Origin: Bradyrhizobium sp. 186
Lineage (GTDB): Bacteria; Pseudomonadota; Alphaproteobacteria; Rhizobiales; Xanthobacteraceae
Direction: 5' to 3'
Assembly: GCF_023101685.1 (NCBI RefSeq)
Contig: NZ_CP082164.1
Span: 2,790,001 to 2,854,000 of the forward strand
DNA length: 64,000 bases
In this document: positions 1 through 64,000 of the stretch, piece after piece
Layout: each line of letters starts with the position of its first letter
Position numbering within the stretch: position 1 is the first letter of the stretch
The notes under the pieces: generated by a model
Seen by the model: the letters and a program-made list of their open reading frames with translations, nothing else
What the model was told of the DNA's origin: nothing
Databases searched by the model: none
Program-made: the position numbers and the translations under genes

Positions 1-1
1 T

Positions 2-313
2 GCGATTGACAATCTTCTAAGCTCGCATGGATACTTGGTCCATACGTTTGCTTCAGCCGAGGAATTCTTGCAGTCGCCCCACTTTGATGAAGCGTCGTGT
101 GTTGTTGCGGATGTGCAGATGCCTGGCATGAACGGATTGGACCTTCTGACGCACATGCGTAGTCGCGGTTACATCGTGCCGTTTATTTTTATCACGGCGT
201 TCCTCGATGAGAGCGTCCGCGCCAGAGCGCTGCAGGCCGGAGCCATTTGCTTCCTGGCCAAACCCTTCGCCGCGCCGGATCTGATAAACTGCGTCAAAAC
301 CGCCCCGACTTGA
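2..313 (+). CDS. Response regulator, receiver domain only (5' end outside window)
   Basis: The frame is open from base 2 with no start, so the N-terminus lies to the left of the window. The visible 103 residues are the second half of a CheY-like receiver: a phospho-acceptor Asp in VVADVQMPGMNG, a Thr in the FITAF strand and the conserved Lys in FLAKPF. This ordering is that of FixJ/NodW-type receivers. The protein stops right after the domain with no DNA-binding output region, so it is a single-domain regulator or the frame was cut short. Its sensor kinase would be expected to the left. Confidence 0.85.
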   Translation, partial: AIDNLLSSHGYLVHTFASAEEFLQSPHFDEASCVVADVQMPGMNGLDLLTHMRSRGYIVPFIFITAFLDESVRARALQAGAICFLAKPFAAPDLINCVKTAPT

Positions 314-500
314 GCATCGGGGCCGAGCGGGCCAGGTGCAGCGATCAATGTCGGCGCGTTATCACACCCGCGCAGGCTGTTCGCACGCCATCACGATGTT
401 CGCACGAATTCTCCCGCACCTAAACTAAAGTATGCGCCGTCCGAAACCAACACGACACTCGAAACAACCTCCGTAGGATCGAGCCGTTCGCATGTACCGA

Positions 501-785
501 TTAGGCTCGCCTTGAACGCGTCCGAAGGGGGGCGGGCGTCGTCGCATCATGCATAGCGATCTTGCCCTCGACCTCCGCGGCATGGGCAAGCGCCTTGTTC
601 CAGCGCGCTTCAAGCTCGCTCGCCACCAACCGGTTCGCGGGGTCAGCGGCATCGTATTGCCGGAAAGCCCGGTCGGCGGCATAGCGCGCCGCCTCGAGGT
701 CGCGACTGAGAGCATCGCGCACCTGATTCCGCCGTTCTCCGGCTTCCTTGGCGGCAGCGGTTGCAGCGGCGATAGCGCCCGGACG
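501..785 (-). pseudogene. Serine-recombinase coiled-coil fragment
   Basis: Read on the minus strand, this segment encodes an Ala/Glu/Arg-rich helix with KEAGERRNQVRDAL followed by LEAARYAADRAFRQYD and VASELEARWNKAL. That resembles the C-terminal coiled-coil region of large serine recombinases carrying a zinc beta ribbon domain. No catalytic N-terminal domain is present and no good start exists; upstream the frame runs into unrelated sequence. I read it as a remnant of a site-specific recombinase from a lost mobile element. The family call is from memory of such proteins. Confidence 0.55.
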
Positions 786-1035
786 GTCCGATGATCAAGC
801 CCGCCAGGTCTGGTTTCAATTTTGACATCGAGCGGACGCTGATGGATGAAGGCTTTTGGGGGGGATGGTGCACTACCGAGCTTACCTTTTCCGGCGGCAA
901 CTTTCCCAGCTGAGTTGCCTTGCTTCCGAACGTCGATTGAACATACACGATCGAGTTCTGGACAAAGTATGTCCCGTGGTACGCGACGCCGTAGATTGTC
1001 ACGGTCAGGGTTTTAACTACCGCAGGCCTGTCCAT
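786..1035 (-). CDS. Small orphan protein, C-terminus probably disrupted
   Basis: An ATG at 1035 opens a frame beginning MDRPAVVKTLTVTIYG and continuing through about 45 residues of beta-strand-like sequence with many Tyr and Val, ending near GSKATQLGKLPPEKV. After that the frame runs through the antisense of another gene fragment (862-890) and into the recombinase remnant, so the native C-terminus seems lost. The end given here is only where the orphan-like sequence fuses to the remnant; the frame stays open to 643. Function unknown. Confidence 0.35.
856..900 (+). pseudogene. 5' fragment of a small gene related to the one at 24622
   Basis: Bases 861-890 match 24618-24647 with only two mismatches over 30 bases, covering the start codon and the first codons (M-x-x-YRAYL). 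After about nine codons the similarity ends. The fragment looks like a broken copy of the small gene found intact, apart from an IS insertion, at 24.6 kb. The ORF running on to 1086 after it is not convincing. Confidence 0.45.
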
Positions 1036-1232
1036 GTGGGGCCTCCGCTTGCATTGAAATGGGTCATGAAAAATCAGACCAATTAAATGCATGATTCTCG
1101 TAGGTCTGAATACCCAGCGGCTCATTCTATTCGTCGGTTTTCGCCCTAATGGTCGCCAAGCTCCTACTTTCAGAGCTCGTGCGAGAAAGGGCGCCTGCCA
1201 GCGACGGCTAGTGCTCGGAAGGGCAATCAGCG

Positions 1233-1424
1233 TCACATCGTAGGCGCGTTCAGGGCGTTGTGACCCGCTGCCTTCAAGTCATGTATTGAGAGTTGACCGT
1301 TTGCCGCGGCTTCGAGGATCTTGGAGGCAACGTGCGCTCTGGCGCCGGTCTCATACACGGAAATGTTCTCGCATACTTCCTCAAGCACTGCTCTGAGTAG
1401 CGCAGTCGTTTCGGCGTCGAACAT
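1233..1424 (-). CDS. Small conserved hypothetical protein (63 aa)
   Basis: A complete 63-residue ORF starting MFDAETTALLRAVLEEVCE and continuing with a helical segment containing ARAHVASKILEAAANG. It is a compact, all-helical, acidic protein without signal peptide or membrane segment. I recognise this kind of short protein as common in Bradyrhizobium, often with an ARxxVA motif, but no function is known to me. It stands alone; no neighbour on the same strand suggests an operon. Confidence 0.7.
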   Translation of the reverse strand: MFDAETTALLRAVLEEVCENISVYETGARAHVASKILEAAANGQLSIHDLKAAGHNALNAPTM

Positions 1425-2199
1425 GCGTTCTGCTCCGGTTGGAGACTATGCTAGGCGCCACGCGAGCGGTATCTGCTCGCTCGGCGGCGCCCGCCACGCA
1501 TTCCACTCCGGGTCCTGAGATCCGAGCGGGGAGATTGGCACTCGTCAGTCAATGTTTTGTGACGCGTGGTCCCAGCGACATTCGAGCCCGCCCCTCGGTT
1601 TCCAGCATTCGACGTCGCTGGTAGCACGCTCTTGGGGCGCCATTTAGGGGAGCGGCGAGCCCGACCAGAATGGTGCGGACCGACGGTCCCGGTCTAATGG
1701 CGGTCGCCGGGATGAGCGACAGTCGCGCCCACTGACGCCTCGGCAATTGTTGCGCGCGAAGCCATTTCGGCGTTGCGCTCGATTTGCGAACAACTCGTCA
1801 GGAAAAACGCGACCCGGCTGCATTGCCGATCCGCTCCCAAGCTGGGCTCAGAGACTCGTGGGTAACCGACAGCATTACGATAGCAGCCACAAATGCTGCA
1901 GCTGTAAGCGCGAGCGTCCCTGAATTTGCAAATCTCATGGGTGTGCTCCGGTTTCGATGCGCGGACGTTATGCCCGGCTTACGCCTGCCAATTGTGAGCC
2001 ACTTCACAGGCCCAATAAAAAATGAGCGTCTTCAGGTCTAGGCTAGGCTGCTCGCCTCGGCCGGCGGGTTGGCACAACAGGCCGCCCCCACCGGAGGAGC
2101 TTTTCCGCCCGCCCGGGTTGCGATACGCTTCCCATTTTGAGGGCTTGGATTGTTTCGTCGGGACTAGGAGGCGCGTCGAGACGCTAAAGGTACGCGCTT
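1425..2199. other. Region without a supported gene
   Basis: Several short overlapping frames exist on both strands but none has a recognisable domain, ribosome binding site or conserved-looking composition. I see no repeat or hairpin with a T-run. It is probably eroded intergenic sequence. Confidence 0.4.
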
Positions 2200-2400
2200 T
2201 TAGATCGTCACGAACTTCACCCAGATCGCATAGATGATCATGAAAATCGACAATGTCCCGAAGAACCACATGGCAGGCAGCTCGCTCTCCAGCCGAGCAA
2301 ACTCGCGGTTCGAGTTCGTCTCTCGGGGGGAAGGGGAGGGAACAACATTTGCTGCGCTGCGGGTTGTGCGACGTAACAGCCTTTCGAACTTCCGTCTCAG
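2200..2400 (-). pseudogene. Small one-helix membrane protein with a disturbed N-terminus
   Basis: In one minus-strand frame ending at a TAA (2200-2202) the sequence reads NREFARLESELPAMWFFG followed by a hydrophobic helix TLSIFMIIYAIWV and a basic tail KFVTI. This has the look of a real small inner-membrane protein. The frame has no good upstream ATG: it opens just after a TGA, whereas the ATG at 2404 lies in a different frame. Either the start was lost by a frameshift or translation begins at the internal ATG at 2271, giving only 23 residues. Confidence 0.4.
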
Positions 2401-2404
2401 TCAT

Positions 2405-2916
2405 TGCGGGCGTTTCTGTCCCGGTTATTGTTCGCCTTTAGTCCGATACCCACGTGCTTCTCTTCGGATGGCGACCGCTTCAAATCGCTTTCAACAAACA
2501 TCCGCCGGCTCCATGAAGCAGGCGCGCGAGCGCGGCCCACCACACGAGGACTTCCGATATCCTGGACGTTCCCACCTTTGAATACCTTTCTGAAATGAAG
2601 ACAGTGTTCTCCAACTGAGCGGTGGCCGCAAGGAGTTGCAAAAGTAATCCTTGGGTACGCCGAAGCGCCCAGTGGAAGCCGTTCTCATGTTGCTGTTGAT
2701 CGAGGCCGTGGCCTTCGGCTGATCGCCTTCTGGAGCTTGCACAGACACGTACAAGGCGTCCCTAGAATCGCTTATGCTGGCTCAGCCAAACCTCACGGGG
2801 GAAGCGGGGAATGGTTAGGCCCGGCGCGCCTCACCGGACTGAGGCGTGCTGGGCCGTGATTGCTCTTAAATCAAAGGCCGCCGGTTCACGATGGCGGGCC
2901 TTTGTTTCGCTAGGCA
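2405..2916. other. Region without a supported gene
   Basis: Only short overlapping frames with no recognisable features. Nothing convincing is seen on either strand. Confidence 0.4.
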
Positions 2917-3099
2917 TCAAGGCATGGCGGCGAAGTTTTCGCAGATCGAGGCAAAGGTCCTTTTCGCTTCGGCATCCTCAAAGCAAAAGCGGGTGCCCTT
3001 GTCAGCTTGCTCGATCCACCAGTCAATCTTGCTTCCCCGTGCAATGCGGGACGCTTTCTGCACGCAGTTGATCCAGTTGCCTGCCGTAGGCTCGTACAA
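2917..3099 (-). CDS. Small conserved hypothetical protein (60 aa)
   Basis: A 60-residue ORF with a balanced composition: VQKASRIARGSKIDWWIEQA is followed by a short strand-rich part and an acidic helix with FEDAEAKRTFASICE. It looks like a folded small soluble protein rather than a random frame. A competing overlapping frame (2910-3146) is Arg/Cys-rich and less plausible. Function unknown; no operon partner. Confidence 0.55.
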   Translation of the reverse strand: MYEPTAGNWINCVQKASRIARGSKIDWWIEQADKGTRFCFEDAEAKRTFASICENFAAMP

Positions 3100-3786
3100 T
3101 CAAACAATTGGTTTTCAACATGGAAACACCTCAGAAGGAAAATCAAACAACTATGAGTATCTGTTGTTTCTTAAGGTTTGTGGTCGCGTGACCTGAGCGC
3201 CGGTCAACGGGTGGTCACCACGAGCGGGCACCCGGCGGACAAGCGTTGGTCCTGACTGCCCGCCGATTCAGGCTGGCGGCATGCAGTTAACTGGCAAATT
3301 TAATATTTGGATATAAGGCGAAGACGAAATTGTAGAGCGGACTCGCATTATTGTGGTGCCTGGTCGCGGCCGTCCGCGTCCAGGCGGTCGAGCGCCATGG
3401 CCTTCAACCTACCCGGGCAGTGGTTGCTCGACCGCTCACCTAGCAACCCAATTCGTGCAGCGCAATAAAACAAGCTTGAAGTTTGCCGAAGGTCGTTGCT
3501 CCCGGTAATACAGGCTTGATCTGTCGGCTTAAAAAGGGGCCGCAGCAGAGGACCGCTGCGGCCGGCGCATGGTCGAAATAAGCCGCCGCCGCCGACGTGC
3601 AAACGAACGTACAATGGGCGAGGGGCTATGACCTCGCCTTAGGTTTGCAGACTGGCCGGTGCGCAGGCTCGGGACGACACCAATTTACTTCGCAGACCAC
3701 CGGCTTTATGCTGAATCGCGTTGGAAATCCGAATTCGTATTGTGGGGCAGTTATGTTGAGTGCGATGGAATTGATCGTTGACGGCT
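3100..3786. other. Long intergenic region with one hairpin
   Basis: No supported gene is present. The stretch 3290-3340 is AT-rich. The only clear structure is the hairpin at 3538-3563 listed separately. Confidence 0.4.
3531..3563 (-). terminator. Rho-independent terminator (minus strand)
   Basis: A perfect 9-bp stem (3538-3546 with 3555-3563) encloses an 8-base loop. On the minus strand it is followed by CC and five T. No minus-strand gene ends immediately upstream, so it may be left over from a lost gene. Confidence 0.6.
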
Positions 3787-3984
3787 ATGCCCCGCTTGAA
3801 GGACCGCCAGTCACTTGAGGATCTGAGGATGCACCGCTGGCGATTGGCGGTCGACCTGAAGGCCCGGAGCGGCTTCGATTTCCGGTCGTCGATCGCTCAG
3901 GTCGAGCAGGACATCTCGGTCATCGAGGCGGGGCTGCAGACGCTTTCGGGGCCGATCGCGGGGCAAGGGGCGGGGCGCGCATAG
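3787..3984 (+). CDS. Small conserved hypothetical protein (65 aa)
   Basis: From the ATG at 3787 the protein reads MPRLKDRQSLEDLRMHRW and continues with VDLKARSGFDFRSSIAQVEQ, a basic-then-amphipathic helix likely to be a short coiled coil. The TTG three codons upstream is a weaker start. I associate it with short Bradyrhizobium proteins of unknown function. It is followed by an unrelated intergenic stretch. Confidence 0.6.
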   Translation: MPRLKDRQSLEDLRMHRWRLAVDLKARSGFDFRSSIAQVEQDISVIEAGLQTLSGPIAGQGAGRA

Positions 3985-4324
3985 ATTGTAGCGAGGGTAG
4001 GTAGCCGAGAGGCCCGACTGATCCGGCTTGCCCGGTGCCCCGCACCAAGAACGGCCGCGAGTTCATCGTCCCGCCCTCGACACCGCGCTGTGCCGCTCAA
4101 GGCGCCTTGGACACCGCATGGCCCGCACTATCATCTCTCGGCTGTAACGATTGGCCGCACCATGTCTAGCAAGCACCTCATTTGCACTTAGTTCCGCATA
4201 TGATCCATTCGGCAGGAGTCCCCCGACAGCAATAGAGCGAAGTTCAAATCTTCTAGCCGCACAATCGTTTCGCTTTCACGCCGTGATAATCTCCATCATC
4301 ACGACCTCTGCCTATCGACGACCC
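3985..4324. other. Region without a supported gene
   Basis: No ORF with recognisable features and no clear hairpin. Confidence 0.35.
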
Positions 4325-4558
4325 TTAACAGGCTCGATGAAATTCAACGGCTCGCTGCTTCAGCGATACCCTCGCCGTGAACCCAGCGTCCAGCCACGCC
4401 AAAGCTTGCGTGTGACCAGCTTTGCGCGGGCTTTCATTTCCCCACCACGCGCTAAACTTATACGCGGAGGCAGGTAACGGCCTTCCAAGAATGTCTTCGA
4501 TTTCGGGAAATGTCAGCCGAACAGCTTGCCTGCGCATGCTCTCCAGCTTTCGCCGCAT
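4325..4558 (-). CDS. DUF7662-like small protein
   Basis: The 77-residue protein contains LTFPEIEDILGRPLPASA, then AWWGNE, a His-containing HTQALAWLDAGF and a C-terminal strand RVSLKQRAVEF. The order L-x-F-x-E-I-E...G-x-x-L-P...W-W...W-x-x-A-G matches a small domain family I know as DUF7662. Function unknown. Starts at 4558 and 4537 are both possible; the latter has a purine-rich GGAGAG directly upstream. It lies 25 bases downstream of the paralogue-bearing small gene at 4584, suggesting a two-gene unit. Confidence 0.6.
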   Translation of the reverse strand: MRRKLESMRRQAVRLTFPEIEDILGRPLPASAYKFSAWWGNESPRKAGHTQALAWLDAGFTARVSLKQRAVEFHRAC

Positions 4559-4583
4559 GGATCATAAACAGACATAGTACTCG

Positions 4584-4769
4584 TCACGTTCGGCTGTCGC
4601 GGCTCGTGGCGATGTTGAAGTTGCGCGCGGCAAGCTCTAGCTCGAGATCGGTGATCCGTTCGAAGATACGAGCAGCGATCGCCTCCGATTCTTCGGCGGT
4701 CAATGACCGGATGCCAAGCGATGCAAGTTCGTCTCTGAGAACTTTCGCCACAATCAATTGGATGGCCAT
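4584..4769 (-). CDS. Small conserved helical protein, copy 1
   Basis: A 61-residue acidic helical protein beginning MAIQLIVAKVLRDEL, with a central AARIFERITDLELELAARNF. It has a clear paralogue at 18381-18695 that shares most residues over the first 54 positions, and the bases just upstream of both ATGs are also nearly the same. Two independent copies with conserved reading frame support a real gene. Function unknown; the predicted helix is compatible with dimerisation. Confidence 0.65.
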   Translation of the reverse strand: MAIQLIVAKVLRDELASLGIRSLTAEESEAIAARIFERITDLELELAARNFNIATSRDSRT

Positions 4770-5205
4770 CTGGATTTATAATCCTAAAGCCGCAATCCAA
4801 CCGCAACTGGAGGATGAACGCAAGTGCTATCAGAATGATGTGGCATGAAGGGGAGGCCCAAAATGATGCGAGCCCCCAAAGCCAGAGCCTCGCGGAATTC
4901 GCAAAGGCGCCGACGGTGAGGGCGCCGGCGCCGCTCGATATCGTGTCACTCTGGGCAAGAGCCCTGCGATGCCTCAGCAAGAAAGGTACTTCGATCCGAC
5001 TAAGCCCGCCAAGGCCCTCACAGCCGTGCGATCAACTGGTGCTGATCGTGGAAACGAACAGGCGAGCCTATGGTGCACAAGGGGCGGGTGTGTGCCCAAA
5101 CGACCGAACGCGCAATAGTCGGCGTGCGGGGTTGAAGCGCTTGCCGGTCGGGCGGCGCAAGGACCAAAAAGCGGCCCCGCCTAAAAAGAGGAAACGACGA
5201 AACCA
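4770..5205. other. Region without a supported gene
   Basis: Large overlapping frames exist on both strands but have no recognisable composition or motif. The segment directly upstream of 4769 is conserved with that upstream of 18695. Confidence 0.35.
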
Positions 5206-5511
5206 TCAGTGCGCTTTTCGGTCCATGTCTCTAAGGAGCGCATGGAGAAAGTCGCTGGCATGGTCATAATGTGCGCTGCCGTCGGCGATCTGACGTGTGC
5301 GCCGGCCCAGCATGCTACCAACGATTTTGGGGTCGAGCAGCTGAGTGCGATCTGACCATAACTCAAGCAAATAATCAGGAATGTCTTTGGTCGACACGAA
5401 CAACTTCAGTAAGCGGTTTTCACCATCATCATGGTGATCATGGTGAGCCTTTGCGGCATAGAGAGCAAACAACCCACGAAAAGCTTCACGGGAAACAGCT
5501 GATTTCACCAT
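5206..5511 (-). CDS. Hypothetical protein, His/Asp-rich (101 aa)
   Basis: A 101-residue ORF with a His/Asp cluster AKAHHDHHDDGENRLL that could bind metal, followed by FVSTKDIPDYLLELWSDR and a C-terminal segment ASDFLHALLRDMD. No signal peptide or membrane segment is seen. I do not recognise the family. Upstream of the start there is a weak purine stretch GGGGA. It is isolated on this strand. Confidence 0.5.
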   Translation of the reverse strand: MVKSAVSREAFRGLFALYAAKAHHDHHDDGENRLLKLFVSTKDIPDYLLELWSDRTQLLDPKIVGSMLGRRTRQIADGSAHYDHASDFLHALLRDMDRKAH

Positions 5512-5622
5512 CGCAATGTCCCCTAAAACAAATCACAGAAATCAATTGAGGAAGTCTGGATCTCTGCTCAATCAAAAGCCAGTGAAACTTCAACCGAAAA
5601 ACAGTCATTAAAGCTCACTCAT

Positions 5623-5967
5623 TTATGCAGCGATACCCACCCAAGCGCCACAGCCAGGCCGGCATAGGACGCGCGGGGGATGGTCGGCGATGGCGAGCAA
5701 CATGGCGTCTTCGTCTTCCCGCGAGTTGGCGTCTGCCTTGCTCTTTTCGATCTCCGATAGAGCCCGCGCAATCACGCTGGGGATTTGCCGTCCCTTGCTG
5801 TCTCTGAGCTGGGTTGAAGTCACAGTCTCGAGCTGGGACGAGAGTGGCGCGAAGTCCGGTCTGCGAAACTTCCCTTGCCAGTGCAGGGTAACGAGGCTGT
5901 CCGCTTTCCAGCATGTCAGGTTGTAGCCCCGGCGCTTACCGATTGTAGCTGTAATATCCCTCGCCAA
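5623..5967 (-). CDS. Hypothetical protein (114 aa)
   Basis: A possible 114-residue protein starting at a TTG and overlapping the end of the upstream small ORF by 32 bases, which would allow translational coupling. The middle contains DSKGRQIPSVIARALSEIEK followed by an acidic region SREDEDAMLLAIAD. Unknown family. The weak start and the overlap make the boundaries uncertain. Confidence 0.4.
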   Translation of the reverse strand: MARDITATIGKRRGYNLTCWKADSLVTLHWQGKFRRPDFAPLSSQLETVTSTQLRDSKGRQIPSVIARALSEIEKSKADANSREDEDAMLLAIADHPPRVLCRPGCGAWVGIAA

Positions 5968-6130
5968 CTTCCGTCACTGTCGGCGACCGCTTGCGGAGCG
6001 CCAGCGGTACGAGATCGAGCCGCCTTTCGACAAACAGGCGCTCAAACTCTGTCAGGCTGGTTTGCAATAAGTGGCGATAGCGTTGAATATTGTTGCGATG
6101 TGCACGCGCTAATTGGTCGTCAATCATCAT
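5936..6130 (-). CDS. Small helical hypothetical protein (64 aa)
   Basis: Begins MMIDDQLARAHRNNIQRY, then RHLLQTSLTEFERLFVERRL, a basic helical hairpin typical of short Bradyrhizobium proteins of unknown function. The C-terminal part is less convincing and may be altered. It is the first gene of a possible two-gene unit with the overlapping ORF downstream. Confidence 0.5.
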   Translation of the reverse strand: MMIDDQLARAHRNNIQRYRHLLQTSLTEFERLFVERRLDLVPLALRKRSPTVTEVGEGYYSYNR

Positions 6131-6752
6131 CGTCTTCCTTTGACGGGTACTATTTCATTCCTTTTTTGCTTCACGGGGTGACGCGGCCCCGAGGCAACAT
6201 TCCAAGACGTCGCTGGAGCGGAGTATCTTCGCTCCGGGACGCCGGCATTCCCCTGACCGGAGCATAAAATCGCGGCCATCTAATTCTGACGGACTTAGAT
6301 GATAGATAGGTGCACGCAGCGCTGTCGTTCAAACTAGTTGGCTTTTCTGTTGCGATCTGTGAACTACTTCACAAGCGCAACGAGCATCGTCTGTCACCCA
6401 TTGCTTAGATCAAATGATTGCTTCGAAAACACCCCAGCGTTCGTGCGCGGGGGTTTTTGCGTCTGCGAGGGGCGAACCACGCTGGCGGGCCTATCATGTC
6501 GTGTTCGCCGGCCAACCGTCGCGTCGATCACTTCAATCGCGTCTCCGGCCCCAATGGCGGCTTTGGCGGCGTTTGCTGGATCCTTTTGCTTGAAGTGCGC
6601 GCGGGTGGGAATCCGGACGCGCCCTTCAACCGACCAGCCAACGCCGCGCTGATGGCACAAGCAAACGCTTGTTCAGGACACACTTGAATTCTGTGAAGCC
6701 GATTTAAGTGGAAGATTTCGCCCTGCTAGAGACTCCAGCTAGTGGAGCACTT
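6131..6752. other. Intergenic region with one hairpin
   Basis: No gene is well supported. A minus-strand frame at 6394-6660 contains FKQKDPANAAKAAIGAGDAI and could be a small protein, but I cannot support it further. Confidence 0.3.
6431..6458. terminator. Terminator-like hairpin
   Basis: An imperfect stem pairs accccagcg with the following tgcgcgggggt around a ttcg loop and ends in five T on the plus strand. The partner gene is unclear. Confidence 0.4.
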
Positions 6753-9587
6753 CTAAAGACGCTTTATGCGCAGATCTCGATCGATAAAAAGGCGTTCCTG
6801 CCTCGAACTGCGACGCGGCGAGAAAGCTCGGGCGAACCTCTCGAAATCTTCCGGCGGCAGGGGGCGACCGAACAAATAGCCTTGGTAATTGAGCCGTCCT
6901 TGGCTCGCCAGGAAGGCATATTGCTCATCCGTTTCGACACCTTCGGCGATGACGGAAAGGCCCAGGCTCTTGCTAAGCGCGATGATCATTTGTGCTATGG
7001 CGGCGTCGTTTGGATCGACAAGAATATCCTTGACGAAACTACGATCAATCTTGAGCTGATCGAGCGGTAGCCGCTTCAGGTATGAAAGGGATGAATAGCC
7101 GGTTCCGAAATCGTCGAGGCTGAAGCCGACCCCGATCGCCTTCAATTTGTCCATCTTGGCGATCACGTCATCGACATTGCTGACCAATGTGCTTTCCGTG
7201 AGTTCGATTTTGAGAAGATGGGGATCGGCGCCGGTTTGCTCGATGATCGCGCGGACCTCTTCGACAAAATTCTTCTGGCGCATCTGCAGGGCGCTGACGT
7301 TGATCGCGACGGTCAGATGCTCGGTTGCTGGATCGGCAGACCAGCGGGCGAGTTGACGGCAGGCGATTTTCAGCATCGAGGCGCCGAGCGGGAGAATTAG
7401 ACCTGCGCTTTCTGCGACCGGAATAAATTCGCTCGGAGAAACCACGCCTCTCTCCGCATGCGGCCAGCGCGCCAGCGCCTCCGCTCCCAGCAACCTTCCT
7501 TCGTGATCGACCTGCGGCTGATAGTGCAGCAGGAGTCTTTCCTTTTTGAGATCTTCTCGCAGATCGGCCTCGAGGGAAGCGCGCGCTGAAATCATAATCT
7601 GCATGACAGGGTCGAAGAACCGGAGGCTATTTCGGCCTGCGGTTTTTGCGTCATACATCGCCAGATCTGCCCGCTTTAGCAATTCATCGACGTTGCGGTC
7701 CTCGGGCGAAAACAAAGTCACGCCGATGCTGGGTGTACAGGGATATTCATACGGATCGAGCTGAAAAGTCTCAACGAAGGCAGAGAGAATTTGTTCTCCT
7801 ATCGCCTCGGCTTGCAACGCAGCGGCTTTTGCCTTCTGCGTACCGAGATTGGCGAGAAGAACGACGAATTCATCGCCCCCGAAGCGGGCAACCGTATCGT
7901 CCGCCCGAACACAACGGGAGATGCGCTGAGCCACCTTTTTCAGCAACTGATCGCCCACGTCGTGCCCAAGCGAGTCATTCAGCGTCTTGAAATTGTCGAG
8001 ATCGATAAAGAGCAGAGCGCCGAAGGACTTGTTGCGAGTATTGGCGTTGAGTGCCTGACGCACTCGGTCGATCAGCAGGACGCGGTTGGGCAGACCTGTG
8101 AGCTGGTCGAAAAAGGCCAGTTCCAGGATCTTTTCCTCGGCGTGCTTGAGTTTGGAAACATCATAATAAGAGCCGATGTAATTGGTAACTTCGCCCGCCT
8201 CGTTTTTTACGGCGGATATGGTGAGCCAGCGCGCGCAATGTTCTCCGCTCTTGGTCCTGAGGCTCATGTCGCCTTGCCAGCCGCCGGCATTTTTTACAGA
8301 ATTCCACATGCTCTGGTAGAACTCGGCATTGCGGCGATGCGCCCGGAACAGGCGCGCTGTTTGTCCAATCAATTCTTCCATCGTATAGCCGGTCAAGCTG
8401 ACGAAGGCGCGGTTGGCACTCAGGATCACCCCTTTGGTATCGGTGACGATCATCCCTTCCTGAGCATTAAACGCGGCGGCAGCTATGCGCAGTTCAGCAT
8501 TCGTCTTGTCCAGCGCTTCGCTCTGCCGCTGCAGATCGTTCTCAATAGCTTCGCGACGCTCGATTTCTTGCGAGAGTGAGAGGTTATGTTCGGCCAGCTC
8601 CGCTCTATGGCGATTGGATTCGGTGAACTTGATTTGCAGCCGCGCCGCATTCTGACGCATTCGCTCGAAGCCGATGGCCAATCCGAAGAGTATGATGGCG
8701 AAAAGACCAATATAAAAGACGGAGACGGGCGAGAGCGTGTTGCCGTAAAGATCATCCTCGCTCGCTAGCCGCAGGACGGAAAGCCGTGTGCCTCCAATCG
8801 GCGTGCGCAGAGCGAGATATCCCTTCAGTTCGGGAGCCTCGAGATTTGACAGGGGCTGGATGCGGCCGGATTGAAGGGCAGTCAGCGCGCGGCCGTGGGC
8901 GACAATGGGTGAGCGCTCCCGTTCGACAGGCAGCAGCACGTCGCCCTCGTCTCCCAGCAGGAATTCGTTTGGCTGTCCGAGGTCGTTGGTAGAAACCAGC
9001 GATGCAAGCAGATTAAGGCTACTCACGGTGTCCACCGCTCCCCTCATCGTGCCCTTCCGCAGCACCGGCGCACTCGCCACAATCAGGCGGCGCTTCTCAT
9101 CGATCTGAATGCTCGGCTCGGCCCGGTTTACCGTCAGTGAAAGTGTTGGCGCGCTGGAGGCGCCGACATCAACTTGAGCTATGCCGTTTCGGTCGAAAAA
9201 AGCCAACCGCACATAGGCGAGTTGCCCCTGATATTTCTCCTCGTCCAGGGTCGCCTGAAAGCGGCGCTCGATTGCGGCCAGATTGGCAAAAAGCCCATAT
9301 CTGACGGACATTCCGAGATCGAGATTGGTGAAATAATTGGCGATGTCCTCGCTGCCGGCAAGCCGTACGGCGGCTTGCCGGCGCTCGCTTAAAAAATCAC
9401 TGATCTCGGCGGCGCGTGCTTCACCGACTGAAACCAGACGCGCATTGGCGTTTTGCCGCAATTCCATCTGCGACGAATAAAGATTGCCGATCAGGAAGAA
9501 CATCGACAGCAGAAAGGCCCCCGCTGCGATCGAGAGCCAATGCGGAGCTAGAGATCGAGTAAATCTGATCAGCGAAGACTGCATCAA
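6753..9587 (-). CDS. Membrane PAS-GGDEF-EAL cyclic-di-GMP enzyme
   Basis: A 944-residue inner-membrane protein predicted to make and/or break cyclic di-GMP. It has an N-terminal membrane helix (about 18-37), a large periplasmic sensor region (40-285), a second helix (about 288-306), a coiled coil (310-368), a PAS domain (368-480), a GGDEF domain (490-660) and an EAL domain (680-925). The GGDEF signature is intact at 570-574, with the inhibitory RxxD (R561, D564) five residues before it. In the EAL domain, EAL at 703-705, DDFGTG at 825-830 and AEGVE at 881-885 are intact, so both activities are possible. The start overlaps the stop of the upstream binding-protein gene by four bases, implying coupled translation and a joint signalling role. 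Confidence 0.95.
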   Translation of the reverse strand: MMQSSLIRFTRSLAPHWLSIAAGAFLLSMFFLIGNLYSSQMELRQNANARLVSVGEARAAEISDFLSERRQAAVRLAGSEDIANYFTNLDLGMSVRYGLFANLAAIERRFQATLDEEKYQGQLAYVRLAFFDRNGIAQVDVGASSAPTLSLTVNRAEPSIQIDEKRRLIVASAPVLRKGTMRGAVDTVSSLNLLASLVSTNDLGQPNEFLLGDEGDVLLPVERERSPIVAHGRALTALQSGRIQPLSNLEAPELKGYLALRTPIGGTRLSVLRLASEDDLYGNTLSPVSVFYIGLFAIILFGLAIGFERMRQNAARLQIKFTESNRHRAELAEHNLSLSQEIERREAIENDLQRQSEALDKTNAELRIAAAAFNAQEGMIVTDTKGVILSANRAFVSLTGYTMEELIGQTARLFRAHRRNAEFYQSMWNSVKNAGGWQGDMSLRTKSGEHCARWLTISAVKNEAGEVTNYIGSYYDVSKLKHAEEKILELAFFDQLTGLPNRVLLIDRVRQALNANTRNKSFGALLFIDLDNFKTLNDSLGHDVGDQLLKKVAQRISRCVRADDTVARFGGDEFVVLLANLGTQKAKAAALQAEAIGEQILSAFVETFQLDPYEYPCTPSIGVTLFSPEDRNVDELLKRADLAMYDAKTAGRNSLRFFDPVMQIMISARASLEADLREDLKKERLLLHYQPQVDHEGRLLGAEALARWPHAERGVVSPSEFIPVAESAGLILPLGASMLKIACRQLARWSADPATEHLTVAINVSALQMRQKNFVEEVRAIIEQTGADPHLLKIELTESTLVSNVDDVIAKMDKLKAIGVGFSLDDFGTGYSSLSYLKRLPLDQLKIDRSFVKDILVDPNDAAIAQMIIALSKSLGLSVIAEGVETDEQYAFLASQGRLNYQGYLFGRPLPPEDFERFARAFSPRRSSRQERLFIDRDLRIKRL

Positions 9588-10477
9588 TCTGTCTTCGTGA
9601 AAAATTCTGGGAAAAATCGGCGGATGCCGGGATAGTATTTGTCTACGAGCCGGTCATAGACACCAGAGGCCTTGATGTCGCTCAAATAGGCGTTGAACTC
9701 GTCGCGCAGGGCCGGCGCGTCCTTGGGAAAGGCGGTTGCCAACATCTGCCGGCCGGAAATCGGTCCCAGAATCTTGATCCTGCCGGCCCATTTGCGCAAA
9801 TCGAGAATGGCGTCCGGCACGTCAAGCAGCGTGAGTTCGGCTTCCTTGTTGAGCATGGCCGGAACCATCTCATTTAGGTTGGCGCTCTTGTTGTAGGACT
9901 TCAAGTCAAGACCGACATTGACCAGGCCGTAATTGGTCGGATCGAGACAGGTGCGCTCCATGACAAGCACGCTTCTTGATCCTATGGCCTTCCGGGTATT
10001 GGCGATATCCGTCGCGAGATCGGCGCCGTCCTCAATCGGCTGGAGTTCGGACTCGGCCGGTGCCACCAGCAGAACTTGGGACGGAAGAACCGGATCTGAA
10101 TACAGAAGGATCGCCTCGCGCCACGGCAGCATGGTAAATCCGGTCGATATCACATCACCCTTGACTGGATAGTCGCCTGTCAGCGTGACTTCGCCGTCTT
10201 TACGCACTACATCTTTGCCGAGCAGGTCACGGATCACCGAATAAAAATCGGAGTAGACAAGCTCGTAGGAGACGCCAATTCGTTTGGCGAAACCCTGCAT
10301 CAGTTCGACGTCTAAACCGTCGCCCGCGCCGGTGACGAAATTGGCGTAGCGGATGCCGATATGGCGGATTTCGCCGCGCTGCTTGATCTCTGCAAGATCA
10401 GCTGCCCAGCTTGAGGTCATGAACAGAATGGCCATGGCGCCGCTGAGCGACCCAAGGGCGATACGTTTCCAGAGCAT
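9584..10477 (-). CDS. Periplasmic solute-binding protein (SBP_bac_3 type)
   Basis: A 297-residue protein with a Sec signal peptide (hydrophobic core to about residue 25, ending SSWA) followed by an amino-acid-type binding fold: RHIGIRYANFVTGAGDGLDV, a GLDVELMQGFAKRIG helix and a final helix near VYDRLVDKYYPG. Such proteins normally feed ABC importers, but no permease or ATPase is adjacent. Instead the stop overlaps the start of the PAS-GGDEF-EAL gene (ATGA). The likely role is ligand detection in the periplasm, passing the signal to the sensor region of the membrane cyclic-di-GMP enzyme. Ligand unknown. Confidence 0.85.
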   Translation of the reverse strand: MLWKRIALGSLSGAMAILFMTSSWAADLAEIKQRGEIRHIGIRYANFVTGAGDGLDVELMQGFAKRIGVSYELVYSDFYSVIRDLLGKDVVRKDGEVTLTGDYPVKGDVISTGFTMLPWREAILLYSDPVLPSQVLLVAPAESELQPIEDGADLATDIANTRKAIGSRSVLVMERTCLDPTNYGLVNVGLDLKSYNKSANLNEMVPAMLNKEAELTLLDVPDAILDLRKWAGRIKILGPISGRQMLATAFPKDAPALRDEFNAYLSDIKASGVYDRLVDKYYPGIRRFFPEFFTKTD

Positions 10478-10600
10478 GGAGGCGCACCTTGCGTTTATGT
10501 CGGTAGCGCCTGCAACCTACAAGTCGGAACTTAAGAAAGGATAGCGGAATACAATAAAGCAGAATCGAATTTTCGGAAAATCCCTGTTAAGGGTAAAAGA

Positions 10601-11311
10601 TTACATACCAGATGCTGAGTGTAGCGGAAGTGTACTCGATCCGGATGAACCTTTCAGCAGCTTGAGCTCGTTCAACACCGACCTCCAGGGGCCCATCGCG
10701 CTCAGCAGCGAGCTTAAGGTTAATATGATCAAGTATCCTGAAAATTGCCGCCAGTGCGGGGTTTCGCCGGACAAGAAGTGGTGCCCTTGCTGTCCTATTT
10801 GTGCATAAAACAGGACGAGTGGCGCACTGCCCAACAAACTGGTCGTCACGTACTGAAGGGGGGAGACATCGAAGATTGCGGCAAAGAAATTCACCAGTGG
10901 CGCGGGCACGAGCGGCGAGAGGCGCAATCCGAGCAACGTCAGCCAAATCTTCACGGCGGATTGTTCACTTAATTGAGCACTGGGACGTTGAATGTGCTTT
11001 CGATAAAATAGAAACGCGCTCAAACCGCCAAAGGCGCTGCCGAGCAGCACAGCGGCTCCTCCTTCAAACCCATCCATGTAAAAACCCGCCGCCATGCAAA
11101 CCATTGGCATCGAGGGAAAGGCCAGAAACGTAAGGACGGCGGATGTGACCAAAAACATCAGCGCGGTGACGAGTGGGTTTGCGTGGGCCATTGCTTCAAA
11201 GCCCGGAAACAGCTGCCAAACAGCTTCTCTCGAGATAGGCGATGCAAGATACGCCAACGATAGAAGCAGGACGGCCGACATATAGAAAATCAATGGCTTA
11301 TAACTACGCAT
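10601..11311 (-). CDS. VTT-domain (TVP38/DedA-like) membrane protein
   Basis: A 236-residue polytopic protein with an N-terminal helix (8-24) and the VTT/SNARE-associated core: FLAFPSMPMVCMAAGFYMDG, then GSAFGGLSAFLFYRK and LRLSPLVPAPLVNFFAA. These match the TVP38/TMEM64 family, whose members act in membrane lipid or small-molecule transport in the inner membrane. It begins 3 bases after the stop of the PLP-enzyme gene, so the two are co-transcribed. The C-terminal tail is Ser/Gly-rich. Confidence 0.8.
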   Translation of the reverse strand: MRSYKPLIFYMSAVLLLSLAYLASPISREAVWQLFPGFEAMAHANPLVTALMFLVTSAVLTFLAFPSMPMVCMAAGFYMDGFEGGAAVLLGSAFGGLSAFLFYRKHIQRPSAQLSEQSAVKIWLTLLGLRLSPLVPAPLVNFFAAIFDVSPLQYVTTSLLGSAPLVLFYAQIGQQGHHFLSGETPHWRQFSGYLIILTLSSLLSAMGPWRSVLNELKLLKGSSGSSTLPLHSASGM

Positions 11312-11314
11312 CAG

Positions 11315-12712
11315 CTATCCCAAACTGGATAGAAGAGGCGGCATGTAGTCAAAGCTGTTGTAGGTGTTCCAAAAAAGTACCTTCTTATTTTTTAGCGCGC
11401 CGGCTTGCGACATGGTGAGCAACGATCGCCAGGCTTTCAAAGTAAAGACTGGATCAAGGCTTAGGCCCGCCTCTTTCAACTCTTTCGCCCGTTCATCGTC
11501 GGCAGGTTCGATCAAGCCGTAGCCAGGCGCCCAGCTGGTGGAGTCCGGCAAGAAAGTCTCGTGTTGCATCACGCGAAGCGCGTCTGGCGAAATGCCCGGG
11601 AAGCGGATCTTGTGCAGCCATTCCACCGTGCTCTGCGCGAGCTGGGCAACATTCCCTTCCACAAAAGGCACGGAGGGCTGCCGATTGACCACCCATCGCG
11701 TCAGACGGGATTTGTCCTGATCGGCCACCCCCACCACCTTGGTATTCCATCCCATTAGGTGGACGCCCAGGAGCAGGCCCAAAACCGTCGAACCGCTCCC
11801 CATGGCGACAAAAATGACATCCGGTGGCGCTTTCCACGCCTGAGCGGTATCGAGCAACTGCGCCAGCTCAGCGATCGCATTCATGTGTCCCAGGGCGCTC
11901 ACTTCGTTCGAGCCGCCCGGCGGAACGAGCGAATCCGTATCTGGATGCAGCCAGTGCGCCCCATATGCATACGCAGCCTGGCCCGCCAATTCGACGTCGT
12001 TACTGGCGAGAGAAATGTGCTCAACCAGGCTCCGTAAAATTGCCAGGCGTGCCAGGTCCGTCTCGGTTCCCGGAACTTCAAAAAGCACCATGTCCAAGGC
12101 ACAATTCAGCGGCTGTCCATCGCCTGTCAAATCGGACGCGCGATTAGCCAGCGCGAATTGCAGCGCATGGTTGCTGGACACCGCGCCTATTGTTCCCAGT
12201 CGCTTGGATCCAGACCACTTCAGGTTTGGAAGCAGGAACTCATATTTGCGCGCCTTGTTGCCGAAGACGGGATAGCGCGTACTGCTCTCGTTCATCACCA
12301 AAAGATCCGAGCAGTCGATCTGACATGTCACGGACGGTGGCAACTGCAAAAGGTTGTTTTCCCGTAAGAATATCGGTGCCCAGGGAATAGTGGCCCGGGT
12401 ATCAGCCTGCCTCAGGAAGACGGAATTCCCGGGCTCGCCCAGGCGAATGAAGCCGGCAGACGAATCTTCACGGGAAAGCGTGTTGGCGATGAAAGGACCC
12501 TCGATGGCATCGGGATCCAGCAGGGCGGGAAAGATCTTCCCGAGAGCCAAAGATTGCGAGTTCAAGATCGCTGAGGGTGGCGTGAAGTTTGAAACGTCCG
12601 CCATCTGGGGCAGCGGCGGCATCGGGCGCCGGCCTTGAGATACGCCAACCGCGCCCAGCGCGGCGCCCCCCAGAACGACTCCTTGCACAAAGTTTCGTCG
12701 AGAGAGGTTCAT
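11315..12712 (-). CDS. Tat-exported PLP-dependent enzyme, ACC deaminase/D-cysteine desulfhydrase-like
   Basis: A 465-residue protein that opens with a twin-arginine signal (SRRNFVQGV, then a Gly/Ala/Val core to about residue 24). The mature part is a fold-type II PLP enzyme: the segment around GNKARKYEFLLP carries the candidate Schiff-base Lys, IGAVSSNHALQFALANRA gives the substrate-binding loop, and PPGGSNEVSALGHMNAIAEL is the phosphate/cofactor region seen in ACC deaminase and D-cysteine desulfhydrase. Those relatives are about 330 residues and cytosolic; this one has an extra N-terminal 130 residues and is probably periplasmic. It forms a unit with the VTT protein 3 bases downstream. Substrate unknown. 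Confidence 0.85.
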   Translation of the reverse strand: MNLSRRNFVQGVVLGGAALGAVGVSQGRRPMPPLPQMADVSNFTPPSAILNSQSLALGKIFPALLDPDAIEGPFIANTLSREDSSAGFIRLGEPGNSVFLRQADTRATIPWAPIFLRENNLLQLPPSVTCQIDCSDLLVMNESSTRYPVFGNKARKYEFLLPNLKWSGSKRLGTIGAVSSNHALQFALANRASDLTGDGQPLNCALDMVLFEVPGTETDLARLAILRSLVEHISLASNDVELAGQAAYAYGAHWLHPDTDSLVPPGGSNEVSALGHMNAIAELAQLLDTAQAWKAPPDVIFVAMGSGSTVLGLLLGVHLMGWNTKVVGVADQDKSRLTRWVVNRQPSVPFVEGNVAQLAQSTVEWLHKIRFPGISPDALRVMQHETFLPDSTSWAPGYGLIEPADDERAKELKEAGLSLDPVFTLKAWRSLLTMSQAGALKNKKVLFWNTYNSFDYMPPLLSSLG

Positions 12713-13120
12713 TCCACAACATCCGAGTTACAATCGGTATGTTTGTAGATTAACTGTTTTTTTACCTTATTCCAATCCGAATAGGCCCTTCGCGAGAATA
12801 CTTTTAAGGCTTGATTAACCAGGACTCATCCGAAGGCCTGCCAGGTGAGAAAGGGCTGGAGAAGGCGCATTCGACAAACCAAACTAGTTTCGGAGACGGA
12901 TGCGCATTCAAAACTTGCAGCTCCCTGGCTACAAAAGTCTCCAAACTCAAATTCCGCGGAAAAGAGGGAAAAATTGCCCGACATTTCAATGGGCTTTTCA
13001 ATTGGGAATGCGCGAGTTCGATCTCTCCCAGGCTACGGTCACCGTCGCGATAGCCCTCGTGCTGTCCGCGCCCCTCCCTGCGGGCGGGGACACTTCAAGC
13101 GATCATAGGAAGTCGCGGCA
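12713..13120. other. Intergenic region without a supported gene
   Basis: Upstream of the Tat enzyme lies an AT-rich stretch (12730-12790) that may hold its promoter. Overlapping short frames at 12804-13108 show no recognisable features. Confidence 0.35.
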
Positions 13121-13598
13121 ATGGCGAAGAAGGCCCTTGATGCCGATCCGTTGCGCGAGATGATCGGCTTTGCGGCCTAAAGGCCGATGGAGCTGGAGGT
13201 CGAAAGCCAGACAGGGCCGGCATACGGCGAGAAGCGCCCCGAACGTCTGGCCCAGCGTACTGGCTACCGCGACCGGATCTGGGAGACCTGCGCCGGCGGT
13301 CGAACTTCGCATCCCGAAGCTGCGAAGGCTCCCACTTCCCGGGTTTCCTGGAGCCGCGACCACGCATGGCCGAGAAGGCGCTCACCGCCGTGGTGCAGGA
13401 GGTCTACGTGCAGGGCGTCTCGATCCGTACGGTGTGATTTGGTGCAGGCCCCGGGCATGACCGGCATCTCCAAGAGCCAGGTGACCCGGCTCTGCGGCGA
13501 GATCGACGACAAGGTGAAGGCGTTCCTCGGCCATCCGATCGCGGGCGACTGGCTGTATTTGTGGATCGACGCCACCTACGTGAAGGTACGTCAGAATG
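13121..13598 (+). pseudogene. IS256-family transposase remnant
   Basis: Pieces of an IS256-type transposase appear in order but in different frames: LAQRTGYRDRIWET, then in another frame a segment equivalent to VELRIPKLRRGSHFPGFLEP and MAEKALTAVVQEVYVQGVS, then GMTGISKSQVTRLCGEID and WLYLWIDATYVKVRQNG, which contains the first catalytic Asp region. Several frameshifts and stops separate them and the C-terminal half is missing after about 13598. No terminal inverted repeats were recognised. It is a dead fragment. Confidence 0.85.
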
Positions 13599-13789
13599 GA
13601 GTTTGTCTGTCGGGAGTGGGCGAGGGTGGGCCGACGACCTTACCGCAGCATCTTTGCTGGAGATGGCCAAGAACTACCGCGCGGCAGTTCTCCACACCCA
13701 CGACAATCAGTATCTCGCCGCCGTTCCAAGCCGCTAGGAATCGATAATTTGCGTGGCGTCATACGCAAACGCGCGCCGACGGCCAGCCG

Positions 13790-14035
13790 GTGAAGATCAC
13801 CTTCGGCGAAATGCGCAATGCCGGCGTGCGCGGCGTCCTGGTCTATTGCGCGGACTACCGATGCAGCCATAACGTTGCCCTAAGCGCTGATCGATGGCCT
13901 GATGGCGTCCGGCTTTCTGATATCGAGCCTCGCTTCGTCTGCGGTGCTTGCGGCAAGCGGGGCTCCAACGTGCGGCCCGATTTCAATTGGGACAAGGCGC
14001 CAAGGTCGGCCATGGGGTATCGAAACACGACATGA
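13790..14035 (+). CDS. Small zinc-ribbon-like conserved protein (81 aa)
   Basis: The GTG at 13790 opens MKITFGEMRNAGVRGVLVYC, then CADYRCSHN and later VCGACGKRGSNVRPDFNW. The CxxxxC and CxxC pairs suggest a zinc site. I recognise this as a frequent short protein in Bradyrhizobium genomes, function unknown. Its stop codon overlaps the ATG of the next gene (ATGA at 14032-14035), so the two are coupled. Confidence 0.75.
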   Translation: MKITFGEMRNAGVRGVLVYCADYRCSHNVALSADRWPDGVRLSDIEPRFVCGACGKRGSNVRPDFNWDKAPRSAMGYRNTT

Positions 14036-14355
14036 CCAAGGGCTGGGGACGGCCTTTCGAAGAACCGATAGAAGTAGCCGGCCTGAGCTTGGTGACCCTG
14101 TTGGATGCCGGCCAGTATATCGCCGCGCTGCCGAACAAAGAGCACGCCGCGCCGGAGTGGCAAGCCGCGATGGAGGCCCTGATGCTCGTCGTCGAGCTCG
14201 GCGGCCCGACGATGTTTGCCCATATCGGCATCGTGCGGGCATTGAACCGACACTATGTCCCGGCGTTTAACCCGAATGTATGGTCCGGCCGCGCGTTGCA
14301 AGAGGTTTCGTCAACCTGGCAGATGCGGTCTTGCATCAATGTATCCGGCCTCTGA
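14032..14355 (+). CDS. Small conserved hypothetical protein
   Basis: The ATG at 14032 begins MTKGWGRPFEEPIEVAGL, then LVTLLDAGQYIAALPNKEH, EWQAAMEALMLVVELGGPTM and IGIVRALNRHY. This is a common short Bradyrhizobium protein of about 100 residues, helical and soluble, function unknown. The C-terminus after PAFNPN diverges from what I expect and may have been altered by a frameshift or by the nearby IS110 end. It is translationally coupled to the zinc-ribbon gene before it. Confidence 0.7.
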   Translation: MTKGWGRPFEEPIEVAGLSLVTLLDAGQYIAALPNKEHAAPEWQAAMEALMLVVELGGPTMFAHIGIVRALNRHYVPAFNPNVWSGRALQEVSSTWQMRSCINVSGL

Positions 14356-14715
14356 TTGGAGCGTGTTGTGCTCCGGGCCATCATGGATATCAGCGCGCAT
14401 TCGAGCTAATTAGCGGACAGGCCTCGAAGGGGCCATTCGGGTCACCAGTGTTCGCATGCGCCGGGAAGACCGATTCTCCATCGTCGTCTCATCCTCTCGC
14501 AGACCTCGGCGGGTAAGGGATGTTGGTTACGTCATCGATAGCTCCTCACTTCGCACTGTTCCTTTGTTCGTGCCTGGCGGTCGTTCCTTCGTCCCGGCCT
14601 GCGCGCGCAGACGCGCCGCGCGCAAGGGCCGTCAAGGCCGGCCGTCGTGCTGTCCTGACGGCTTGCTCGACCGCTGCCAGGCTGCGCCTTGACGGCCCCG
14701 AGCACGGCGCGAGGA
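14356..14715. other. Non-coding flank and right-end region of the IS110 element
   Basis: Lies 3' of the IS110 transposase. It contains GC-rich, partly self-complementary sequence around 14590-14720. The exact element end could not be fixed because IS110 elements lack clear inverted repeats. Confidence 0.4.
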
Positions 14716-15780
14716 TCAAGCAGGTCGGGACGCCACCTCATCTGTCTTGACGCACTCGAAGGCGCGCCCCTTGTTGAGAACCGCCCAGGCGATGCGGGCG
14801 AGCTTGTTGGCGAGCGCAATCGCCAGCACGTTGTGGTGCAATCGTTTCTTGGCGGCTTCGATCCAAGATTTGAGGCCATAGCGCTCCCAACACTTGACCT
14901 TGACCAGCACAACCCACGCGGCTTGCACGAACAGAACGCGCAGGTAGCGATTGCCGCGCCTTGATATCTTGCCGAGGATCGTGCGGTCGCCTGTCGATAT
15001 CTGCTTCGGCACCAGTCCAAGCCAGGCGCCGAAGTCGCGGCCTTTCGAGAACACGTCTCCAGTGCCGATCGCGGCTACCATCGCGCTCGAGATGATCGGG
15101 CCGATGCCCGGGACCGTCATCAGTCGCTCGCAGCCTTTGTCTTGACGAGCCAATGCTTCGATCTCGCTGGAGAGGTCCTCAATGCGCGCGTCCAGTCGGC
15201 GCCAGTCTCCTGCCAGGTCCTCGATGATGCGCAACATGCGAGGCGCGAGGACATCGGTGCGCGTCGCGAGAATACCCGGCAACTCGGACCGCAGCGAACG
15301 CAGGCCTTGCCGCACGGCGATGCCCCGCTCCAGCAGGAACGCACGGATCTGATTGATGACGCCGGTACGCTGACCGACCAATCGCTCGCGCACGCGGTGC
15401 AGCGCCTGCAGGTCGAGCTGGTCGGCGGTCTTGGTCGCGACGAACTTCATGGTCGGGCGTTGGACAGCCTCGGCGATGGCTTCCGCATCACGGAAGTCAT
15501 TCTTCTGTCCCTTCGAATAGGGGCGCACGTATTTCGCGGGCATCAGTCGGGCGTCGTGGCCGAGCATTTGGAGCTTGCGACTGAGATGATGCGCGCCGAC
15601 GCAGGCCTCCATACCGATTAAGCACGCTGGCAGGTTGGCGAGCCGTGCTTCTACCTGGCCGCGTGACCACTTCTGCCGCAGCACGATTGCGCCGCGCTGA
15701 TCGTGGCCCACGATGTGGAACGAGTTCTTGCCGATATCGATGCCTATCACGGCGATCGCTGAGCTGAGTTTCTGAGACAT
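14716..15780 (-). CDS. IS110-family transposase
   Basis: A 354-residue RuvC-like (DEDD) recombinase starting MSQKLSSAIAVIGIDIGKNS at 15780; the longer open frame upstream reads through the element's non-coding end. Visible catalytic positions are Asp in IGIDIGKNSFH, Glu in LIGMEACVG, and the Asp pair in KNDFRDAEAIA. The C-terminal transposase_20 region follows with MTVPGIGPIISSAMVAAIG and FGAWLGLVPKQISTGDR, ending with the conserved Ser-containing segment. Length is normal for the family and no interruption is seen. Confidence 0.95.
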   Translation of the reverse strand: MSQKLSSAIAVIGIDIGKNSFHIVGHDQRGAIVLRQKWSRGQVEARLANLPACLIGMEACVGAHHLSRKLQMLGHDARLMPAKYVRPYSKGQKNDFRDAEAIAEAVQRPTMKFVATKTADQLDLQALHRVRERLVGQRTGVINQIRAFLLERGIAVRQGLRSLRSELPGILATRTDVLAPRMLRIIEDLAGDWRRLDARIEDLSSEIEALARQDKGCERLMTVPGIGPIISSAMVAAIGTGDVFSKGRDFGAWLGLVPKQISTGDRTILGKISRRGNRYLRVLFVQAAWVVLVKVKCWERYGLKSWIEAAKKRLHHNVLAIALANKLARIAWAVLNKGRAFECVKTDEVASRPA

Positions 15781-15807
15781 GGCGTGCTCCTGTCTTGGGC
15801 GCCCCTT

Positions 15808-15826
15808 GCCAGCTTGTCGTGCTGGC
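15808..15826 (-). ncRNA. Hairpin in IS110 left end, candidate part of bridge RNA
   Basis: A perfect 6-bp stem (15808-15813 with 15821-15826) and 7-base loop lie 28 bases upstream of the transposase start. In IS110-group elements the bridge RNA is encoded in this non-coding left end. The hairpin is seen; its membership in a bridge RNA is inference. Confidence 0.3.
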
Positions 15827-15902
15827 AGGGCCGGAGCACGGCCGGACCATCCCATTAGGGGAAACAACCGCATTGGGGGCGGCGCAAGCTGAAGAGGGAT
15901 CA

Positions 15903-16055
15903 ATGACCGTCTTCGTCTACGTGAATACCGCCAAACAGGTCGGTGACATCGATCACAAGGTCTTCGCCACGGTCGAGGCTGCGGAAATGTGGTTCGAGGA
16001 GCACGACCCCGAGGGCGTCGCATTCGAGTACGACGTGATAGGCCCGCCAGCGTGA
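15903..16055 (+). CDS. Small conserved protein (50 aa)
   Basis: From the ATG at 15903 the protein reads MTVFVYVNTAKQVGDIDH, then VFATVEAAEMWFEEHDPEG and FEYDVI. A purine-rich GAAGAGGGA lies just upstream, which supports this start over the longer frame that begins inside the IS110 end. It is a frequent small alpha/beta protein in Bradyrhizobium, function unknown. The last codons and stop fall inside the hairpin at 16041-16066. Confidence 0.75.
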   Translation: MTVFVYVNTAKQVGDIDHKVFATVEAAEMWFEEHDPEGVAFEYDVIGPPA

Positions 16056-16066
16056 ACCGGCGGGCC
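16041..16066. terminator. Hairpin overlapping the stop of the small gene
   Basis: A perfect 8-bp stem (16041-16048 with 16059-16066) and 10-base loop. There is no T-run, but the core cccgccag-gtgaacc-ggcggg recurs at 16346-16367 with a T-run. Confidence 0.45.
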
Positions 16067-16077
16067 CTCGCGAAATT

Positions 16078-16281
16078 CTAACCTACCCGTAGATTTCCGG
16101 CGGATTCCTTGCCGCGGTCCGTGACTACTTCATAGCTGACCTTAGCGCCCTCGTTGAGGCTGCTCAGGCCGGCCTTCTCAACGGCCGAGATATGGACAAA
16201 TACGTCCCTGCCGCCGTTATCGGGTTGAATGAATTCATAGCCCTTGGTCGAATTAAACCACTTCACAATACCAGTTGCCAC
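16078..16281 (-). CDS. Cold-shock protein with altered RNP1 motif
   Basis: A 67-residue CspA-type single-strand nucleic-acid binding protein. A GTG at 16281 gives VATGIVKWFNSTKGYEFIQP, then DNGGRDVFVHISAVEKAGL and a C-terminal GNLRVG. RNP2 (VFVHIS) is normal. RNP1 is KGYEFIQ where KGYGFIQ or KGFGFI is expected; the missing Gly is normally on the nucleic-acid face. The longer open frame to 16416 runs through a terminator, so the GTG start is preferred. Probably an accessory paralogue of the chromosomal csp genes. Confidence 0.85.
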   Translation of the reverse strand: MATGIVKWFNSTKGYEFIQPDNGGRDVFVHISAVEKAGLSSLNEGAKVSYEVVTDRGKESAGNLRVG

Positions 16282-16340
16282 GTCCGCCTCCTGCTTGAGC
16301 AATGACAAGAGCCTAAATCTAGCACCTAGGGCAGGGCAAG

Positions 16341-16367
16341 AAAAACCCGCCAGTGTGAACCGGCGGG
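16341..16367 (-). terminator. Rho-independent terminator (minus strand)
   Basis: A 6-bp CCCGCC/GGCGGG stem (16346-16351 with 16362-16367) followed on the minus strand by TTTTTC. It sits 10 bases after the stop of the ORF at 16377-16661, supporting that gene. Confidence 0.65.
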
Positions 16368-16376
16368 CCTCTCGTC

Positions 16377-16661
16377 TCATATGCCGGAAATCTTCTTGCC
16401 GGCGATGGCGAGGCACATGCTGAGCTTAGCAGACCAAGGTTGAGGCGGATCAGGCGCATCAGGCGGCACCGTTCGCGTCCAATCCTCAGCCCTAACCTGC
16501 AGCAACCCGTCACGATCGCCGATGCCGGACTCAGTTGAGTGGTCCTCAAAGTCGCGGCGGGCCCCGGCGCCCGCGCGAGGCCTCGGCCTTGATGCGGTAG
16601 CTCTCGGCCGCCTGAGCAGGCGCCGCCTAGTGAAAGGATCCGCTATTCGGCAATGTCGCAC
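16377..16661 (-). CDS. Hypothetical protein, start uncertain
   Basis: The C-terminal half reads VRAEDWTRTVPPDAPDPPQP, then WSAKLSMCLAIAGKKISGI, which has a plausible protein composition. The frame is followed directly by a good terminator. The N-terminal part is extremely Arg-rich and may not be translated; the true start could lie further in. Function unknown. Confidence 0.4.
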   Translation of the reverse strand: MRHCRIADPFTRRRLLRRPRATASRPRPRAGAGARRDFEDHSTESGIGDRDGLLQVRAEDWTRTVPPDAPDPPQPWSAKLSMCLAIAGKKISGI

Positions 16662-16857
16662 ACGCGCTGCGCCAAGCCCTTGTAAGAACCTGCTCCATCA
16701 CGCACTCCCGGCAACCGCGTCGGGCAATTCAGGACCGGGGCGAGGCCGCCATCAAGATGGCGGCGAATGGGCGGTAGGCAGTTAGACAACTTTCCGCGAT
16801 CCGCTGGAGGCGGTTGAGCGCGGGTATAAGCTTGTTGGCGGCAGGGATATCATCACG

Positions 16858-17154
16858 ATGCAGCGTCCGATCCGAAAGGCATGCCCGGCGTGCGGGCAAC
16901 CGATGCAGCCTGTGCCCGATGACTCGGGAAGGGGCGAGCACTACGTCTGCCGCTCCTATGACGAGGACCCGCTGCACGACCCGCTTGTCCCATGCGCTAC
17001 GTTCCCACTTCCGGAGGGGACGGTCGCATTTCAAAAGGGTAAGTCATGCAAAAGCCGAAAGGTCCTCAAGATGTGGGTCGATCTAATGACGCCTCTGTCT
17101 GAGCCGAAATCGTCGACAGCACGGGCCACATTGCAGAGGTTGCGAGCTCGTTAG
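16858..17154 (+). CDS. Small zinc-binding protein, C-terminus diverged
   Basis: Starts MQRPIRKACPACGQPMQPV, then GEHYVCRSYDEDPLHDP. The CPxCG knuckle followed by a CRSxDxDPLHDP segment is familiar from short Bradyrhizobium proteins of about 55 residues, in which a second CxxC completes the zinc site; here CRSY replaces CRSC. After DPLHDP the sequence is unfamiliar, consistent with a frameshift or fusion. Function unknown. Confidence 0.55.
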   Translation: MQRPIRKACPACGQPMQPVPDDSGRGEHYVCRSYDEDPLHDPLVPCATFPLPEGTVAFQKGKSCKSRKVLKMWVDLMTPLSEPKSSTARATLQRLRAR

Positions 17155-17486
17155 ACGGGCAGCCGAAGCCAAAGGTCGTTGCTGGACAGCGTACCGGCCG
17201 GCGTGGCTATCTCCATATCGAGGACGCGAAATGAGCCGGGCTCGTCATCATACAGGTAGCGAAGGTGCCAGACCGGGCCAAGTTCTGGTGTAACGGCGAA
17301 GTCATCTAAGGCACTCGCGACGTATCGAACGGCATCGCGATGTGCTATCGGCGCGGAGAACATCGCGTCCAGCAGCGTGGCAAGGCTCATACCTTCAAGG
17401 AGCATGGTTCGCGCGACTTCGTCTCCGTAGACGAGCCTGAGGGCCGATACGAGGGCCGCGATAGCGTCAGGGTTCTTTAGAGGCAC
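17151..17486 (-). CDS. Hypothetical protein (111 aa)
   Basis: A 111-residue soluble protein starting from GTG with MPLKNPDAIAALVSALRLVY, then EGMSLATLLDAMF, and a C-terminal half with GPVWHLRYLYDDEP and MEIATPAGTLSSN. Composition and secondary-structure pattern look genuine. I do not recognise a family. Its 3' end overlaps the end of the convergent zinc-binding gene by four bases. Confidence 0.55.
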   Translation of the reverse strand: MPLKNPDAIAALVSALRLVYGDEVARTMLLEGMSLATLLDAMFSAPIAHRDAVRYVASALDDFAVTPELGPVWHLRYLYDDEPGSFRVLDMEIATPAGTLSSNDLWLRLPV

Positions 17487-17575
17487 GGCAGATTCGTTTC
17501 AGGCCAAAAGCCGGACCATTGACGCAAGGGCGCGCGGGCGGCGGTTGCGTGTTTTCGCAGGGCCATGGACGTCCG

Positions 17576-18088
17576 CTACAACACCTCAGCACGAACCTGA
17601 GCCACGCCACGATCCGTAATCCCCAAGCTGCGCGCGGCGGCGAGCGAGAGGTCGAGGACGCGGCCACGGACCCATGGTCCGCGGTCGGTGATACGAACCA
17701 CCACCGACTTACTCGTCTCAAGATCAATGACGCGGACTCTCGTGCCGAACGGCAGACGGCGGTGCGCCGCGGTTAGTAGATTCCGATCAAACGATGAACC
17801 GCTCGCTGTCTTCCTTTTCGAATACGAGTAGTAGGAGGCTTTTCCGGAAAAGATTCGATTGAAAGATTGAGCGCCTGAACGATCTTTCAAGGGCTCTTGT
17901 CCGTTCGGAGGTTGCGGTTGCGGCTCATCCTTCTTTGTCTGATCGAGTCCTTCAGGAGCGGGCTCCGCGTGAGCCTTTGGAATGATGGACCACCTGTCAT
18001 TGAATGTTTGGCCGACAGCAGGGGTCGCCTGAAGCCCCGTCCAAGCGGAGACTGTTGCAATCACGATCATTCCAGAAAGCAGACGCAT
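17576..18088 (-). CDS. RlpA-family septal ring lytic transglycosylase-like protein
   Basis: A 170-residue exported protein. The ATG at 18088 has GAGG eight bases upstream and opens a signal peptide MRLLSGMIVIATVSAW. A Pro/Glu/Lys-rich linker (45-70) leads to a double-psi beta-barrel domain (about 82-170): GKASYYSYSKRKTASG, AAHRRLPFGTRVRVID, VVVRITDRGPWVRGRVLDLS and the final AAARSLGI. This is the RlpA domain, which binds or cleaves denuded peptidoglycan strands. There is no C-terminal SPOR domain, so septal targeting is not expected. Confidence 0.85.
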   Translation of the reverse strand: MRLLSGMIVIATVSAWTGLQATPAVGQTFNDRWSIIPKAHAEPAPEGLDQTKKDEPQPQPPNGQEPLKDRSGAQSFNRIFSGKASYYSYSKRKTASGSSFDRNLLTAAHRRLPFGTRVRVIDLETSKSVVVRITDRGPWVRGRVLDLSLAAARSLGITDRGVAQVRAEVL

Positions 18089-18380
18089 GATCGACCTCAC
18101 TACAAATCACAAAACAAAAGAACAATGCAAACTCATAAGGCACGTTCCGGCACGTTCGGGATTGATATGCTGAGAGGTGATTTCATACCGATATTTCTGG
18201 AATGTGTTGCAGGCACGTAGACGCAGTGCAGCAGGCAGATAGCCCGCTGCAACGCACCACGTTAATCGGCGAGCAGTCCTGGGGCCAACACCGCGTGTGC
18301 GTACAGGCGATGCAATCAGTGGCGTGGATGTCTTCGCCTGATTGTAAAGACGAAGAGGACATTGAACGGACCGCGGCAAT

Positions 18381-18695
18381 TTAGCGGGGCGAGATGCCGC
18401 GCGGGCCACGTAAGACGATCGCGATGAAAAATCGCGGAAGCGGCGAATGGCCCCGTACGTTATCCCGCTTCGCTCGCAGTGGATCGCAAACGGACATACA
18501 CCCGGCTCGCGTTGGTCTGTCGCCCCCGCTCGTGGGGATGTTGAAATTCCGCGCGGCAAGCTCCAGCTCGAGATCGCTAATACGTTCGAAGATGTGAGCA
18601 GCGATTTCCTCTAACGCTTCGGCGGTCAGGGATTGAATGCCCCGCAACGCAAGCTCGTCTCTACGAACTTTCGCCACAATCAATTGGATGGCCAT
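18381..18695 (-). CDS. Small conserved helical protein, copy 2
   Basis: Paralogue of the gene at 4584: it begins MAIQLIVAKVRRDEL and contains AAHIFERISDLELELAARNF. Similarity ends around residue 56; the remaining 48 residues are Arg/Pro-rich and probably result from loss of the native stop. The sequence before the ATG is also conserved with copy 1. Function unknown. Confidence 0.55.
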   Translation of the reverse strand: MAIQLIVAKVRRDELALRGIQSLTAEALEEIAAHIFERISDLELELAARNFNIPTSGGDRPTRAGCMSVCDPLRAKRDNVRGHSPLPRFFIAIVLRGPRGISPR

Positions 18696-18753
18696 TTGGA
18701 TTTACAATCCTAAAAGCCGTGATCCAACCGCAGCTGCGGGCGAATGCAAGGGG

Positions 18754-19026
18754 TCAACGCGCCGGCAGCCGATCGACCATGGCGGCAACGACCCGGGGCG
18801 GCGGCGTGATGCCCGACAGCTTCCAGGCTGTCCCCTCAAAATGCATGCTGATGCTGCCGGCATTTTCGCCCGGGCCCAGTGTGAGCGAAAATTCGCCAGG
18901 CTTGACCGGAGTGATCCGTCCGATAACAGCGAAGATATTTGCAGCATCGAAGTTGGCTAACGACGCCATCGTGCCAAAGCTTATGTTGTCAGCCACATTG
19001 CGCACAGTCCCGCTTCTCACGAGCAC
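18754..19026 (-). pseudogene. C-terminal fragment of a hypothetical protein (possibly DUF2939)
   Basis: About 90 residues with NIFAVIGRITPVKPGEFSLT, a strand-rich middle and FEGTAWKLSGITPPPRVV near the end. The WKLSGI ending resembles DUF2939 proteins, but the N-terminal signal sequence and first half are absent, so this is likely a remnant. Confidence 0.35.
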
Positions 19027-19156
19027 AGATAGATTCTCCGGCGATGTGAGCTTGGTGCGAAATCGTCTGCGATCGATGTGCCGAGCGTGTTTATCGCCAT
19101 TCGCTCAATTGGTCGCGGCGGGCGGTTTTGCCCAAGCCGATCGAGGTAGGCGCTGA

Positions 19157-19330
19157 TTAGCTGCTGGTGGTGACGCACCGATAGGGCGGCATTGACGGGC
19201 CTTCCATCAACTCTTCGCCGGTAATGACTTCATACGAGCCCGCCGGTAACAACCGCTCGATACTCGCGATCCGGAATGGATACTTGAAAACTACTGTTTC
19301 ACGTCGCGATCGGACCGCTGTCATCGTCAT
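19157..19330 (-). CDS. Small conserved protein (57 aa)
   Basis: From the ATG at 19330: MTMTAVRSRRETVVFKYPFR, then IERLLPAGSYEVITGEELME. The pattern of a basic start, a strand pair and an acidic turn (PAGSYEVxTxEELxEG) is a short protein family I have seen widely in Bradyrhizobium; function unknown. The longer ORF start at 19372 adds an unconvincing Ala/Arg/Cys-rich leader. Confidence 0.65.
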   Translation of the reverse strand: MTMTAVRSRRETVVFKYPFRIASIERLLPAGSYEVITGEELMEGPSMPPYRCVTTSS

Positions 19331-19473
19331 TCTCGCACATTGGTTACGGCACGCCGCCGCCATAGCGGCCACGTTCGTTGACGCTTGCTAATGCCGCAAG
19401 CCGCAGTTCGCTTTGATCGCGCTCACCGGTCGCAACACGAGCGAGGATGTTCTGTACAACCTGCAAAGGTTAG

Positions 19474-20908
19474 CATTACAGTTGCTTTGTTTGCGGGCTT
19501 CTGAATCCATGGGCAACCATGATTCGAATGTCGTGGACGCGGGCCGCGTCGGTTGAGGAGACGCTTGCGTTGTGGGCGGCGTCGCTTCGAGAGATCAAGC
19601 AACGGATACGTCCGTTGTTCACGCAAGAGCGTGTGGCGACGAATGCAGGCTTGTTCCTGGAAGGTCTGCTCGGAGATGAGCAGCGCAAGACCGGCTGGAT
19701 GCGCGCGGAGGCGGCTGGCGATCCTGGCCCATGGCGTCAGCAGGCAATTCTGGGTCGTGGAGATTGGGACGCTGATGCCCTGCGCGATATCGTCCGCGAC
19801 TATGTCATCGAGCATTTGGCGGATGACGATGCGGTGCTGGTGATCGACGAGACCGGCTTTCTCAAGCAGGGTAAGGCCTCATGCGGAGTGGCACGGCAAT
19901 ACACTGGTTCGGCAGGGAAGATTACGAACTGCCAGATCGGCGTCTTCGCTACCTACGTTTCGCGTCATGGTCATGCGTTCATCGATCGCGCGTTGTATCT
20001 TCCGAAGGAATGGACTGACGATCCAGATCGTCTGGAAGCCGCATATGTGCCTGCCGATGTCGGCTTTGCGACCAAACCAAAGCTTGCGACGAGAATGATC
20101 GCACGTGCGATAGCCGCGTCTGTACCATTCAAGTGGGTTGCCGGTGACACGGTCTACGGTGTTGGCGATATCGAACAGCAGCTACGGCGGGCAGGCAAAG
20201 GCTATGTGCTCGGGGTCAGCAGCTCTCATGTCTTCCGATCCTGGGGCAAGCGACAGCCGGTCGCCGGCAAGGCCGAAGACATCGCCCGGACGCGGCGCCC
20301 GTCCGACTGGAAGCGCTTGTCGGCGGGAGCCGGAACCAAAGGACCGAGGCTGCATGACTGGTGTTATCTCGAACTGGCCGATCTCGAGGTCGAGCAGTTC
20401 AACAGCGCAAATGATGGTTTATGGACGCGCGGTCTGCTGATCCGTCGCCATATCGCCGATGGCGATCTCGCCTTCTTCACCACCTGGTGCCCAGCGGGAA
20501 CATCAATTGAAACGCTGGTCGCGGTCGAAGGCCATCGATGGGCGATCGAGGACAGCTTTGAAACCGCGAAAAACGAGTTCGGGCTCGATCACAACGAGAG
20601 CAGGTCCTGGCATGGCTGGCATCGCCACGTGTCCCTGGTGATGCTCGCCTTCGCCATGATGGCGGCGATCCGCCATCGCGCCAATCCGCCACCGCCCAAA
20701 AAAACCAAACGCCGCCCCCCGGCAAAAGCCAAAGCACACCCACGCCGCCGCTGATCCGTTGGTCAATCCAGGAAATCCGCCGCATCGCCATCAGGCTTGC
20801 TCGAAAGCGGATCCAACCCGCGCATGTCATCGCATGGTCATTCTGGCGCAGAGCTCACCAGGCTGCCGCTCAGCGCGCGCATCTCAAAGCAAAACGGCAA
20901 CTGTAATG
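19474..20908 (+). mobile_element. IS701-family insertion sequence, complete with target duplication
   Basis: The element is 1435 bp. Its ends carry inverted CATTACAGTTGC (left 19474-19485; right complement ending at 20908). Both sides are flanked by TTAG (19470-19473 and 20909-20912), matching the YTAR target duplication of IS701. The transposase is intact. The right TTAG was later used as the insertion site of an IS5/IS427-type element. Confidence 0.9.
19519..20754 (+). CDS. IS701-family transposase
   Basis: A 411-residue DDE transposase. Expected acidic motifs are visible: VLVIDETGFLKQGKASCG (first Asp), WVAGDTVYG (second Asp) and HRWAIEDSFETAKNEFG (Glu). The C-terminus is Pro/Lys/Arg-rich (KKTKRRPPAKAKAHPRRR). 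Length and order are normal for IS701. It begins 45 bases inside the left end. Confidence 0.95.
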   Translation: MIRMSWTRAASVEETLALWAASLREIKQRIRPLFTQERVATNAGLFLEGLLGDEQRKTGWMRAEAAGDPGPWRQQAILGRGDWDADALRDIVRDYVIEHLADDDAVLVIDETGFLKQGKASCGVARQYTGSAGKITNCQIGVFATYVSRHGHAFIDRALYLPKEWTDDPDRLEAAYVPADVGFATKPKLATRMIARAIAASVPFKWVAGDTVYGVGDIEQQLRRAGKGYVLGVSSSHVFRSWGKRQPVAGKAEDIARTRRPSDWKRLSAGAGTKGPRLHDWCYLELADLEVEQFNSANDGLWTRGLLIRRHIADGDLAFFTTWCPAGTSIETLVAVEGHRWAIEDSFETAKNEFGLDHNESRSWHGWHRHVSLVMLAFAMMAAIRHRANPPPPKKTKRRPPAKAKAHPRRR

Positions 20909-20925
20909 TTAGAGTCTGTCCGGGA

Positions 20926-21794
20926 TCATGCTGTTTTTTGGCAGAGCTTTCGCAGCATGAGGCGGATTGAGGCGAGGCGCAAGAACGCCAATGCCTTTCG
21001 GTTGAGGCACTCCCAATCCTTGGCCAAACGGCGGCAGCGGTTGAGCCAGGCGATGGTGCGTTCGACGATCCATCGCTTGGGCAAGATCGCAAAACTCTTT
21101 GCTGTATCGGAGCGCTTGACGATCTCGACGTCGATTTGCCGGAGGATTTTGCGAACGGCGGACTGAAAGATCGGCCCCTGATAGCCGCCGTCAGCATAGA
21201 GCTTCAGCAGGAATGGATGCAGGCCAAACAGCGTGGCCATCACCAGCACCCCACCGTCACGATCCTGGATGTCCGCCGAATGCACGAGGGCGTGGAGCAG
21301 CAAGCCTTGAGTATCGACTAGGATGTGGCGCTTCTTGCCCTTGATCTTCTTGCCCGCATCGTAGCCATGCGGGTCGATCCACGCCCCCCTTTTTCCGCGC
21401 TCTTGACGCTTTGACTGTCGATGATGGCGGCGCTCGGGCTGGGTTCTCGGTTAGCCAATTCTCGACATTGTACATAGAGCGCGTGATGGATGCGATCGAG
21501 CGTGCCGTTCCAAGCCCACAAGTCAAAATAGTCGTGCACCGTGCTGCGTGGCGGCAGGTCCTTCGGGATCGCTCGCCATTGGCAACCGGTGCTCAGCACA
21601 TACATCAGGCCATTGATCACCTCGCGCACATCGACCGTGCGCTTGTTGCCGCCTCGCTTGGCTGGCGCAATCAGCGGCTCCACCAACGCCCATTCCTCAT
21701 CAGTCAAATCGCTTGGATAGCGTAGCCGGCTTCGGTCGTAACGACCGCGGTTCTCCTTCGTCCACATGGGCGCCCCTTCGAATCGGACCGCCAC
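20926..21794 (-). CDS. IS5/IS427 transposase, two frames joined by -1 frameshift (copy A)
   Basis: The first frame (21318-21794, 158 residues) contains the DUF4096-type N-terminus with LTDEEWALVEPLIAPAKRGG and the first catalytic Asp in AAIIDSQSVKSAEKGG. At A5-G6 (21394-21404 on the plus strand) the reading must slip by -1 to continue into DPHGYDAGKKIKGKKRH and the rest of the DDE domain, with YADGGYQGP and RWIVERTIAWL (Glu) ending at 20926. This arrangement is usual for IS427 elements and gives about 290 residues. Confidence 0.9.
21394..21404 (-). promoter_or_regulatory. Ribosomal -1 frameshift site of IS copy A
   Basis: On the minus strand the run is AAAAAGGGGGG, read in zero frame as GAA AAA GGG GGG CGT. 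A one-base slip back on the G run gives GGG GCG TGG and joins the two transposase frames. The same run occurs at 25346-25356 and 26282-26292. Confidence 0.7.
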
Positions 21795-22050
21795 CCTTGA
21801 ATCACAAATGATTCCGATGATTCAAGATGTTCCCGGACAGACACTTAGAGATCGTGAGCATCACAGGTGAGAATGACCCTATCGCATCCTCAAAACTTGT
21901 TCTGAAGCTGGCAAGCTCTTCTGGAGAACAGGCAATGCGTTGACTACTTATTCTAATGACTTTCTTTATTTTCTCCGTCTTGTCCGTGTGCCTCTCACTG
22001 TCGCGCCGCTCAAAAAGAGACCAGTGGCGTCAGTGCAATTGCAGCGGAAG

Positions 22051-22578
22051 TTACTCGCCACCATCTTCGAGCACGCCGTTGCGAGCGATGGAGCCAGCCG
22101 CAATTTGAAGCGAAGAACCAATCGCCCAACAGCATGCGATCAGAATGATCGAACCTTCAGACAGGACCTGATCAACGACAATCATGCTGACCGACAGAAA
22201 CGCCGCAATCGCGGCAACGAATGTGCCTACCGCACTGAAAATCTCAGCCGCATCGGTGCCGCGGTTCCGCTCTTCCGGGAGTCTCGAAGTCGATCCCTGA
22301 GCAGGACGGCTAGGCATATCGATGCCGATGTAGAAGCTGAAAGCTCCGTAGAGCATCATCAACAAGATGAACCAGCCGCTTCCAAACATTTCGTTTCCTA
22401 GGCGCATCAATGCTGCGGCCACGTACAGGCCGCACGCCCCTCCAACCGCAGCGAGTCCAATCCTTTCAAGGAGATGCGCCGATTTGATGAGAGCAGACGG
22501 AGCCACCCATATGGTAGCCGCGACATAAGTGTATTTTGCCACAGAGAATGCATTGGGAACTACATTGCTCATTTTCAT
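22051..22578 (-). CDS. Polytopic membrane protein of unknown function (175 aa)
   Basis: The ATG at 22578 is preceded by a strong AAAGGAGGA. The protein has hydrophobic segments at about 39-58 (IGLAAVGGACGLYVAAALM), 66-86 (SGWFILLMMLYGAFSFYIG), 115-138 (GTFVAAIAAFLSVSMIVV) and 143-160, separated by a basic loop with RPAQGSTSRLPEERNRG. It is therefore an inner-membrane protein with about four helices. No conserved motif is recognised and no same-strand neighbour is close. Confidence 0.65.
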   Translation of the reverse strand: MKMSNVVPNAFSVAKYTYVAATIWVAPSALIKSAHLLERIGLAAVGGACGLYVAAALMRLGNEMFGSGWFILLMMLYGAFSFYIGIDMPSRPAQGSTSRLPEERNRGTDAAEIFSAVGTFVAAIAAFLSVSMIVVDQVLSEGSIILIACCWAIGSSLQIAAGSIARNGVLEDGGE

Positions 22579-23095
22579 GTTGCTCCTCCTTTAACAGGTA
22601 GCCGACGGCGCGCGACAGGTCAGCAGATAGTGACTGCTAATCGAGACGGTGTGAAAATTCTGCCGGTGTTAGGTTCTCGACGAAATCTCTCTTGAGTTAC
22701 CCATCGAAGGCATCGCAGCACATTCTCAACGATGAGCATGTCCTGCGGGATCGCACGGGTTGCAGGGACTCGCCTGATCATCCCCGCCTGTGACGATGAC
22801 CTGCGCGGCGCACTGATGCTTGTCAATGAGCCGCTAGAGCAGAGATTAGAGCTCGTCAGCGCCCGACTGAGTCATAGGCTACAGAAGCGGGCGGCACGGG
22901 TTGCTGCACTAGGTGCGGCTCGCGTTAGATCAGCAGGTCACCGCGTAGCGAGGGTGGCGCCGCGGTATATCCGGCGTTTCTTCACCGACTTGTTACGTCT
23001 TCCACACATAACTTGCTCGCCACTGCCCTCATTGCCCTAGCATCCTAGTCGTTTTTGCGATCTGCTTTTCGACGGCTTTCTGCAGGGAGGGAGCG
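22579..23095. other. Intergenic region without a supported gene
   Basis: A plus-strand frame at 22732-23040 is open for 102 codons but is Arg/Leu-rich with no recognisable motif; I do not annotate it. Confidence 0.35.
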
Positions 23096-23311
23096 ATGTC
23101 CTATACGATCGGATTTGTACGTAAGAACGAACGAGATGTTTGGGCGACCGAAACGCCTACAGCTCATCAAGCGGTTGCTATGATTGCGACACTTCAGGAG
23201 AGTACAGAAGAGATCAGGTTCATCAGTTCGCCTCAAGAAGGTGAGATGGGCATCGAGATGCTCCTGCTGTTGGCCAAGGAGGAAGCTGAAGAATTGCCGA
23301 GGGGACGCTGA
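23096..23311 (+). CDS. Small conserved protein (71 aa)
   Basis: A strong GGGAGGGAG lies just before the ATG. The protein starts MSYTIGFVRKNERDVWAT, then AVAMIATLQESTEEIRFISS and a Glu-rich C-terminal helix EMLLLLAKEEAEEL. The predicted strand-helix-strand-helix fold is compact and acidic. I know such short proteins from Bradyrhizobium, without a function. Confidence 0.7.
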   Translation: MSYTIGFVRKNERDVWATETPTAHQAVAMIATLQESTEEIRFISSPQEGEMGIEMLLLLAKEEAEELPRGR

Positions 23312-23522
23312 CGCAAAAGGAAGATCAGCCGGAAGCGAGGATGAAGCAGCGCTCTCCATTGGGCTGCAGATTGCAGCCGTTGATCACGCGAAAGAGCGCG
23401 ACGATGGCGACGAGCGCTCGGCTCGGGATCATGCGGGCGTTGAACCGGGGGGCAGGCCCGATCGGGATAACCCCCGGCGGAGACGGGGAACGCATTCAGG
23501 TGACCTGGCGCGCGACTGAAAG

Positions 23523-23546
23523 AGGCCGCCAAGTGTGAGGCGGCCT
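23523..23546. terminator. Hairpin without T-run
   Basis: A perfect 8-bp stem (23523-23530 with 23539-23546) around the loop aagtgtga. It lies at the 3' side of two converging reading frames and may end either of them. Confidence 0.4.
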
Positions 23547-23773
23547 TAGTCTAGAGCGAAAGTATCAACCCGACGACACGGGAAACACCTGTAAGCTGCA
23601 GGCAGGTTCGCAATCTCTGGCAGTGTGGCAAGATACTCCATGGGCCGTCCGCATTTTGCGCAAATAAAGATGGGTGGATTGTCCTTGTCGTGGCCGCACG
23701 TCATGCCAAAGCCCGTCATGCCAAAGCCCGTCTGGAAGCGCGGCAAGATAGTTTGAACGGCTACGAGGCGCAC
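23546..23773 (-). CDS. Small zinc-ribbon protein with N-terminal GFGMT repeat
   Basis: The core reads MTCGHDKDNPPIFICAKCGR, then PMEYLATLPEIANLPAAYRC and FPCRRVDTF. The CxxC and CxxxxC-type pairs suggest a zinc ribbon. The N-terminus contains GFGMT twice because of a perfect 15-base tandem repeat at 23701-23730; the native start may be one of the repeat ATGs or the TCGHD Met. Function unknown. Confidence 0.6.
   Translation of the reverse strand: MRLVAVQTILPRFQTGFGMTGFGMTCGHDKDNPPIFICAKCGRPMEYLATLPEIANLPAAYRCFPCRRVDTFALD
23701..23730. repeat. Perfect 15-base tandem repeat
   Basis: tcatgccaaagcccg occurs twice without a gap, followed by tc. It lies in the N-terminal coding part of the zinc-ribbon gene and adds five residues per unit without changing frame. 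Confidence 0.9.
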
Positions 23774-23853
23774 CTCCGGTGGAGTACCGAGAGCTATCGG
23801 AATTTGGACGATCCCAAAATCAACGTAGGATCAGGTGCCGCCGCTCAGCTTCT

Positions 23854-24097
23854 TCAGCGCGGGGGCGACGTGTTGCCGGCGCTGGTGATTGGCGGCCCGC
23901 CCGTGCGCGGCGGTGGTGGTATGCCCCAACGCATCAGCGTCATCTCGGTCCCGGCTTCCGTGTTGCGGATCACGGGCGCGGGATAGTCTGGGAAGGCGCC
24001 AGGCATCGGCTTCAAGTTGCCGACGTAGCGGTTGGACGACACGGAAGAGCGCGAGGATGGCGGCTTGATTGGTGGTGATGCTGTAGAGGTTGTACAT
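23854..24097 (-). pseudogene. yedK/HMCES (SRAP) N-terminal fragment, copy a
   Basis: The minus strand reads MYNLYSITTNQAAILALFRV, then after a frameshift NRYVGNLKPMPGAFPDYPAP, VIRNTEAGTEMTLMRWG and TGGPPIT. This is the first third of an SRAP-domain protein, which shields abasic sites in single-stranded DNA through Cys2. Here Cys2 is Tyr. The catalytic His and the rest of the domain are missing, so this copy cannot work. Confidence 0.8.
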
Positions 24098-24179
24098 GGG
24101 TTTGACCAAAGGATCGGGGCACTTGTGGGCGGTCGAGTTGAAGAGCCTTACCGAATTTCCGCCACGAGTGCGTGGGCAA

Positions 24180-24347
24180 ATGCGCGGATGCTCTGTCCCC
24201 CGCTGCGATCACTGCGAAGAAGAGCTCATGCCAGAAGAGCTGATGGTTCTTGCACCACCGGCCGGGGACGGCGAGTTGATCTGCGCTCGGTGCATCGAAA
24301 TCAAGCTCCGTCGAGCCATCGCGAAGCTACCGCGCCGTGATAACTGA
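24180..24347 (+). CDS. Small zinc-ribbon protein (55 aa)
   Basis: The ATG at 24180 opens MRGCSVPRCDHCEEELMPEE, then LICARCIEIKLRRAI. Two CxxC pairs (CDHC, CARC) about 28 residues apart form a likely zinc site. The longer frame to 24090 overlaps the yedK fragment and is less likely. It lies between two decayed yedK fragments. Function unknown. Confidence 0.5.
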   Translation: MRGCSVPRCDHCEEELMPEELMVLAPPAGDGELICARCIEIKLRRAIAKLPRRDN

Positions 24348-24349
24348 TG

Positions 24350-24470
24350 TCCCAGCAGCGTCATCTCGGTCCCGGCTTCCGTGTTGCGGATCGCGGGAGC
24401 TGGTAATCGCGTAAGACGCCGGGCATAGGCGACAGCTTGCCGACGTGGCGATTGACCAGAACTTTAGTAC
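24350..24470 (-). pseudogene. yedK/HMCES fragment, copy b
   Basis: A short piece equivalent to NRHVGKLSPMPGVLRDY, then with a frameshift PAIRNTEAGTEMTLL. It corresponds to the same internal part of the SRAP N-terminus as copies a and c. Both ends are missing. Confidence 0.65.
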
Positions 24471-24621
24471 CAGGACGACTAATTGCGATGTTCCGGCGTG
24501 TTCAGTCTGCTCAAGGCAACTGAAAGGGATAGACATCAAGCGTGAACTCCCGAGCTCAAATTCCAGTGTTTTCCCTTTGCCTCAATACAGTACTGTTTTT
24601 CTCTGCCTTGGGGGCGTGGGG

Positions 24622-24912
24622 ATGGCGCGCTACCGAGCTTACCTTTTGGATCAGCACCGCCACGTTATAAGCGTGGCCAACTTGCAGTGTGCTGACGAGC
24701 AGGAAGCACGCGAACGTGCTCAGCAGCTAGTGGATGTCAACGACATCGAGCTATGGCAACTTGATCGCCGTATTGCGGTGTTTGAGGCCGGCATAACCCG
24801 AACCTCGCAGGCGGCAGGACAGGGAAGCGTTCAGCGGGCGCAGCCCCCTGCAATGAAGTCTAAGAGTCTGTCCGGGATCATGCTGTTTTTTGGCAGAGCT
24901 TTCGCAGCATGA
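24622..24912 (+). CDS. Small protein gene whose 3' end is interrupted by the IS tandem pair
   Basis: From the ATG at 24622: MARYRAYLLDQHRHVISVAN, then ADEQEARERAQQLVDVND and LWQLDRRIAVFEA, a short alpha/beta protein. The first IS copy enters at TAA after codons ATG AAG TC. Joining the sequence on both sides of the IS pair restores ATG AAG TCT AAG TGA, so the native protein ended ...MKSK with the stop now at 26737-26739. In the present form 15 residues encoded by the IS (SLSGIMLFFGRAFAA) replace the stop. A broken 5' copy occurs at 861. Confidence 0.65.
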   Translation: MARYRAYLLDQHRHVISVANLQCADEQEARERAQQLVDVNDIELWQLDRRIAVFEAGITRTSQAAGQGSVQRAQPPAMKSKSLSGIMLFFGRAFAA

Positions 24913-25796
24913 GGCGGATTGAGGCGAGGCGCAAGAACGCCAATGCCTTTCGGTTGAGGCACTCCCAATCCTTGGCCAAACGGCGGCAGCGGTTGAGCCA
25001 GGCGATGGTGCGTTCGACGATCCATCGCTTGGGCAAGATCGCAAAACTCTTTGCTGTATCGGAGCGCTTGACGATCTCGACGTCGATTTGCCGGAGGATT
25101 TTGCGAACGGCGGACTGAAAGATCGGCCCCTGATAGCCGCCGTCAGCATAGAGCTTCAGCAGGAATGGATGCAGGCCAAACAGCGTGGCCATCACCAGCA
25201 CCCCACCGTCACGATCCTGGATGTCCGCCGAATGCACGAGGGCGTGGAGCAGCAAGCCTTGAGTATCGACTAGGATGTGGCGCTTCTTGCCCTTGATCTT
25301 CTTGCCCGCATCGTAGCCATGCGGGTCGATCCACGCCCCCCTTTTTCCGCGCTCTTGACGCTTTGACTGTCGATGATGGCGGCGCTCGGGCTGGGTTCTC
25401 GGTTAGCCAATTCTCGACATTGTACATAGAGCGCGTGATGGATGCGATCGAGCGTGCCGTTCCAAGCCCACAAGTCAAAATAGTCGTGCACCGTGCTGCG
25501 TGGCGGCAGGTCCTTCGGGATCGCTCGCCATTGGCAACCGGTGCTCAGCACATACATCAGGCCATTGATCACCTCGCGCACATCGACCGTGCGCTTGTTG
25601 CCGCCTCGCTTGGCTGGCGCAATCAGCGGCTCCACCAACGCCCATTCCTCATCAGTCAAATCGCTTGGATAGCGTAGCCGGCTTCGGTCGTAACGACCGC
25701 GGTTCTCCTTCGTCCACATGGGCGCCCCTTCGAATCGGACCGCCACCCTTGAATCACAAATGATTCCGATGATTCAAGATGTTCCCGGACAGACAC
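24864..25796 (-). mobile_element. IS5-family (IS427-type) element, copy B of tandem pair
   Basis: A 933-bp copy with the same ends as copy A. TAA precedes it (24861-24863) and TAA (25797-25799) is the only sequence between it and copy C. The pair lies in one orientation. Confidence 0.92.
24878..25746 (-). CDS. IS5/IS427 transposase (copy B, -1 frameshift)
   Basis: Same two-frame arrangement as copy A: first frame 25270-25746, second frame through 24878, with the slip site at 25346-25356. The translated frames show no difference from copy A, which points to very recent transposition. Confidence 0.9.
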
Positions 25797-25799
25797 TAA

Positions 25800-26732
25800 G
25801 AGTCTGTCCGGGATCATGCTGTTTTTTGGCAGAGCTTTCGCAGCATGAGGCGGATTGAGGCGAGGCGCAAGAACGCCAATGCCTTTCGGTTGAGGCACTC
25901 CCAATCCTTGGCCAAACGGCGGCAGCGGTTGAGCCAGGCGATGGTGCGTTCGACGATCCATCGCTTGGGCAAGATCGCAAAACTCTTTGCTGTATCGGAG
26001 CGCTTGACGATCTCGACGTCGATTTGCCGGAGGATTTTGCGAACGGCGGACTGAAAGATCGGCCCCTGATAGCCGCCGTCAGCATAGAGCTTCAGCAGGA
26101 ATGGATGCAGGCCAAACAGCGTGGCCATCACCAGCACCCCACCGTCACGATCCTGGATGTCCGCCGAATGCACGAGGGCGTGGAGCAGCAAGCCTTGAGT
26201 ATCGACTAGGATGTGGCGCTTCTTGCCCTTGATCTTCTTGCCCGCATCGTAGCCATGCGGGTCGATCCACGCCCCCCTTTTTCCGCGCTCTTGACGCTTT
26301 GACTGTCGATGATGGCGGCGCTCGGGCTGGGTTCTCGGTTAGCCAATTCTCGACATTGTACATAGAGCGCGTGATGGATGCGATCGAGCGTGCCGTTCCA
26401 AGCCCACAAGTCAAAATAGTCGTGCACCGTGCTGCGTGGCGGCAGGTCCTTCGGGATCGCTCGCCATTGGCAACCGGTGCTCAGCACATACATCAGGCCA
26501 TTGATCACCTCGCGCACATCGACCGTGCGCTTGTTGCCGCCTCGCTTGGCTGGCGCAATCAGCGGCTCCACCAACGCCCATTCCTCATCAGTCAAATCGC
26601 TTGGATAGCGTAGCCGGCTTCGGTCGTAACGACCGCGGTTCTCCTTCGTCCACATGGGCGCCCCTTCGAATCGGACCGCCACCCTTGAATCACAAATGAT
26701 TCCGATGATTCAAGATGTTCCCGGACAGACAC
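25800..26732 (-). mobile_element. IS5-family (IS427-type) element, copy C of tandem pair
   Basis: A 933-bp copy directly following B, bordered by TAA on the left (25797-25799) and TAA on the right (26733-26735). Together the pair is TAA-IS-TAA-IS-TAA. Confidence 0.92.
25814..26682 (-). CDS. IS5/IS427 transposase (copy C, -1 frameshift)
   Basis: First frame 26206-26682, second frame through 25814, slip site at 26282-26292. The translated frames match copies A and B. Confidence 0.9.
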
Positions 26733-26832
26733 TAAGTGAAGGTTGCGACGCAAGAGGCGCGACTCGGTTGAGCGCGAGCATGGTGACTTGGCTTGTGGCG
26801 ATGCTGGCAAATGGAGAACACCGGCCGCCGAC

Positions 26833-27042
26833 CTACTCGACCTCGATCATCCGCTCCTTGTTGGCCCGCAGGCTGCGGAGGTAATAGCCTTGTGCCTGAA
26901 CGGCTGACTTGATTTCATCGCTGACCTTGAGAACTCTTTTTCTGCTCTTGCGCCACTTATGTGCAGAGTAAAGCACGGGTACGGCAGAGCCAGTACTTAG
27001 AACGAGCAAGTCGCGCTTGTCATTGCGATAGACATCAAACAC
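26833..27042 (-). CDS. Small conserved protein MFDVY family, copy 1
   Basis: A 69-residue protein: [20 protein letters not shown], then a basic [20 protein letters not shown] and [13 protein letters not shown]. It has an obvious paralogue 0.6 kb further on (27513-27703). The alternation of strands and a basic helix suggests a small nucleic-acid or protein binding fold, but I know no function. The module [yedK fragment - MFDVY gene] appears twice in this region. Confidence 0.6.
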
Positions 27043-27231
27043 CTTCGCCCCCGCTGATCATATGGAAGTAAACACGAAATATGTTTCAGTTGTCTCGACC
27101 AGCTTACTGTCTCGAATGGCTTTGCGGGTTGTAAATGTGCAACGCTCGCCGCTTTCTGCTTCATCACGTTCCGGATCGGGAACGAACTGATGTCAAGCGC
27201 CGGATATCGGCAGATTTGGTGCCCTAGCCGA

Positions 27232-27484
27232 TTACCTCAGCCAATGCGGCGATGACGTGTTGCGGATATTGGTGACCGGCGGGCCGCCGGGTGCGCGGCG
27301 GTAGTGGTATGCGCAGCGCATCAGCGTCATCTCGGTCGCGGCTTCCGTGTTGCGGATCACGGGCGCGGGGTAGTCGGGCATGACGCCGGGGCATTGGCGC
27401 AAGGTTGCCCACATAGCGGTTGGCGACGCGGAAGAGCGCGAGGATGGCGGCTTGGTTGGTGGTGATGCTGTAGAGGTTGCACAT
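27232..27484 (-). pseudogene. yedK/HMCES N-terminal fragment, copy c
   Basis: Begins MCNLYSITTNQAAILALFRV with the catalytic Cys2 retained, then NRYVGNLAPMP; after a frameshift the other frame gives MPDYPAPVIRNTEAATEMTL and GGPPVTNIRNTSS. It ends at the same region as copy a, so all large fragments stop near residue 85 of the SRAP domain. The remaining two thirds of the gene are absent. Confidence 0.8.
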
Positions 27485-27512
27485 TAAGCCGGCCTGACCC
27501 GTTTATCGGCCT

Positions 27513-27703
27513 CTAATGTGTCCCAATCTCACGCAGCTTACGCATGGAATAGCCTTGCCTCTGAACCGTTGACTTGATCTCGTCACTGAGCTTACCTTTT
27601 TCTTCCTCTTGCGCCATCCGCCTGATGTGCCGACGAGCGGTACCGGAGATCCTTTCCTCACGACGAGCAGATCACGTTTGTCGCTCAAATAAACATCGAA
27701 CAT
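27513..27703 (-). pseudogene. MFDVY family, copy 2, frameshifted
   Basis: Starts MFDVYLSDKRDLLVVRKGSP and GGWRKRKKKV; then a one-base change shifts the frame. In the alternative frame the expected SDEIKSTVQRQGYSMRKLRE follows and ends at a TAG (27513-27515). Copy 1 is uninterrupted at this point. Confidence 0.65.
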
Positions 27704-28128
27704 GGCAAACTCCGAAAGCCCGGAGGTTATCACGCCAAGGAGGGACGCGGGTTATCAAAGTGCAAGAGCCAGTACGTCCTTCGCTTGGATCGAACAATCC
27801 GACGCTCGGATCGACCCCGCTGGTTTTCCGGGCACGTACCGAGCTGCCGGATTTAAGCAGCAAGAAAGTGTTGCACGAGTGCGCTCGTCGTTGCTCTTGC
27901 GAATCACCGGCGATGGACAATCTGGAAATGAATCCGGCATAGGCGCAGGTAGCCAAGATAGCGATTGACGACATGAAACAGCGCGAGGATTTCGGGCTTG
28001 GTCGGGGGTGATCGGCCTCACGTCGTTACTCCCAGAACGATCCTCGATCCTCCGGTGGCTCGTTGAGCCATATCAGAGCCTCTCGCGGTTCTAGAAACAA
28101 GACGCGCTCTTCCTTACCCGATTGAAGC
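27704..28128. other. Intergenic region holding yedK fragment d
   Basis: Apart from the degraded fragment at 27890-28015 no gene is supported. The overlapping frames at 27574-28021 show no recognisable features. Confidence 0.35.
27890..28015 (-). pseudogene. yedK/HMCES fragment, copy d (highly decayed)
   Basis: The minus strand reads PEILALFHVVNRYLGYL, matching the ALFRVVNRYVGNL part of the other copies, then loses frame. It lies upstream of the second MFDVY gene, as copy c lies upstream of the first, in transcription order. Confidence 0.55.
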
Positions 28129-28590
28129 TCACCGCTGGAAAGATAAAGAATGAAGCCCCCGTGATTGTCGTGCAGTAGCGCTTCTCTGGCGTGGCTCTCT
28201 GAGAGAGATTACGCATCGAGGAACGGAATAATTCGCGAGGAAATCAGCTGTACGTAGAAGCTCGTCCGATTGCGAACGGGCGAGACATTTCTCTGCGCTC
28301 GCCTTGCCCTTTTTCTTTGCGGTGACGTACTGAACTCCGACCTGAGATCCATCGACCCAAATCAGCTCGCACCGCCGAAATGCCAGACCAGTGGAGGATA
28401 ACACCAGGAAAAATTCCTGTGCTTTCAGGGGGTCGGTTGAGCCCTCGACCTCAAGTTTGGCACCGCTTTCAGAGGCATCGAGAAGAATACAGCTTCGCCG
28501 CCAGGTTCCATCGACCCCCATGATGCTGACGGTATGCTTGTGTTCAAACCGAACACGGTCGGCCCTTCGCTTGTTTCCCATCATGTGCAA
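28129..28590 (-). CDS. PilZ-domain protein
   Basis: A 153-residue protein with a PilZ domain at about 5-85: an RxxxR-type start in GNKRRADRVRFEHK, the (D/N)xSxxG motif as DASESGAKLEV, and a closing strand with CELIWVDGSQVGVQYV. PilZ domains bind cyclic di-GMP and act as effectors. The 60-residue C-terminal tail is unfamiliar and Arg/Ser-rich. Starts at 28590 (Met-His-Met-Met) or 28581 are possible. The protein could respond to the GGDEF-EAL enzyme at 6.7 kb, but no gene linkage shows this. Confidence 0.8.
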   Translation of the reverse strand: MHMMGNKRRADRVRFEHKHTVSIMGVDGTWRRSCILLDASESGAKLEVEGSTDPLKAQEFFLVLSSTGLAFRRCELIWVDGSQVGVQYVTAKKKGKASAEKCLARSQSDELLRTADFLANYSVPRCVISLREPRQRSATARQSRGLHSLSFQR

Positions 28591-28620
28591 ATATCCAGTG
28601 GCTAACTAAACTAATCCATC

Positions 28621-28929
28621 CTACTCAAATAAATACGGCGCCTCCGTGCGTACTGCCTCAATAAGCTGCTCGATCCTGCCAGACTGAGCTACTAACGTCA
28701 TTCTGGCTATCTCATCCATATTGATTTGCCTGATGATCAATCGGATGGAGCTATTTGCGAGATCAAGAAGGAAGACGGCTTGGCGCAGGTCCTCTATTGT
28801 TTGAATTTCCAGAGCTTCAACTTGCGCCACTAGAGCAGCGATGTTGGCCAAAATGTCAGATGATCTTGGGCGCAAGAGGCTTGGTCCAGATTTGCGTTGG
28901 TCGGGCCGAAATTTTAGGACCTTAGACAT
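28621..28929 (-). CDS. Small helical hypothetical protein (102 aa)
   Basis: The ATG at 28929, with AGGAGA eleven bases upstream, opens MSKVLKFRPDQRKSGPSLL, then a long helical segment ANIAALVAQVEALEIQTIED and LLDLANSSIRLIIRQI, ending in an acidic helix. The pattern suggests a helical bundle or coiled coil. It lies 30 bases upstream of the PilZ gene in the same orientation, so they may be one unit. Function unknown. Confidence 0.6.
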   Translation of the reverse strand: MSKVLKFRPDQRKSGPSLLRPRSSDILANIAALVAQVEALEIQTIEDLRQAVFLLDLANSSIRLIIRQINMDEIARMTLVAQSGRIEQLIEAVRTEAPYLFE

Positions 28930-29387
28930 TGTCGCAATGTTCTCCTGCGTGTCGCAATCACTGCCGTTCCAGCTCCGCTTTTTCGAAAGCGAGAGGAGAA
29001 GATGAAAAATATAGGTCACTCGACGGACCACACACGAGTGCCGCTCGGATGGCGAACTTCGGAGCTCAAAGGGCTGCGCCAATTCGCTGTGGGTATCCGC
29101 GTTTAATGATCGAAGTTTCGCGCTCAATTGGTTAACAGACATTTATGGAGTTGCGGGCGGCGGTATCGTAGTATTGAGGTTGCAATAGATACGCGATCGA
29201 AATTCGGCAAACTTTGGCGCGCCGTCGTTTCGAGGGCCGATTGCCCGATCCGTACTATTCCGGGGTGTCCAGATGAGAGAGATGTCACCTGACGCGCACA
29301 AATAGCGAAGCTCTCCCACGACTGGCGCCAAAGATATTTCGCTTTACCGATCTCGATCAGTATCGAACTGCCGTCCGAAATCTGGAG
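28930..29387. other. Intergenic region upstream of the AraC gene
   Basis: The frame of the AraC gene stays open leftward to at least 29283 and part of it (FTDLDQYRTAVRNLE) looks like true coding sequence, so the regulator may start earlier or have lost its start. No other gene is supported. Confidence 0.4.
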
Positions 29388-30236
29388 GTGGAATTTACAC
29401 CCCTCGTGCGGAGGATTTCTGCTGAGCAAACCATCCTCAATCTGCCAGGATGGGACATCAATTTCGCCAAGTCCTTTCCACGGATCGCGAATGGTCGGCT
29501 TGCCCAAAATTGCACGGCTGTCGGCTTTTCTATGGACGACGGCGTCCCCATTCGCTTCAACGGAGTGGAAAGAGATCAGTCGGCTGTCGTGATTGGAAGC
29601 AACGGCGCCGCATACACCATGGTCGAACGGGCTGAGCGGCAATTCACGTCGATTATTTTTACGCAGGAGATACGGGATCGTGGCTGGCCCAAAGTAGGTC
29701 CCAATTGGAACGTGTTTGAAACAAGCGCCGCTGCGCACCATCGGTTGCGCGAGCTAGTGCGACAGATCCTGTCGGTTTCCCCCATGTTCGATGCCCACGA
29801 CACAGGCGATATTTCTTTTGCGATCAGGGAGTCCTTGCTTGCCGGCGTCGATGCCGCATTCGCCCATTTAGTTGACGCAAGCTGGGCCTCTCGTGGGAAC
29901 TCCGTTCGGCATTTCGAGATTTATCGGAATATTGAAGCTGCATTGTCTGGCAACATTGGACGTCCGATCTACAGCGAAGAACTTGCGCGGCAGGTTGGTG
30001 TCTCCGTGCGCAGCGTGCACGCTGCGGTCCAGCGGTACCAAGGAATGAGCCTACATCGATATTTGCGCCTGAGGCGTCTTTGGCTCGTACGGCAACGACT
30101 GCTGGCCGGAGCGGATAGCGTAAAGTCGTGTGCGCTCGCCTTGGGGTTTTGGCACCTAGGTGATTTCGCCAGGAGCTATCGCCTTCACTTCGGCGAACCA
30201 CCGTCGGCCACTCTGGTGAAATCGCGCCAGCGGTGA
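29388..30236 (+). CDS. AraC-family transcriptional regulator
   Basis: A 282-residue regulator. The N-terminal two thirds carry a sensor region with LPGWDINFAKSFPRIANGRL and VGFSMDDGVPIRFNGVERDQ. The C-terminal AraC DNA-binding domain (about 185-275) has two helix-turn-helix units: YSEELARQVGVSVRSVHAAV and CALALGFWHLGDFARSYRLHF, with LHRYLRLRRLWLVRQRL between them. The given start is a GTG; the coding frame extends upstream in a homologous-looking way without an ATG. It may regulate the catabolic locus beginning 0.3 kb to the right. Confidence 0.85.
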   Translation: MEFTPLVRRISAEQTILNLPGWDINFAKSFPRIANGRLAQNCTAVGFSMDDGVPIRFNGVERDQSAVVIGSNGAAYTMVERAERQFTSIIFTQEIRDRGWPKVGPNWNVFETSAAAHHRLRELVRQILSVSPMFDAHDTGDISFAIRESLLAGVDAAFAHLVDASWASRGNSVRHFEIYRNIEAALSGNIGRPIYSEELARQVGVSVRSVHAAVQRYQGMSLHRYLRLRRLWLVRQRLLAGADSVKSCALALGFWHLGDFARSYRLHFGEPPSATLVKSRQR

Positions 30237-30557
30237 CGCCGGTTCTAAAACCGCCGGTCGTCAAGGTTGCGTCGCCTCCTGCCGCGAGGGATGAGGTAGT
30301 CGCGGAGGTGGGGGCTCGGTGGCTGCGGCTTCGCATCGCCTCGCCAGCGCTGCTCGGGACACTATAGGGGCACAGAAGCCCCAACTATTTGAATAATATA
30401 ACGAACTACGGCGGTCCTCTGCCCACAAGGGGAGAAGGAGGGGCACACCAGCTACCGCAACCGTTAGGCCACGGAGACCAAGAACTCGGCCGAAAACGGT
30501 CGGGGGTAACGTAGGTAGCGCTCTCCCGCTACGAATTTGGTCGTCTTCCCCGGGGCT
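30237..30557. other. Intergenic region without a supported gene
   Basis: Contains several short GC-rich inverted repeats and an AT-rich stretch near 30385-30400. No ORF with recognisable features. Confidence 0.35.
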
Positions 30558-31250
30558 TCAGAGCATGGGCTCGAACTGGCAGTGCACGAGCATCTCGGAG
30601 ACTGAGGCGTTGTTTGGTAGCATCAGCGCGGTTTCTGCCAGACGGGCGATATCGCTCGGCTGGCTCATCTCATGGCGGGGAATCTCGTCGTCATTGAGTG
30701 TCATGTCCGTGGCAACATAGCCCGGGCAGATCACCGTCGCCCGAATGCCGGCCGCGCGTCCCTCCCGGCGAATGCCGTGGGTGAGTGCGACCACGGCGAA
30801 CTTGGTCATCGCGTAGCCGACGTTGCTTCCCACACGTTTTCCGGCGAGGGACCCCAGATTAATGACCCGCCCGTGGCCGCAGACGGTCAAATGAGGCAGG
30901 GTGGCTCTGACGAGGCGCAGAGGACCCTTGACGTTCACGCGCCACATTTCATCGAGTTCGCTTTCGCCCTCGTCGGAGACGCGGACCTTCGGATTGATTC
31001 CGGCGGCGTTGACGATGGCGTCGACGCCACCCCACCGTGCGACCGTTGCGTTGACCCAGGAGATCGGGCTCTTGGCGTCTTCGGCGTCATAGCGATGCGT
31101 CATGAGTCTCTCGCTCTCAGCGAGGCGGCTCGGATCGCGCAGCCCCGCCGATACGCGGAAGCCCGCCGACAGGAGCCGATCGACGACGCTGCGTCCGATG
31201 CCGCGCGAAGCTCCCGAGACCATGACGATTCGATTGCCAACCTCCAACAT
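30558..31250 (-). CDS. Short-chain dehydrogenase/reductase
   Basis: A 230-residue classical SDR. The start MLEVGNRIVMVSGASRGIG at 31250 fits the family; the longer frame adds an unlikely leader. The NAD(P)-binding GASRGIG is at 12-18, NAAG follows mid-protein, the catalytic Ser is in NLGSLAGKRVG and the Tyr-Lys pair in YAMTK. Length is slightly short. It is transcribed divergently from the second SDR at 31488 and may share its control region. Substrate unknown. Confidence 0.88.
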   Translation of the reverse strand: MLEVGNRIVMVSGASRGIGRSVVDRLLSAGFRVSAGLRDPSRLAESERLMTHRYDAEDAKSPISWVNATVARWGGVDAIVNAAGINPKVRVSDEGESELDEMWRVNVKGPLRLVRATLPHLTVCGHGRVINLGSLAGKRVGSNVGYAMTKFAVVALTHGIRREGRAAGIRATVICPGYVATDMTLNDDEIPRHEMSQPSDIARLAETALMLPNNASVSEMLVHCQFEPML

Positions 31251-31487
31251 CCGAGTCCGTCTCCTACGGGTGAGCAAAGAGCATCGCGAAATGTAAGGGG
31301 ACATGACTGACGGCGAGTAAGAGAAATTCACTCTGCCGGTATCGGGTGTGCTTATGGCTCGCGAGGCGACGACTCCGACCGGGATATTGGATGTCCTTAT
31401 GAGGGCAGAACAAATCCGATCTATGCGTGCGTCGGCCTCCGCACGTAGTTTTCCGCCGCTCTTCTTGATTGCAAAAGAGCCCTGCGG

Positions 31488-32291
31488 ATGGGATTTTTGA
31501 ACTATCGAACGGCGTTGGTGACGGGCGCGTCCTCAGGTATCGGGGCTGCGACGGTTCGGTGCCTCTGCGCCGAGGGGCTCGAGGTTCATGCGCTGGGGCG
31601 CGACGCTCGCCGGCTGGCCGGCCTGTCGGCCGAGACCGCATGCCGCGTGTCTGCGATCGATGTGAACGATCTCGATGCCTTGACGCGGCTTGCGAGTTCG
31701 GCCGAGTTCGATGTCCTCATCAACAACGCCGGCCAGTCGCGGCGCGGCAATATCCTGGATACCGCACCGGACGATGTCGACACGCTGGTTGACGTCAATC
31801 TGCGCGCGGTCCTGCACCTGACGCGGCTGATCGTACCCGGCATGGCGAGGCGCAACCGCGGCCATGTGGTCAACGTCTCGTCGGTCGCCGGCCACTACGC
31901 CTTCGGTGAGAACGCGACGACATTCAATTCATCCGTGGCCTATCACGCGACGAAGGCGGGCGTTCATTCGCTGTCGCAGCAGTTGCGGGTCGATCTCTAC
32001 GGCACCCGTGTTCGCGTCACCGAAATATCGCCGGGCCGGGTCGCGACCAGCATCTTCCAAAGTCAAAGCGCTGCCGACGACCCGGATGCCCGCTTCGTCG
32101 GGGCGTTCGAGACGCTCGAGTCAGAGGACATCGCGGAAGCCATTGCGTTCGCGGTGGGGTCGCCGGCGCGGATGAATGTCGCGATGATCGAGATTGTACC
32201 CACGTTCCAGGTCGTCGGCGAACTGCGATTCGCGAGCCGATCCGAAAGCGTGCGATTGAAAGAAATGAAAAGTGGAGCTGACGATGCCTGA
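31488..32291 (+). CDS. Short-chain dehydrogenase/reductase, paralogue of the gene at 44222
   Basis: A 267-residue SDR: TGASSGIGAATVR near the N-terminus, INNAGQSRRGNILD, catalytic Ser in NVSSVAGHYAFG and YHATK. It closely resembles the SDR at 44222-44980 over most of its length, including GNILDTxPxDVDxLxDVNLR and SPARMNVAxxExxPTxQVVG. Such YdfG/NADP-type enzymes often oxidise 3-hydroxy acids. It overlaps the following aminotransferase by 8 bases. Confidence 0.9.
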   Translation: MGFLNYRTALVTGASSGIGAATVRCLCAEGLEVHALGRDARRLAGLSAETACRVSAIDVNDLDALTRLASSAEFDVLINNAGQSRRGNILDTAPDDVDTLVDVNLRAVLHLTRLIVPGMARRNRGHVVNVSSVAGHYAFGENATTFNSSVAYHATKAGVHSLSQQLRVDLYGTRVRVTEISPGRVATSIFQSQSAADDPDARFVGAFETLESEDIAEAIAFAVGSPARMNVAMIEIVPTFQVVGELRFASRSESVRLKEMKSGADDA

Positions 32292-33486
32292 ACTCGCAAA
32301 CCGTCTCAAGACCGTGAAGATATCGGCCTCGGCGGCGATGACGGACAAGGCGCGTGAACTCCGCGACGCAGGCATCAAGATCGTCGGCCTGTCGTCCGGG
32401 GAGCCCGACTTTCCAACGCCGCTGCATGCGATCGAGGCCGCGCATCGGGCCGCGCTGGCGGGCGATACCAAGTATCCCGCGCAGCCTGGGACCGTCGCGC
32501 TGAGGACCGCTGTCCAGCGAAAGTTCAAGCGCGAGAACAATCTCGACTACGCCCTCGACGAGATCCTGATCGCGAATGGCGGCAAGCAGATCATCTTCAA
32601 CGCGCTGTTCGCCACCTGCAATCCCGGCGACGAGGTCGTCATTCCGTCGCCGGGCTGGATCACCTACGCGGACATCGTGCTCCTCGCCGAGGCGTCGCCC
32701 GTCGCCGTGCCCTGTCCGGAGAACAACCAGTTCAAGCTCCGGCCGGCGGACCTGGACGCGGCAATTACACCCCGGACGAAGTGGCTGATCCTGAATTTTC
32801 CCAACAATCCGACCGGCGCGGCATGCACGCGCGAAGAGATGCGCGCGATCGCCGACGTCATGCTGAAATATCCCGACGTCTGGATCCTCACCGATGACAT
32901 CTATGAACATCTCACTTACGATGGTTTCAAGTTCTGCACCATCGCCGAGGTTGAGCCCAGGCTGAAGAATCGCGTCGTGACCGTCAATGGCGCGTCCAAG
33001 GCCTACGCCATGACGGGCTGGCGGGTCGGCTATTGCGGTGGCCCCAAGGACCTTATCGCGGCGATGAACAATGTCCACGGTCAGGCGACCGGCGGAATCT
33101 GCACCCTGAGCCAGGCTGCAGCGGTCGCGGTCCTGGACGGTCCGCAGGATTTCCTGAAGGAGCGCGCGGATATCTATCGCGACCGGCGCGATCTGGTGGT
33201 CAGGCTCCTCAATCAGATCCCCGGCATCACCTGTCACAAGCCCCAAGGGGCATTCTATGTGTTTCCGAACATCGCCGGGTGCATCGGCAAGACCACGAAA
33301 GCCGGGCGACGGCTGGAAACCGATGCCGACTTCATCTCAGCGCTGCTGGAAGAGCAGCATGTCGCGGCCGTGCCGGGCGGCGCCTATGGCATGAGCCCGT
33401 ATTTCCGCATTTCCTACGCGACCAATACCGAAGCGCTCAAGGAAGGTTGCCGGCGCATCGCGAGCTTCTGCGAAGGCCTGCGCTGA
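32284..33486 (+). CDS. Class I aminotransferase (aspartate aminotransferase-like)
   Basis: A 400-residue fold-type I PLP enzyme beginning MPELANRLKTVKISASAAMT. It shows GLSSGEPDFPTP, the NFPNNPTGAACT loop, ILTDDIYEHLTY (cofactor Asp and Tyr), the Schiff-base Lys in NGASKAYAMTGWRVGY, and FRISYATN with the carboxylate-binding Arg. This is the AspB/AspC family of alphaproteobacteria. The overlap with the SDR suggests they act on the same metabolite, an amino acid and its keto or hydroxy form. Confidence 0.92.
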   Translation: MPELANRLKTVKISASAAMTDKARELRDAGIKIVGLSSGEPDFPTPLHAIEAAHRAALAGDTKYPAQPGTVALRTAVQRKFKRENNLDYALDEILIANGGKQIIFNALFATCNPGDEVVIPSPGWITYADIVLLAEASPVAVPCPENNQFKLRPADLDAAITPRTKWLILNFPNNPTGAACTREEMRAIADVMLKYPDVWILTDDIYEHLTYDGFKFCTIAEVEPRLKNRVVTVNGASKAYAMTGWRVGYCGGPKDLIAAMNNVHGQATGGICTLSQAAAVAVLDGPQDFLKERADIYRDRRDLVVRLLNQIPGITCHKPQGAFYVFPNIAGCIGKTTKAGRRLETDADFISALLEEQHVAAVPGGAYGMSPYFRISYATNTEALKEGCRRIASFCEGLR

Positions 33487-33506
33487 CCGGACGTCGCGAT
33501 GTGAGA

Positions 33507-33530
33507 GGGCTTCGCCCCCGGCGAAGGGCG
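33507..33530 (+). terminator. Hairpin after the aminotransferase gene
   Basis: A perfect 7-bp stem (33510-33516 with 33520-33526) and 3-base loop, 24 bases after the stop. It lacks a T-run and may only attenuate transcription. Confidence 0.4.
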
Positions 33531-33706
33531 AAAGATGCTGCCAGCAGCACTCGTCGATCAATATCGGAGCAATATGCCGAACCAATTGTCATAATCGTTC
33601 GTAATGCCCCTAAACGAAGATGTTCTTGGTCCTGTAGGATGCCGACGCATAAGCTTCGTGGAAAGAGGGGTAGGCCTTGGTATCGCGCAGTCGAGGACGG
33701 CCAGCG

Positions 33707-34639
33707 ATGACCACCAGCGACGATGCGGTGGCGGTTTTGGGTGCTGAAGCTCCACCGGCAGCCTGGCGGGGATCGCGGTGGCGTCTGGCTTTGCCGGTCG
33801 GGCTTCTTGCCGTCCCGATGTTGGCATTTCTCGCGTACTTCTTCTTCTATCCGGCGTTGGGGCTGCTGCTCTCGAGCATCCAGACGCAGGATAGCCGCGG
33901 CATTATCGGACGCCCGTTCACGCTTGCGCACTACGCACGTCTGATCAATGTGGAGCTTTATGCACGCGTGCTTTGGACGACGCTGCGGATCAGCATCATC
34001 ACCTCGGCGCTCGCGACGGTGCTCGCCTATCCGGTCGCGCTGGTGATGGTCAAGAGCCGGCCGATGATTACGCGGATCATTACGCTGATCGTCATTGCGC
34101 CCTTGATCGTCAGCGTGGTCGTTCGTGGCTACGGATGGCAGTTGGTGCTTCAGAACGGTCCGAAAGGGATGTTGAACTGGGTCCTGATGACATTGCATGT
34201 CATCGACGCGCCCTTGTCGGTTCTGTACACCGAAGCGGCCGTCGTCATCGGGTCGCTGCACGTGTTCTTCCCGATGATGGTTCTGCCGCTGGCATCGGCG
34301 CTCGGTAAGATCGATCCCAACCTCGAAGATGCGGCCCGCATGCTCGGCGCGCCGTGGTGGAAGGTGTTCCTCCGGGTGACGCTCCCGTTGAGCATGCCCG
34401 GTTTCGTGGCGGGCTTTACCCTGGTGTTTTCGCTCACCGCCGGCTCCTTCGTCATTCCCGCGATCCTGGGTGGCGCCTCGGCGATCATGCTTGGCAATTT
34501 GATCGAGCAGCAGATCTTCGTCGTCTACGATTGGCCATTCGGCGCTGCGATTGCCGTCGTTCTCGTCGGCCTCGTCCTCGCGGTCAACGGTGTCTCGATG
34601 TGGCTTCTGGAAGGCCGGCGTCTCAGGAGGCCCGACTGA
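33707..34639 (+). CDS. ABC transporter permease, polyamine type (PotB-like)
   Basis: A 310-residue inner-membrane permease starting MTTSDDAVAVLG. Hydrophobic helices include LPVGLLAVPMLAFLAYFFF (about 29-47) and several more; the EAA loop that contacts the ATPase is EDAARMLGAPWWKVFLRVTL. Family: spermidine/putrescine/opine-type importers. The stop overlaps the next permease start (TGATG). First gene of a transport operon continuing to the pxp genes. Confidence 0.9.
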   Translation: MTTSDDAVAVLGAEAPPAAWRGSRWRLALPVGLLAVPMLAFLAYFFFYPALGLLLSSIQTQDSRGIIGRPFTLAHYARLINVELYARVLWTTLRISIITSALATVLAYPVALVMVKSRPMITRIITLIVIAPLIVSVVVRGYGWQLVLQNGPKGMLNWVLMTLHVIDAPLSVLYTEAAVVIGSLHVFFPMMVLPLASALGKIDPNLEDAARMLGAPWWKVFLRVTLPLSMPGFVAGFTLVFSLTAGSFVIPAILGGASAIMLGNLIEQQIFVVYDWPFGAAIAVVLVGLVLAVNGVSMWLLEGRRLRRPD

Positions 34640-35442
34640 TGGACGAACGATTTTCCGGCTTCGGCGCCTTCATCCTCTACACAATTACCGCCGGCATGAT
34701 GCTGTTCATCCTGGCACCGCTTGTCCTCGTCATGGCGGTGTCGGTCTCCGATTCCTATTTCGTGACCTTTCCTCCGCAAGGCTTCACGCTGAAATGGTAT
34801 GCCAAGGTCCTCCAGGATCGCGACTTCCTTGAGGCGATGAGGCTGAGCATCCTGCTCGCGCTCGGCACGACGGCGGGGTCGCTCCTGCTCGGCGTGCCGG
34901 CGGCCTTTGCGCTGGTGCGCGGCAACTTCTTCGGTCTGGCGGCGATCAAGGGGTTTCTGCTGTCGCCGCTGATTTTCCCGGCGCTGGTGACAGGCCTGGC
35001 GCTACTTCAGATCCTCACAAAGCTCGGCTCCCAGGATGCCCGGCTCAATCTTCTGATCGGGCACGTGGTCGTGACGTCGCCCTATGTCATCCGCACGGTC
35101 GTCACCAGCCTTCAGCTGGTGGACGAAAATCTGGAGGACGCCGCACGCACGCTTGGCGCGAACCGGCTGCGAACCTTCTGGCGCGTGACGCTGCCGCAGA
35201 TCGCCTCCGGCGTCGCCGCCGGCGGGCTGTTCGCCTTCATGGTGTCCTTCGACAATTACCCGGTCACGATGTGGCTGGCGAATTCTGAATACTCGCCCGT
35301 GCCGCTCGTCTTGATGCGGCAACTGGTCAACGTCTTTGACCCTTCCGTGCCGGCGATGTCGACGATCATCATCCTCATGGCGATGGTCGGCGTCCTGCTG
35401 CTGGAGAAGCTGGTCGGCCTTCGCCGCGCGCTGGCTGCCTGA
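34639..35442 (+). CDS. ABC transporter permease, polyamine type (PotC-like)
   Basis: A 267-residue permease from the ATG at 34639, preceded by CAGGAGG. Six membrane helices can be traced, beginning AFILYTITAGMMLFILAPLV; the EAA loop is EDAARTLGANRLRTFWRVTL. It pairs with the upstream permease as the two halves of the membrane channel. Further open frame upstream of this start is an artefact of the neighbour. Confidence 0.9.
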   Translation: MDERFSGFGAFILYTITAGMMLFILAPLVLVMAVSVSDSYFVTFPPQGFTLKWYAKVLQDRDFLEAMRLSILLALGTTAGSLLLGVPAAFALVRGNFFGLAAIKGFLLSPLIFPALVTGLALLQILTKLGSQDARLNLLIGHVVVTSPYVIRTVVTSLQLVDENLEDAARTLGANRLRTFWRVTLPQIASGVAAGGLFAFMVSFDNYPVTMWLANSEYSPVPLVLMRQLVNVFDPSVPAMSTIIILMAMVGVLLLEKLVGLRRALAA

Positions 35443-35470
35443 TGTACATTGGTAGATGGAGATTGAAATC

Positions 35471-36535
35471 ATGAACCTGACACGTAGGACTCTCATTAAA
35501 GCCGGTGCATCCGCGGTTGCCTTCCCGACGATCATCAGCCGGTCGTGGGCGCAGGACGCCAAGCAACTGCATGTCGGCGTCTACAATTCCGCGCTCGGCA
35601 AGCTGATCCAGAAGGAGGTCATTCCCAAGTTCGAGGCTGAATTCAAGTGCCGCGTCTTCACGATCGAAGGCGCCACGCTCTCCAACATCGCCGCCCTTCG
35701 CGCGACCCGTGATACGCCGCGCTTCAGCATGATGATGATGGATGACGTCGGCATCCCCCAGGCCAAGCAGGAAGGACTGATCGACAAGCTCGACGCCAGC
35801 AAAATCCCCAACCTCGAGAAGGTCTATCCGCGCTATCTCTTCGAGGACGGCTACGGCGTCGGCTTCTCGATCTCCAGCGCGGCCATGTTCATAAATCCGC
35901 AAGTGACGAAGCCGCTCGAGAGCTATGAGCAGATCTTCGACGCAAAGTATCGCAAGCAGATCCTGCTGAATACGCCCAAGAACACCCAGAGCGTGCTGAT
36001 GCTCATCGTGGCGACGGCGCTCACGACGGGAAAGGCGCTGAAGGAGGCGCAATACCTGGTCGATAGCGGCTGGGACAAGCTCGCGACTCTCAAGCCCAAC
36101 GTCCTGACCATCTACGACAGCGAGGCGCAGGTGCTGCAGGTGGCCCAGGGCCAGGCGACGATCGGCGGCATCGAATACTCGAAGGCGATCTATCCACACA
36201 CGGCCAAGGGCATGCCGCTCGACATGACCTTCCCCAAGGAAGGTGCGTTCACCGGCATCAACAGCATGACGTTGGTCAAGAATGCGCCCGAGCCCGAGCT
36301 CGCTCGTGCCCTGATCAACCGCATTCTCGAGCCCTCGATCGCCAAGATGCTGTCCGAGCAGACTCTCAGCGCGCCGTCGGTAGGCGGCATCGACTTTAAG
36401 CCGGAGACGGCCAAGTTCCTTGCCTATCCCGACACCAAGGCAACCGATCTCGGGCTGTTCACGCCGGACTGGAAGTTCATCGTTCCGCGCCGCGGTCCCT
36501 GGCTGGAGCGCTATAATCAGGTGTTCACGAGCTAG
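35471..36535 (+). CDS. ABC transporter periplasmic binding protein (PotD-like)
   Basis: A 354-residue protein from the ATG at 35471. The N-terminus MNLTRRTLIKAGASAVAFP has a weak twin-arginine pattern (TRRTLIK) and ends ISRSWAQD, a cleavage-like site. The mature part shows the extracellular solute-binding type 1/6 fold: FEAEFKCRVFTIEGATLSNI, FEDGYGVGFSISSAAMFINP and TIGGIEYSKAIYPHTAKGMP. It would select the substrate for the surrounding permeases. The ligand cannot be read from sequence. Confidence 0.9.
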   Translation: MNLTRRTLIKAGASAVAFPTIISRSWAQDAKQLHVGVYNSALGKLIQKEVIPKFEAEFKCRVFTIEGATLSNIAALRATRDTPRFSMMMMDDVGIPQAKQEGLIDKLDASKIPNLEKVYPRYLFEDGYGVGFSISSAAMFINPQVTKPLESYEQIFDAKYRKQILLNTPKNTQSVLMLIVATALTTGKALKEAQYLVDSGWDKLATLKPNVLTIYDSEAQVLQVAQGQATIGGIEYSKAIYPHTAKGMPLDMTFPKEGAFTGINSMTLVKNAPEPELARALINRILEPSIAKMLSEQTLSAPSVGGIDFKPETAKFLAYPDTKATDLGLFTPDWKFIVPRRGPWLERYNQVFTS

Positions 36536-36545
36536 GCAGGCTGCC

Positions 36546-37640
36546 ATGAGGTCTTCCGAAGTCAGGCTTCACCGCCTCAGCAAGGAATACAACCGCACCG
36601 TTGCGGTCGACGACGTGTCGCTCGCGATCGAGCCCGGCCACATGGTCGCGCTGCTTGGTCCGAGCGGGTGCGGCAAGACGACCTGCCTTCGCATGATCGC
36701 GGGGCTGATCCGTCCGACATCCGGCGACGTCTTCGTGAACGACAAGAGGATGACCAACGTTCCGGTGCACCGCCGCAACGTCGGGATGCTGTTCCAAAAC
36801 TACGCGCTGTTTCCTCATCTGACCGTCGAGGAGAACATCGCATTCGGCCTCGAGATGCGCGGGATCACAAAGGCGGATGCCGCAAGGAAGGTCAGTGAAG
36901 CCCTCAATCTCGTCCAGTTATCCAGCTTCGGGAAGCGCTATCCGGCGCAACTCTCAGGCGGTCAGCAACAGCGCGTCGCGCTGGGGCGCGCCCTGGTGAT
37001 CGAGCCGGCGATGCTGCTGCTCGACGAGCCGCTGGGGGCGCTCGACAAGGGACTTCGCGAGAGCATGCAGGTCGAGTTGCGTGCCCTTCAGCGCAGGCTC
37101 GGCCTGACCACCATCATGGTGACCCACGACCAGGACGAAGCCCTGACGATGGCAGACAAGATCGTGGTGATGCGCGATGGCAAGCTCGAGCAGGTCGGCT
37201 CAGCCACTGAGATCTACCAGCGCCCGACCTCGAAATTCGTCGCGAAGTTCATCGGTGCTTCAAATCTGTTTGAAGGCCTTGTTGAGCAGCGAAACGGGAG
37301 CGGAGCGGTCATTCGGGTGTCGCCCGAATTGAGCCTTCAGGTTGACCAGATTCCACCATCGGCGACCGACGTCATGATTTCGATCAGGCCTGAAGCAATT
37401 GTGGTCGAGAAGGCCGTTCAGGGGACGGCGATGCAACGTGCAAACAGCGTGACGGCGCGTGTCGACCAAGCCATCTATCGAGGCTTCGTCAGTCATTATT
37501 ATCTTAAAACAGAGAGTGGCGAGCAGATCATCGTGTTCGAGCAGAATCAGTCGCAACAGGCGGGACTTCGATACGCGGTGGGCGAAGAGGTTGTTGCGCG
37601 GTGGGAAACTCCGAGCAATCACGTTATTGCGCGCCACTGA
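36546..37640 (+). CDS. ABC transporter ATPase (PotA-like)
   Basis: A 364-residue importer ATPase starting MRSSEVRLHRLSKEYNRT. Walker A is GPSGCGKTT, the Q loop is LFQNYALFPHLTV, the signature is LSGGQQQRVALGRAL, Walker B is MLLLDEPLGALD and the switch His is in VTHDQDEA. A TOBE domain follows (about 260-360) with ISIRPEAI. All catalytic parts are intact. It starts 10 bases after the binding-protein stop. Confidence 0.95.
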   Translation: MRSSEVRLHRLSKEYNRTVAVDDVSLAIEPGHMVALLGPSGCGKTTCLRMIAGLIRPTSGDVFVNDKRMTNVPVHRRNVGMLFQNYALFPHLTVEENIAFGLEMRGITKADAARKVSEALNLVQLSSFGKRYPAQLSGGQQQRVALGRALVIEPAMLLLDEPLGALDKGLRESMQVELRALQRRLGLTTIMVTHDQDEALTMADKIVVMRDGKLEQVGSATEIYQRPTSKFVAKFIGASNLFEGLVEQRNGSGAVIRVSPELSLQVDQIPPSATDVMISIRPEAIVVEKAVQGTAMQRANSVTARVDQAIYRGFVSHYYLKTESGEQIIVFEQNQSQQAGLRYAVGEEVVARWETPSNHVIARH

Positions 37641-37795
37641 AGCTCGGGGCGAGCGCCGAATGTACCGCCGCGGACCGCTACGATCGGTATCCGTGCGGAC
37701 GTGTGGTGGAAGAACGGGGCCAACCAGTCGTCCTGCGGGCAATCGACATCGCTTATACCCGCAGATGAACATCGTGTTGGATCGGCATCCGCTGC

Positions 37796-38545
37796 TTGGC
37801 TAGACTCAAAAAGTGGCAGCGCGGTGGGCGTTGGACTGGCGAGGCGTTCTTGTCGATTAATCAACCCGGCGCTCCCTTTGTGGGCGCGATCGAGAAAAGC
37901 CCGAAGATCAGCCTGATCGGCACACTGGCGATGCTGATTGAGGCGCCGGGTGATTTTGACATGACTCAGCAAGGACGCGTCTGGGCCCTGGCTGATGCGC
38001 TATCGTCCTGGCCGAACGTCCAGGAGGCTGTCATTGGCGTCACCAATGTGTTGCTGGTATTTGAGCAGCCGCCTGACGATATCGGCGTGCTCAGCGCTTC
38101 AGTAGTCGAGCTGTGGCACCGTCTGCCAAGCCGCATGGCGGACGGAAAGCTCATCGAGATTCCTGTCGTCTATGGCAGTGAGTACGGATTCGACCTGCCT
38201 GCGGTCGCCATGCGCGCGGGATTGTCCGAACGGGAAGTCATCAGGATCCATAGCGACGGCGAATATACGGTCTGCGCGGTCGCGAGTTCGCCGGGGTTCG
38301 GTTACCTTCATGGCCTTGATCCGCGCATCTACATGTCACGGAAGTCCGTACCTTCGCTGAACATGAGCGCGGGCTCGGTAACCATCGGCGGGATGCAGAC
38401 CGGCGTCGCAGTCCTGACCAGTCCAAACGGGTGGAATGCGATCGGCTGGGCCTCGGTTGCGATGTTCGATCCAGAGCGGACCCAGCCGTCTCTCATGCTG
38501 CCGGGTGACCGCGTTAGGTTCAGGATCGATCGGATCGAACTGTGA
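37796..38545 (+). CDS. pxpB: 5-oxoprolinase subunit PxpB (KipI/allophanate hydrolase subunit 1 family), copy 1
   Basis: The family domain begins around PKISLIGTLAMLIEAPGDFD and includes GFGYLHGLDPRIYMSRKS, then SAGSVTIGGMQTGVAVLTSP and a final PGDRVRFRIDRIEL. PxpB works with PxpC and PxpA in ATP-dependent opening of 5-oxoproline to glutamate. The start is uncertain: a TTG at 37796 and a GTG at 37880 are candidates. It overlaps pxpC by four bases. The domain is equivalent to the second copy at 41714, but the two are clearly different proteins. Confidence 0.88.
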   Translation: MARLKKWQRGGRWTGEAFLSINQPGAPFVGAIEKSPKISLIGTLAMLIEAPGDFDMTQQGRVWALADALSSWPNVQEAVIGVTNVLLVFEQPPDDIGVLSASVVELWHRLPSRMADGKLIEIPVVYGSEYGFDLPAVAMRAGLSEREVIRIHSDGEYTVCAVASSPGFGYLHGLDPRIYMSRKSVPSLNMSAGSVTIGGMQTGVAVLTSPNGWNAIGWASVAMFDPERTQPSLMLPGDRVRFRIDRIEL

Positions 38546-39519
38546 TCGAGATATTGACCAGCCATGCGTTCAACACCATCCAGGATCGGGGCCGCCATGG
38601 CGCGCGCAGCCTCGGCGTGAGCACGTCAGGAGCCATGGATCCCGTCGCGCTCGAGGCCGGCAACGCGCTGCTCGGCAACGATCGCGATGCCGCCGGCATC
38701 GAGATCCAGACGTTCCCTTTCCGGCTGCGATTTTCGCGCGACACCACGTTTGCGCTCACCGGTGCCGATCATGACGCCACATTGGCAGGCGTTACTGTTC
38801 CATCATGGTGGTGCAGGCGGGCCAAGGCGGGCGATATCCTCTCGATCAGCGCGCCCAGGCGTGGCGCACGCGTCTACGTGACGTTTGGAGGGGGCATCGA
38901 CTTGCCGCGCGTGCTGGGCTCGCGCAGCACCCATTTGCGCGCCGGATTCGGGGGGATGGAAGGACGCGCCTTGCAAGCCGGCGACATCGTGCCGGTGGGT
39001 GCGACACAGCGCGCGGACGACGGCCGCGTCGATTTTGGCGTCGAACCGCCCGATGTGGCGACCGCAGGCAGTGGTCTGCCGAAGGAGCGCGTGCTGCGGG
39101 TGCGTGTCATGCGAGCTGGCGAGCACGATCTATTTTCGGAGGCGATGCGGGCGACGTTCTGGTCCACGACATGGAAGATCAGCGCGCGGAGCGATCGGGG
39201 CGGATACCGTCTCACCGGAGGCAAGCTGACATTGGACGTTCCGGTCGAGATGCGCTCGCATGGCGTGGTGGCTGGCGTCGTGCAAGTGCCGCCGGCCGGC
39301 GAGCCGATCATCCAGATGAGCGACGCCAACACGGCAGGCGGCTATCCGAAGATGGCCGCCGTGATCCAGGCCGATCTCTGGCGCCTCGGCCAGGCGGCGC
39401 CAGGGTCGTTCATCGCCTTCAGCGAGGTCAGCTACCAGGACGCGGTCGCGGCCATGGCTCCCGTCAATGATTACCTCGCCAGGTTGCGAGCGACCGCGGA
39501 TCTCTATCGAGCGCTTTAA
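38542..39519 (+). CDS. pxpC: 5-oxoprolinase subunit PxpC (biotin-dependent carboxyltransferase family), copy 1
   Basis: A 325-residue protein: MIEILTSHAFNTIQDRGRHG, then GVSTSGAMDPVALEAGNALL, FALTGADHDATLAG, GGIDLPRVLGSRSTHLRAGF and IIQMSDANTAGGYPKMAAVI. These mark the KipA/allophanate hydrolase subunit 2 family. With PxpB it probably forms the ATP-dependent half of the oxoprolinase complex. Start overlaps the pxpB stop; pxpA follows 35 bases later. Confidence 0.92.
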   Translation: MIEILTSHAFNTIQDRGRHGARSLGVSTSGAMDPVALEAGNALLGNDRDAAGIEIQTFPFRLRFSRDTTFALTGADHDATLAGVTVPSWWCRRAKAGDILSISAPRRGARVYVTFGGGIDLPRVLGSRSTHLRAGFGGMEGRALQAGDIVPVGATQRADDGRVDFGVEPPDVATAGSGLPKERVLRVRVMRAGEHDLFSEAMRATFWSTTWKISARSDRGGYRLTGGKLTLDVPVEMRSHGVVAGVVQVPPAGEPIIQMSDANTAGGYPKMAAVIQADLWRLGQAAPGSFIAFSEVSYQDAVAAMAPVNDYLARLRATADLYRAL

Positions 39520-39554
39520 GTGGACGTCAACAAGAACAAGAGCGGGTTGCGAAC

Positions 39555-40322
39555 ATGAAGATCGGCATCAATTCAGACATGGGCGAAGGCTTCGGCAACT
39601 ATCGCATCTGCGACGACGAGGCGCTGATGGGCATCATCTCGTCTGCCAACGTGGCGTGCGGTTTCCACGCCGGCGATCCCATCATCATGGATCGGATGGT
39701 CCGCCTGGCGAAGCAGAAGAGGGTTGAGGTCGGCGCTCATCCGGGGCTGCCCGATCTGCTCGGGTTTGGCCGCCGCGTGATCCAGATGGACGCCGCCGAA
39801 CTCGAGAAGCACATGGTCTATCAGATCGGCGCGCTGCAGGCGATTGCGACCAATGCCGGCCACCGCGTGACCCACGTCAGCTTCCATGCCGCGATGGGCA
39901 ACATGGTGAATGCGGATCCGGACATGGCCGCCGTCGTCGCCCGCGCCATCGCCACCATCGATCGTGATTTCATCGTTTTTTCCCAGCCTGACGCCGGGAT
40001 CGTGCGCGCCGCGCGCAAGGTCGGCCTGCGTGTTCTGACGCTGTTTCTGGCCGATCGCGCCTATGACGAGAACGCTCATCTGGTGTCCCGCAAGCTTCCC
40101 AATTCCGTCATCACCTCGCCCGAGGCCGTGGCCGAGCGGGTTCAGCGGTTCCTTGACAGCGGAACGGTGAAGACGATCGAAGGTAAATCGATCAAGGTCG
40201 AGGCGCGCTCGATCCTGATCCACAGCGACACCCCCGGATCGGTCAATCTCGCCGGCACGGTGCGCCGCGTGATCGAGCAGGGCGGCGGCGAAGTCACGCC
40301 CGCAACCGTATTGCTTAATTGA
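39555..40322 (+). CDS. pxpA: 5-oxoprolinase subunit PxpA (LamB/YcsF family)
   Basis: A 255-residue protein: MKIGINSDMGEGFGNYRICD, then SANVACGFHAGDPIIMDRMV, VGAHPGLPDLLGFGRR, HVSFHAAMGNM and FLADRAYDENAHLVSRKLPN. The Asp, His and Glu residues of the YcsF metal/substrate site are present. This is the only pxpA in the window, so it may serve both pxpBC sets. Its stop lies inside the end of the convergent accB-like gene. Confidence 0.93.
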   Translation: MKIGINSDMGEGFGNYRICDDEALMGIISSANVACGFHAGDPIIMDRMVRLAKQKRVEVGAHPGLPDLLGFGRRVIQMDAAELEKHMVYQIGALQAIATNAGHRVTHVSFHAAMGNMVNADPDMAAVVARAIATIDRDFIVFSQPDAGIVRAARKVGLRVLTLFLADRAYDENAHLVSRKLPNSVITSPEAVAERVQRFLDSGTVKTIEGKSIKVEARSILIHSDTPGSVNLAGTVRRVIEQGGGEVTPATVLLN

Positions 40323-40749
40323 TCGGGCTGCTCTCGGCGAGCGGGCGGATGCGCGCAATCGGTGTGCCGTAGCCGACCATTGCGCCGGTCTCGGCGATCA
40401 CGGCATCGACGGTGCCGGCGGCCGGGGCAACGACGGGTGCATACAGCAATCCGATCTTGACCAGGCCGATGATCGCACCGGCCTCGATGCGCTGGCCAGG
40501 CGCGACGAACGGCTTGTCCCGCCAGGGATGAGCCGCGAGGAAATGTCCTGCGACATCGGCCTTCGCAATGATGGGGTTGTCTCCGGTGGGATCGGCCGCG
40601 GCGGCAAGCCTCGGAGACGCAGCCCTCCGAGCGGCCGTGTCCATGACAAGCTTCAAGGACTGTCCCGGCTCCTCGATCTCGATCGCCTCGACACCGGACC
40701 TCTCGAGGATCTGCGCCAGACGCTCGATGTCGGTCATCTCTATCGGCAT
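40315..40749 (-). CDS. Biotin-carrier-like protein lacking the biotin lysine
   Basis: A 144-residue protein of the AccB/biotin-lipoyl fold: N-terminal helix MPIEMTDIERLAQILERSGV, a linker, then a beta-barrel with KADVAGHFLAAHPWRDKPFV, APGQRIEAGAIIGLVKIGLL and PAAGTVDAVIAETGAMVGYG. In a normal carrier the turn after GxxxxxV is EAMKM with biotin on Lys; here the aligned turn is KIGLL, so biotin cannot be attached at the usual place. It is the last gene of the minus-strand operon; its start overlaps the end of pxpC by 10 bases. Confidence 0.8.
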   Translation of the reverse strand: MPIEMTDIERLAQILERSGVEAIEIEEPGQSLKLVMDTAARRAASPRLAAAADPTGDNPIIAKADVAGHFLAAHPWRDKPFVAPGQRIEAGAIIGLVKIGLLYAPVVAPAAGTVDAVIAETGAMVGYGTPIARIRPLAESSPIN

Positions 40750-41717
40750 GTTCGGATCTCCTCGACAAGACGCACGCTGGCCCTGAGCCGATCGAGATAG
40801 GCGGACATCTCGGCCTCGGCCGCCAGTGCGTCGGCATAGGCGGTCTGCTCGAACCGCAATTTCGCGCCGAGCCTCGCCTGCCCGACGCGCCACAGGTCCG
40901 CCCTGATCACGGTCGCGATCTTCGGATAGCCGCCGGACGTCTGCGCGTCGCGCATCTGGATGATGGGCTGTCCGTTTGGCGGAATCTGGATGACGCCGGG
41001 GACGATGCCGTGAGAGCGTTTCTCGATCGGCGCCTTCGGCTTCACGGCGGGACCTTGCAGACGGTAGCCGTAACGGTTGCTCTGCGGCGTGATCTTCCAG
41101 CTGCTCGACCAGAAGCGCTGCTGCGTGGCGGCGTCGAACGCGTCATATTCGCCGGCGATCACGACCCTGACGATGGTCTCTTTCGCGGATGCGTTCGACC
41201 GTGCAAGCGTGATATCGGCCGGCTCGACTCCGAGCTCGCCGACGGTCGCGGTGGACACGGCGCAAGGCAGGATATCGCGGGGCTGCAGCGGCCGTCCGTG
41301 AAAGCCGCCGAACTCGCCACGAAACTGCGTGCTGCGCGATCCCAGCACCACAGGCACGTCGATGCCGCCGACGACGGTCAGATAGCTTCGCGCGCCGCGG
41401 GGCATCGCCTTGATGCTCAGAATGTCTCCGGCGCGGGCGTGCGACCGCCACCATGGCGGGATTGTGCGTCCTGCGATCTCGGCCTCGACCCCGGCGCCCG
41501 TGAGCGCGAAGGTCATGTCCCGGCCGAAGCGGAGCCTGAACGGCAGCATCGGGATTTCGATGCCGGCGGCGTTCTCGTCGTTGCCGAGAAGGACGTTGCC
41601 GGCGCGCAGGGCGACGTCGTCCATCGCGCCCGACGTGCCGACTCCAAAGCGGTATTGGTCGAAGCGGCCCAGGTCCTGCACGCTGGCCGGACCGACGACT
41701 GACAGGATCTCGATCAA
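40740..41717 (-). CDS. pxpC: PxpC family protein (biotin-dependent carboxyltransferase family), copy 2
   Basis: A 325-residue protein with the same signature order as the plus-strand copy: VGPASVQDLGRFDQYRFGVG, GTSGAMDDVALRAGNVLLGN, VVGGIDVPVVLGSRSTQFRG and IIQMRDAQTSGGYPKIATVI. The length is identical to copy 1 but the sequences differ widely, so the sets are old paralogues rather than a recent duplication. Start overlaps pxpB by four bases. Its place next to accB/accC suggests a biotin-linked version of the complex. Confidence 0.9.
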   Translation of the reverse strand: MIEILSVVGPASVQDLGRFDQYRFGVGTSGAMDDVALRAGNVLLGNDENAAGIEIPMLPFRLRFGRDMTFALTGAGVEAEIAGRTIPPWWRSHARAGDILSIKAMPRGARSYLTVVGGIDVPVVLGSRSTQFRGEFGGFHGRPLQPRDILPCAVSTATVGELGVEPADITLARSNASAKETIVRVVIAGEYDAFDAATQQRFWSSSWKITPQSNRYGYRLQGPAVKPKAPIEKRSHGIVPGVIQIPPNGQPIIQMRDAQTSGGYPKIATVIRADLWRVGQARLGAKLRFEQTAYADALAAEAEMSAYLDRLRASVRLVEEIRTCR

Positions 41718-42376
41718 CGGATCACCCGTTCAATCTCGAAGCGAATGGTATCGCCCGGCGCGAGCGCGGCCGGTGTCGGCCAGGACGGATCGAAGAACGT
41801 CCAGGTGGTGTGCCCGATGGCGTGCCAACCGCTGGGGCCGGGCGATGCGGAGACGCCGGTCTGCGATCCGCCGATGGACACCGAGCCGCCCGCGGAACGC
41901 TGTAGCGGCGTCTCACGCCGCGGCATAGTGATGCGCGGATCCATGCCGCCGAGATAGCAGTAGCCGGGATGGCTGCCGAGTGCGAACACCGTGTAGAGCG
42001 GCGCGGCATGGATCGACACCACGTCGTCGACCGACAGGCCGCAATGATTGGCGACCGCCTGAAGCGACGATCCGATCTCACCGCCATAGGTGACCGGCAG
42101 CCTGATCTCGCGACCGTCGATCGCGAGGCCATCCGTTTCGTCCCAGCCGTCGTTGAGGGCGGCGATCAAGGTATCTAGCTCGCGGGGCGGCGTCTCGAAG
42201 GTCAGCATCAGGTTGGTGATGCCGGGAATCGCCTCGCGGATCCCCGGCCATTTCGACGCCGTCGCTGCCAGCGACCAGATGCGCCGCTGATGCGGCAGGT
42301 CGAACGCCCCAGGCGCCTCGAACAGGAGGGCCGAGGTCCCGAGCAGGCTGAACCGCGGTCGGTTGGGCGTCGTCAT
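41714..42376 (-). CDS. pxpB: PxpB family protein (KipI), copy 2
   Basis: A 220-residue protein of normal family length: [60 protein letters not shown] and [20 protein letters not shown]. It overlaps accC upstream and pxpC downstream by four bases each, forming one tightly coupled unit. No pxpA partner is on this strand. Confidence 0.9.
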
Positions 42377-43728
42377 TGCGCGGCCACCCGCGCATTCATC
42401 CAGTACTCAAGATGATGAATGTCGTAGCCGCCGCGGCAGAACGTCGTATCCGAGAGGATCGCCTGATGCAACGGCACATTGGTCCGGATGCCGTTGACGC
42501 GCAGTTCAGACAAGGCAACGCGCGCACGCGCCAAGGCTTCATCGCGGGTGCCGCCATGGGCGATCAGCTTGCCGATCAGCGAGTCATAGTGACGCGGAAC
42601 GGTGGCGCCCGCGGTGATATGGGAATCGACGCGGATGCCGATGCCGCCGGGAACGTCCCAGCGCGTCACTGTGCCAGGCGAGGGCGCGAAGGTGGCGGGG
42701 TCTTCGGCATTGATGCGAAATTCGATCGCATGACCCACACGCGCGATGTCGTCTTGCGAGATCCCCAGCGGCTCGCCTCGCGCGATCCGGATCTGCTCCT
42801 TGACGATGTCGATCCCCGTCGTCATCTCGGTGACGGGATGCTCCACCTGGACGCGCGTGTTCATCTCGATGAAGAAGAACTGCCCGTCCTCGTAGAGGAA
42901 TTCGAAGGTGCCGGCGCCGCGATAGCCGATCCGCCGGCAGGCTTCGACGCAAGTTAAGCCCACTCGTTCGACCAGCGCGCGGTCGATGCCGGGCGCGGGA
43001 GCTTCCTCGACGACCTTCTGGTTCCTGCGCTGTAGGGAGCAATCGCGGTCACCGAGCCAGAGATGATTGCCGTGCTGATCGCACAGCACCTGGATCTCGA
43101 TATGGCGGGGCTTTTCGAGGAATTTCTCGATGTAGACCGCAGCGTTCTTGAAGGCTTTGCTCGCCTCCGCGCGCGTCAGCGCGAGCGCCTCGTCCAGTCC
43201 GCCTTCGTTGCGCACGACCCGCATGCCGCGGCCGCCGCCGCCACCGGCGGCCTTGATGATCACGGGGTATCCGATTTCTCGCGCGATCGCGCGCACTTCC
43301 GCCGGATCATCCGGCAGGGCGCTATCCGGCCCGGGCACGCAAGGGACGCCGGCCGTCCGCATTGCGCGCTTGGCCGCGACCTTGTCGCCCATGGTCCGGA
43401 TGCAATCCGCAGGAGGGCCGATGAAGGTGAGACCGGCGCGCGCAACCCGATCGGCGAACTCTGCACTCTCCGAGAGGAATCCGTAGCCCGGGTGAATCGC
43501 CTGGGCACCGCTGACTTCAGCGGCGAGCAGGATCGCCGCGGCATTCAAATAGGTGCTGCTCGCAGGCGCCGGCCCGATGCAGAGCGCCTGGTCGGCGAGC
43601 GCGACATAGCGCGCGTCGCTGTCCGCCTCCGAGTGAATGACGACCGTCTTGAGACCCATGGCCCGACAGGCGCGCTGGATGCGAAGTGCGATCTCACCGC
43701 GGTTGGCGATCAGGACCTTGTCGAACAT
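42373..43728 (-). CDS. accC: Biotin carboxylase
   Basis: A 451-residue ATP-grasp enzyme that carboxylates biotin on a carrier using bicarbonate and ATP. Visible parts: [38 protein letters not shown], the Gly-rich [38 protein letters not shown] and [17 protein letters not shown] with catalytic Arg. All core motifs are intact and length equals E. coli AccC. It is embedded in the pxpBC operon, so its product is probably not a housekeeping acetyl-CoA carboxylase subunit. Confidence 0.95.
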
Positions 43729-44180
43729 CAGGAGGAACCCGCAGGGTCGATCCGAAATAGAGCCTGCCCCGCTTCGATCTCGTCACCGTTCTCCGCAAGG
43801 ATGGCAAGCACGACACCGGGGGCCTGGGCGGCGATGTCGATGAAGGTCTTCATCGCCTCGATGATGCATATCTTCTGCCCGGCCTCGATCCTCGCGCCGA
43901 CCTCGACCAGCGGTGGCTCATCCGGCGCCGCAGCCCGGTAGAAGACGCCATGCATCGGCGCGGGCACGACAACGTCGGCTGTGGCCGAGGCGGGAGCTTC
44001 GGGAGGAGGGCTCTCTTGGCGATTGAGGGCGGGAGCCGGTGCCGGGACCGGGGGCGCTCCCGCAGACGCGCGCTTGAGGATGCGAATGCGGGTTCCGTCC
44101 TGCGTAAGGTCCAGCTCCGCGATGGAGGAGCGTGCAACCAGAGCCACGAGTTGTTCGATTTTGGGGAGGTCCACAGTCAC
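43728..44180 (-). CDS. accB: Biotin carboxyl carrier protein
   Basis: A 150-residue carrier: helix [20 protein letters not shown], a Pro/Ala-rich linker (45-72), and the biotinyl barrel with [40 protein letters not shown] and a closing [13 protein letters not shown]. The EAMK biotinylation site is present. It shares one base with the start of accC and follows the SDR gene by 41 bases. It is the functional partner expected for AccC here. Confidence 0.92.
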
Positions 44181-44221
44181 GCTCCGCGTTGACGGCAGGT
44201 CGAGTTCGGGGCGTTCATGCG

Positions 44222-44980
44222 TTACTCTGCCGGAGGCCGGCTCTTCTGCGCGAAATTGAGGCCGCCGACGACTTGCTGGGTCGGCAGGACTTCCATGAAG
44301 GCGACATTCATGCGCGCCGGCGATCCAACCGCGAACGCGATCGAATTGGCGATGTCCTCGGGCTGGAGTGCATCATAATCGTCGAAGAAGCGGCGCTTGG
44401 CTTCGGCCAGATCACCCAGCAGCCGTCCGAAAACTTCAGTCTCGACCCGGGCCGGCGAAATCTCGGTGACGCGAACCCTGGTTCCGAAGAGGTCAACGCG
44501 CAATTGCTGCGACAGCGAGTGAATGCCCGCTTTCGTGGCATGATACACGGTGTTTCCACCGCCAAATGCGTAGTGGCCGGCGATGGAGGAGATGTTGACG
44601 ACATGGCCGCGGTCGCGGCGCGCCATGCCCGGCACGACGAGCCGCGTCAGATGCAGCACCGCGCGCAGATTGACGTCGATGAGCGCATCGACATCCTCCG
44701 GCGTCGTGTCCAGGATATTGCCGCGCCGGGACTGGCCGGCGTTGTTGACCAGGACGTCGAACTCGGTTGACTTCGCCAGTGCCGCAAGCGCGTCGAGGTC
44801 GCTGATGTCCACGGCGCAGGGGCGGCATCCGGTCTCCGTGGACAGGGCGTTCAGGCGAGCGGCATCGCGTGCCACGGCGTAAACTTCGAGCCCTTCCGCA
44901 CTCAGGCGGCGAACCGTCGCAGCGCCGATCCCCGAGGACGCGCCCGTCACCAGGGCCGTTCGATAGTCCGAAAATCCCAT
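44222..44980 (-). CDS. Short-chain dehydrogenase/reductase, first gene of the acc-pxp operon
   Basis: A 252-residue SDR starting MGFSDYRTALVTGASSGIGA. It has NNAGQSRRGNILD, Ser in NISSIAGHYAFG and YHATK. It is the close paralogue of the SDR at 31488. Being first in the minus-strand operon, it probably acts on the same compound or product as the carboxylase-oxoprolinase proteins. A few upstream codons (to 45007) are possible but poorer. It is divergent from the LysR gene at 45165. Confidence 0.9.
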   Translation of the reverse strand: MGFSDYRTALVTGASSGIGAATVRRLSAEGLEVYAVARDAARLNALSTETGCRPCAVDISDLDALAALAKSTEFDVLVNNAGQSRRGNILDTTPEDVDALIDVNLRAVLHLTRLVVPGMARRDRGHVVNISSIAGHYAFGGGNTVYHATKAGIHSLSQQLRVDLFGTRVRVTEISPARVETEVFGRLLGDLAEAKRRFFDDYDALQPEDIANSIAFAVGSPARMNVAFMEVLPTQQVVGGLNFAQKSRPPAE

Positions 44981-45106
44981 CCACAGGGCTCCTCTGCTAC
45001 CGTCCAACCCCCAATGGCGTCGGCTGCAACGCGAGCGGCGGACGAGTGCAGCACTACCTATAGGCCCCTCAGGTTCCAGGTGGTAAGAACATTTCCTTCT
45101 GATCCC

Positions 45107-45121
45107 ATAGCTTCAGCCTAT
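45107..45121. promoter_or_regulatory. LysR-type operator (ATAG-N7-CTAT)
   Basis: A perfect ATAG-N7-CTAT dyad, equal to the NAC-type ATA-N9-TAT and a T-N11-A LysR box. It lies 43 bases before the TTG start of the LysR gene and 127 bases before the divergent SDR start, a common position for LysR control of a divergent operon. Confidence 0.6.
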
Positions 45122-45164
45122 TGCTGCTGCATTGCTCCCTGTCTGGATATCCGGAGGCGCCGTA

Positions 45165-46115
45165 TTGGATACGAAACGTTTGGAGGCATTCATCAAGGTC
45201 GTGGATCTTGGCAGCATGACGAGCGCGGCAAAGGTGTTGAATGTTGCGCAGCCGGCCTTGAGCCAGCACATTGCGAGCCTGGAGGCGGATTTCAAGTGCA
45301 AGCTGCTCGATCGCAGCGCCCGCGGAGTCAAGCCTACCGAGGCCGGGCGAATCCTCTATCGCTATGCCAAGTCGATTCAGCGGCAGATCGAAGAGGCCCG
45401 GCGCGCTATTCTGGACAACAAGCCGGAGTTGACCGGCAACGTCACGATCGGTCTGGCCCCGCTCAGCTCGGCGACATTACTTGCGGCGCCGCTACTGGCG
45501 CAGGTCCGCGAACGCTTTCCCGGCATCGTGCTGCACATCTACGACAGCTTCGGGATCGTGCTCAGCGAAATGATGCTGAAAGGCGGCCTGGACATGGCCG
45601 TCCTTTACGGCGATCGTCCGGTGACCGGTCTCGATTACAAGCCGCTGATGCAGGAGCCCTTCTTTTTCGTCGCGCCGCGCGGCATGCTTCCGGAGCAGCC
45701 GCAGTCGGACAGCGTTTCCGCGGCGGAGGTCGCGCAGTTCGACCTCATTCTTCCGTATCGTGAATCCTTTCTGCGGCAGGCGGTCGAGCGGGTCTGCGCC
45801 GAGGTTGGGCTCCGGCCGCGCATTGTCGCCGAAATCCATTCGCAATCGACCCTCTGCTCCGCGATTGCGGCCGGAATGGGCGCCACCGTGCTGCCCCTCT
45901 CCATCGCGAACGCGCTGCCGAACCAGGACGAGCTCTGCATTCGCAGGATCGATGCGCCTGCGGCCTCGCTTCGGATGTCGCTCTGTATCTCGGACAATGC
46001 GGCTTTGTCCGACTCTGCTTTCGCCGTCTACAAGGTTCTGTTGGAGATCATCGGCGAAAGGTGGGGCACCTCGCCCGGAGGGCTCTTCCAGAAGCCGCTT
46101 GCCTCGACACCTTAG
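45165..46115 (+). CDS. LysR-family regulator (NAC-like)
   Basis: From the TTG at 45165: LDTKRLEAFIKVVDLGSM, then the winged helix-turn-helix TSAAKVLNVAQPALSQHIAS, LEADFKCKLLDRSARGVKPT, a linker helix, and an effector domain beginning GNVTIGLAPLSSATLLAAPL. The opening L-x-x-F-x-x-V-x-x-x-G-S is typical of the NAC/CbL subgroup. The ATG at 45132 would add an unlikely leader. It is divergent from the acc-pxp operon, which it probably controls through the dyad at 45107. Confidence 0.9.
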   Translation: MDTKRLEAFIKVVDLGSMTSAAKVLNVAQPALSQHIASLEADFKCKLLDRSARGVKPTEAGRILYRYAKSIQRQIEEARRAILDNKPELTGNVTIGLAPLSSATLLAAPLLAQVRERFPGIVLHIYDSFGIVLSEMMLKGGLDMAVLYGDRPVTGLDYKPLMQEPFFFVAPRGMLPEQPQSDSVSAAEVAQFDLILPYRESFLRQAVERVCAEVGLRPRIVAEIHSQSTLCSAIAAGMGATVLPLSIANALPNQDELCIRRIDAPAASLRMSLCISDNAALSDSAFAVYKVLLEIIGERWGTSPGGLFQKPLASTP

Positions 46116-46297
46116 CAAGGACATTCATTTCGATCGGGATGGGGCCGCCGTCCACCTGTCGGCGACGGGTGAAACGTCGCGACAATGCGCGCGACCTATA
46201 ACGAAACGCAATGCGGCAATCCTGAAATATGAATTTGCCGCCTCAAGGCGGTTGGGTATGGAGGTGTAACGGAGATCGTGGGCGCAAGGAGGTTACC

Positions 46298-46969
46298 ATG
46301 GTGCATGTGATCAGGACATTCGATCGGCCAGCCGCCGAACTTGTCGAGCGCATCAAGCAGTTTCCTCCGTCCACCCTGCACGAGGCGCAGGGGCGATCGG
46401 GCGCGCTGAGCTCCCGCATCAAGCCGATCTATCCCGGGATACGCGCCTGTGGGCCGGCGCTGACGGTGAGCTGCCATCCGGGCGACAACATGATGCTGAT
46501 CACGGCGATTTCGCTGGCCAAGCCGGGCGACGTGCTTGTGGTGAGCGCAGGCGATCATCCCGAGCAGGGCGGCTTCGGCGAGGTGTTGGCGACGGCCTGC
46601 GTCGCCAAGGGTATTGTCGGCCTGGTCACGGATGCCGGCGTTCGCGACGGACCGGCGGTGCGCGACACCGGCTTCAACGTCTTCTCCTACGGCCTCTGCA
46701 TGAAGGGCACCGTCAAGGAGACCCTCGGCTACATCAATCAGCCGATCGTCATCGGCGGGATTGCCGTCCGTCCCGGCGATATCGTGAGTGCCGATGATGA
46801 CGGCGTCGTGATCGTGCCCAAGGAGAATATTGCGGACGTTTGCGTCAAGTCGGCGGCACGCGAGGAGAAGGAAGCCGGCGTGATGAAGGCGCTCAAGGCC
46901 GGCGGAGATATTCTCGAGCTGTCCGGCATCGGCAAGGTGCTGGAGGGCAAGGGCTGCACCTTTGCCTGA
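46298..46969 (+). CDS. RraA-like / 4-carboxy-4-hydroxy-2-oxoadipate aldolase family protein
   Basis: A 223-residue protein starting at the ATG at 46298 with AAGGAGG six bases upstream. It shows STLHEAQGRSGALSSRIKPI, ALTVSCHPGDNMMLITAISL, GEVLATACVAKGIVGLVTDA and GVRDGPAVRDTGFNVFSYGL, the GlvTDGgvRD motif that binds Mg and the keto acid in HMG/CHA aldolases. Such enzymes split 4-hydroxy-2-oxo acids or decarboxylate oxaloacetate. The family also includes the RNase E inhibitor RraA, but the catabolic setting favours an aldolase. Confidence 0.88.
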   Translation: MVHVIRTFDRPAAELVERIKQFPPSTLHEAQGRSGALSSRIKPIYPGIRACGPALTVSCHPGDNMMLITAISLAKPGDVLVVSAGDHPEQGGFGEVLATACVAKGIVGLVTDAGVRDGPAVRDTGFNVFSYGLCMKGTVKETLGYINQPIVIGGIAVRPGDIVSADDDGVVIVPKENIADVCVKSAAREEKEAGVMKALKAGGDILELSGIGKVLEGKGCTFA

Positions 46970-46993
46970 GCGATTACGCGCCGCAAGCGCGCA

Positions 46994-47995
46994 ATGATGG
47001 GAGATCAGGTGTCAGCCATTCTCGGCTCGGGGGAGCATCGCTACCGCGTCGTCGACTATTGGGCGAAACTGCCCGATGGCTGGCAGCTCACCGATGTCGC
47101 CTCCGTCGCGGTCGACAGCCGCGACCGCATCTACGTGTTCAACCGCGGCGCCCATCCGATGGTGGTGCTCGACCGTGAGGGCAACTTCTTGCGCAGCTGG
47201 GGTGAAGGCCTGTTCTCGCGTGCCCATGGCCTGCACATCGATGCGGACGACCATCTCTATTGCACCGATGACGGTGACCACACCGTGCGCAAATGCTCGC
47301 CCGACGGCAAGGTGCTGCTGACAATCGGCATCCCCGAGAAACCGGCGCCATTCATGAGCGGCGATCCCTTCCATCGCTGCACCCATACGGCGCTGTCGCC
47401 GAAGGGCGAGATCTACGTCTCCGACGGCTATGGCAATGCCCGCGTGCACAAGTTCACGCCGGACGGCAAGCTGATCAAGAGCTGGGGTGAGCCGGGCACC
47501 GACCCCGGCCAGTTCAACATCGTGCATAATATCGTCACCGACGCCGACGGCTGGATCTACGTTGCCGACCGCGAGAACCACCGCGTGCAGGTGTTCGATG
47601 GCAACGGCAAATACGAGACGCAGTGGAATAACCTGCACCGGCCCTGCGCGCTGTGCTGTTGCGGTGGCGGCAAGAGCCCGACCTTCGTGATCGGCGAGCT
47701 CGGGCCCGCCATGGCCGTCAACCGCAAGGTGCCCAATCTCGGCCCGCGGCTGTCGATCGTGGACGCAAAGGGCAACCGCATCGCGCGGCTCGGCGGCGAG
47801 GATGGCCCCGGTCTTGCGAGCGGCAAATTCCTCGCGCCGCATGGCATCGCACTGGACTCCAGGGGCGACATGTATGTCGGCGAGGTCGGCGTCACCGACT
47901 GGAAGACCAATTTTCCGGACGAGGACATGCCGGCCGTGGTCCGCACAACGCGTTGCTTGCAGAAGCTGGAGCGCGTAGCGGACGTTCCTCGCTAA
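46994..47995 (+). CDS. NHL-repeat beta-propeller protein (peptidylglycine lyase-like)
   Basis: A 333-residue six-bladed propeller: repeated strands such as VASVAVDSRDRIYVFNRGAH, GLHIDADDHLYCTDDGDHTV, YVSDGYGNARVHKFTPDGKL and IYVADRENHRVQVFDGNGKY. The YVSDGYGNxRVxxF blade is typical of the peptidyl-alpha-hydroxyglycine lyase family. There is no signal peptide. A Cys-rich turn RPCALCCCGGGKSP sits in a later blade. It starts 25 bases after the aldolase and is likely a lactonase or lyase step in the same route. Confidence 0.85.
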   Translation: MMGDQVSAILGSGEHRYRVVDYWAKLPDGWQLTDVASVAVDSRDRIYVFNRGAHPMVVLDREGNFLRSWGEGLFSRAHGLHIDADDHLYCTDDGDHTVRKCSPDGKVLLTIGIPEKPAPFMSGDPFHRCTHTALSPKGEIYVSDGYGNARVHKFTPDGKLIKSWGEPGTDPGQFNIVHNIVTDADGWIYVADRENHRVQVFDGNGKYETQWNNLHRPCALCCCGGGKSPTFVIGELGPAMAVNRKVPNLGPRLSIVDAKGNRIARLGGEDGPGLASGKFLAPHGIALDSRGDMYVGEVGVTDWKTNFPDEDMPAVVRTTRCLQKLERVADVPR

Positions 47996-48147
47996 AGGCG
48001 AACCCCGACGGCAGGCCGGGCGCGGCCGGCAGAAATCTAATCATCCCAACGTGTTCCGACGGCTGCCCTGCGCCGGCGCTGCGTCCGGTTGCCATATCGT
48101 CCCGTGCTGTGGATATATTGGCGCATCGTCATAACCGGGGCTAGGGT

Positions 48148-49074
48148 GTGTCGCCGCGCCTGAATTTTCGTCAGATCGAGGCTTTCCGCGCGGTCATGCT
48201 CACCGGCACGACGATCGCGGCTGCCAATATGCTCAACACGACGCAGCCCTCAATCAGTCGCTCGCTTGCACAGATTCAGTCGGCGGCGAAACTCAAGCTG
48301 TTCGAACTCGATCGTGGCCGACTGCGTCCGACGCCAGAAGCTGTCATGCTGTTTGAGGCCGTGCAGCGGAATTTTCTCGGCCTGGAGGCCATCGAAGAGA
48401 CGGTGGCGTTGCTGCGACGCTCGGGCATCGGCCGGCTGCGCGTGGCCTGTACGCCGGCGCTCGGCATGAGCGTTATGCCCGCCGTCATGGCGAGATTCAA
48501 GGTTCGTCAGCCTGACGTTCACATCACCCTCAGGACGATCAGCTCCTACGACGTCCGCGAGGGATTGTTGAACGGGCTGTACGACCTCGGTGTCACGACC
48601 AATTCGCTTCAGCTCGAGGGTGCGCAGCTCCAGACCAAGGTCGTCGATCAGGTGGCCGCGGTCTGCGTGATGAGCCGCTCGCACCGGCTGGCGACGCATG
48701 CGCATGTCGGGCCGCGCCATTTCCAGTCCGAGACGTTGTTGACACTGGACCGGCAGGACGATCTGAGTGACGAGTGGCGGCGGGCGCTTGCGCTGGCGAA
48801 GGTGGTGCCAAGCTCGATGATCGAAACGACCTATTCGGCAACCATCTGCCGTCTCGCCGAGGTCGGCGCCGGAATCGGCGTGGTGAATCCATACATTGCG
48901 TCCGTGTTCTCGGACCGGCTGCGCGTGGTCCCGGTCAAGCCGACGATTGGCGTCAAGATATTCGTAGCCTATCCCCGGCACGTCGCGATGTCGGCCCTCG
49001 CTTCCGAGTTCATCACGCAGATCAGCGATCAGTTCAGGAACGACCCGCGACCATCCCGGAGCGGAAAACGCTGA
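48148..49074 (+). CDS. LysR-family transcriptional regulator
   Basis: A 308-residue regulator from a GTG: MSPRLNFRQIEAFRAVMLTG, HTH in TTIAAANMLNTTQPSISRSL, then LFELDRGRLRPTPEAVMLFE and the periplasmic-binding-like effector domain from GRLRVACTPALGMSVMPAVM. It resembles LysR proteins of amino-acid (e.g. octopine or opine type) metabolism. It precedes the tctC-hyu operon in the same orientation and is its probable regulator. Confidence 0.9.
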   Translation: MSPRLNFRQIEAFRAVMLTGTTIAAANMLNTTQPSISRSLAQIQSAAKLKLFELDRGRLRPTPEAVMLFEAVQRNFLGLEAIEETVALLRRSGIGRLRVACTPALGMSVMPAVMARFKVRQPDVHITLRTISSYDVREGLLNGLYDLGVTTNSLQLEGAQLQTKVVDQVAAVCVMSRSHRLATHAHVGPRHFQSETLLTLDRQDDLSDEWRRALALAKVVPSSMIETTYSATICRLAEVGAGIGVVNPYIASVFSDRLRVVPVKPTIGVKIFVAYPRHVAMSALASEFITQISDQFRNDPRPSRSGKR

Positions 49075-49280
49075 ACGTTCGACCGGGGACGCCGGGGCTT
49101 GCGATCTCCTCACCCGGCCGGAGCGCCGGCCGCTCTGAAGCATGTATATCATTCCTGCATAGTACAGGCTCGCAAATCTATTGGTCGTGATAACCGCGCT
49201 ATGCCAAGTATCGCTCCGGGCCCGCAAGGTGCGCGGGTTGTGCCGGGATAGACGTTACTCTTTCAAGAGGAGCCTCAACG

Positions 49281-50234
49281 GTGAGGTTGATTTCGGTCGT
49301 TCTATCCTTCGTCCTGTGCAGCCCCTTCTATCTCTCAACGGCTCGCGCCAATCAGATGCGCATGATCGTTCCGTTCGCGGCCGGCGGCACGGCCGATGTT
49401 CTCGGACGCATCGTCGCGCAAGAGCTTGGTGCGCTCACCGGCAACCAGGTAGTGGTCGAAAACCGCCCAGGCAGCGGCGGCAATATCGGCGCGGATTCGG
49501 TGGCGCGCGGGCCGGCCGACGGTTCGGTCCTGTTGCTCGGCACGATCGGGATTCATGCCGCAAGCAAGATCTACCGAACCCTGCCATACGATCCGAACAG
49601 GGATCTTCAGCCGGTCACGATTCTTGCCGAGGTTCCGAACGTGCTCATCGTGCATCCGTCCGTTGCGGCGAAGGATGTCAGGGAGTTCTTGGCGCTGGCC
49701 AAGGAGAAGCCCGGCGCGCTCAATTTTGGATCGGCCGGCAATGGTTCGTCGACGCACATGATCGCGGAATTGTTCAAGCTGAAAGCCAAAGTGGATCTGA
49801 CGCACGTCCCTTACCGGGGAAGCGCTCCGGCATTGAACGACCTTGTCGCGGGGCAGATCCAGCTCATGTTCGAGAATTTGCCGACGGCATTGCCGTTCAT
49901 CGAGAGCGGCACGGTCCGCGCGCTGGGCGTCACCAGTGCAGCCCGGTCTGCGAGCCTGCCGTCCCTGCCGACGATCGCCGAAGCTGGCGTTCCCGGATAC
50001 GATGCGACGGCCTGGTTCACTATCGCGGTTGCCGGCGGTGTTTCACCCGCAACGGTCGGGAAGCTCAACGCGGACATTTGCAAGGTCCTCGCTGAGCCGG
50101 AGGTGGTCGAGCGCTTCAAGAAGCTCGGCGCAGCCATCGTCGGCAACAGCGTGGCGGACGCCAAGGCGTTCGTCGCCGGCGAAACCGCGAAGTGGAATAA
50201 CGTCATTGAAACCGCGCAGATCAAGATCGATTGA
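49281..50234 (+). CDS. Tripartite tricarboxylate transporter-type binding protein (TctC/Bug)
   Basis: A 317-residue exported protein from a GTG with an AAGAGGAG upstream. The signal peptide MRLISVVLSFVLCSPFYLST ends near ARA. The Bug fold is marked by MRMIVPFAAGGTADVLGRIV, VVENRPGSGGNIGADSVARG, HVPYRGSAPALNDLVAGQIQ and TIAEAGVPGYDATAWFTIAV. No tctA/tctB membrane genes are near, as is common for orphan Bug proteins; it may bind a carboxylate for a distant permease. Confidence 0.92.
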   Translation: MRLISVVLSFVLCSPFYLSTARANQMRMIVPFAAGGTADVLGRIVAQELGALTGNQVVVENRPGSGGNIGADSVARGPADGSVLLLGTIGIHAASKIYRTLPYDPNRDLQPVTILAEVPNVLIVHPSVAAKDVREFLALAKEKPGALNFGSAGNGSSTHMIAELFKLKAKVDLTHVPYRGSAPALNDLVAGQIQLMFENLPTALPFIESGTVRALGVTSAARSASLPSLPTIAEAGVPGYDATAWFTIAVAGGVSPATVGKLNADICKVLAEPEVVERFKKLGAAIVGNSVADAKAFVAGETAKWNNVIETAQIKID

Positions 50235-50257
50235 GCGCGCACCGCCAGGAATACGCC

Positions 50258-51433
50258 GTGTCCATGCCCCTCTCGCGCTTCACTGTCCTTGATCTCACGC
50301 GGGTTCGTTCGGGCCCTCTTGCGGTCCGCCAGCTCGCCGACTGGGGTGCCAATGTCATCAAGATCGAAGCACCCGAGGTCGTCGACAGCTCGAAGGGCAT
50401 GGGCGGCGAACGCGACGGCTCCGATTTCCAGAATACGCACCGGAACAAGCGCAGCATCACCCTCAATCTCAAACGGCCGGAAGGGCGTGAGCTCTTCTAT
50501 TCGCTCGTTGCGAAGGCGGACGTGGTCGTCGAGAATTACCGCCCCGACGTGAAGGAGCGTCTCGGCATTGACTACGAGCGCCTCAGAGCCGTGAACAGGC
50601 GCATCGTGCTCGCCAGCATATCGGGCTTCGGGCAGTTCGGACCCTATGCGCGCCGTCCTGGCTTTGATCAGATCGCGCAAGGGATGGGCGGGCTGATGTC
50701 CGTGACGGGGTTGCCGGGGCAGGGGCCGGTGCGGGCCGGCATTCCAGTCGCGGACCTGTCGACGGGCCTTTACGCAGCCATCGGCATTCTGATTGCGTTG
50801 CTGGAACGCGAGGCTTCCGGTGAAGGTCAATGGGTGCACACCTCCCTCCTGGAGGCGCAGATCGCGATGATGGATTTCCAGGCGACGCGATGGCTGATCG
50901 ACAAAGAGCGCCCGGGACAGGCCGGCAACAACCATCCGACCAGCATTCCAACAGGCCTGTTTCGTGCGCGTGATGGCGTGCTCAACCTCGCGGGCGGCGG
51001 CGAATCCATGTGGCGCCGGATATGCTCCGCATTGGAGCTGGGCGATGTGGTGGACCGGCCGGAATTTTCGTCGGAAGAGCTGCGATCGAAGAACCGTGAC
51101 GCGCTGAACGCGATCCTTCAGGAGCGTTTCATTCAGGAGCCGGTCGGCCATTGGGTCCGCCTCCTCAACCAGGCCGGGGTGCCCTGTGGTCCGGTCTATG
51201 GCATCGACGAGATGTTCTCCGATCCCCAGGTCGAAGCACTCGATATGCGTCTGCGGGTGCAGCACAAGAGGCTTGGCGCTCTTGATCTGATTCGCAGCCC
51301 CGTTTCGCTCAGCCGCGGAACGAGGCGGGTCGAAGCGACGCCGGAGCGTGGAGAGCACACGGATGCCGTGTTGAAGGAATTCGGCGTGACATTCGAACAA
51401 ATCGCCTCCTTGCGCGCGCAGAACGTCATCTAG
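50258..51433 (+). CDS. Class III CoA-transferase (CaiB/BaiF family)
   Basis: A CoA-transferase of about 391 residues. The GTG at 50258 has CCAGGA upstream; the ATG at 50264 is also possible. It shows LDLTRVRSGPLAVRQLADWG, NLKRPEGRELFYSLVAKADV, GFGQFGPYARRPGFDQIAQG and the catalytic Asp in PVADLSTGLYAAIGIL. Such enzymes move CoA from a donor thioester to a free acid by an Asp-bound intermediate. It would activate the ring-opened acid produced by the lactam hydrolases. It overlaps the preceding gene slightly if the TTG at 50231 is used. Confidence 0.9.
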   Translation: MSMPLSRFTVLDLTRVRSGPLAVRQLADWGANVIKIEAPEVVDSSKGMGGERDGSDFQNTHRNKRSITLNLKRPEGRELFYSLVAKADVVVENYRPDVKERLGIDYERLRAVNRRIVLASISGFGQFGPYARRPGFDQIAQGMGGLMSVTGLPGQGPVRAGIPVADLSTGLYAAIGILIALLEREASGEGQWVHTSLLEAQIAMMDFQATRWLIDKERPGQAGNNHPTSIPTGLFRARDGVLNLAGGGESMWRRICSALELGDVVDRPEFSSEELRSKNRDALNAILQERFIQEPVGHWVRLLNQAGVPCGPVYGIDEMFSDPQVEALDMRLRVQHKRLGALDLIRSPVSLSRGTRRVEATPERGEHTDAVLKEFGVTFEQIASLRAQNVI

Positions 51434-51451
51434 GCTTACCGGACCGGTGAA

Positions 51452-52243
51452 ATGATCTTGCAGTCTTTGCAGCTCACGACAAGCGACGGGGTGTCAACGC
51501 TGACCCTGAACAATCCGGCGAAGCACAACGCGATTAATTTCGCGATGTGGCAGGCGCTGCCGGACCTGTTGCAGAAGGTTGCGGCGGACCAGACCGCACG
51601 GGTCCTGATTCTGACCGGCGCCGGCGATCGCGCCTTTTGCTCCGGCAATGATGTCTCCGAATTCGACCACGTACGCAGCACGCCGGCGCAGATCGAGCGC
51701 TACAACGGGCTTCAACGAACCGTCTGCGAACGCCTTGCGAAACTGTCGAAGCCAACCATCGCCATGATCGACGGCCATTGCCTCGGTGCCGGACTGGAGT
51801 TCGCTCTTCTGTGCGACTTCCGCTATTGCACGCCGGCTTCCCGGTTCGCGGTGCCGGCCGTCAAGCTGGGACTGCCGTATCGCTACGAGGATATCGTCAA
51901 GGTACTCGATGTGATCGGGCCGTCGCGCACGCGGGAGATGGTCCTGGGCGGGCGCCAGATTGACGGCGCGAGAGCCGCGGACATCGGTCTCGTGCATCGG
52001 CTCGCCGCTTCGCGTGAGGCGCTTGTCCGCGAGGTCGCCGACCTGGCGGGTGAGCTTGCCATGGCGGCGCCGCTTAGCCTCGCTGCGGCGAAACTGACCA
52101 TCAACGAGGCGCTGCGACGCGATGCGGCCGCGGACCTCGCGCTCTGTCAGAAGTTGGCCGACGAGGTCTATGCCAGCCATGATTACTCTGAAGGCCGGGC
52201 CGCTTTCGCGGCCAAGCGCAAGCCGAGATTTGAAGGGCGTTGA
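51452..52243 (+). CDS. Enoyl-CoA hydratase/isomerase family protein
   Basis: A 263-residue crotonase-fold enzyme: LTLNNPAKHNAINFAMWQAL, LTGAGDRAFCSGNDVSEFDH (first oxyanion loop) and MIDGHCLGAGLEFALLCDFR (second oxyanion loop), then VPAVKLGLPY. The usual Glu pair of hydratases is not obvious at that last position, so isomerase, hydrolase or decarboxylase activity is also possible. It follows the CoA-transferase by 18 bases and would act on its CoA thioester product. Confidence 0.9.
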   Translation: MILQSLQLTTSDGVSTLTLNNPAKHNAINFAMWQALPDLLQKVAADQTARVLILTGAGDRAFCSGNDVSEFDHVRSTPAQIERYNGLQRTVCERLAKLSKPTIAMIDGHCLGAGLEFALLCDFRYCTPASRFAVPAVKLGLPYRYEDIVKVLDVIGPSRTREMVLGGRQIDGARAADIGLVHRLAASREALVREVADLAGELAMAAPLSLAAAKLTINEALRRDAAADLALCQKLADEVYASHDYSEGRAAFAAKRKPRFEGR

Positions 52244-52294
52244 TGGACCTCGCCGGGACCTGCGTGACGAATCAAGGGATTGTGGACGATATTC

Positions 52295-54394
52295 ATGAGC
52301 TACCGGATTGCGATCGATATTGGCGGCACGTTCACGGACGGCGTCATTGAAAATGCAGCCACAGGCGAGGTGCGGCTGGCCAAGCGCTTGACGACCCAGG
52401 CCGATCCGGGGGAGGCGCTTGCCGATGTGGTCGACGACCTGCTTGCCGCTGTCCGTCCGTTCAACGGAAGCGGCAGCCCGTCGGGCGCCGTGACCGAAGT
52501 CGTTCACGGCAGCACCCTGGTGACCAATGCGCTGATCGAGCGCAAGGGCGCCAGGACGGCGCTAGTCGCGACCGCGGGCACCGCCGATGTCATCGATATC
52601 GGCCGCGAGGTGCGCTACGATCTCTACGATCTCGACATCCAGATGCCGAAGCCGCTGGTCGAGCGCGAGCACCGGTTCGAGCTTGCCGAGCGGATCGCCG
52701 CTGATGGCGCCGTCCTTGCCGCGCCGGGCCAGGCGGAGATCGACGCCGTGGTCGAGAAGCTGAGACGATCCGGCGCTCAATCCGTCGCGGTCTCGTTCCT
52801 GCATTCCTGTGTCAATCCGGAGAACGAGATCCGCGTGGGCGATGCGCTCAGGGCCGCTCTGCCGGATATCGCGATCTCGCTGTCGTCCCGGGTTGCCCGC
52901 GAAATCCGCGAGTACGAACGGACGACGACGGCCACGGCAAATGCGTTTGTTCAGCCGATCGTCGCAAAATACCTGAACGAGCTGTCGGCACGGCTCCGGC
53001 AGGCCGGCATCGATGCGCCGTTGCGCATCATGGTGTCGAGTGGTGGCTCGACGTCGGCCGGCATCGCAGCCGAGGTGCCCATCACGACGCTGGAGTCGGG
53101 GCCGGCCGGTGGCGTATTGAGCGCGGCCAATGCCGGGCGCGCCGCGGGGTTTGACGATGTTCTCGCCTTCGACATGGGCGGCACCACCGCAAAGATCTGC
53201 ACAGTGGTGGCTGGTGCACCCTCGATCGTGCACGCGTTCGAGGCCGCCCGGGTCCGCCGCTTCAAGAAGGGCAGCGGCCTGCCGCTTCTGATCGCCAGCA
53301 TCGATCTCATCGAAATCGGAGCCGGCGGTGGCAGCATCGCGCGCATCAGCGATCTCGGTCTCTTGACGGTGGGGCCCGACAGCGCCGCCGCCGATCCCGG
53401 ACCTGCCTGCTATGGACGAGGCGGCAGAAGTGCGACGGTGACCGACGCCGACCTGACGCTCGGCTATCTCAACGCAGGCTTCTTCCTCGGTGGCCGGATG
53501 ACGCTCGATGCGTCCGCCACCCAGGCCGCGCTACAGCGGCTCGGCGATCGTCTGTCGTTGAAGCTGCTGGAGGTCGCCAAGGGCATTTTCAACGTCGTCA
53601 ACGAAGCGATGGCGGCTGCGGCGCGTGTGCATATCGCGGAGAAGGCGCAGGATCCGCGTCGCTTCACCATGGTCGCGACGGGCGGCGCCGGGCCCGTTCA
53701 CGCGGTCGAGATTGCGCGCAAGCTGCGCTTGCCCCGTGTCCTGTTCCCGATTGCGGCCGGGACCGGCTCGTGTCTCGGATTCCTCGCGGCGCCGATCCGC
53801 GTCGACCGCTCCTGGTCCAAGCCGCAAGGCCTGGAAACGGTCGATTGGCAGCAAATCGCGACGACACTCGCGGACCTCAAGCGCGAAGCCGAGCAGGAGC
53901 TCAATTCCGCACTGACGAGTCCTGCCGACGTCGTGTGGCAGATTTCCCTCGAGATGCGCTATGTCGGGCAGGGGGCGAACCTCACGGTGTCCTTCCCCTG
54001 GCGCAGCATCACCCCTGCCTTCGAGGCCGAGCTCGATGCGGCCTTCCGCAAGGCTTATGAAGCCAGTTACGGCGGCGTGCTGCCGGCAGGATCGCTGGAG
54101 GTCGTGACCTGGCGCATTGTCGGTGCGACGCGGCAGGACATCAAGCGCTTCGTCTGGCCCACGGGTAACGCCCCGTCTGCGGCGAGGCCCAAGGCCCATC
54201 GCGCTATCTTCTGCACGCAAGCCAACAACATGACGGACGTGCCGGTCTACGACCGCTACGCGCTCGGCAGCGGGACGCGGTTGCGCGGCCCCTTGATCCT
54301 CGAAGAGTCGGAATCGACCATCGTCGTTCCGGTCGAGGCCGATGTCGAAGTGCTGGGCGACCTCAGTGTGCTGATCCATCTGGGAGGCGAATGA
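52295..54394 (+). CDS. hyuA: Hydantoinase/oxoprolinase subunit A
   Basis: A 699-residue ATP-dependent ring-opening enzyme starting MSYRIAIDIGGTFTDGVIEN. It shows VVHGSTLVTNALIERKGART, REIREYERTTTATANAFVQP, SSGGSTSAGIAAEVPITTLE, AFDMGGTTAKICTVV and PACYGRGGRSATVTDADLTL; all actin/ASKHA-type phosphate loops are present. Family members hydrolyse hydantoins, 5-oxoproline or carboxylate acetone-like compounds. Its stop overlaps hyuB by four bases. Substrate unknown. Confidence 0.93.
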   Translation: MSYRIAIDIGGTFTDGVIENAATGEVRLAKRLTTQADPGEALADVVDDLLAAVRPFNGSGSPSGAVTEVVHGSTLVTNALIERKGARTALVATAGTADVIDIGREVRYDLYDLDIQMPKPLVEREHRFELAERIAADGAVLAAPGQAEIDAVVEKLRRSGAQSVAVSFLHSCVNPENEIRVGDALRAALPDIAISLSSRVAREIREYERTTTATANAFVQPIVAKYLNELSARLRQAGIDAPLRIMVSSGGSTSAGIAAEVPITTLESGPAGGVLSAANAGRAAGFDDVLAFDMGGTTAKICTVVAGAPSIVHAFEAARVRRFKKGSGLPLLIASIDLIEIGAGGGSIARISDLGLLTVGPDSAAADPGPACYGRGGRSATVTDADLTLGYLNAGFFLGGRMTLDASATQAALQRLGDRLSLKLLEVAKGIFNVVNEAMAAAARVHIAEKAQDPRRFTMVATGGAGPVHAVEIARKLRLPRVLFPIAAGTGSCLGFLAAPIRVDRSWSKPQGLETVDWQQIATTLADLKREAEQELNSALTSPADVVWQISLEMRYVGQGANLTVSFPWRSITPAFEAELDAAFRKAYEASYGGVLPAGSLEVVTWRIVGATRQDIKRFVWPTGNAPSAARPKAHRAIFCTQANNMTDVPVYDRYALGSGTRLRGPLILEESESTIVVPVEADVEVLGDLSVLIHLGGE

Positions 54395-55941
54395 TGATTG
54401 ATCCCATTTCGCTCGAGATCCTCTGGACCAGGCTGGTCAGCCTCGTCGACGAGGCTGCCGCAACATTGGTGCGCACGTCATTTTCGACGATCGTGCGCGA
54501 ATCGAACGACTACGCCGTCGTGCTGCTCGATCGCGATGCCCGGCTGCTGGCGCAATCGAGTCAGAGCATTCCCTCGTTCATCTGCACACTGCCCGAGACC
54601 GTGCGGCATTTTCTCAAACGTTTTCCGCGCGACACGCTGAAGCCCGGGGACATCATGATCACCAATGACCCGTGGCTCGGCACGGGCCACCTTCCCGACA
54701 TCAGCATCGCGATGCCGGTGTTTCGGGACGGAATAGTGGTGGGATTTGCCGGCAGTGTCGCGCATTCGCCCGATATCGGCGGCCGCCTTCGCTCGCCCGG
54801 CAACCGCGACCTCTATGAGGAGGGTCTGCGTATCCCGCCGATGATGCTGATCGCCGCTGGAACCATCAACGAAACACTGCTCGAGATGATCCGCAACAAT
54901 GTGCGCATCCCCGATCAGGTCTTAGGAGACCTGTGGGCGCAGGTTTCAGCTAATCGTATGCTGGCGCAGCGCCTGCTCGAGATGCTCGACGAGACCGAAT
55001 GCGATCTCGTCGAGGTCGGTAAGGAAATGTATGCGCGATCCGAATCCGCCATGCGTAGCGCCATTCAGACGTTGCCGGACGGTGACTACGAATATGAGGC
55101 AGGGGTGGACGGCTTCATCGAGCCCGTCACGATCAGGTGCCGGATCACAGTCAAGGGCGATGCGCTAGTCGTCGATTACGCCGGCTCATCCCCGCAGTTG
55201 CCGCGCGCCATCAATGTCGTACCGATCTACACCTTTGCCTACACGGCCTATGCGCTCAAATGCGTGCTTGCGCCCACCGTCCCGAACAATGACGGCTCGT
55301 TCCGGCCCATCACCACCACCGCGCCGTTGGGGTCGATCCTCAATCCGAAATTCCCTGCGGCAGTGAGTGCGCGTGCCATGACCGGCCATCTGCTGCCGAC
55401 CGCCGTGATGGGTGCGCTCGCCAATGTGGTTCCGGACCGTGTTCGCGCCGCGGCGGGATCGCCGTTGTGGTGTGTGCAGCTCGCCGGCGCGCACGAAGGC
55501 CGGCGCTTTGCTGCGACGCTGTTCCTCAACGGCGGTCAGGGGGCCGGCGCGAAAGGGGACGGGTTGCCCGCGCTGAGCTTCCCCAGCAACCTCGCCAATA
55601 CGCCGATCGAGGTCATCGAATCCCAAGCGCCCATCCGGATCGTACGGCGTGCGCTACGGCGCGGGACTGGCGGGGCAGGCAAGACGCGAGGCGGCGACGG
55701 ACAAGTCTTCGAACTCGACCTACTGGCTGATGAGCCGGTGGCGATGTCGTTCATGGCTGATCGCCTGCGCACAGCTGCACCGGGCATGCTTGGTGGCGAA
55801 CCGGGCGCCACCGGCCGTGTGTTGCTCAACGGGGAGCCGCTAGACCCGCGAGAAACGCTCGTGGCAGCGCCGGGTTCGCGGCTAACGCTGGAAACGCCTG
55901 GCGGCGGCGGTTTCGGATCCGCGACCGAGTGGACCGGTTGA
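54391..55941 (+). CDS. hyuB: Hydantoinase/oxoprolinase subunit B
   Basis: A 516-residue partner of HyuA: IDPISLEILWTRLVSLVDEA, VRESNDYAVVLLDRDARLLA, DIMITNDPWLGTGHLPDISI, GFAGSVAHSPDIGG and GRLRSPGNRDLYEEGLRIPP. The His/Asp metal-site motifs (NDPWxGxGHLPD, AHxxDIGG) are intact. The length is normal for HyuB; the C-terminal GGGGFG is the usual ending. It closes the operon and is followed by a hairpin. Confidence 0.93.
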   Translation: MMIDPISLEILWTRLVSLVDEAAATLVRTSFSTIVRESNDYAVVLLDRDARLLAQSSQSIPSFICTLPETVRHFLKRFPRDTLKPGDIMITNDPWLGTGHLPDISIAMPVFRDGIVVGFAGSVAHSPDIGGRLRSPGNRDLYEEGLRIPPMMLIAAGTINETLLEMIRNNVRIPDQVLGDLWAQVSANRMLAQRLLEMLDETECDLVEVGKEMYARSESAMRSAIQTLPDGDYEYEAGVDGFIEPVTIRCRITVKGDALVVDYAGSSPQLPRAINVVPIYTFAYTAYALKCVLAPTVPNNDGSFRPITTTAPLGSILNPKFPAAVSARAMTGHLLPTAVMGALANVVPDRVRAAAGSPLWCVQLAGAHEGRRFAATLFLNGGQGAGAKGDGLPALSFPSNLANTPIEVIESQAPIRIVRRALRRGTGGAGKTRGGDGQVFELDLLADEPVAMSFMADRLRTAAPGMLGGEPGATGRVLLNGEPLDPRETLVAAPGSRLTLETPGGGGFGSATEWTG

Positions 55942-56308
55942 TTCCGCGTCTGCCGAGCGAATTCTATTGCTCGGCAGCTTCGAGCTCGGTCCTACGAACG
56001 GCGCCTTTGGCAAGCTGTCAAGATGCGAAGTGTCGAGTTGGGCTGCTCTCCGGTAAGAGAACGGGGCTTCCGAAATAGTGGGTATCGCAACGTAGCGGAG
56101 CCGCGCTACTTCTCGAACCGTGGGGTCCGCGATCGGGCAACGGGTCCGTCCGGGCCGCCCGCGGCCCGTACAGCCGCACAGCATTGATCTTCTGGATTTC
56201 GACGATGCGACCGCACCTTGTGCCCCCGGAATAAATATTCCAACACCCGGCTAACAGGCAGTGCAAGGAATTACGATGATCGTGCGACGAATGCCCATTC
56301 TCGGCCGG
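55942..56308. other. Intergenic region after hyuB
   Basis: Holds the hairpin at 55951-55976. No gene is supported; the minus-strand neighbour appears to have lost its C-terminus around its left end. Confidence 0.4.
55951..55976 (+). terminator. Hairpin terminator after hyuB
   Basis: A perfect 8-bp stem (55951-55958 with 55969-55976) and 10-base loop begin 10 bases after the hyuB stop. No T-run follows. Confidence 0.5.
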
Positions 56309-57430
56309 TTAAGCCCAGGGCTGCGACCAGCAAGTGCGTCGGAATTCGCCACTGCCGTCGATTCGTAGAGCGATGACTTCCCGAGCGAAGGGCGCAAACG
56401 TTGGTAGCTGGGCGATCTCGGATGGATCGCCGCCATAGCTTAGAATCACCCAGCCGGGCCAGTGGATTGCGCGTGTGGACGCATGTGAGGCCTCTCCACG
56501 CGGAGCAAGGGCGGTGACCATGCCGTCGTCCAGCCGACGCTTGATCACCTGGTATATGTCGGGATCAGATTTGCTGATCCCGACGTATACCTCGCGTCCA
56601 TCGGTGTCCACGGTCATGTCGCCATGGCTCGGCCGATGATGTTCGGTCCAGCTCTGCACCAGATCGCCCGCGACTGTAAAGATGAATGCCTCATCCTTTC
56701 CGTCGACCCATCGGCTGCATCTGATGTAGCTGCCCAGGGAAGATATCTCGCAAACGCCCTCTCGCCCGGGCAGTTTTCCCACTTCGATGTCCGGAAACTT
56801 CTGTCGGTTCACGAGATCATAAGCGAATGCGACGACGACGCCGTCTGCACGTGTGCCCCGCACGGCGACGCGCCGGCCGTCCTGAGAAGGATTCCCCTTC
56901 CCTGGTCCGAACTGAAGGCCGCAATAACCCTCGGCCATCAACATGATCTCTTCGGCATTGGTTCGCGGCGTCCAGAGCGAGATCTTGCGCCCGATCACGC
57001 ATATCATGCGCTCAGTGTCCTGCGGGTGCCATTCGCACTCATCTTCGCGCTGCCGACGGAACAATGGAGCGTATGTCCGCCCGTCAAGAAAGCAGAATCC
57101 GTTACAGCCGTTGGCGATCAGAAGCAGAGTTTGGTCGGCGTTCCAGGCCTGTGCACTCGAATATCGGTGGGTGCAATAGGTTCGTTGACAGGCCAAGCCG
57201 GCGCCCAGGGGTCCTGGGGTCGTTATCCGGACGATCGTGGTGCCGGTGTCCGGGTCGGTGACCGGAACGAGATCGTCGGGCAAGTTCAGGCTGCTGGCCG
57301 CAGCAAGCTTCGCTTTTGTCAGCGTCTGTGCGGCGGCAATGCCTGCCAACGCGAGCACGACGACCGCAGCGCTAGCCAAGCCAATTCGAGTGTAGGGGGA
57401 CGGAGACATCTGTATCATGCTCCATAACAA
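56309..57430 (-). CDS. Exported beta-propeller-like protein, probably shortened
   Basis: A 373-residue protein with an N-terminal signal or anchor (IGLASAAVVVLALAGIAAAQ). The mature part repeats propeller-like strands: SSAQAWNADQTLLLIANGCN, CEWHPQDTERMICVIGRKIS, CSRWVDGKDEAFIFTVAGDL and HGDMTVDTDGREVYVGISKS, with many Cys. It resembles WD40/TolB-like exported proteins of unknown role. The end GSGEFRRTCWSQPWA looks abrupt; one more blade might be expected, so a truncation near 56310 is possible. Start could be the Met at 57409. Confidence 0.7.
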   Translation of the reverse strand: MLWSMIQMSPSPYTRIGLASAAVVVLALAGIAAAQTLTKAKLAAASSLNLPDDLVPVTDPDTGTTIVRITTPGPLGAGLACQRTYCTHRYSSAQAWNADQTLLLIANGCNGFCFLDGRTYAPLFRRQREDECEWHPQDTERMICVIGRKISLWTPRTNAEEIMLMAEGYCGLQFGPGKGNPSQDGRRVAVRGTRADGVVVAFAYDLVNRQKFPDIEVGKLPGREGVCEISSLGSYIRCSRWVDGKDEAFIFTVAGDLVQSWTEHHRPSHGDMTVDTDGREVYVGISKSDPDIYQVIKRRLDDGMVTALAPRGEASHASTRAIHWPGWVILSYGGDPSEIAQLPTFAPFAREVIALRIDGSGEFRRTCWSQPWA

Positions 57431-57723
57431 GCAAGGGGTCCTGGATCATCCAAGTCGGCAAGCGGCGGACATGATGTTCGAGCCCTGCTGGTCACCACAC
57501 TCCTGCGGCGACCGGGGATATTGTTCGACAATGCTTCTAGCTGCTAACTCTCAACGCGCATCATGTGAATGCAGGAAACGCCTCGCGGAACGTTGGTGAT
57601 CCTCGAATAGATTCTGGTCCTCTCGATCGACAGATCATTCCGGCGCGGTTCGTTCCGGGGCGAGTACGGGCACCGCCCGGTACTTCCGACAGGCTTGATG
57701 CGCATCAGAACCGGTCAGCCAGG

Positions 57724-58527
57724 CTAATCCGACTGGGACAGGCCGGCTTCGTGAGGTCCGCGGTCGCGTGGCGCGAGGCTGGGAGCAGCTTCCCGATCGA
57801 TTGACAACGCCAGCGCGTGCCCATTCGAGACCCGTATCAGTGATCCGTTGTTCATTCCCCAAATTGCGGCCTGCGTCCTATTCTGGACCCGTATCTTTCG
57901 CAGGATAGCTTTGACATGAACCTTCACTGTAGCTTCGGCAATATCGATCTTTCGCGCAATGCACTTGTTGGAATTGCCCTCGATCAGATAGGAGAGAATC
58001 GCCCGCTCTCGCGGTGATAGATGAGGCGCAATCCGTTCCTCAGCCGCAACGAGGAGATCTGATCGCTCCTCACTCGTTGGCTGCAGCTGAGGCTTGCAGT
58101 GGGGACCGCTATCAAGCACGAATGACAGAAATGCCGGGGGAAACACGGTCTCGCCCATCGTCACGAGCTCGATGGACTTGATGAAGGCGTCGCATGAATT
58201 GACGTCGACGAAATAGCCACCGGCGCCGGCCTTATAGGCCGAAATCAGCTCGTCCGGCCGGTAGTGGTCCGAAACAATTGCCACGCGGGCGTCTGGATAG
58301 TGCTCCCTTACAAATCCGATGTGCTTCAGGGCTAGATCGAATTCGTCGGTGTTGTGGACAATCACAAACAGGAGCTGGTGTGCTTGGAATGTGCTCGGCA
58401 GTTCATCGGTACTCGAGGCCGATAGTGCGATATGGAAATCTGCCGCATGCAGTATTCGTGAAATTCCCTCTCGCAGTAGAATGTTTCGTCCGATCAAAAC
58501 GACTTTGCTGGAATGACGCCTCCTCAT
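57724..58527 (-). CDS. LuxR-family regulator with a pseudo-receiver
   Basis: A 267-residue protein from the ATG at 58527. The N-terminal half has receiver topology (SKVVLIGRNILLREGISRIL, then VAIVSDHYRPDELISAYKAG and GGYFVDVNSC), but the acidic pair is Gly-Arg, the phospho-acceptor position falls in VIVHNTDEF without the normal Asp, and the Lys position is Asp. Phosphorylation is not expected. The C-terminal LuxR helix-turn-helix is normal: HLSPRERAILSYLIEGNSNK, CIARKIDIAEATVKVHVKAI and LRKIRVQNRTQAAIW. It is divergent from another LuxR gene at 59103. Confidence 0.88.
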   Translation of the reverse strand: MRRRHSSKVVLIGRNILLREGISRILHAADFHIALSASSTDELPSTFQAHQLLFVIVHNTDEFDLALKHIGFVREHYPDARVAIVSDHYRPDELISAYKAGAGGYFVDVNSCDAFIKSIELVTMGETVFPPAFLSFVLDSGPHCKPQLQPTSEERSDLLVAAEERIAPHLSPRERAILSYLIEGNSNKCIARKIDIAEATVKVHVKAILRKIRVQNRTQAAIWGMNNGSLIRVSNGHALALSIDREAAPSLAPRDRGPHEAGLSQSD

Positions 58528-59102
58528 ACTACCCTCCGCAACCAACGCAACGACACAATGAATGAACAACGCGTAGGAAAGGAACAAAGCAAAGCAAGCT
58601 TCCGATCGCCGAAGTGCGGCGTTTCGTTAATATTTACTAGAGGTTAGATCCTTTTTTCCACTTTTTCCTATATATCCTTCGTTATAGGCTAGTTGACCAC
58701 AATGAAGCAGCGCTGCCGTAGTCGGACAATGACTTGAGAGCGAGCAAGAATACTCATTCAACCTCCGAACGTTCGTCGTGAGCTCGGGCTGGTAGACTCT
58801 TCGCGAACGCCTTGGTCCATGTTGATGCTTCGAAACGGCCAATTGGATAGATTGCTCGACCGCGGCTACGGTCTTGACCTCCGGATTCATACGGCCCTTC
58901 GACCCGACAAACTTGTTGTATATGCACTCTCAGACTCGTGCAGTCATTTGCCTCATAGATTTCGCTCCGCCGAATGACACTTTTGAGGATTGTTTTTGAG
59001 AATTGTTGAAAGTTTGTCTGATCATTCAATGTTGGAGCGGCAAGGGCGGGGAGCTGTAGCTTCAATCGCCGAAATTGGGGGCGGCAGACCAAGGAGCGCC
59101 CG
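58528..59102. other. Control region between divergent LuxR genes
   Basis: 575 bases, AT-rich at 58560-58680. No gene is supported. It should hold the promoters of both regulators. Confidence 0.45.
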
Positions 59103-59795
59103 ATGCGTCGTGCGACTGTAGTTATTGCGGACCGATATCCGGTGGTTTTGCATGGTATGGAAAATGTACTCGGATCAGAACCCGATTTTGAAATCGTTGC
59201 GTCCTGCGGCGACGCTGCGAGCTGCATCGCGGCTATTCTGAATCTTGCACCCGACATTGCGATCATGGATGCATCAATGCCGGAGCTGACCCCGCTGATG
59301 AACAACTCGCTCGACCGTTCGGACAATCGATCGACGCGCTTGGTGTTCTTCGCAGCCAGCGAGGATTGCGATCTTGTTTTGTCGGGCGCCGCCGCGGAGC
59401 ACAGTGTCCTTCTGAAGGAGATGACGGGCCAAGCCTTGGTGCAATGCTTGCGAGAAATTATCGACGGTCAAAACGTAATTCCGTCACCACCCACGGATCA
59501 GGCCGCGCCTCCCGAGCAGAGTGCGAATCCGGAAAATGCGCTCGCGGTGCTCACCGAGCGCGAGCGGCAGATCATGCGCCTGGTCTCTCGTGGTCTGTCC
59601 AACAAGGAAATTGGTCGCCGGCTCAACATTGCAGACGGCACCATCAAGGTGCACCTCCACCACATTTTCCAGAAGCTTGAAATAGGTAATCGCACGGCGC
59701 TTGCTGCCCTCGTCATCTCGCAGGATGACCGCGCCAATTCAGCGCAGGACAAAGCAGCGCATGCTGGATCGGATCCGACAACTGGGGACCGCTAA
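59103..59795 (+). CDS. LuxR-family two-component response regulator
   Basis: A 230-residue NarL-type regulator: receiver with TVVIADRYPVVLHGMENVLG, the phospho-acceptor Asp in PDIAIMDASMPE and Lys in SVLLKEMTG. The first acidic pair is reduced to a single Asp (AD). After a Pro-rich linker (135-148) the LuxR domain reads LTERERQIMRLVSRGLSNKE, IGRRLNIADGTIKVHLHHIF and QKLEIGNRTALAALV. No sensor kinase is adjacent. Confidence 0.9.
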   Translation: MRRATVVIADRYPVVLHGMENVLGSEPDFEIVASCGDAASCIAAILNLAPDIAIMDASMPELTPLMNNSLDRSDNRSTRLVFFAASEDCDLVLSGAAAEHSVLLKEMTGQALVQCLREIIDGQNVIPSPPTDQAAPPEQSANPENALAVLTERERQIMRLVSRGLSNKEIGRRLNIADGTIKVHLHHIFQKLEIGNRTALAALVISQDDRANSAQDKAAHAGSDPTTGDR

Positions 59796-59901
59796 AGACA
59801 TCATCTCGCGCTGTTGCAGCGCGATATGCGAGCATTTTGCCGAAGCGCAGCTGAACAACTACTGAGGTTCGCAGATGCCGGCAAACCCGCGTTTCTGTCG
59901 C

Positions 59902-60138
59902 TTATCGGGCCACGGAGAACTGAAGGACGAATAGCGACCGGCCGCCAAGTTCGGGGCTGTCGCTGACTTGTACTTGCCAGCAAATATGGCGCAGGAGTGG
60001 ATCCATCACGTCGTGCTTGAGGATCTCGCCGCTCAGTTCAATCGCCGTGGTCTGCGCAGCGAAAATGTCGGGCAGATCCAACCCGACATCGTCGAGCACT
60101 GGATCGCCGTCGTGGATATGGAAGAAATACCGCGGCAT
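59902..60138 (-). CDS. DUF6894 family protein (78 aa)
   Basis: A short protein: MPRYFFHIHDGDPVLDDVGL, then DLPDIFAAQTTAIELSGEIL and a C-terminal strand pair ending GRSLFVLQFSVAR. The MPRYFFHxxDG start and the D-x-x-G-x-x-L-x-D pattern define DUF6894, widespread in Bradyrhizobium and of unknown role. Complete; no operon partner. Confidence 0.88.
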   Translation of the reverse strand: MPRYFFHIHDGDPVLDDVGLDLPDIFAAQTTAIELSGEILKHDVMDPLLRHICWQVQVSDSPELGGRSLFVLQFSVAR

Positions 60139-60547
60139 TGGTGTCTCCGGAGAACGCGAACATTCCGATGACTGCAGCGAGCTCTAGGCATCACGATGGG
60201 GTCATCGCACCACAGTGGGGCGTACAGCAAGCCGCCATTCTAGGAGGGCCCGTCATCATTGATGGGTACCTCGACATTGACCTTCATGATCACGAATTCA
60301 GAATGAACAGTGGCTCCTCGAGGACTACGGTGCAGGTTGCGCCGACGGAGCCCACTTCGGTGCAGTGTTGCGGCCCCGGCCCTGCGAATCCCCAGTCCCC
60401 CGCTGGGGCCGCGATTTTTTCGCACGTCTCGCCTGGCGTCCATCACGGACCGCCGCGCAGATGGTGCAATCCCGATACTCCGATCAGTCGGTGACAACGG
60501 GAAGCTGCGAATGATGATGCTTTCGGAGAGACGTCAACTCCGAAGTG
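60139..60547. other. Intergenic region with a terminator
   Basis: No gene is supported. The terminator at 60390-60420 suggests a short transcript ending here from the left. Confidence 0.4.
60390..60420 (+). terminator. Rho-independent terminator (plus strand)
   Basis: A perfect 6-bp stem CCCCAG/CTGGGG (60390-60395 with 60403-60408), 7-base loop, then ccgcga and six T. Confidence 0.65.
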
Positions 60548-61465
60548 TCATATCTTGTAGTAGTCGTAATACCACCGAACGAAATTGCGCACACCGGTTT
60601 CGATCGGTGTGGACGGCGAAAAACCGGTATCGCGCATTAGATCGCCAACGTCGGCAAATGTTTCCGGAACATCTCCTGGCTGCATCGGCAGCATCTCCCT
60701 GGCGGCGGGTCGTCCGAGCTCTTTCTCGAGCGAATCGAGGACGTGCATCAGCGCTTCTGGTCGGTTATTGCCGACATTATAGAGCTTGGCCGGTGCATTC
60801 GCCGCATCCGCACTGTCCTCGGGAGCGCGATTGATCAGCCGAGAGATGACGCGAGTAACGTCATCGATATAGGTGAAGTCGCGCCGCATCCTGCCGTGGT
60901 TGAAGAGCTTGATTGGCTTGCCCTTTACGATCGCATCCGTGAACAGGAACATTGCCATGTCTGGCCAGCCCCACGGGCCGTAGACCGTAAAGAACCGCAA
61001 GCCTGTGACCGGAAGCCGGTAAAGGTGGCTATAAGAGTGGGCCATTAGCTCGTTGGCTTTCTTGGTCGCGGCATAGAAGCTGATGGGGTGGTCGTCGGTC
61101 CTATGCCGCGTCGAGAATGGCGACTCGGTATTGGCGCCGTAGACGGACGACGATGACGCGTAGATCAAATGACCGCCGGCCTGCGCAGCAAGATGGATCA
61201 CCCTCGCAAATCGGTGCTTTGCGAACAAGTCGGCAGTCGCGGACCGGTCTCCGAGGTCGATCTGCACGAAGGAGAAGCGCGGATCGCCGCGCAAAATGCC
61301 GAGACGAGCGCGCTTCAAGGCGGGGTCGTAGTAGCAGTTGATGTTGTCCAATCCGACGACCTGGCGCCCCTGATCGAGCAGCCGACGCGCAACATGAAAG
61401 CCGATGAAGCCCGCCACTCCCGTCACCAGAACGTCGTCGGCAACTGCTTCTGAGCGCAATGACAT
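60548..61465 (-). CDS. UDP-glucuronate 4-epimerase-like protein with an internal deletion
   Basis: A 305-residue extended SDR starting MSLRSEAVADDVLVTGVAGF at 61465. The NAD-binding GVAGFIGFHVARRLLDQG, GLDNINCYYDPALKRARL, catalytic YASSSSVYGAN, SFYAATKKANE (Tyr, Lys) and MRRDFTYIDDVTR are all present. However RVIHLAAQAG is followed at once by GHLIYASS; in homologues some 33 residues (with a VRYS...Y...N cofactor-contact segment) separate them. The reading frame is kept. The protein is probably inactive or altered. It lies near glmS/nodM, suggesting a surface-sugar or Nod-factor setting. Confidence 0.85.
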   Translation of the reverse strand: MSLRSEAVADDVLVTGVAGFIGFHVARRLLDQGRQVVGLDNINCYYDPALKRARLGILRGDPRFSFVQIDLGDRSATADLFAKHRFARVIHLAAQAGGHLIYASSSSVYGANTESPFSTRHRTDDHPISFYAATKKANELMAHSYSHLYRLPVTGLRFFTVYGPWGWPDMAMFLFTDAIVKGKPIKLFNHGRMRRDFTYIDDVTRVISRLINRAPEDSADAANAPAKLYNVGNNRPEALMHVLDSLEKELGRPAAREMLPMQPGDVPETFADVGDLMRDTGFSPSTPIETGVRNFVRWYYDYYKI

Positions 61466-61825
61466 TCGCTGTCCATGTTGGATCGATTTCGAGCGGCGGG
61501 TAAGACGCAATTGATCGCAGCAAGTTAACTCTCAACCGAGCCGCCTCGCTGTTACGCAAATGGGCGCATCCGACGATAGCGCGGAGCTGGGCTGCAGGTG
61601 ACCACTCGAGCGGAATATTCCGCGCGTCCTCGCCACCGCGACAACTTAGAGCGCAACGTACAATGTCCAAACGAACCCCGTCATCCTCCATTTGCATGAA
61701 GATGAAGCCGCGCAAACCTGCAGAGTGGTTCAGCGGCGGGCGTGACCGACGTGGCGGTCGGCTTGGACGTGCGCGCTGTCGAACGAATGAGATCAGCGAG
61801 TTGAGCGCAAACGGCATGGTCAAGG
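61466..61825. other. Intergenic region between divergent sugar-epimerase and AKR genes
   Basis: Only shadow frames are present. It should hold the promoters of both neighbours; no motif was recognised. Confidence 0.35.
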
Positions 61826-62818
61826 GTGTTTGCGCTGAAGACGGTCTGTGTTGATGCTCTCGGCGAGAGCGTATCGAGCATCGGTTTCGGCTGTGCGTCG
61901 CTCGGAGGCCGCGTTGGGGCTCGCAGGGGGACCGAGGCGCTTGAACGCGCTTACCACGCCGGAATAACCTGGTACGACGTGGCGCCTTCGTACGGCGACG
62001 GGATGGCCGAATCGATTTGGGGCCAATTCGCGTCCAAGAAGCGCGGCAGTGTCTACGTCTGCACAAAGGTTGGGATGCGCCCATCCGACACCTCCGCGGC
62101 CATGCGACTCCTGAAGCCGTTAGCGCGCGCCTCTCTTGCGGTGTTTCCCGGAATTCAACCGCGCCTTTCTGGCATGAGGCCAGAGCCATTCAAAGTGCCG
62201 TTATCAGCCGAGTTGATCAAGACAAGCATCGACGACAGCTTGAGACGGCTTCGCACGGATTATATTGACGTGCTTGCTCTCCACCGTCCAACCCGCAAAG
62301 AAGTGGTCCGTGAAGACATCATTCGGGCGCTTGAGCGCATCGTCCAGGATGGGAAGGCCCGCGCGATTTCGATTGCGGGCAATATCGACGTCGGAATTGA
62401 TGGCCTCGATGAATCATTGCCATATCGGCTGCTGCAGATCGCCAATAATCCGCTCGAGCCGAATCTTCAGAGATCAAAGAAGTCTGCGCGGAGTGTGACG
62501 TTTGTTACCTATGGATCATTTTCGACCCTCGGTCCGCTTGTCGCGAGCATAGGTGCGAAGAAAGAAATACTGAATGGCCTTTACGAGATGGGGTACCGGG
62601 GCGACCTCACCGAGATCGCTGCCGCATTTGTCGTGGATTATGCGCTGGCAACGAATTCGGCGGGAGTCACACTGTTTTCGATGTTTCGGAAAGACCATCT
62701 TGGGTTCAACCTGCGCCGGTTAACGCGACTTCCGGCGCTTCATCAGCTGAATCGCATTTCCGTCGAAATCTCGAACGAACTGCGGCAAAACCGACCGGAT
62801 GATCGGCGCCTCGAATAG
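61826..62818 (+). CDS. Aldo/keto reductase family protein
   Basis: A 330-residue NAD(P)H-dependent reductase fold starting from GTG. The catalytic tetrad is visible: Asp and Tyr in TWYDVAPSYGDGMAESIWG, Lys in VYVCTKVGM and His in DVLALHRP. Later segments such as GKARAISIAGN and TNSAGVTLFSMFRKDHL fit the family, although the C-terminal cofactor loop differs from common AKR11/12 proteins. Likely substrates are sugars or aldehydes. It sits between the epimerase and glmS/nodM. Confidence 0.88.
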   Translation: MFALKTVCVDALGESVSSIGFGCASLGGRVGARRGTEALERAYHAGITWYDVAPSYGDGMAESIWGQFASKKRGSVYVCTKVGMRPSDTSAAMRLLKPLARASLAVFPGIQPRLSGMRPEPFKVPLSAELIKTSIDDSLRRLRTDYIDVLALHRPTRKEVVREDIIRALERIVQDGKARAISIAGNIDVGIDGLDESLPYRLLQIANNPLEPNLQRSKKSARSVTFVTYGSFSTLGPLVASIGAKKEILNGLYEMGYRGDLTEIAAAFVVDYALATNSAGVTLFSMFRKDHLGFNLRRLTRLPALHQLNRISVEISNELRQNRPDDRRLE

Positions 62819-63193
62819 TCGGCGCGTGGATAGATGCTGATCGGCGGCGGCTCGGACGGCGTGTGCCGTCCGAACTGGCTCACAAGCGTGCCGGTGGAGC
62901 GGCCAGGTGCAGCGCGTGAATATGGGCATGAGGTCTACTCCGTCATGATCATACAATCAGCGGCTGCGTGTGCTAGAATTGGCAGCCCCACGATACTGTC
63001 CGTCACTGTTGTCAACGATGTTCGACAAGCGCGCGGGCGGCCGAGAGAAAGTTGGCCTTGAGGGGCAGGCTGAAGCATGCCCGTCAGGGCAGGGCAAGGG
63101 TCAGCGCGTCGCGCGCTGTCGTCGAGTTAGGGAAGTTGCCCGCAATTGCGGTTGCGCTTCGTGTGGCCGTTGGTAGATGCTCGGAGACAGACC
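62819..63193. other. Region upstream of glmS/nodM
   Basis: No gene is supported; short frames at 62834-63267 are shadows. I looked for a nod-box-like conserved 47-base element before the glmS start and did not see one. Confidence 0.4.
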
Positions 63194-64000
63194 ATGTGCG
63201 GAATTGTTGGTGTCGTCGGGCGGGGCCCAGCCTCTGCTCCCCTTTTGGATGCGCTGAGGCGGCTTGAATATCGCGGATATGACTCCGCGGGCATTGCGAC
63301 TCTCGAGGCCGGTTCGTTGACTCGGCGTCGTGCTGTCGGAAAGCTCGCTAACCTCAAGAGTCGGCTCGACTCGGAGCCGCTTTCCGGACGCATTGGTATC
63401 GGTCACACGCGCTGGGCGACGCACGGCCGGCCCGACGAGAACAATGCGCATCCTCACATGGTTGGCGGTGTCGCGCTTGTGCACAATGGAATCATCGAAA
63501 ATCATCGAGAATTGCGCAATGAGCTCAAAGCGGCTGGTGCACACTTCACGAGCGAAACAGATTCTGAGGTGGTCGCGCATCTCGTTAGCCGCGAGCGGAA
63601 GAACGGATGCGAACCGGTCGCTGCGGTGCGTAAGGTGCTCCCGCGCTTGAACGGAACGTTCGCGCTCGCGTTCCTGTTCGAAGGGCACGAGAATCTCCTG
63701 ATCGGTGCCCGAAAGGGCTCACCCCTTGCCGTCGGTTACGGGCGGGGCGAAATGTTCCTGGGCTCGGACGCGATCTCGCTTGCGCCTCTGACGGACGTTG
63801 TCGCTTACCTGGAGGACGGCGATCTCGCCGTCCTTACGCGAGAGCAAATCGAGTTTCTCGACGTGAACGGCGAGCGTCTGCACCGTGCGTCGGCCAAAAT
63901 CGCTTTCTCGGCTCTGGCAGTTCACAAGGGCGAGCATCGTCACTTCATGGCCAAGGAGATTCACGAACAGCCGAAGGTGGTCGGGCAGACGCTTGCACAA
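63194..64000 (+). CDS. glmS: Glutamine-fructose-6-phosphate aminotransferase (GlmS/NodM), 3' end outside window
   Basis: The ATG at 63194, with GGAGA seven bases upstream, opens MCGIVGVVGRGPASAPLLDA and stays open to the window edge (269 codons of about 608). Cys2 is the glutaminase nucleophile. RLEYRGYDSAGIATLEAG, IGHTRWATHGRPDENNAHPH, LVHNGIIENHRELRNELK and TSETDSEVVAHLV form the complete class II glutamine amidotransferase domain; the isomerase domain begins beyond the edge at HFMAKEIHEQPKVVGQT. The enzyme makes glucosamine-6-phosphate. In rhizobial symbiosis regions the same family is called NodM; sequence alone does not decide. Confidence 0.95.
   Translation, partial: MCGIVGVVGRGPASAPLLDALRRLEYRGYDSAGIATLEAGSLTRRRAVGKLANLKSRLDSEPLSGRIGIGHTRWATHGRPDENNAHPHMVGGVALVHNGIIENHRELRNELKAAGAHFTSETDSEVVAHLVSRERKNGCEPVAAVRKVLPRLNGTFALAFLFEGHENLLIGARKGSPLAVGYGRGEMFLGSDAISLAPLTDVVAYLEDGDLAVLTREQIEFLDVNGERLHRASAKIAFSALAVHKGEHRHFMAKEIHEQPKVVGQTLAQ

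Follow-up and report, generated by a model that had tools for sequence, protein, structure and literature searches.

The window analysed here, a stretch of 64,000 nucleotides from the genome of Bradyrhizobium sp. 186 (contig NZ_CP082164.1), raises the question of whether two unrelated types of enzymes for opening cyclic amides, PxpABC and HyuAB, encoded there close to a biotin carboxylase and CoA-activating enzymes, take part in a single catabolic route. A preliminary description had proposed such a route and had delimited the locus to 33707..55941.

Gene content and boundaries of the locus

A Pfam and NCBIfam scan of the 30 ORFs between 29,388 and 58,587 recovered each of the genes named in that description on the strand given. 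They fall inside its limits except for the aminotransferase and the other SDRs, which lie just before the start (30,558-33,486). The two SDRs described as matching, SDR1 and SDR2, share 70% protein identity and form an inverted pair with 79-84% DNA identity. Four genes are added here, namely two LysR genes (45,132-46,115 and 48,148-49,074), a third SDR (30,558-31,331, minus strand) and a small biotinyl-fold gene (40,315-40,749, minus strand).

The locus consists of two units, AB (30,558-48,000) and C (48,148-55,941), joined at about 48,000-48,086. DNA homology at the left edge of AB begins at 30,549-30,564 in four AB genomes and in plasmid CP092842, and at the right edge it stops at 48,000 and 47,976 in two loci with AB only (L038 and L042, respectively). 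At the left edge of C, homology begins at 48,086 in a locus with C only (L142), so that the AB/C junction is a sharp homology boundary. The low-GC, transposase-bearing flanks had prompted a reading as a symbiosis island, which was dropped because the sole NodA found is distant from it, at 8.52 Mb as against 2.79-2.85 Mb for the window.

The left edge of unit AB is a short-chain dehydrogenase (SDR0, 30558..31331, minus strand; Pfam adh_short), followed on the plus strand by the YdfG-like SDR1 (31488..32291), a paralogue of SDR2, and by a class I, aspartate-aminotransferase-like aminotransferase (AAT, 32272..33486), which scores 516.5 bits with NCBIfam PRK06107, below the cut-off of 617, and whose closest solved relative is 6f77, 'Aspartate aminotransferase A'. 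An ABC importer comes next on the same strand, with permease 1 (33707..34639, BPD_transp_1, with its ATG at 33,707), permease 2 (34639..35442, its start deduced by comparison with an orthologue of 804 bases annotated in L137), a substrate-binding protein (35456..36535, SBP_bac_8) only distantly PotD-like (59.3 bits, far under the cut-off of 582), and an ATPase with a TOBE domain (36546..37640, start taken from the L137 comparison). The importer precedes PxpB-A (37796..38545, CT_C_D), PxpC-A (38542..39519, CT_A_B) and the sole PxpA of the block (39555..40322, LamB_YcsF). Facing these genes, the minus strand carries the YdfG-like SDR2 (44222..45007), the biotin carboxyl carrier protein AccB (43728..44180, EAMK motif), the biotin carboxylase AccC (42373..43728), PxpB-B (41714..42376, CT_C_D), PxpC-B (40740..41717, CT_A_B), which is the paralogue of PxpC-A, and a BADC-like protein (40315..40749). 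Divergent from this SDR2-AccBC-PxpBC run, the plus strand encodes a NAC-like LysR regulator (45132..46115; 303.4 bits with the NAC equivalog PRK11233, slightly below its cut-off of 309), an RraA-superfamily aldolase of the LigK / HMG-CHA type (46229..46969) and, at the right end, an NHL-repeat protein (46994..47995). The aldolase resembles the LigK / HMG-CHA enzymes in exceeding the PRK09262 cut-off (220.8 bits versus 179) and in retaining the GVRD motif, its closest solved relative being 3noj; it differs from them in standing among lactam-type enzymes and in scoring 195.6 bits with the TIGR02798 equivalog, below the cut-off of 304.5.

Conservation of unit AB and its biotin-related proteins

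The genus was surveyed through 265 genomes, scoring the best 5 to 8 candidates per genome for each marker, and the AB PxpC marker was found on these terms in 29 of them. All 18 window-type loci of Bradyrhizobium retain the order from SDR1 to RraA, with the NHL gene present in 11; a 19th, from Chelatococcus (L073), holds the same core genes rearranged, with AAT absent from the stretch examined. Thus NAC, AccB, AccC, PxpA, SDR2, RraA and the BADC-like gene each occur in 19/19 loci, and AAT in 18/19. A simpler relative of AB recurs in Alpha-, Beta- and Gammaproteobacteria with the same kinds of partner: 61 more distant loci include AccC in 57, PxpA in 59, an SDR in 54, NAC in 53, AAT in 52 and RraA in 42, and the 42 of them with full flanks include AAT, NAC and AccC in 40 each, an SDR in 41 and RraA in 31. 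On the other hand, AAT, NAC, AccB, AccC, SDR2 and the BADC-like gene were each found at 0/20 of the ordinary pxpBCA loci of the genus. An RraA-superfamily gene flanks all 20 of those control loci (PRK08245 subfamily where tested), so it does not single out the AB pathway and was rejected as an AB-specific marker; the one at L138 belongs to yet another subfamily, PRK06201. The proposal of linked modules is therefore borne out for A and B, whose PxpBC pairs, AccBC, SDRs, aminotransferase, NAC-like LysR and aldolase make up one conserved unit, and this linkage in related genomes does not extend to C.

The biotin lysine of AccB is kept in 72/72 extracted proteins. The BADC-like protein scores 27.7 bits with PF00364 (cut-off 22.1), and its AlphaFold model (pLDDT 87.6) has E. 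coli BCCP as best fold match, yet the lysine that would carry biotin is absent from 40/40 members of an unfiltered cluster, in an alignment read by eye. A further set of matches gave 0/81 with the lysine, a count that is partly by construction because they were picked as lacking EAMK. The plant BADC of plastid acetyl-CoA carboxylase likewise combines a biotinyl fold without the biotinylation motif and a genetic association with biotin carboxylase and BCCP partners. The protein described here differs in being bacterial and in belonging to a Pxp gene run where no acyl-CoA carboxyltransferase is seen, and membership in the plant family is not claimed. Unit AB would provide a bacterial setting in which to study BADC-type assembly subunits. 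Three loci (L092, L095 and L097) show PxpBCA with the same partners and neither AccBC nor the BADC-like gene in the stretch, and therefore the route may be able to run without biotin. As these loci form one clade, probably reflecting one loss, the joint absence of AccBC and the BADC-like gene is a weaker argument for their connection.

Candidate chemistry of unit AB

PxpB and PxpC resemble the carboxyltransferase half of urea carboxylase. We infer the chemistry, the sharing of subunits and the substrate of unit AB from its genes, and give an even chance to its being a catabolic island for a small lactam, in which a biotin-dependent variant of PxpABC would feed transamination and aldol cleavage. 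The lactam would be imported by the ABC importer, and AccC would carboxylate the biotin borne by AccB, which the BADC-like subunit may hold together with AccC. The split carboxyltransferase PxpB-PxpC would then use this carboxyl group to activate the amide of the lactam, much as urea carboxylase treats urea, with the two paralogous PxpBC pairs sharing one AccBC, and hydrolysis of the activated ring by PxpA would yield an amino acid. Transamination by AAT would produce a 4-hydroxy-2-oxo acid, cleaved by the LigK/RraA-type aldolase into pyruvate and a second oxo acid, while the SDRs may modify a hydroxyl or a carbonyl group and expression may be coupled to nitrogen status by the NAC-like LysR. 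Our leading guess for the substrate is a 4-hydroxy-5-oxoproline-type lactam, possibly 4-substituted. More tentatively, the same arrangement could define a widespread class in Proteobacteria, where AccC/AccB with the BADC-like protein as 'glue' and one or two PxpBC pairs (sharing AccC in the window) carboxylate a lactam that PxpA opens, followed by transamination and retro-aldol cleavage that would mirror the lower part of hydroxyproline breakdown. A functional description of an AccBC-PxpBC locus was not found in the open-access PMC literature, and one may exist in print.

An alternative that we regard as unlikely is that AB merely recovers nitrogen from 5-oxoproline (pyroglutamate), with AccBC, the aminotransferase and the aldolase as ordinary helpers. 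PxpABC is the known prokaryotic ATP-dependent 5-oxoprolinase (PMC13274462), and it is described as PxpA, PxpB and PxpC alone. The block contains the PxpA, PxpB and PxpC family domains together (Pfam, NCBIfam) and a neighbouring importer, and an aspartate-type transaminase with NAC would suit glutamate nitrogen metabolism; the RraA relative found beside ordinary pxpBCA in the genus also fits. Names alone would suggest ordinary functions, because PxpB-A and PxpB-B (173.1 and 165 bits) exceed the TIGR00370 equivalog cut-off of 145.55 and AccC (660.4 bits) exceeds that of TIGR00514, acetyl-CoA carboxylase AccC (626.5); PxpA also passes its family cut-off. AccA, AccD or any other acyl-CoA carboxyltransferase was absent from the ORFs scanned in the block. 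Against simple 5-oxoproline recovery, the genome already has an ordinary pxpBCA at 5.34 Mb, with no AccBC in the stretch read there, and both PxpCs of AB (286.5 and 297.9 bits) fall short of the NF045499 equivalog cut-off of 500. In a tree of 52 rows, four of them ordinary PxpC, both copies are remote from the ordinary PxpC of the genus and lie inside one large AccBC-linked clade, which unites A, B and the distant loci with moderate support (84/89) and makes a canonical 5-oxoprolinase unlikely for module A. A second AccC-linked PxpC lineage (L044 type) falls outside, and therefore biotin linkage is not unique to this clade. The 25 kb examined in Terrarubrum contain a single A-type PxpBC, at one locus with AccB-AccC and a BADC-like gene. 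Unit AB thus departs from PxpABC in adding AccB, AccC and the BADC-like subunit to the gene run, in its separate PxpC clade, in its two PxpBC pairs per PxpA and in the adjoining transaminase, SDRs and NAC-like LysR. A conserved clade in which PxpBC is accompanied by a dedicated biotin carboxylase, carrier and carrier-like subunit offers a direct handle on PxpBC chemistry, and it predicts a catabolic route with testable substrates in many bacteria of soil and plants.

We consider it improbable that AccBC-PxpBC, instead of opening a lactam, carboxylates a urea- or guanidine-like nitrogen compound independently of CoA, with PxpA hydrolysing the carboxylated product. In favour of this reading, the domain set of urea carboxylase / urea amidolyase (solved as 3va7 and 5i8i), i.e., biotin carboxylase, carrier with EAMK motif, CT_A_B and CT_C_D, is present here, split into separate genes (best TIGR02712 score 479.3 bits, cut-off 1303.85). 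Against it, an allophanate-hydrolase (amidase) domain is absent from the 30 ORFs scanned, with the LamB_YcsF protein PxpA in place of the amidase, and the presence of a transaminase and an aldolase downstream suggests that a carbon skeleton is handled.

Unit C and the wider Pxp-Hyu association

All genes of unit C are on the plus strand, in the order of a second LysR (48148..49074), a TctC-type periplasmic binding protein (49281..50234), a type III CoA-transferase (50231..51433), an enoyl-CoA hydratase family protein (51452..52243), HyuA (52280..54394; hydantoinase/oxoprolinase alpha, CapA/ApcC superfamily) and HyuB (54391..55941; hydantoinase B/oxoprolinase), where the unit ends. HyuA and HyuB contain full Hydantoinase_A and Hydantoinase_B domains, as in the family of caprolactamase CapAB, N-methylhydantoinase and acetophenone carboxylase. 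They differ in scoring 451.5 and 188 bits, well below the CapA and CapB equivalog cut-offs (1000 each), and in the company of TctC, CoA-transferase and hydratase. For the indole-acetate route a hydantoinase-like hydrolase (iaaCE) is proposed in PMC8453981; this route was considered for C and kept only as a distant parallel, because no oxygenase or aromatic-ring gene was found among the ORFs scanned.

That all three modules form one route for one cyclic amide or imide, with HyuAB and PxpABC acting on one ring after the other or on two different forms of the substrate and with CoA activation and beta-oxidation-like reactions as the last steps, seems to us improbable. The modules do stand together in three of the genomes or records seen, i.e., the window genome (G000), G215 and the peanut-nodule plasmid CP092842, and in an Erwinia locus (L131) PxpBCA neighbours genes for a CoA-transferase (54%), a hydratase (40%) and an aminotransferase. 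However, with scoring limited to the top 5 to 8 candidates of each genome, HyuB of C occurs in 5/265 genomes, and of the 29 that carry the AB marker just 2 have it (P 0.094). Moreover, C stands without AB genes in G194 (the C-only locus L142), and it has its own LysR beyond the sharp junction. The data thus do not support the HyuAB-CoA-transferase unit of the window as an obligatory part of one route. It appears to encode a HyuAB lactamase with CoA activation that was acquired separately and became joined to AB apparently on one occasion.

Two other kinds of loci indirectly back a connection of Pxp-type with Hyu-type systems. A different HyuAB locus, D (aminotransferase-NAC-HyuAB-SDR), accompanies AB in 14/265 genomes versus 2.6 expected (P 1.2e-9, uncorrected for kinship, with the top 5 to 8 candidates of each genome scored), and in G080 and G121 the two lie next to each other. 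This co-occurrence and adjacency suggest that the Pxp-Hyu association itself may be meaningful, and they favour the single route to some extent, against which, on the evidence of the contigs, D and AB are unlinked in the other 12. In a third locus type, PxpA, AccC and PxpC lie beside HyuAB in 6 of 7 hand-chosen loci. An rpoB tree was built for 30 chosen genomes (12 of the 14 with AB and D, 6/15 with AB only, 5/10 with D only and 7/226 with neither). On this tree the label 'both' needs 8 changes, at least 6 of them forced by well-supported branches, which rules out a single-clade origin of the double carriers. Shuffling the labels within this 30-genome sample gave a mean of 9.6 changes, and 101 of 500 shuffles needed 8 changes or fewer.

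Layout and conservation of unit AB

On sequence evidence, the strongest new points would be a clade of biotin-linked Pxp proteins with conserved partners, a predicted carrier-like subunit without the biotin lysine (BADC-like), and the fact that two lactam-opening systems come together repeatedly. Every gene listed in the preliminary description was borne out by domain searches, the functions being predicted from sequence and structure comparison. In the left part of the block, a short-chain dehydrogenase gene on the minus strand (SDR0) precedes a plus-strand run of SDR1, a class I aminotransferase (AAT), two ABC permeases, a binding protein, an ATPase, PxpB-A, PxpC-A and PxpA. The minus strand then carries, from right to left, SDR2, AccB, AccC, PxpB-B, PxpC-B and a small biotinyl-fold gene, followed on the plus strand by a NAC-like LysR (NAC), a LigK/RraA-type aldolase and an NHL protein and, in the right part, by LysR, TctC, CoA-transferase, enoyl-CoA hydratase, HyuA and HyuB. 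Several adjacent genes overlap by a few bases, in an operon-like manner, and the G+C content of the block is 0.62-0.65 versus 0.58 in its flanks, within a genome of 10.77 Mb. SDR1 and SDR2 form an inverted pair (31471-32047 and 44439-44997) with 79-84% DNA identity, and their protein identity (70%) exceeds that between PxpC-A and PxpC-B (55%). The flank at 1-30000 shows sparse coding, with IS110-type, DDE_5 and Mutator-type transposase genes or remnants and a gene for a PAS-GGDEF-EAL protein.

Unit AB (30,558-48,000), which comprises both PxpBC modules, A and B, and their partners, is a conserved pathway unit. A collection of species genomes was scanned with the PxpC-B family and the best 80 of 214 loci were kept, 19 of them with the gene set of the window (18 Bradyrhizobium, one Chelatococcus). 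NAC, AccB, AccC, PxpA, SDR2, RraA and the BADC-like gene each occur in 19/19 of these loci, AAT in 18 and NHL in 11; the gene order of the window is common to all 18 Bradyrhizobium loci, and in Chelatococcus (L073) the genes are rearranged, with no AAT in the stretch. The other 61 loci are more distant (Paraburkholderia, Caballeronia, Variovorax, Marinomonas, Pseudomonas, Roseibium, Skermanella and others), frequently with AAT opposite NAC-AccB-AccC-PxpB-PxpC-BADC-like-PxpA-SDR. They contain PxpA (59), AccC (57), SDR (54), NAC and AccB (53 each), AAT (52) and RraA (42), and the 42 with full flanks contain SDR (41), AAT, NAC and AccC (40 each) and RraA (31). The importer is not constant: it is PotD-like in the window, and amino-acid-type ABC permease and binding-protein families, as we named them from the sequences, occur in 38/62 and 30/62 of the distant and Chelatococcus loci; a Burkholderia plasmid record (L138) is likewise annotated with an amino-acid-type ABC importer. 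As a control, AAT, NAC, AccB, AccC, SDR2 and the BADC-like gene were each found in 0/20 ordinary (5-oxoprolinase-type) pxpBCA loci of the genus. An RraA-superfamily gene lies beside pxpB in all 20 (L146-L165), so RraA is not diagnostic of AB; in L146, the one tested, it belongs to another subfamily (PRK08245) than that of unit AB.

Biotin-linked PxpBC pairs and a BADC-like protein

The PxpBC pairs A and B look like old paralogues of a biotin-linked kind, because of tree placement and of the gene content of other genera. A tree of 52 rows places PxpC-A as well as PxpC-B inside a clade of 45 AccBC-linked PxpC rows (moderate support, 84/89), with long branches between them and the ordinary PxpC of the genus. 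Chelatococcus carries both types; in the 25 kb read in Terrarubrum, AccB, AccC and a BADC-like gene accompany the A type, and no B type is present. A further AccC-linked PxpC type of the genus (L044, L050, L053) falls outside the clade. We infer that one AccBC serves both modules. For module A, the role of an ordinary 5-oxoprolinase is improbable; the window genome keeps an ordinary pxpBCA locus at 5.34 Mb.

The BADC-like gene (40,315-40,749, minus strand), missed in the preliminary description, encodes a member of the biotinyl-domain family (27.7 bits versus a cut-off of 22.1). The AlphaFold model of the protein (mean pLDDT 87.6) has as its best fold match the biotin carrier domain 1bdo of E. 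coli, with a TM score of 0.91 by target length and 0.52 by query length. Among the best 80 of 214 loci, the biotin lysine is kept in all 72 AccB proteins extracted, and the biotin motif (EAMK in AccB) is absent from 40/40 members of the BADC-like cluster, which were clustered regardless of the motif and judged by eye in the alignment. A profile search, leaving out EAMK-bearing matches, placed the gene in 76 of these 80 loci. Among the four negatives, the L110 stretch ends shortly after PxpC, and L092, L095 and L097 also lack AccB and AccC and form one clade in the PxpC tree, so that the joint absence is probably a single event. In the stretch, these three loci show RraA-SDR-PxpBCA-LysR, joined by an aminotransferase in all but L097, and appear to be a form of this pathway that does without biotin. 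The likeness to plant BADC is structural, both being carrier-like proteins without the motif; the available text of PMC11926652 reports plant BADC as a glue between biotin carboxylase and carrier, and mentions a proposed inhibitor role.

A putative lactam carboxylase and its possible substrate

The carboxyltransferase of urea carboxylase is related to PxpBC, and no acyl-CoA carboxyltransferase was found among the ORFs scanned in the block. Since, in addition, AccB and AccC lie within the Pxp gene run, the natural reading is that AccB, AccC and PxpBC would together act as a biotin-dependent lactam carboxylase split over several subunits, and that PxpA would hydrolyse its product. In the known PxpABC, as the available text of PMC13274462 puts it, PxpBC is assumed to phosphorylate the lactam and PxpA to open it. 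Against a split carboxylase, PxpB and AccC score above the cut-offs of their ordinary families. The solved entry 9yx5 contains a biotin-carboxylase subunit and two PxpBC-like 'allophanate hydrolase' chains, and the sequence of that subunit is also found in entries titled Mycobacterium smegmatis.

The nearest solved relatives of AAT are aspartate aminotransferases, and the aldolase, with its GVRD motif kept, scores above the cut-off of the 4-carboxy-4-hydroxy-2-oxoadipate aldolase family. When mammals break down hydroxyproline, the lower half of the route consists of the transamination of 4-hydroxyglutamate and the subsequent cleavage of 4-hydroxy-2-oxoglutarate. The accessible part of PMC3188589 states the cleavage, and that of PMC13117884 describes how sample handling turns 4-hydroxyglutamate into 4-hydroxy-5-oxoproline. 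Because of this conversion and of the parallel between AAT plus aldolase and the hydroxyproline route, a 4-hydroxy-gamma-lactam would be the leading guess for the substrate, albeit a rather improbable one. Peanut is known for 4-methyleneglutamine, which might be a source of such lactams. Near the AccBC-Pxp cluster, L138 and a Paracoccus record (L140) carry a 2-hydroxyacid or D-glycerate dehydrogenase, which would fit a glyoxylate-like product, and an L-idonate 5-dehydrogenase, with gluconokinase in L138 and phosphogluconate dehydrogenase in L140; these sugar-acid genes would fit other explanations.

Unit C and the meeting of Pxp and Hyu systems

The preliminary description had suggested one route for a cyclic amide or imide that takes in all modules, a reading that is partly supported: conserved linkage speaks for AB as a unit but not for unit C (48,148-55,941, LysR to HyuB), which stands without AB in another genome. 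A survey of co-occurrence linked the AB genes in relatives: those from SDR0 to RraA are syntenic in G007, G009 and G017 (68-97% protein identity), with NHL too in two, and the HyuAB unit is absent from the 14-16 kb read beyond AB in all three. Among 265 genomes of the genus, window genome included, orthologues of PxpC-B (at least 78% identity) occur in 29 and those of unit-C HyuB (at least 76%) in five, but only the window genome and G215 have both, with 12.6 kb between the two genes in G215; this co-occurrence is not significant (0.55 expected, P 0.094). The complete three-module locus is also present on plasmid p1 of Bradyrhizobium sp. 62B (L137, CP092842.1; 859 kb, typed mobilizable), a strain from peanut nodules. 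In G194 (L142), HyuAB has its own LysR, TctC, CoA-transferase and hydratase, and the 20 kb read there shows none of the AB genes. DNA homology to the window ends at 48,000 and 47,976 in the two AB-only loci compared and begins at 48,086 in a C-only locus, and joined loci match across the junction; together with the distribution, these limits argue for two units joined at one place.

A Pxp-Hyu association is only weakly meaningful where the HyuAB of unit C is concerned. A second HyuAB locus lies at 4.27 Mb in the window genome (L051, G000:C1:4262000-4278000) and has aminotransferase, NAC-like LysR, HyuA, HyuB and SDR, with no Pxp genes seen in the stretch. HyuB of this type (at least 91% identity) occurs in 24/265 genomes, 14 of which carry the AB marker, PxpC-B, versus 2.6 expected (P 1.2e-9, uncorrected for kinship; P 1.1e-8 if three more genomes with 70-71% HyuB matches and no AB are included). 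An rpoB tree built from 30 chosen genomes shows that these double carriers do not make up a single clade. The L051-type locus lies about 0.9 kb from SDR0 in G080 and G121 (L171, L173); no linkage was seen in the other 12, where the two share a contig at a distance of about 1 Mb or more (five) or lie on different contigs (seven). A third locus type combines PxpA, AccC and PxpC with HyuAB in 6/7 chosen loci fetched, PxpB and an EAMK carrier not being found by the queries used. Since Pxp-type openers are found with Hyu-type ones in more than one setting, related or alternative substrates are favoured over one fixed linear route. In the third type, L044 (G000:C1:2325000-2344999), L049, L050, L053, L054 and L056 hold PxpA, AccC, an AccB-like match, PxpC, LysR and HyuAB together, and L055 holds PxpA, AccC and PxpC, with HyuAB absent from the stretch read. 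In Erwinia typographi (L131), whose stretch has no HyuAB, PxpBCA lies beside an aminotransferase and two enzymes of the unit-C type, a hydratase and a CoA-transferase (54% to that of the window); AccC and a BADC-like gene follow at a distance of about 9 kb.
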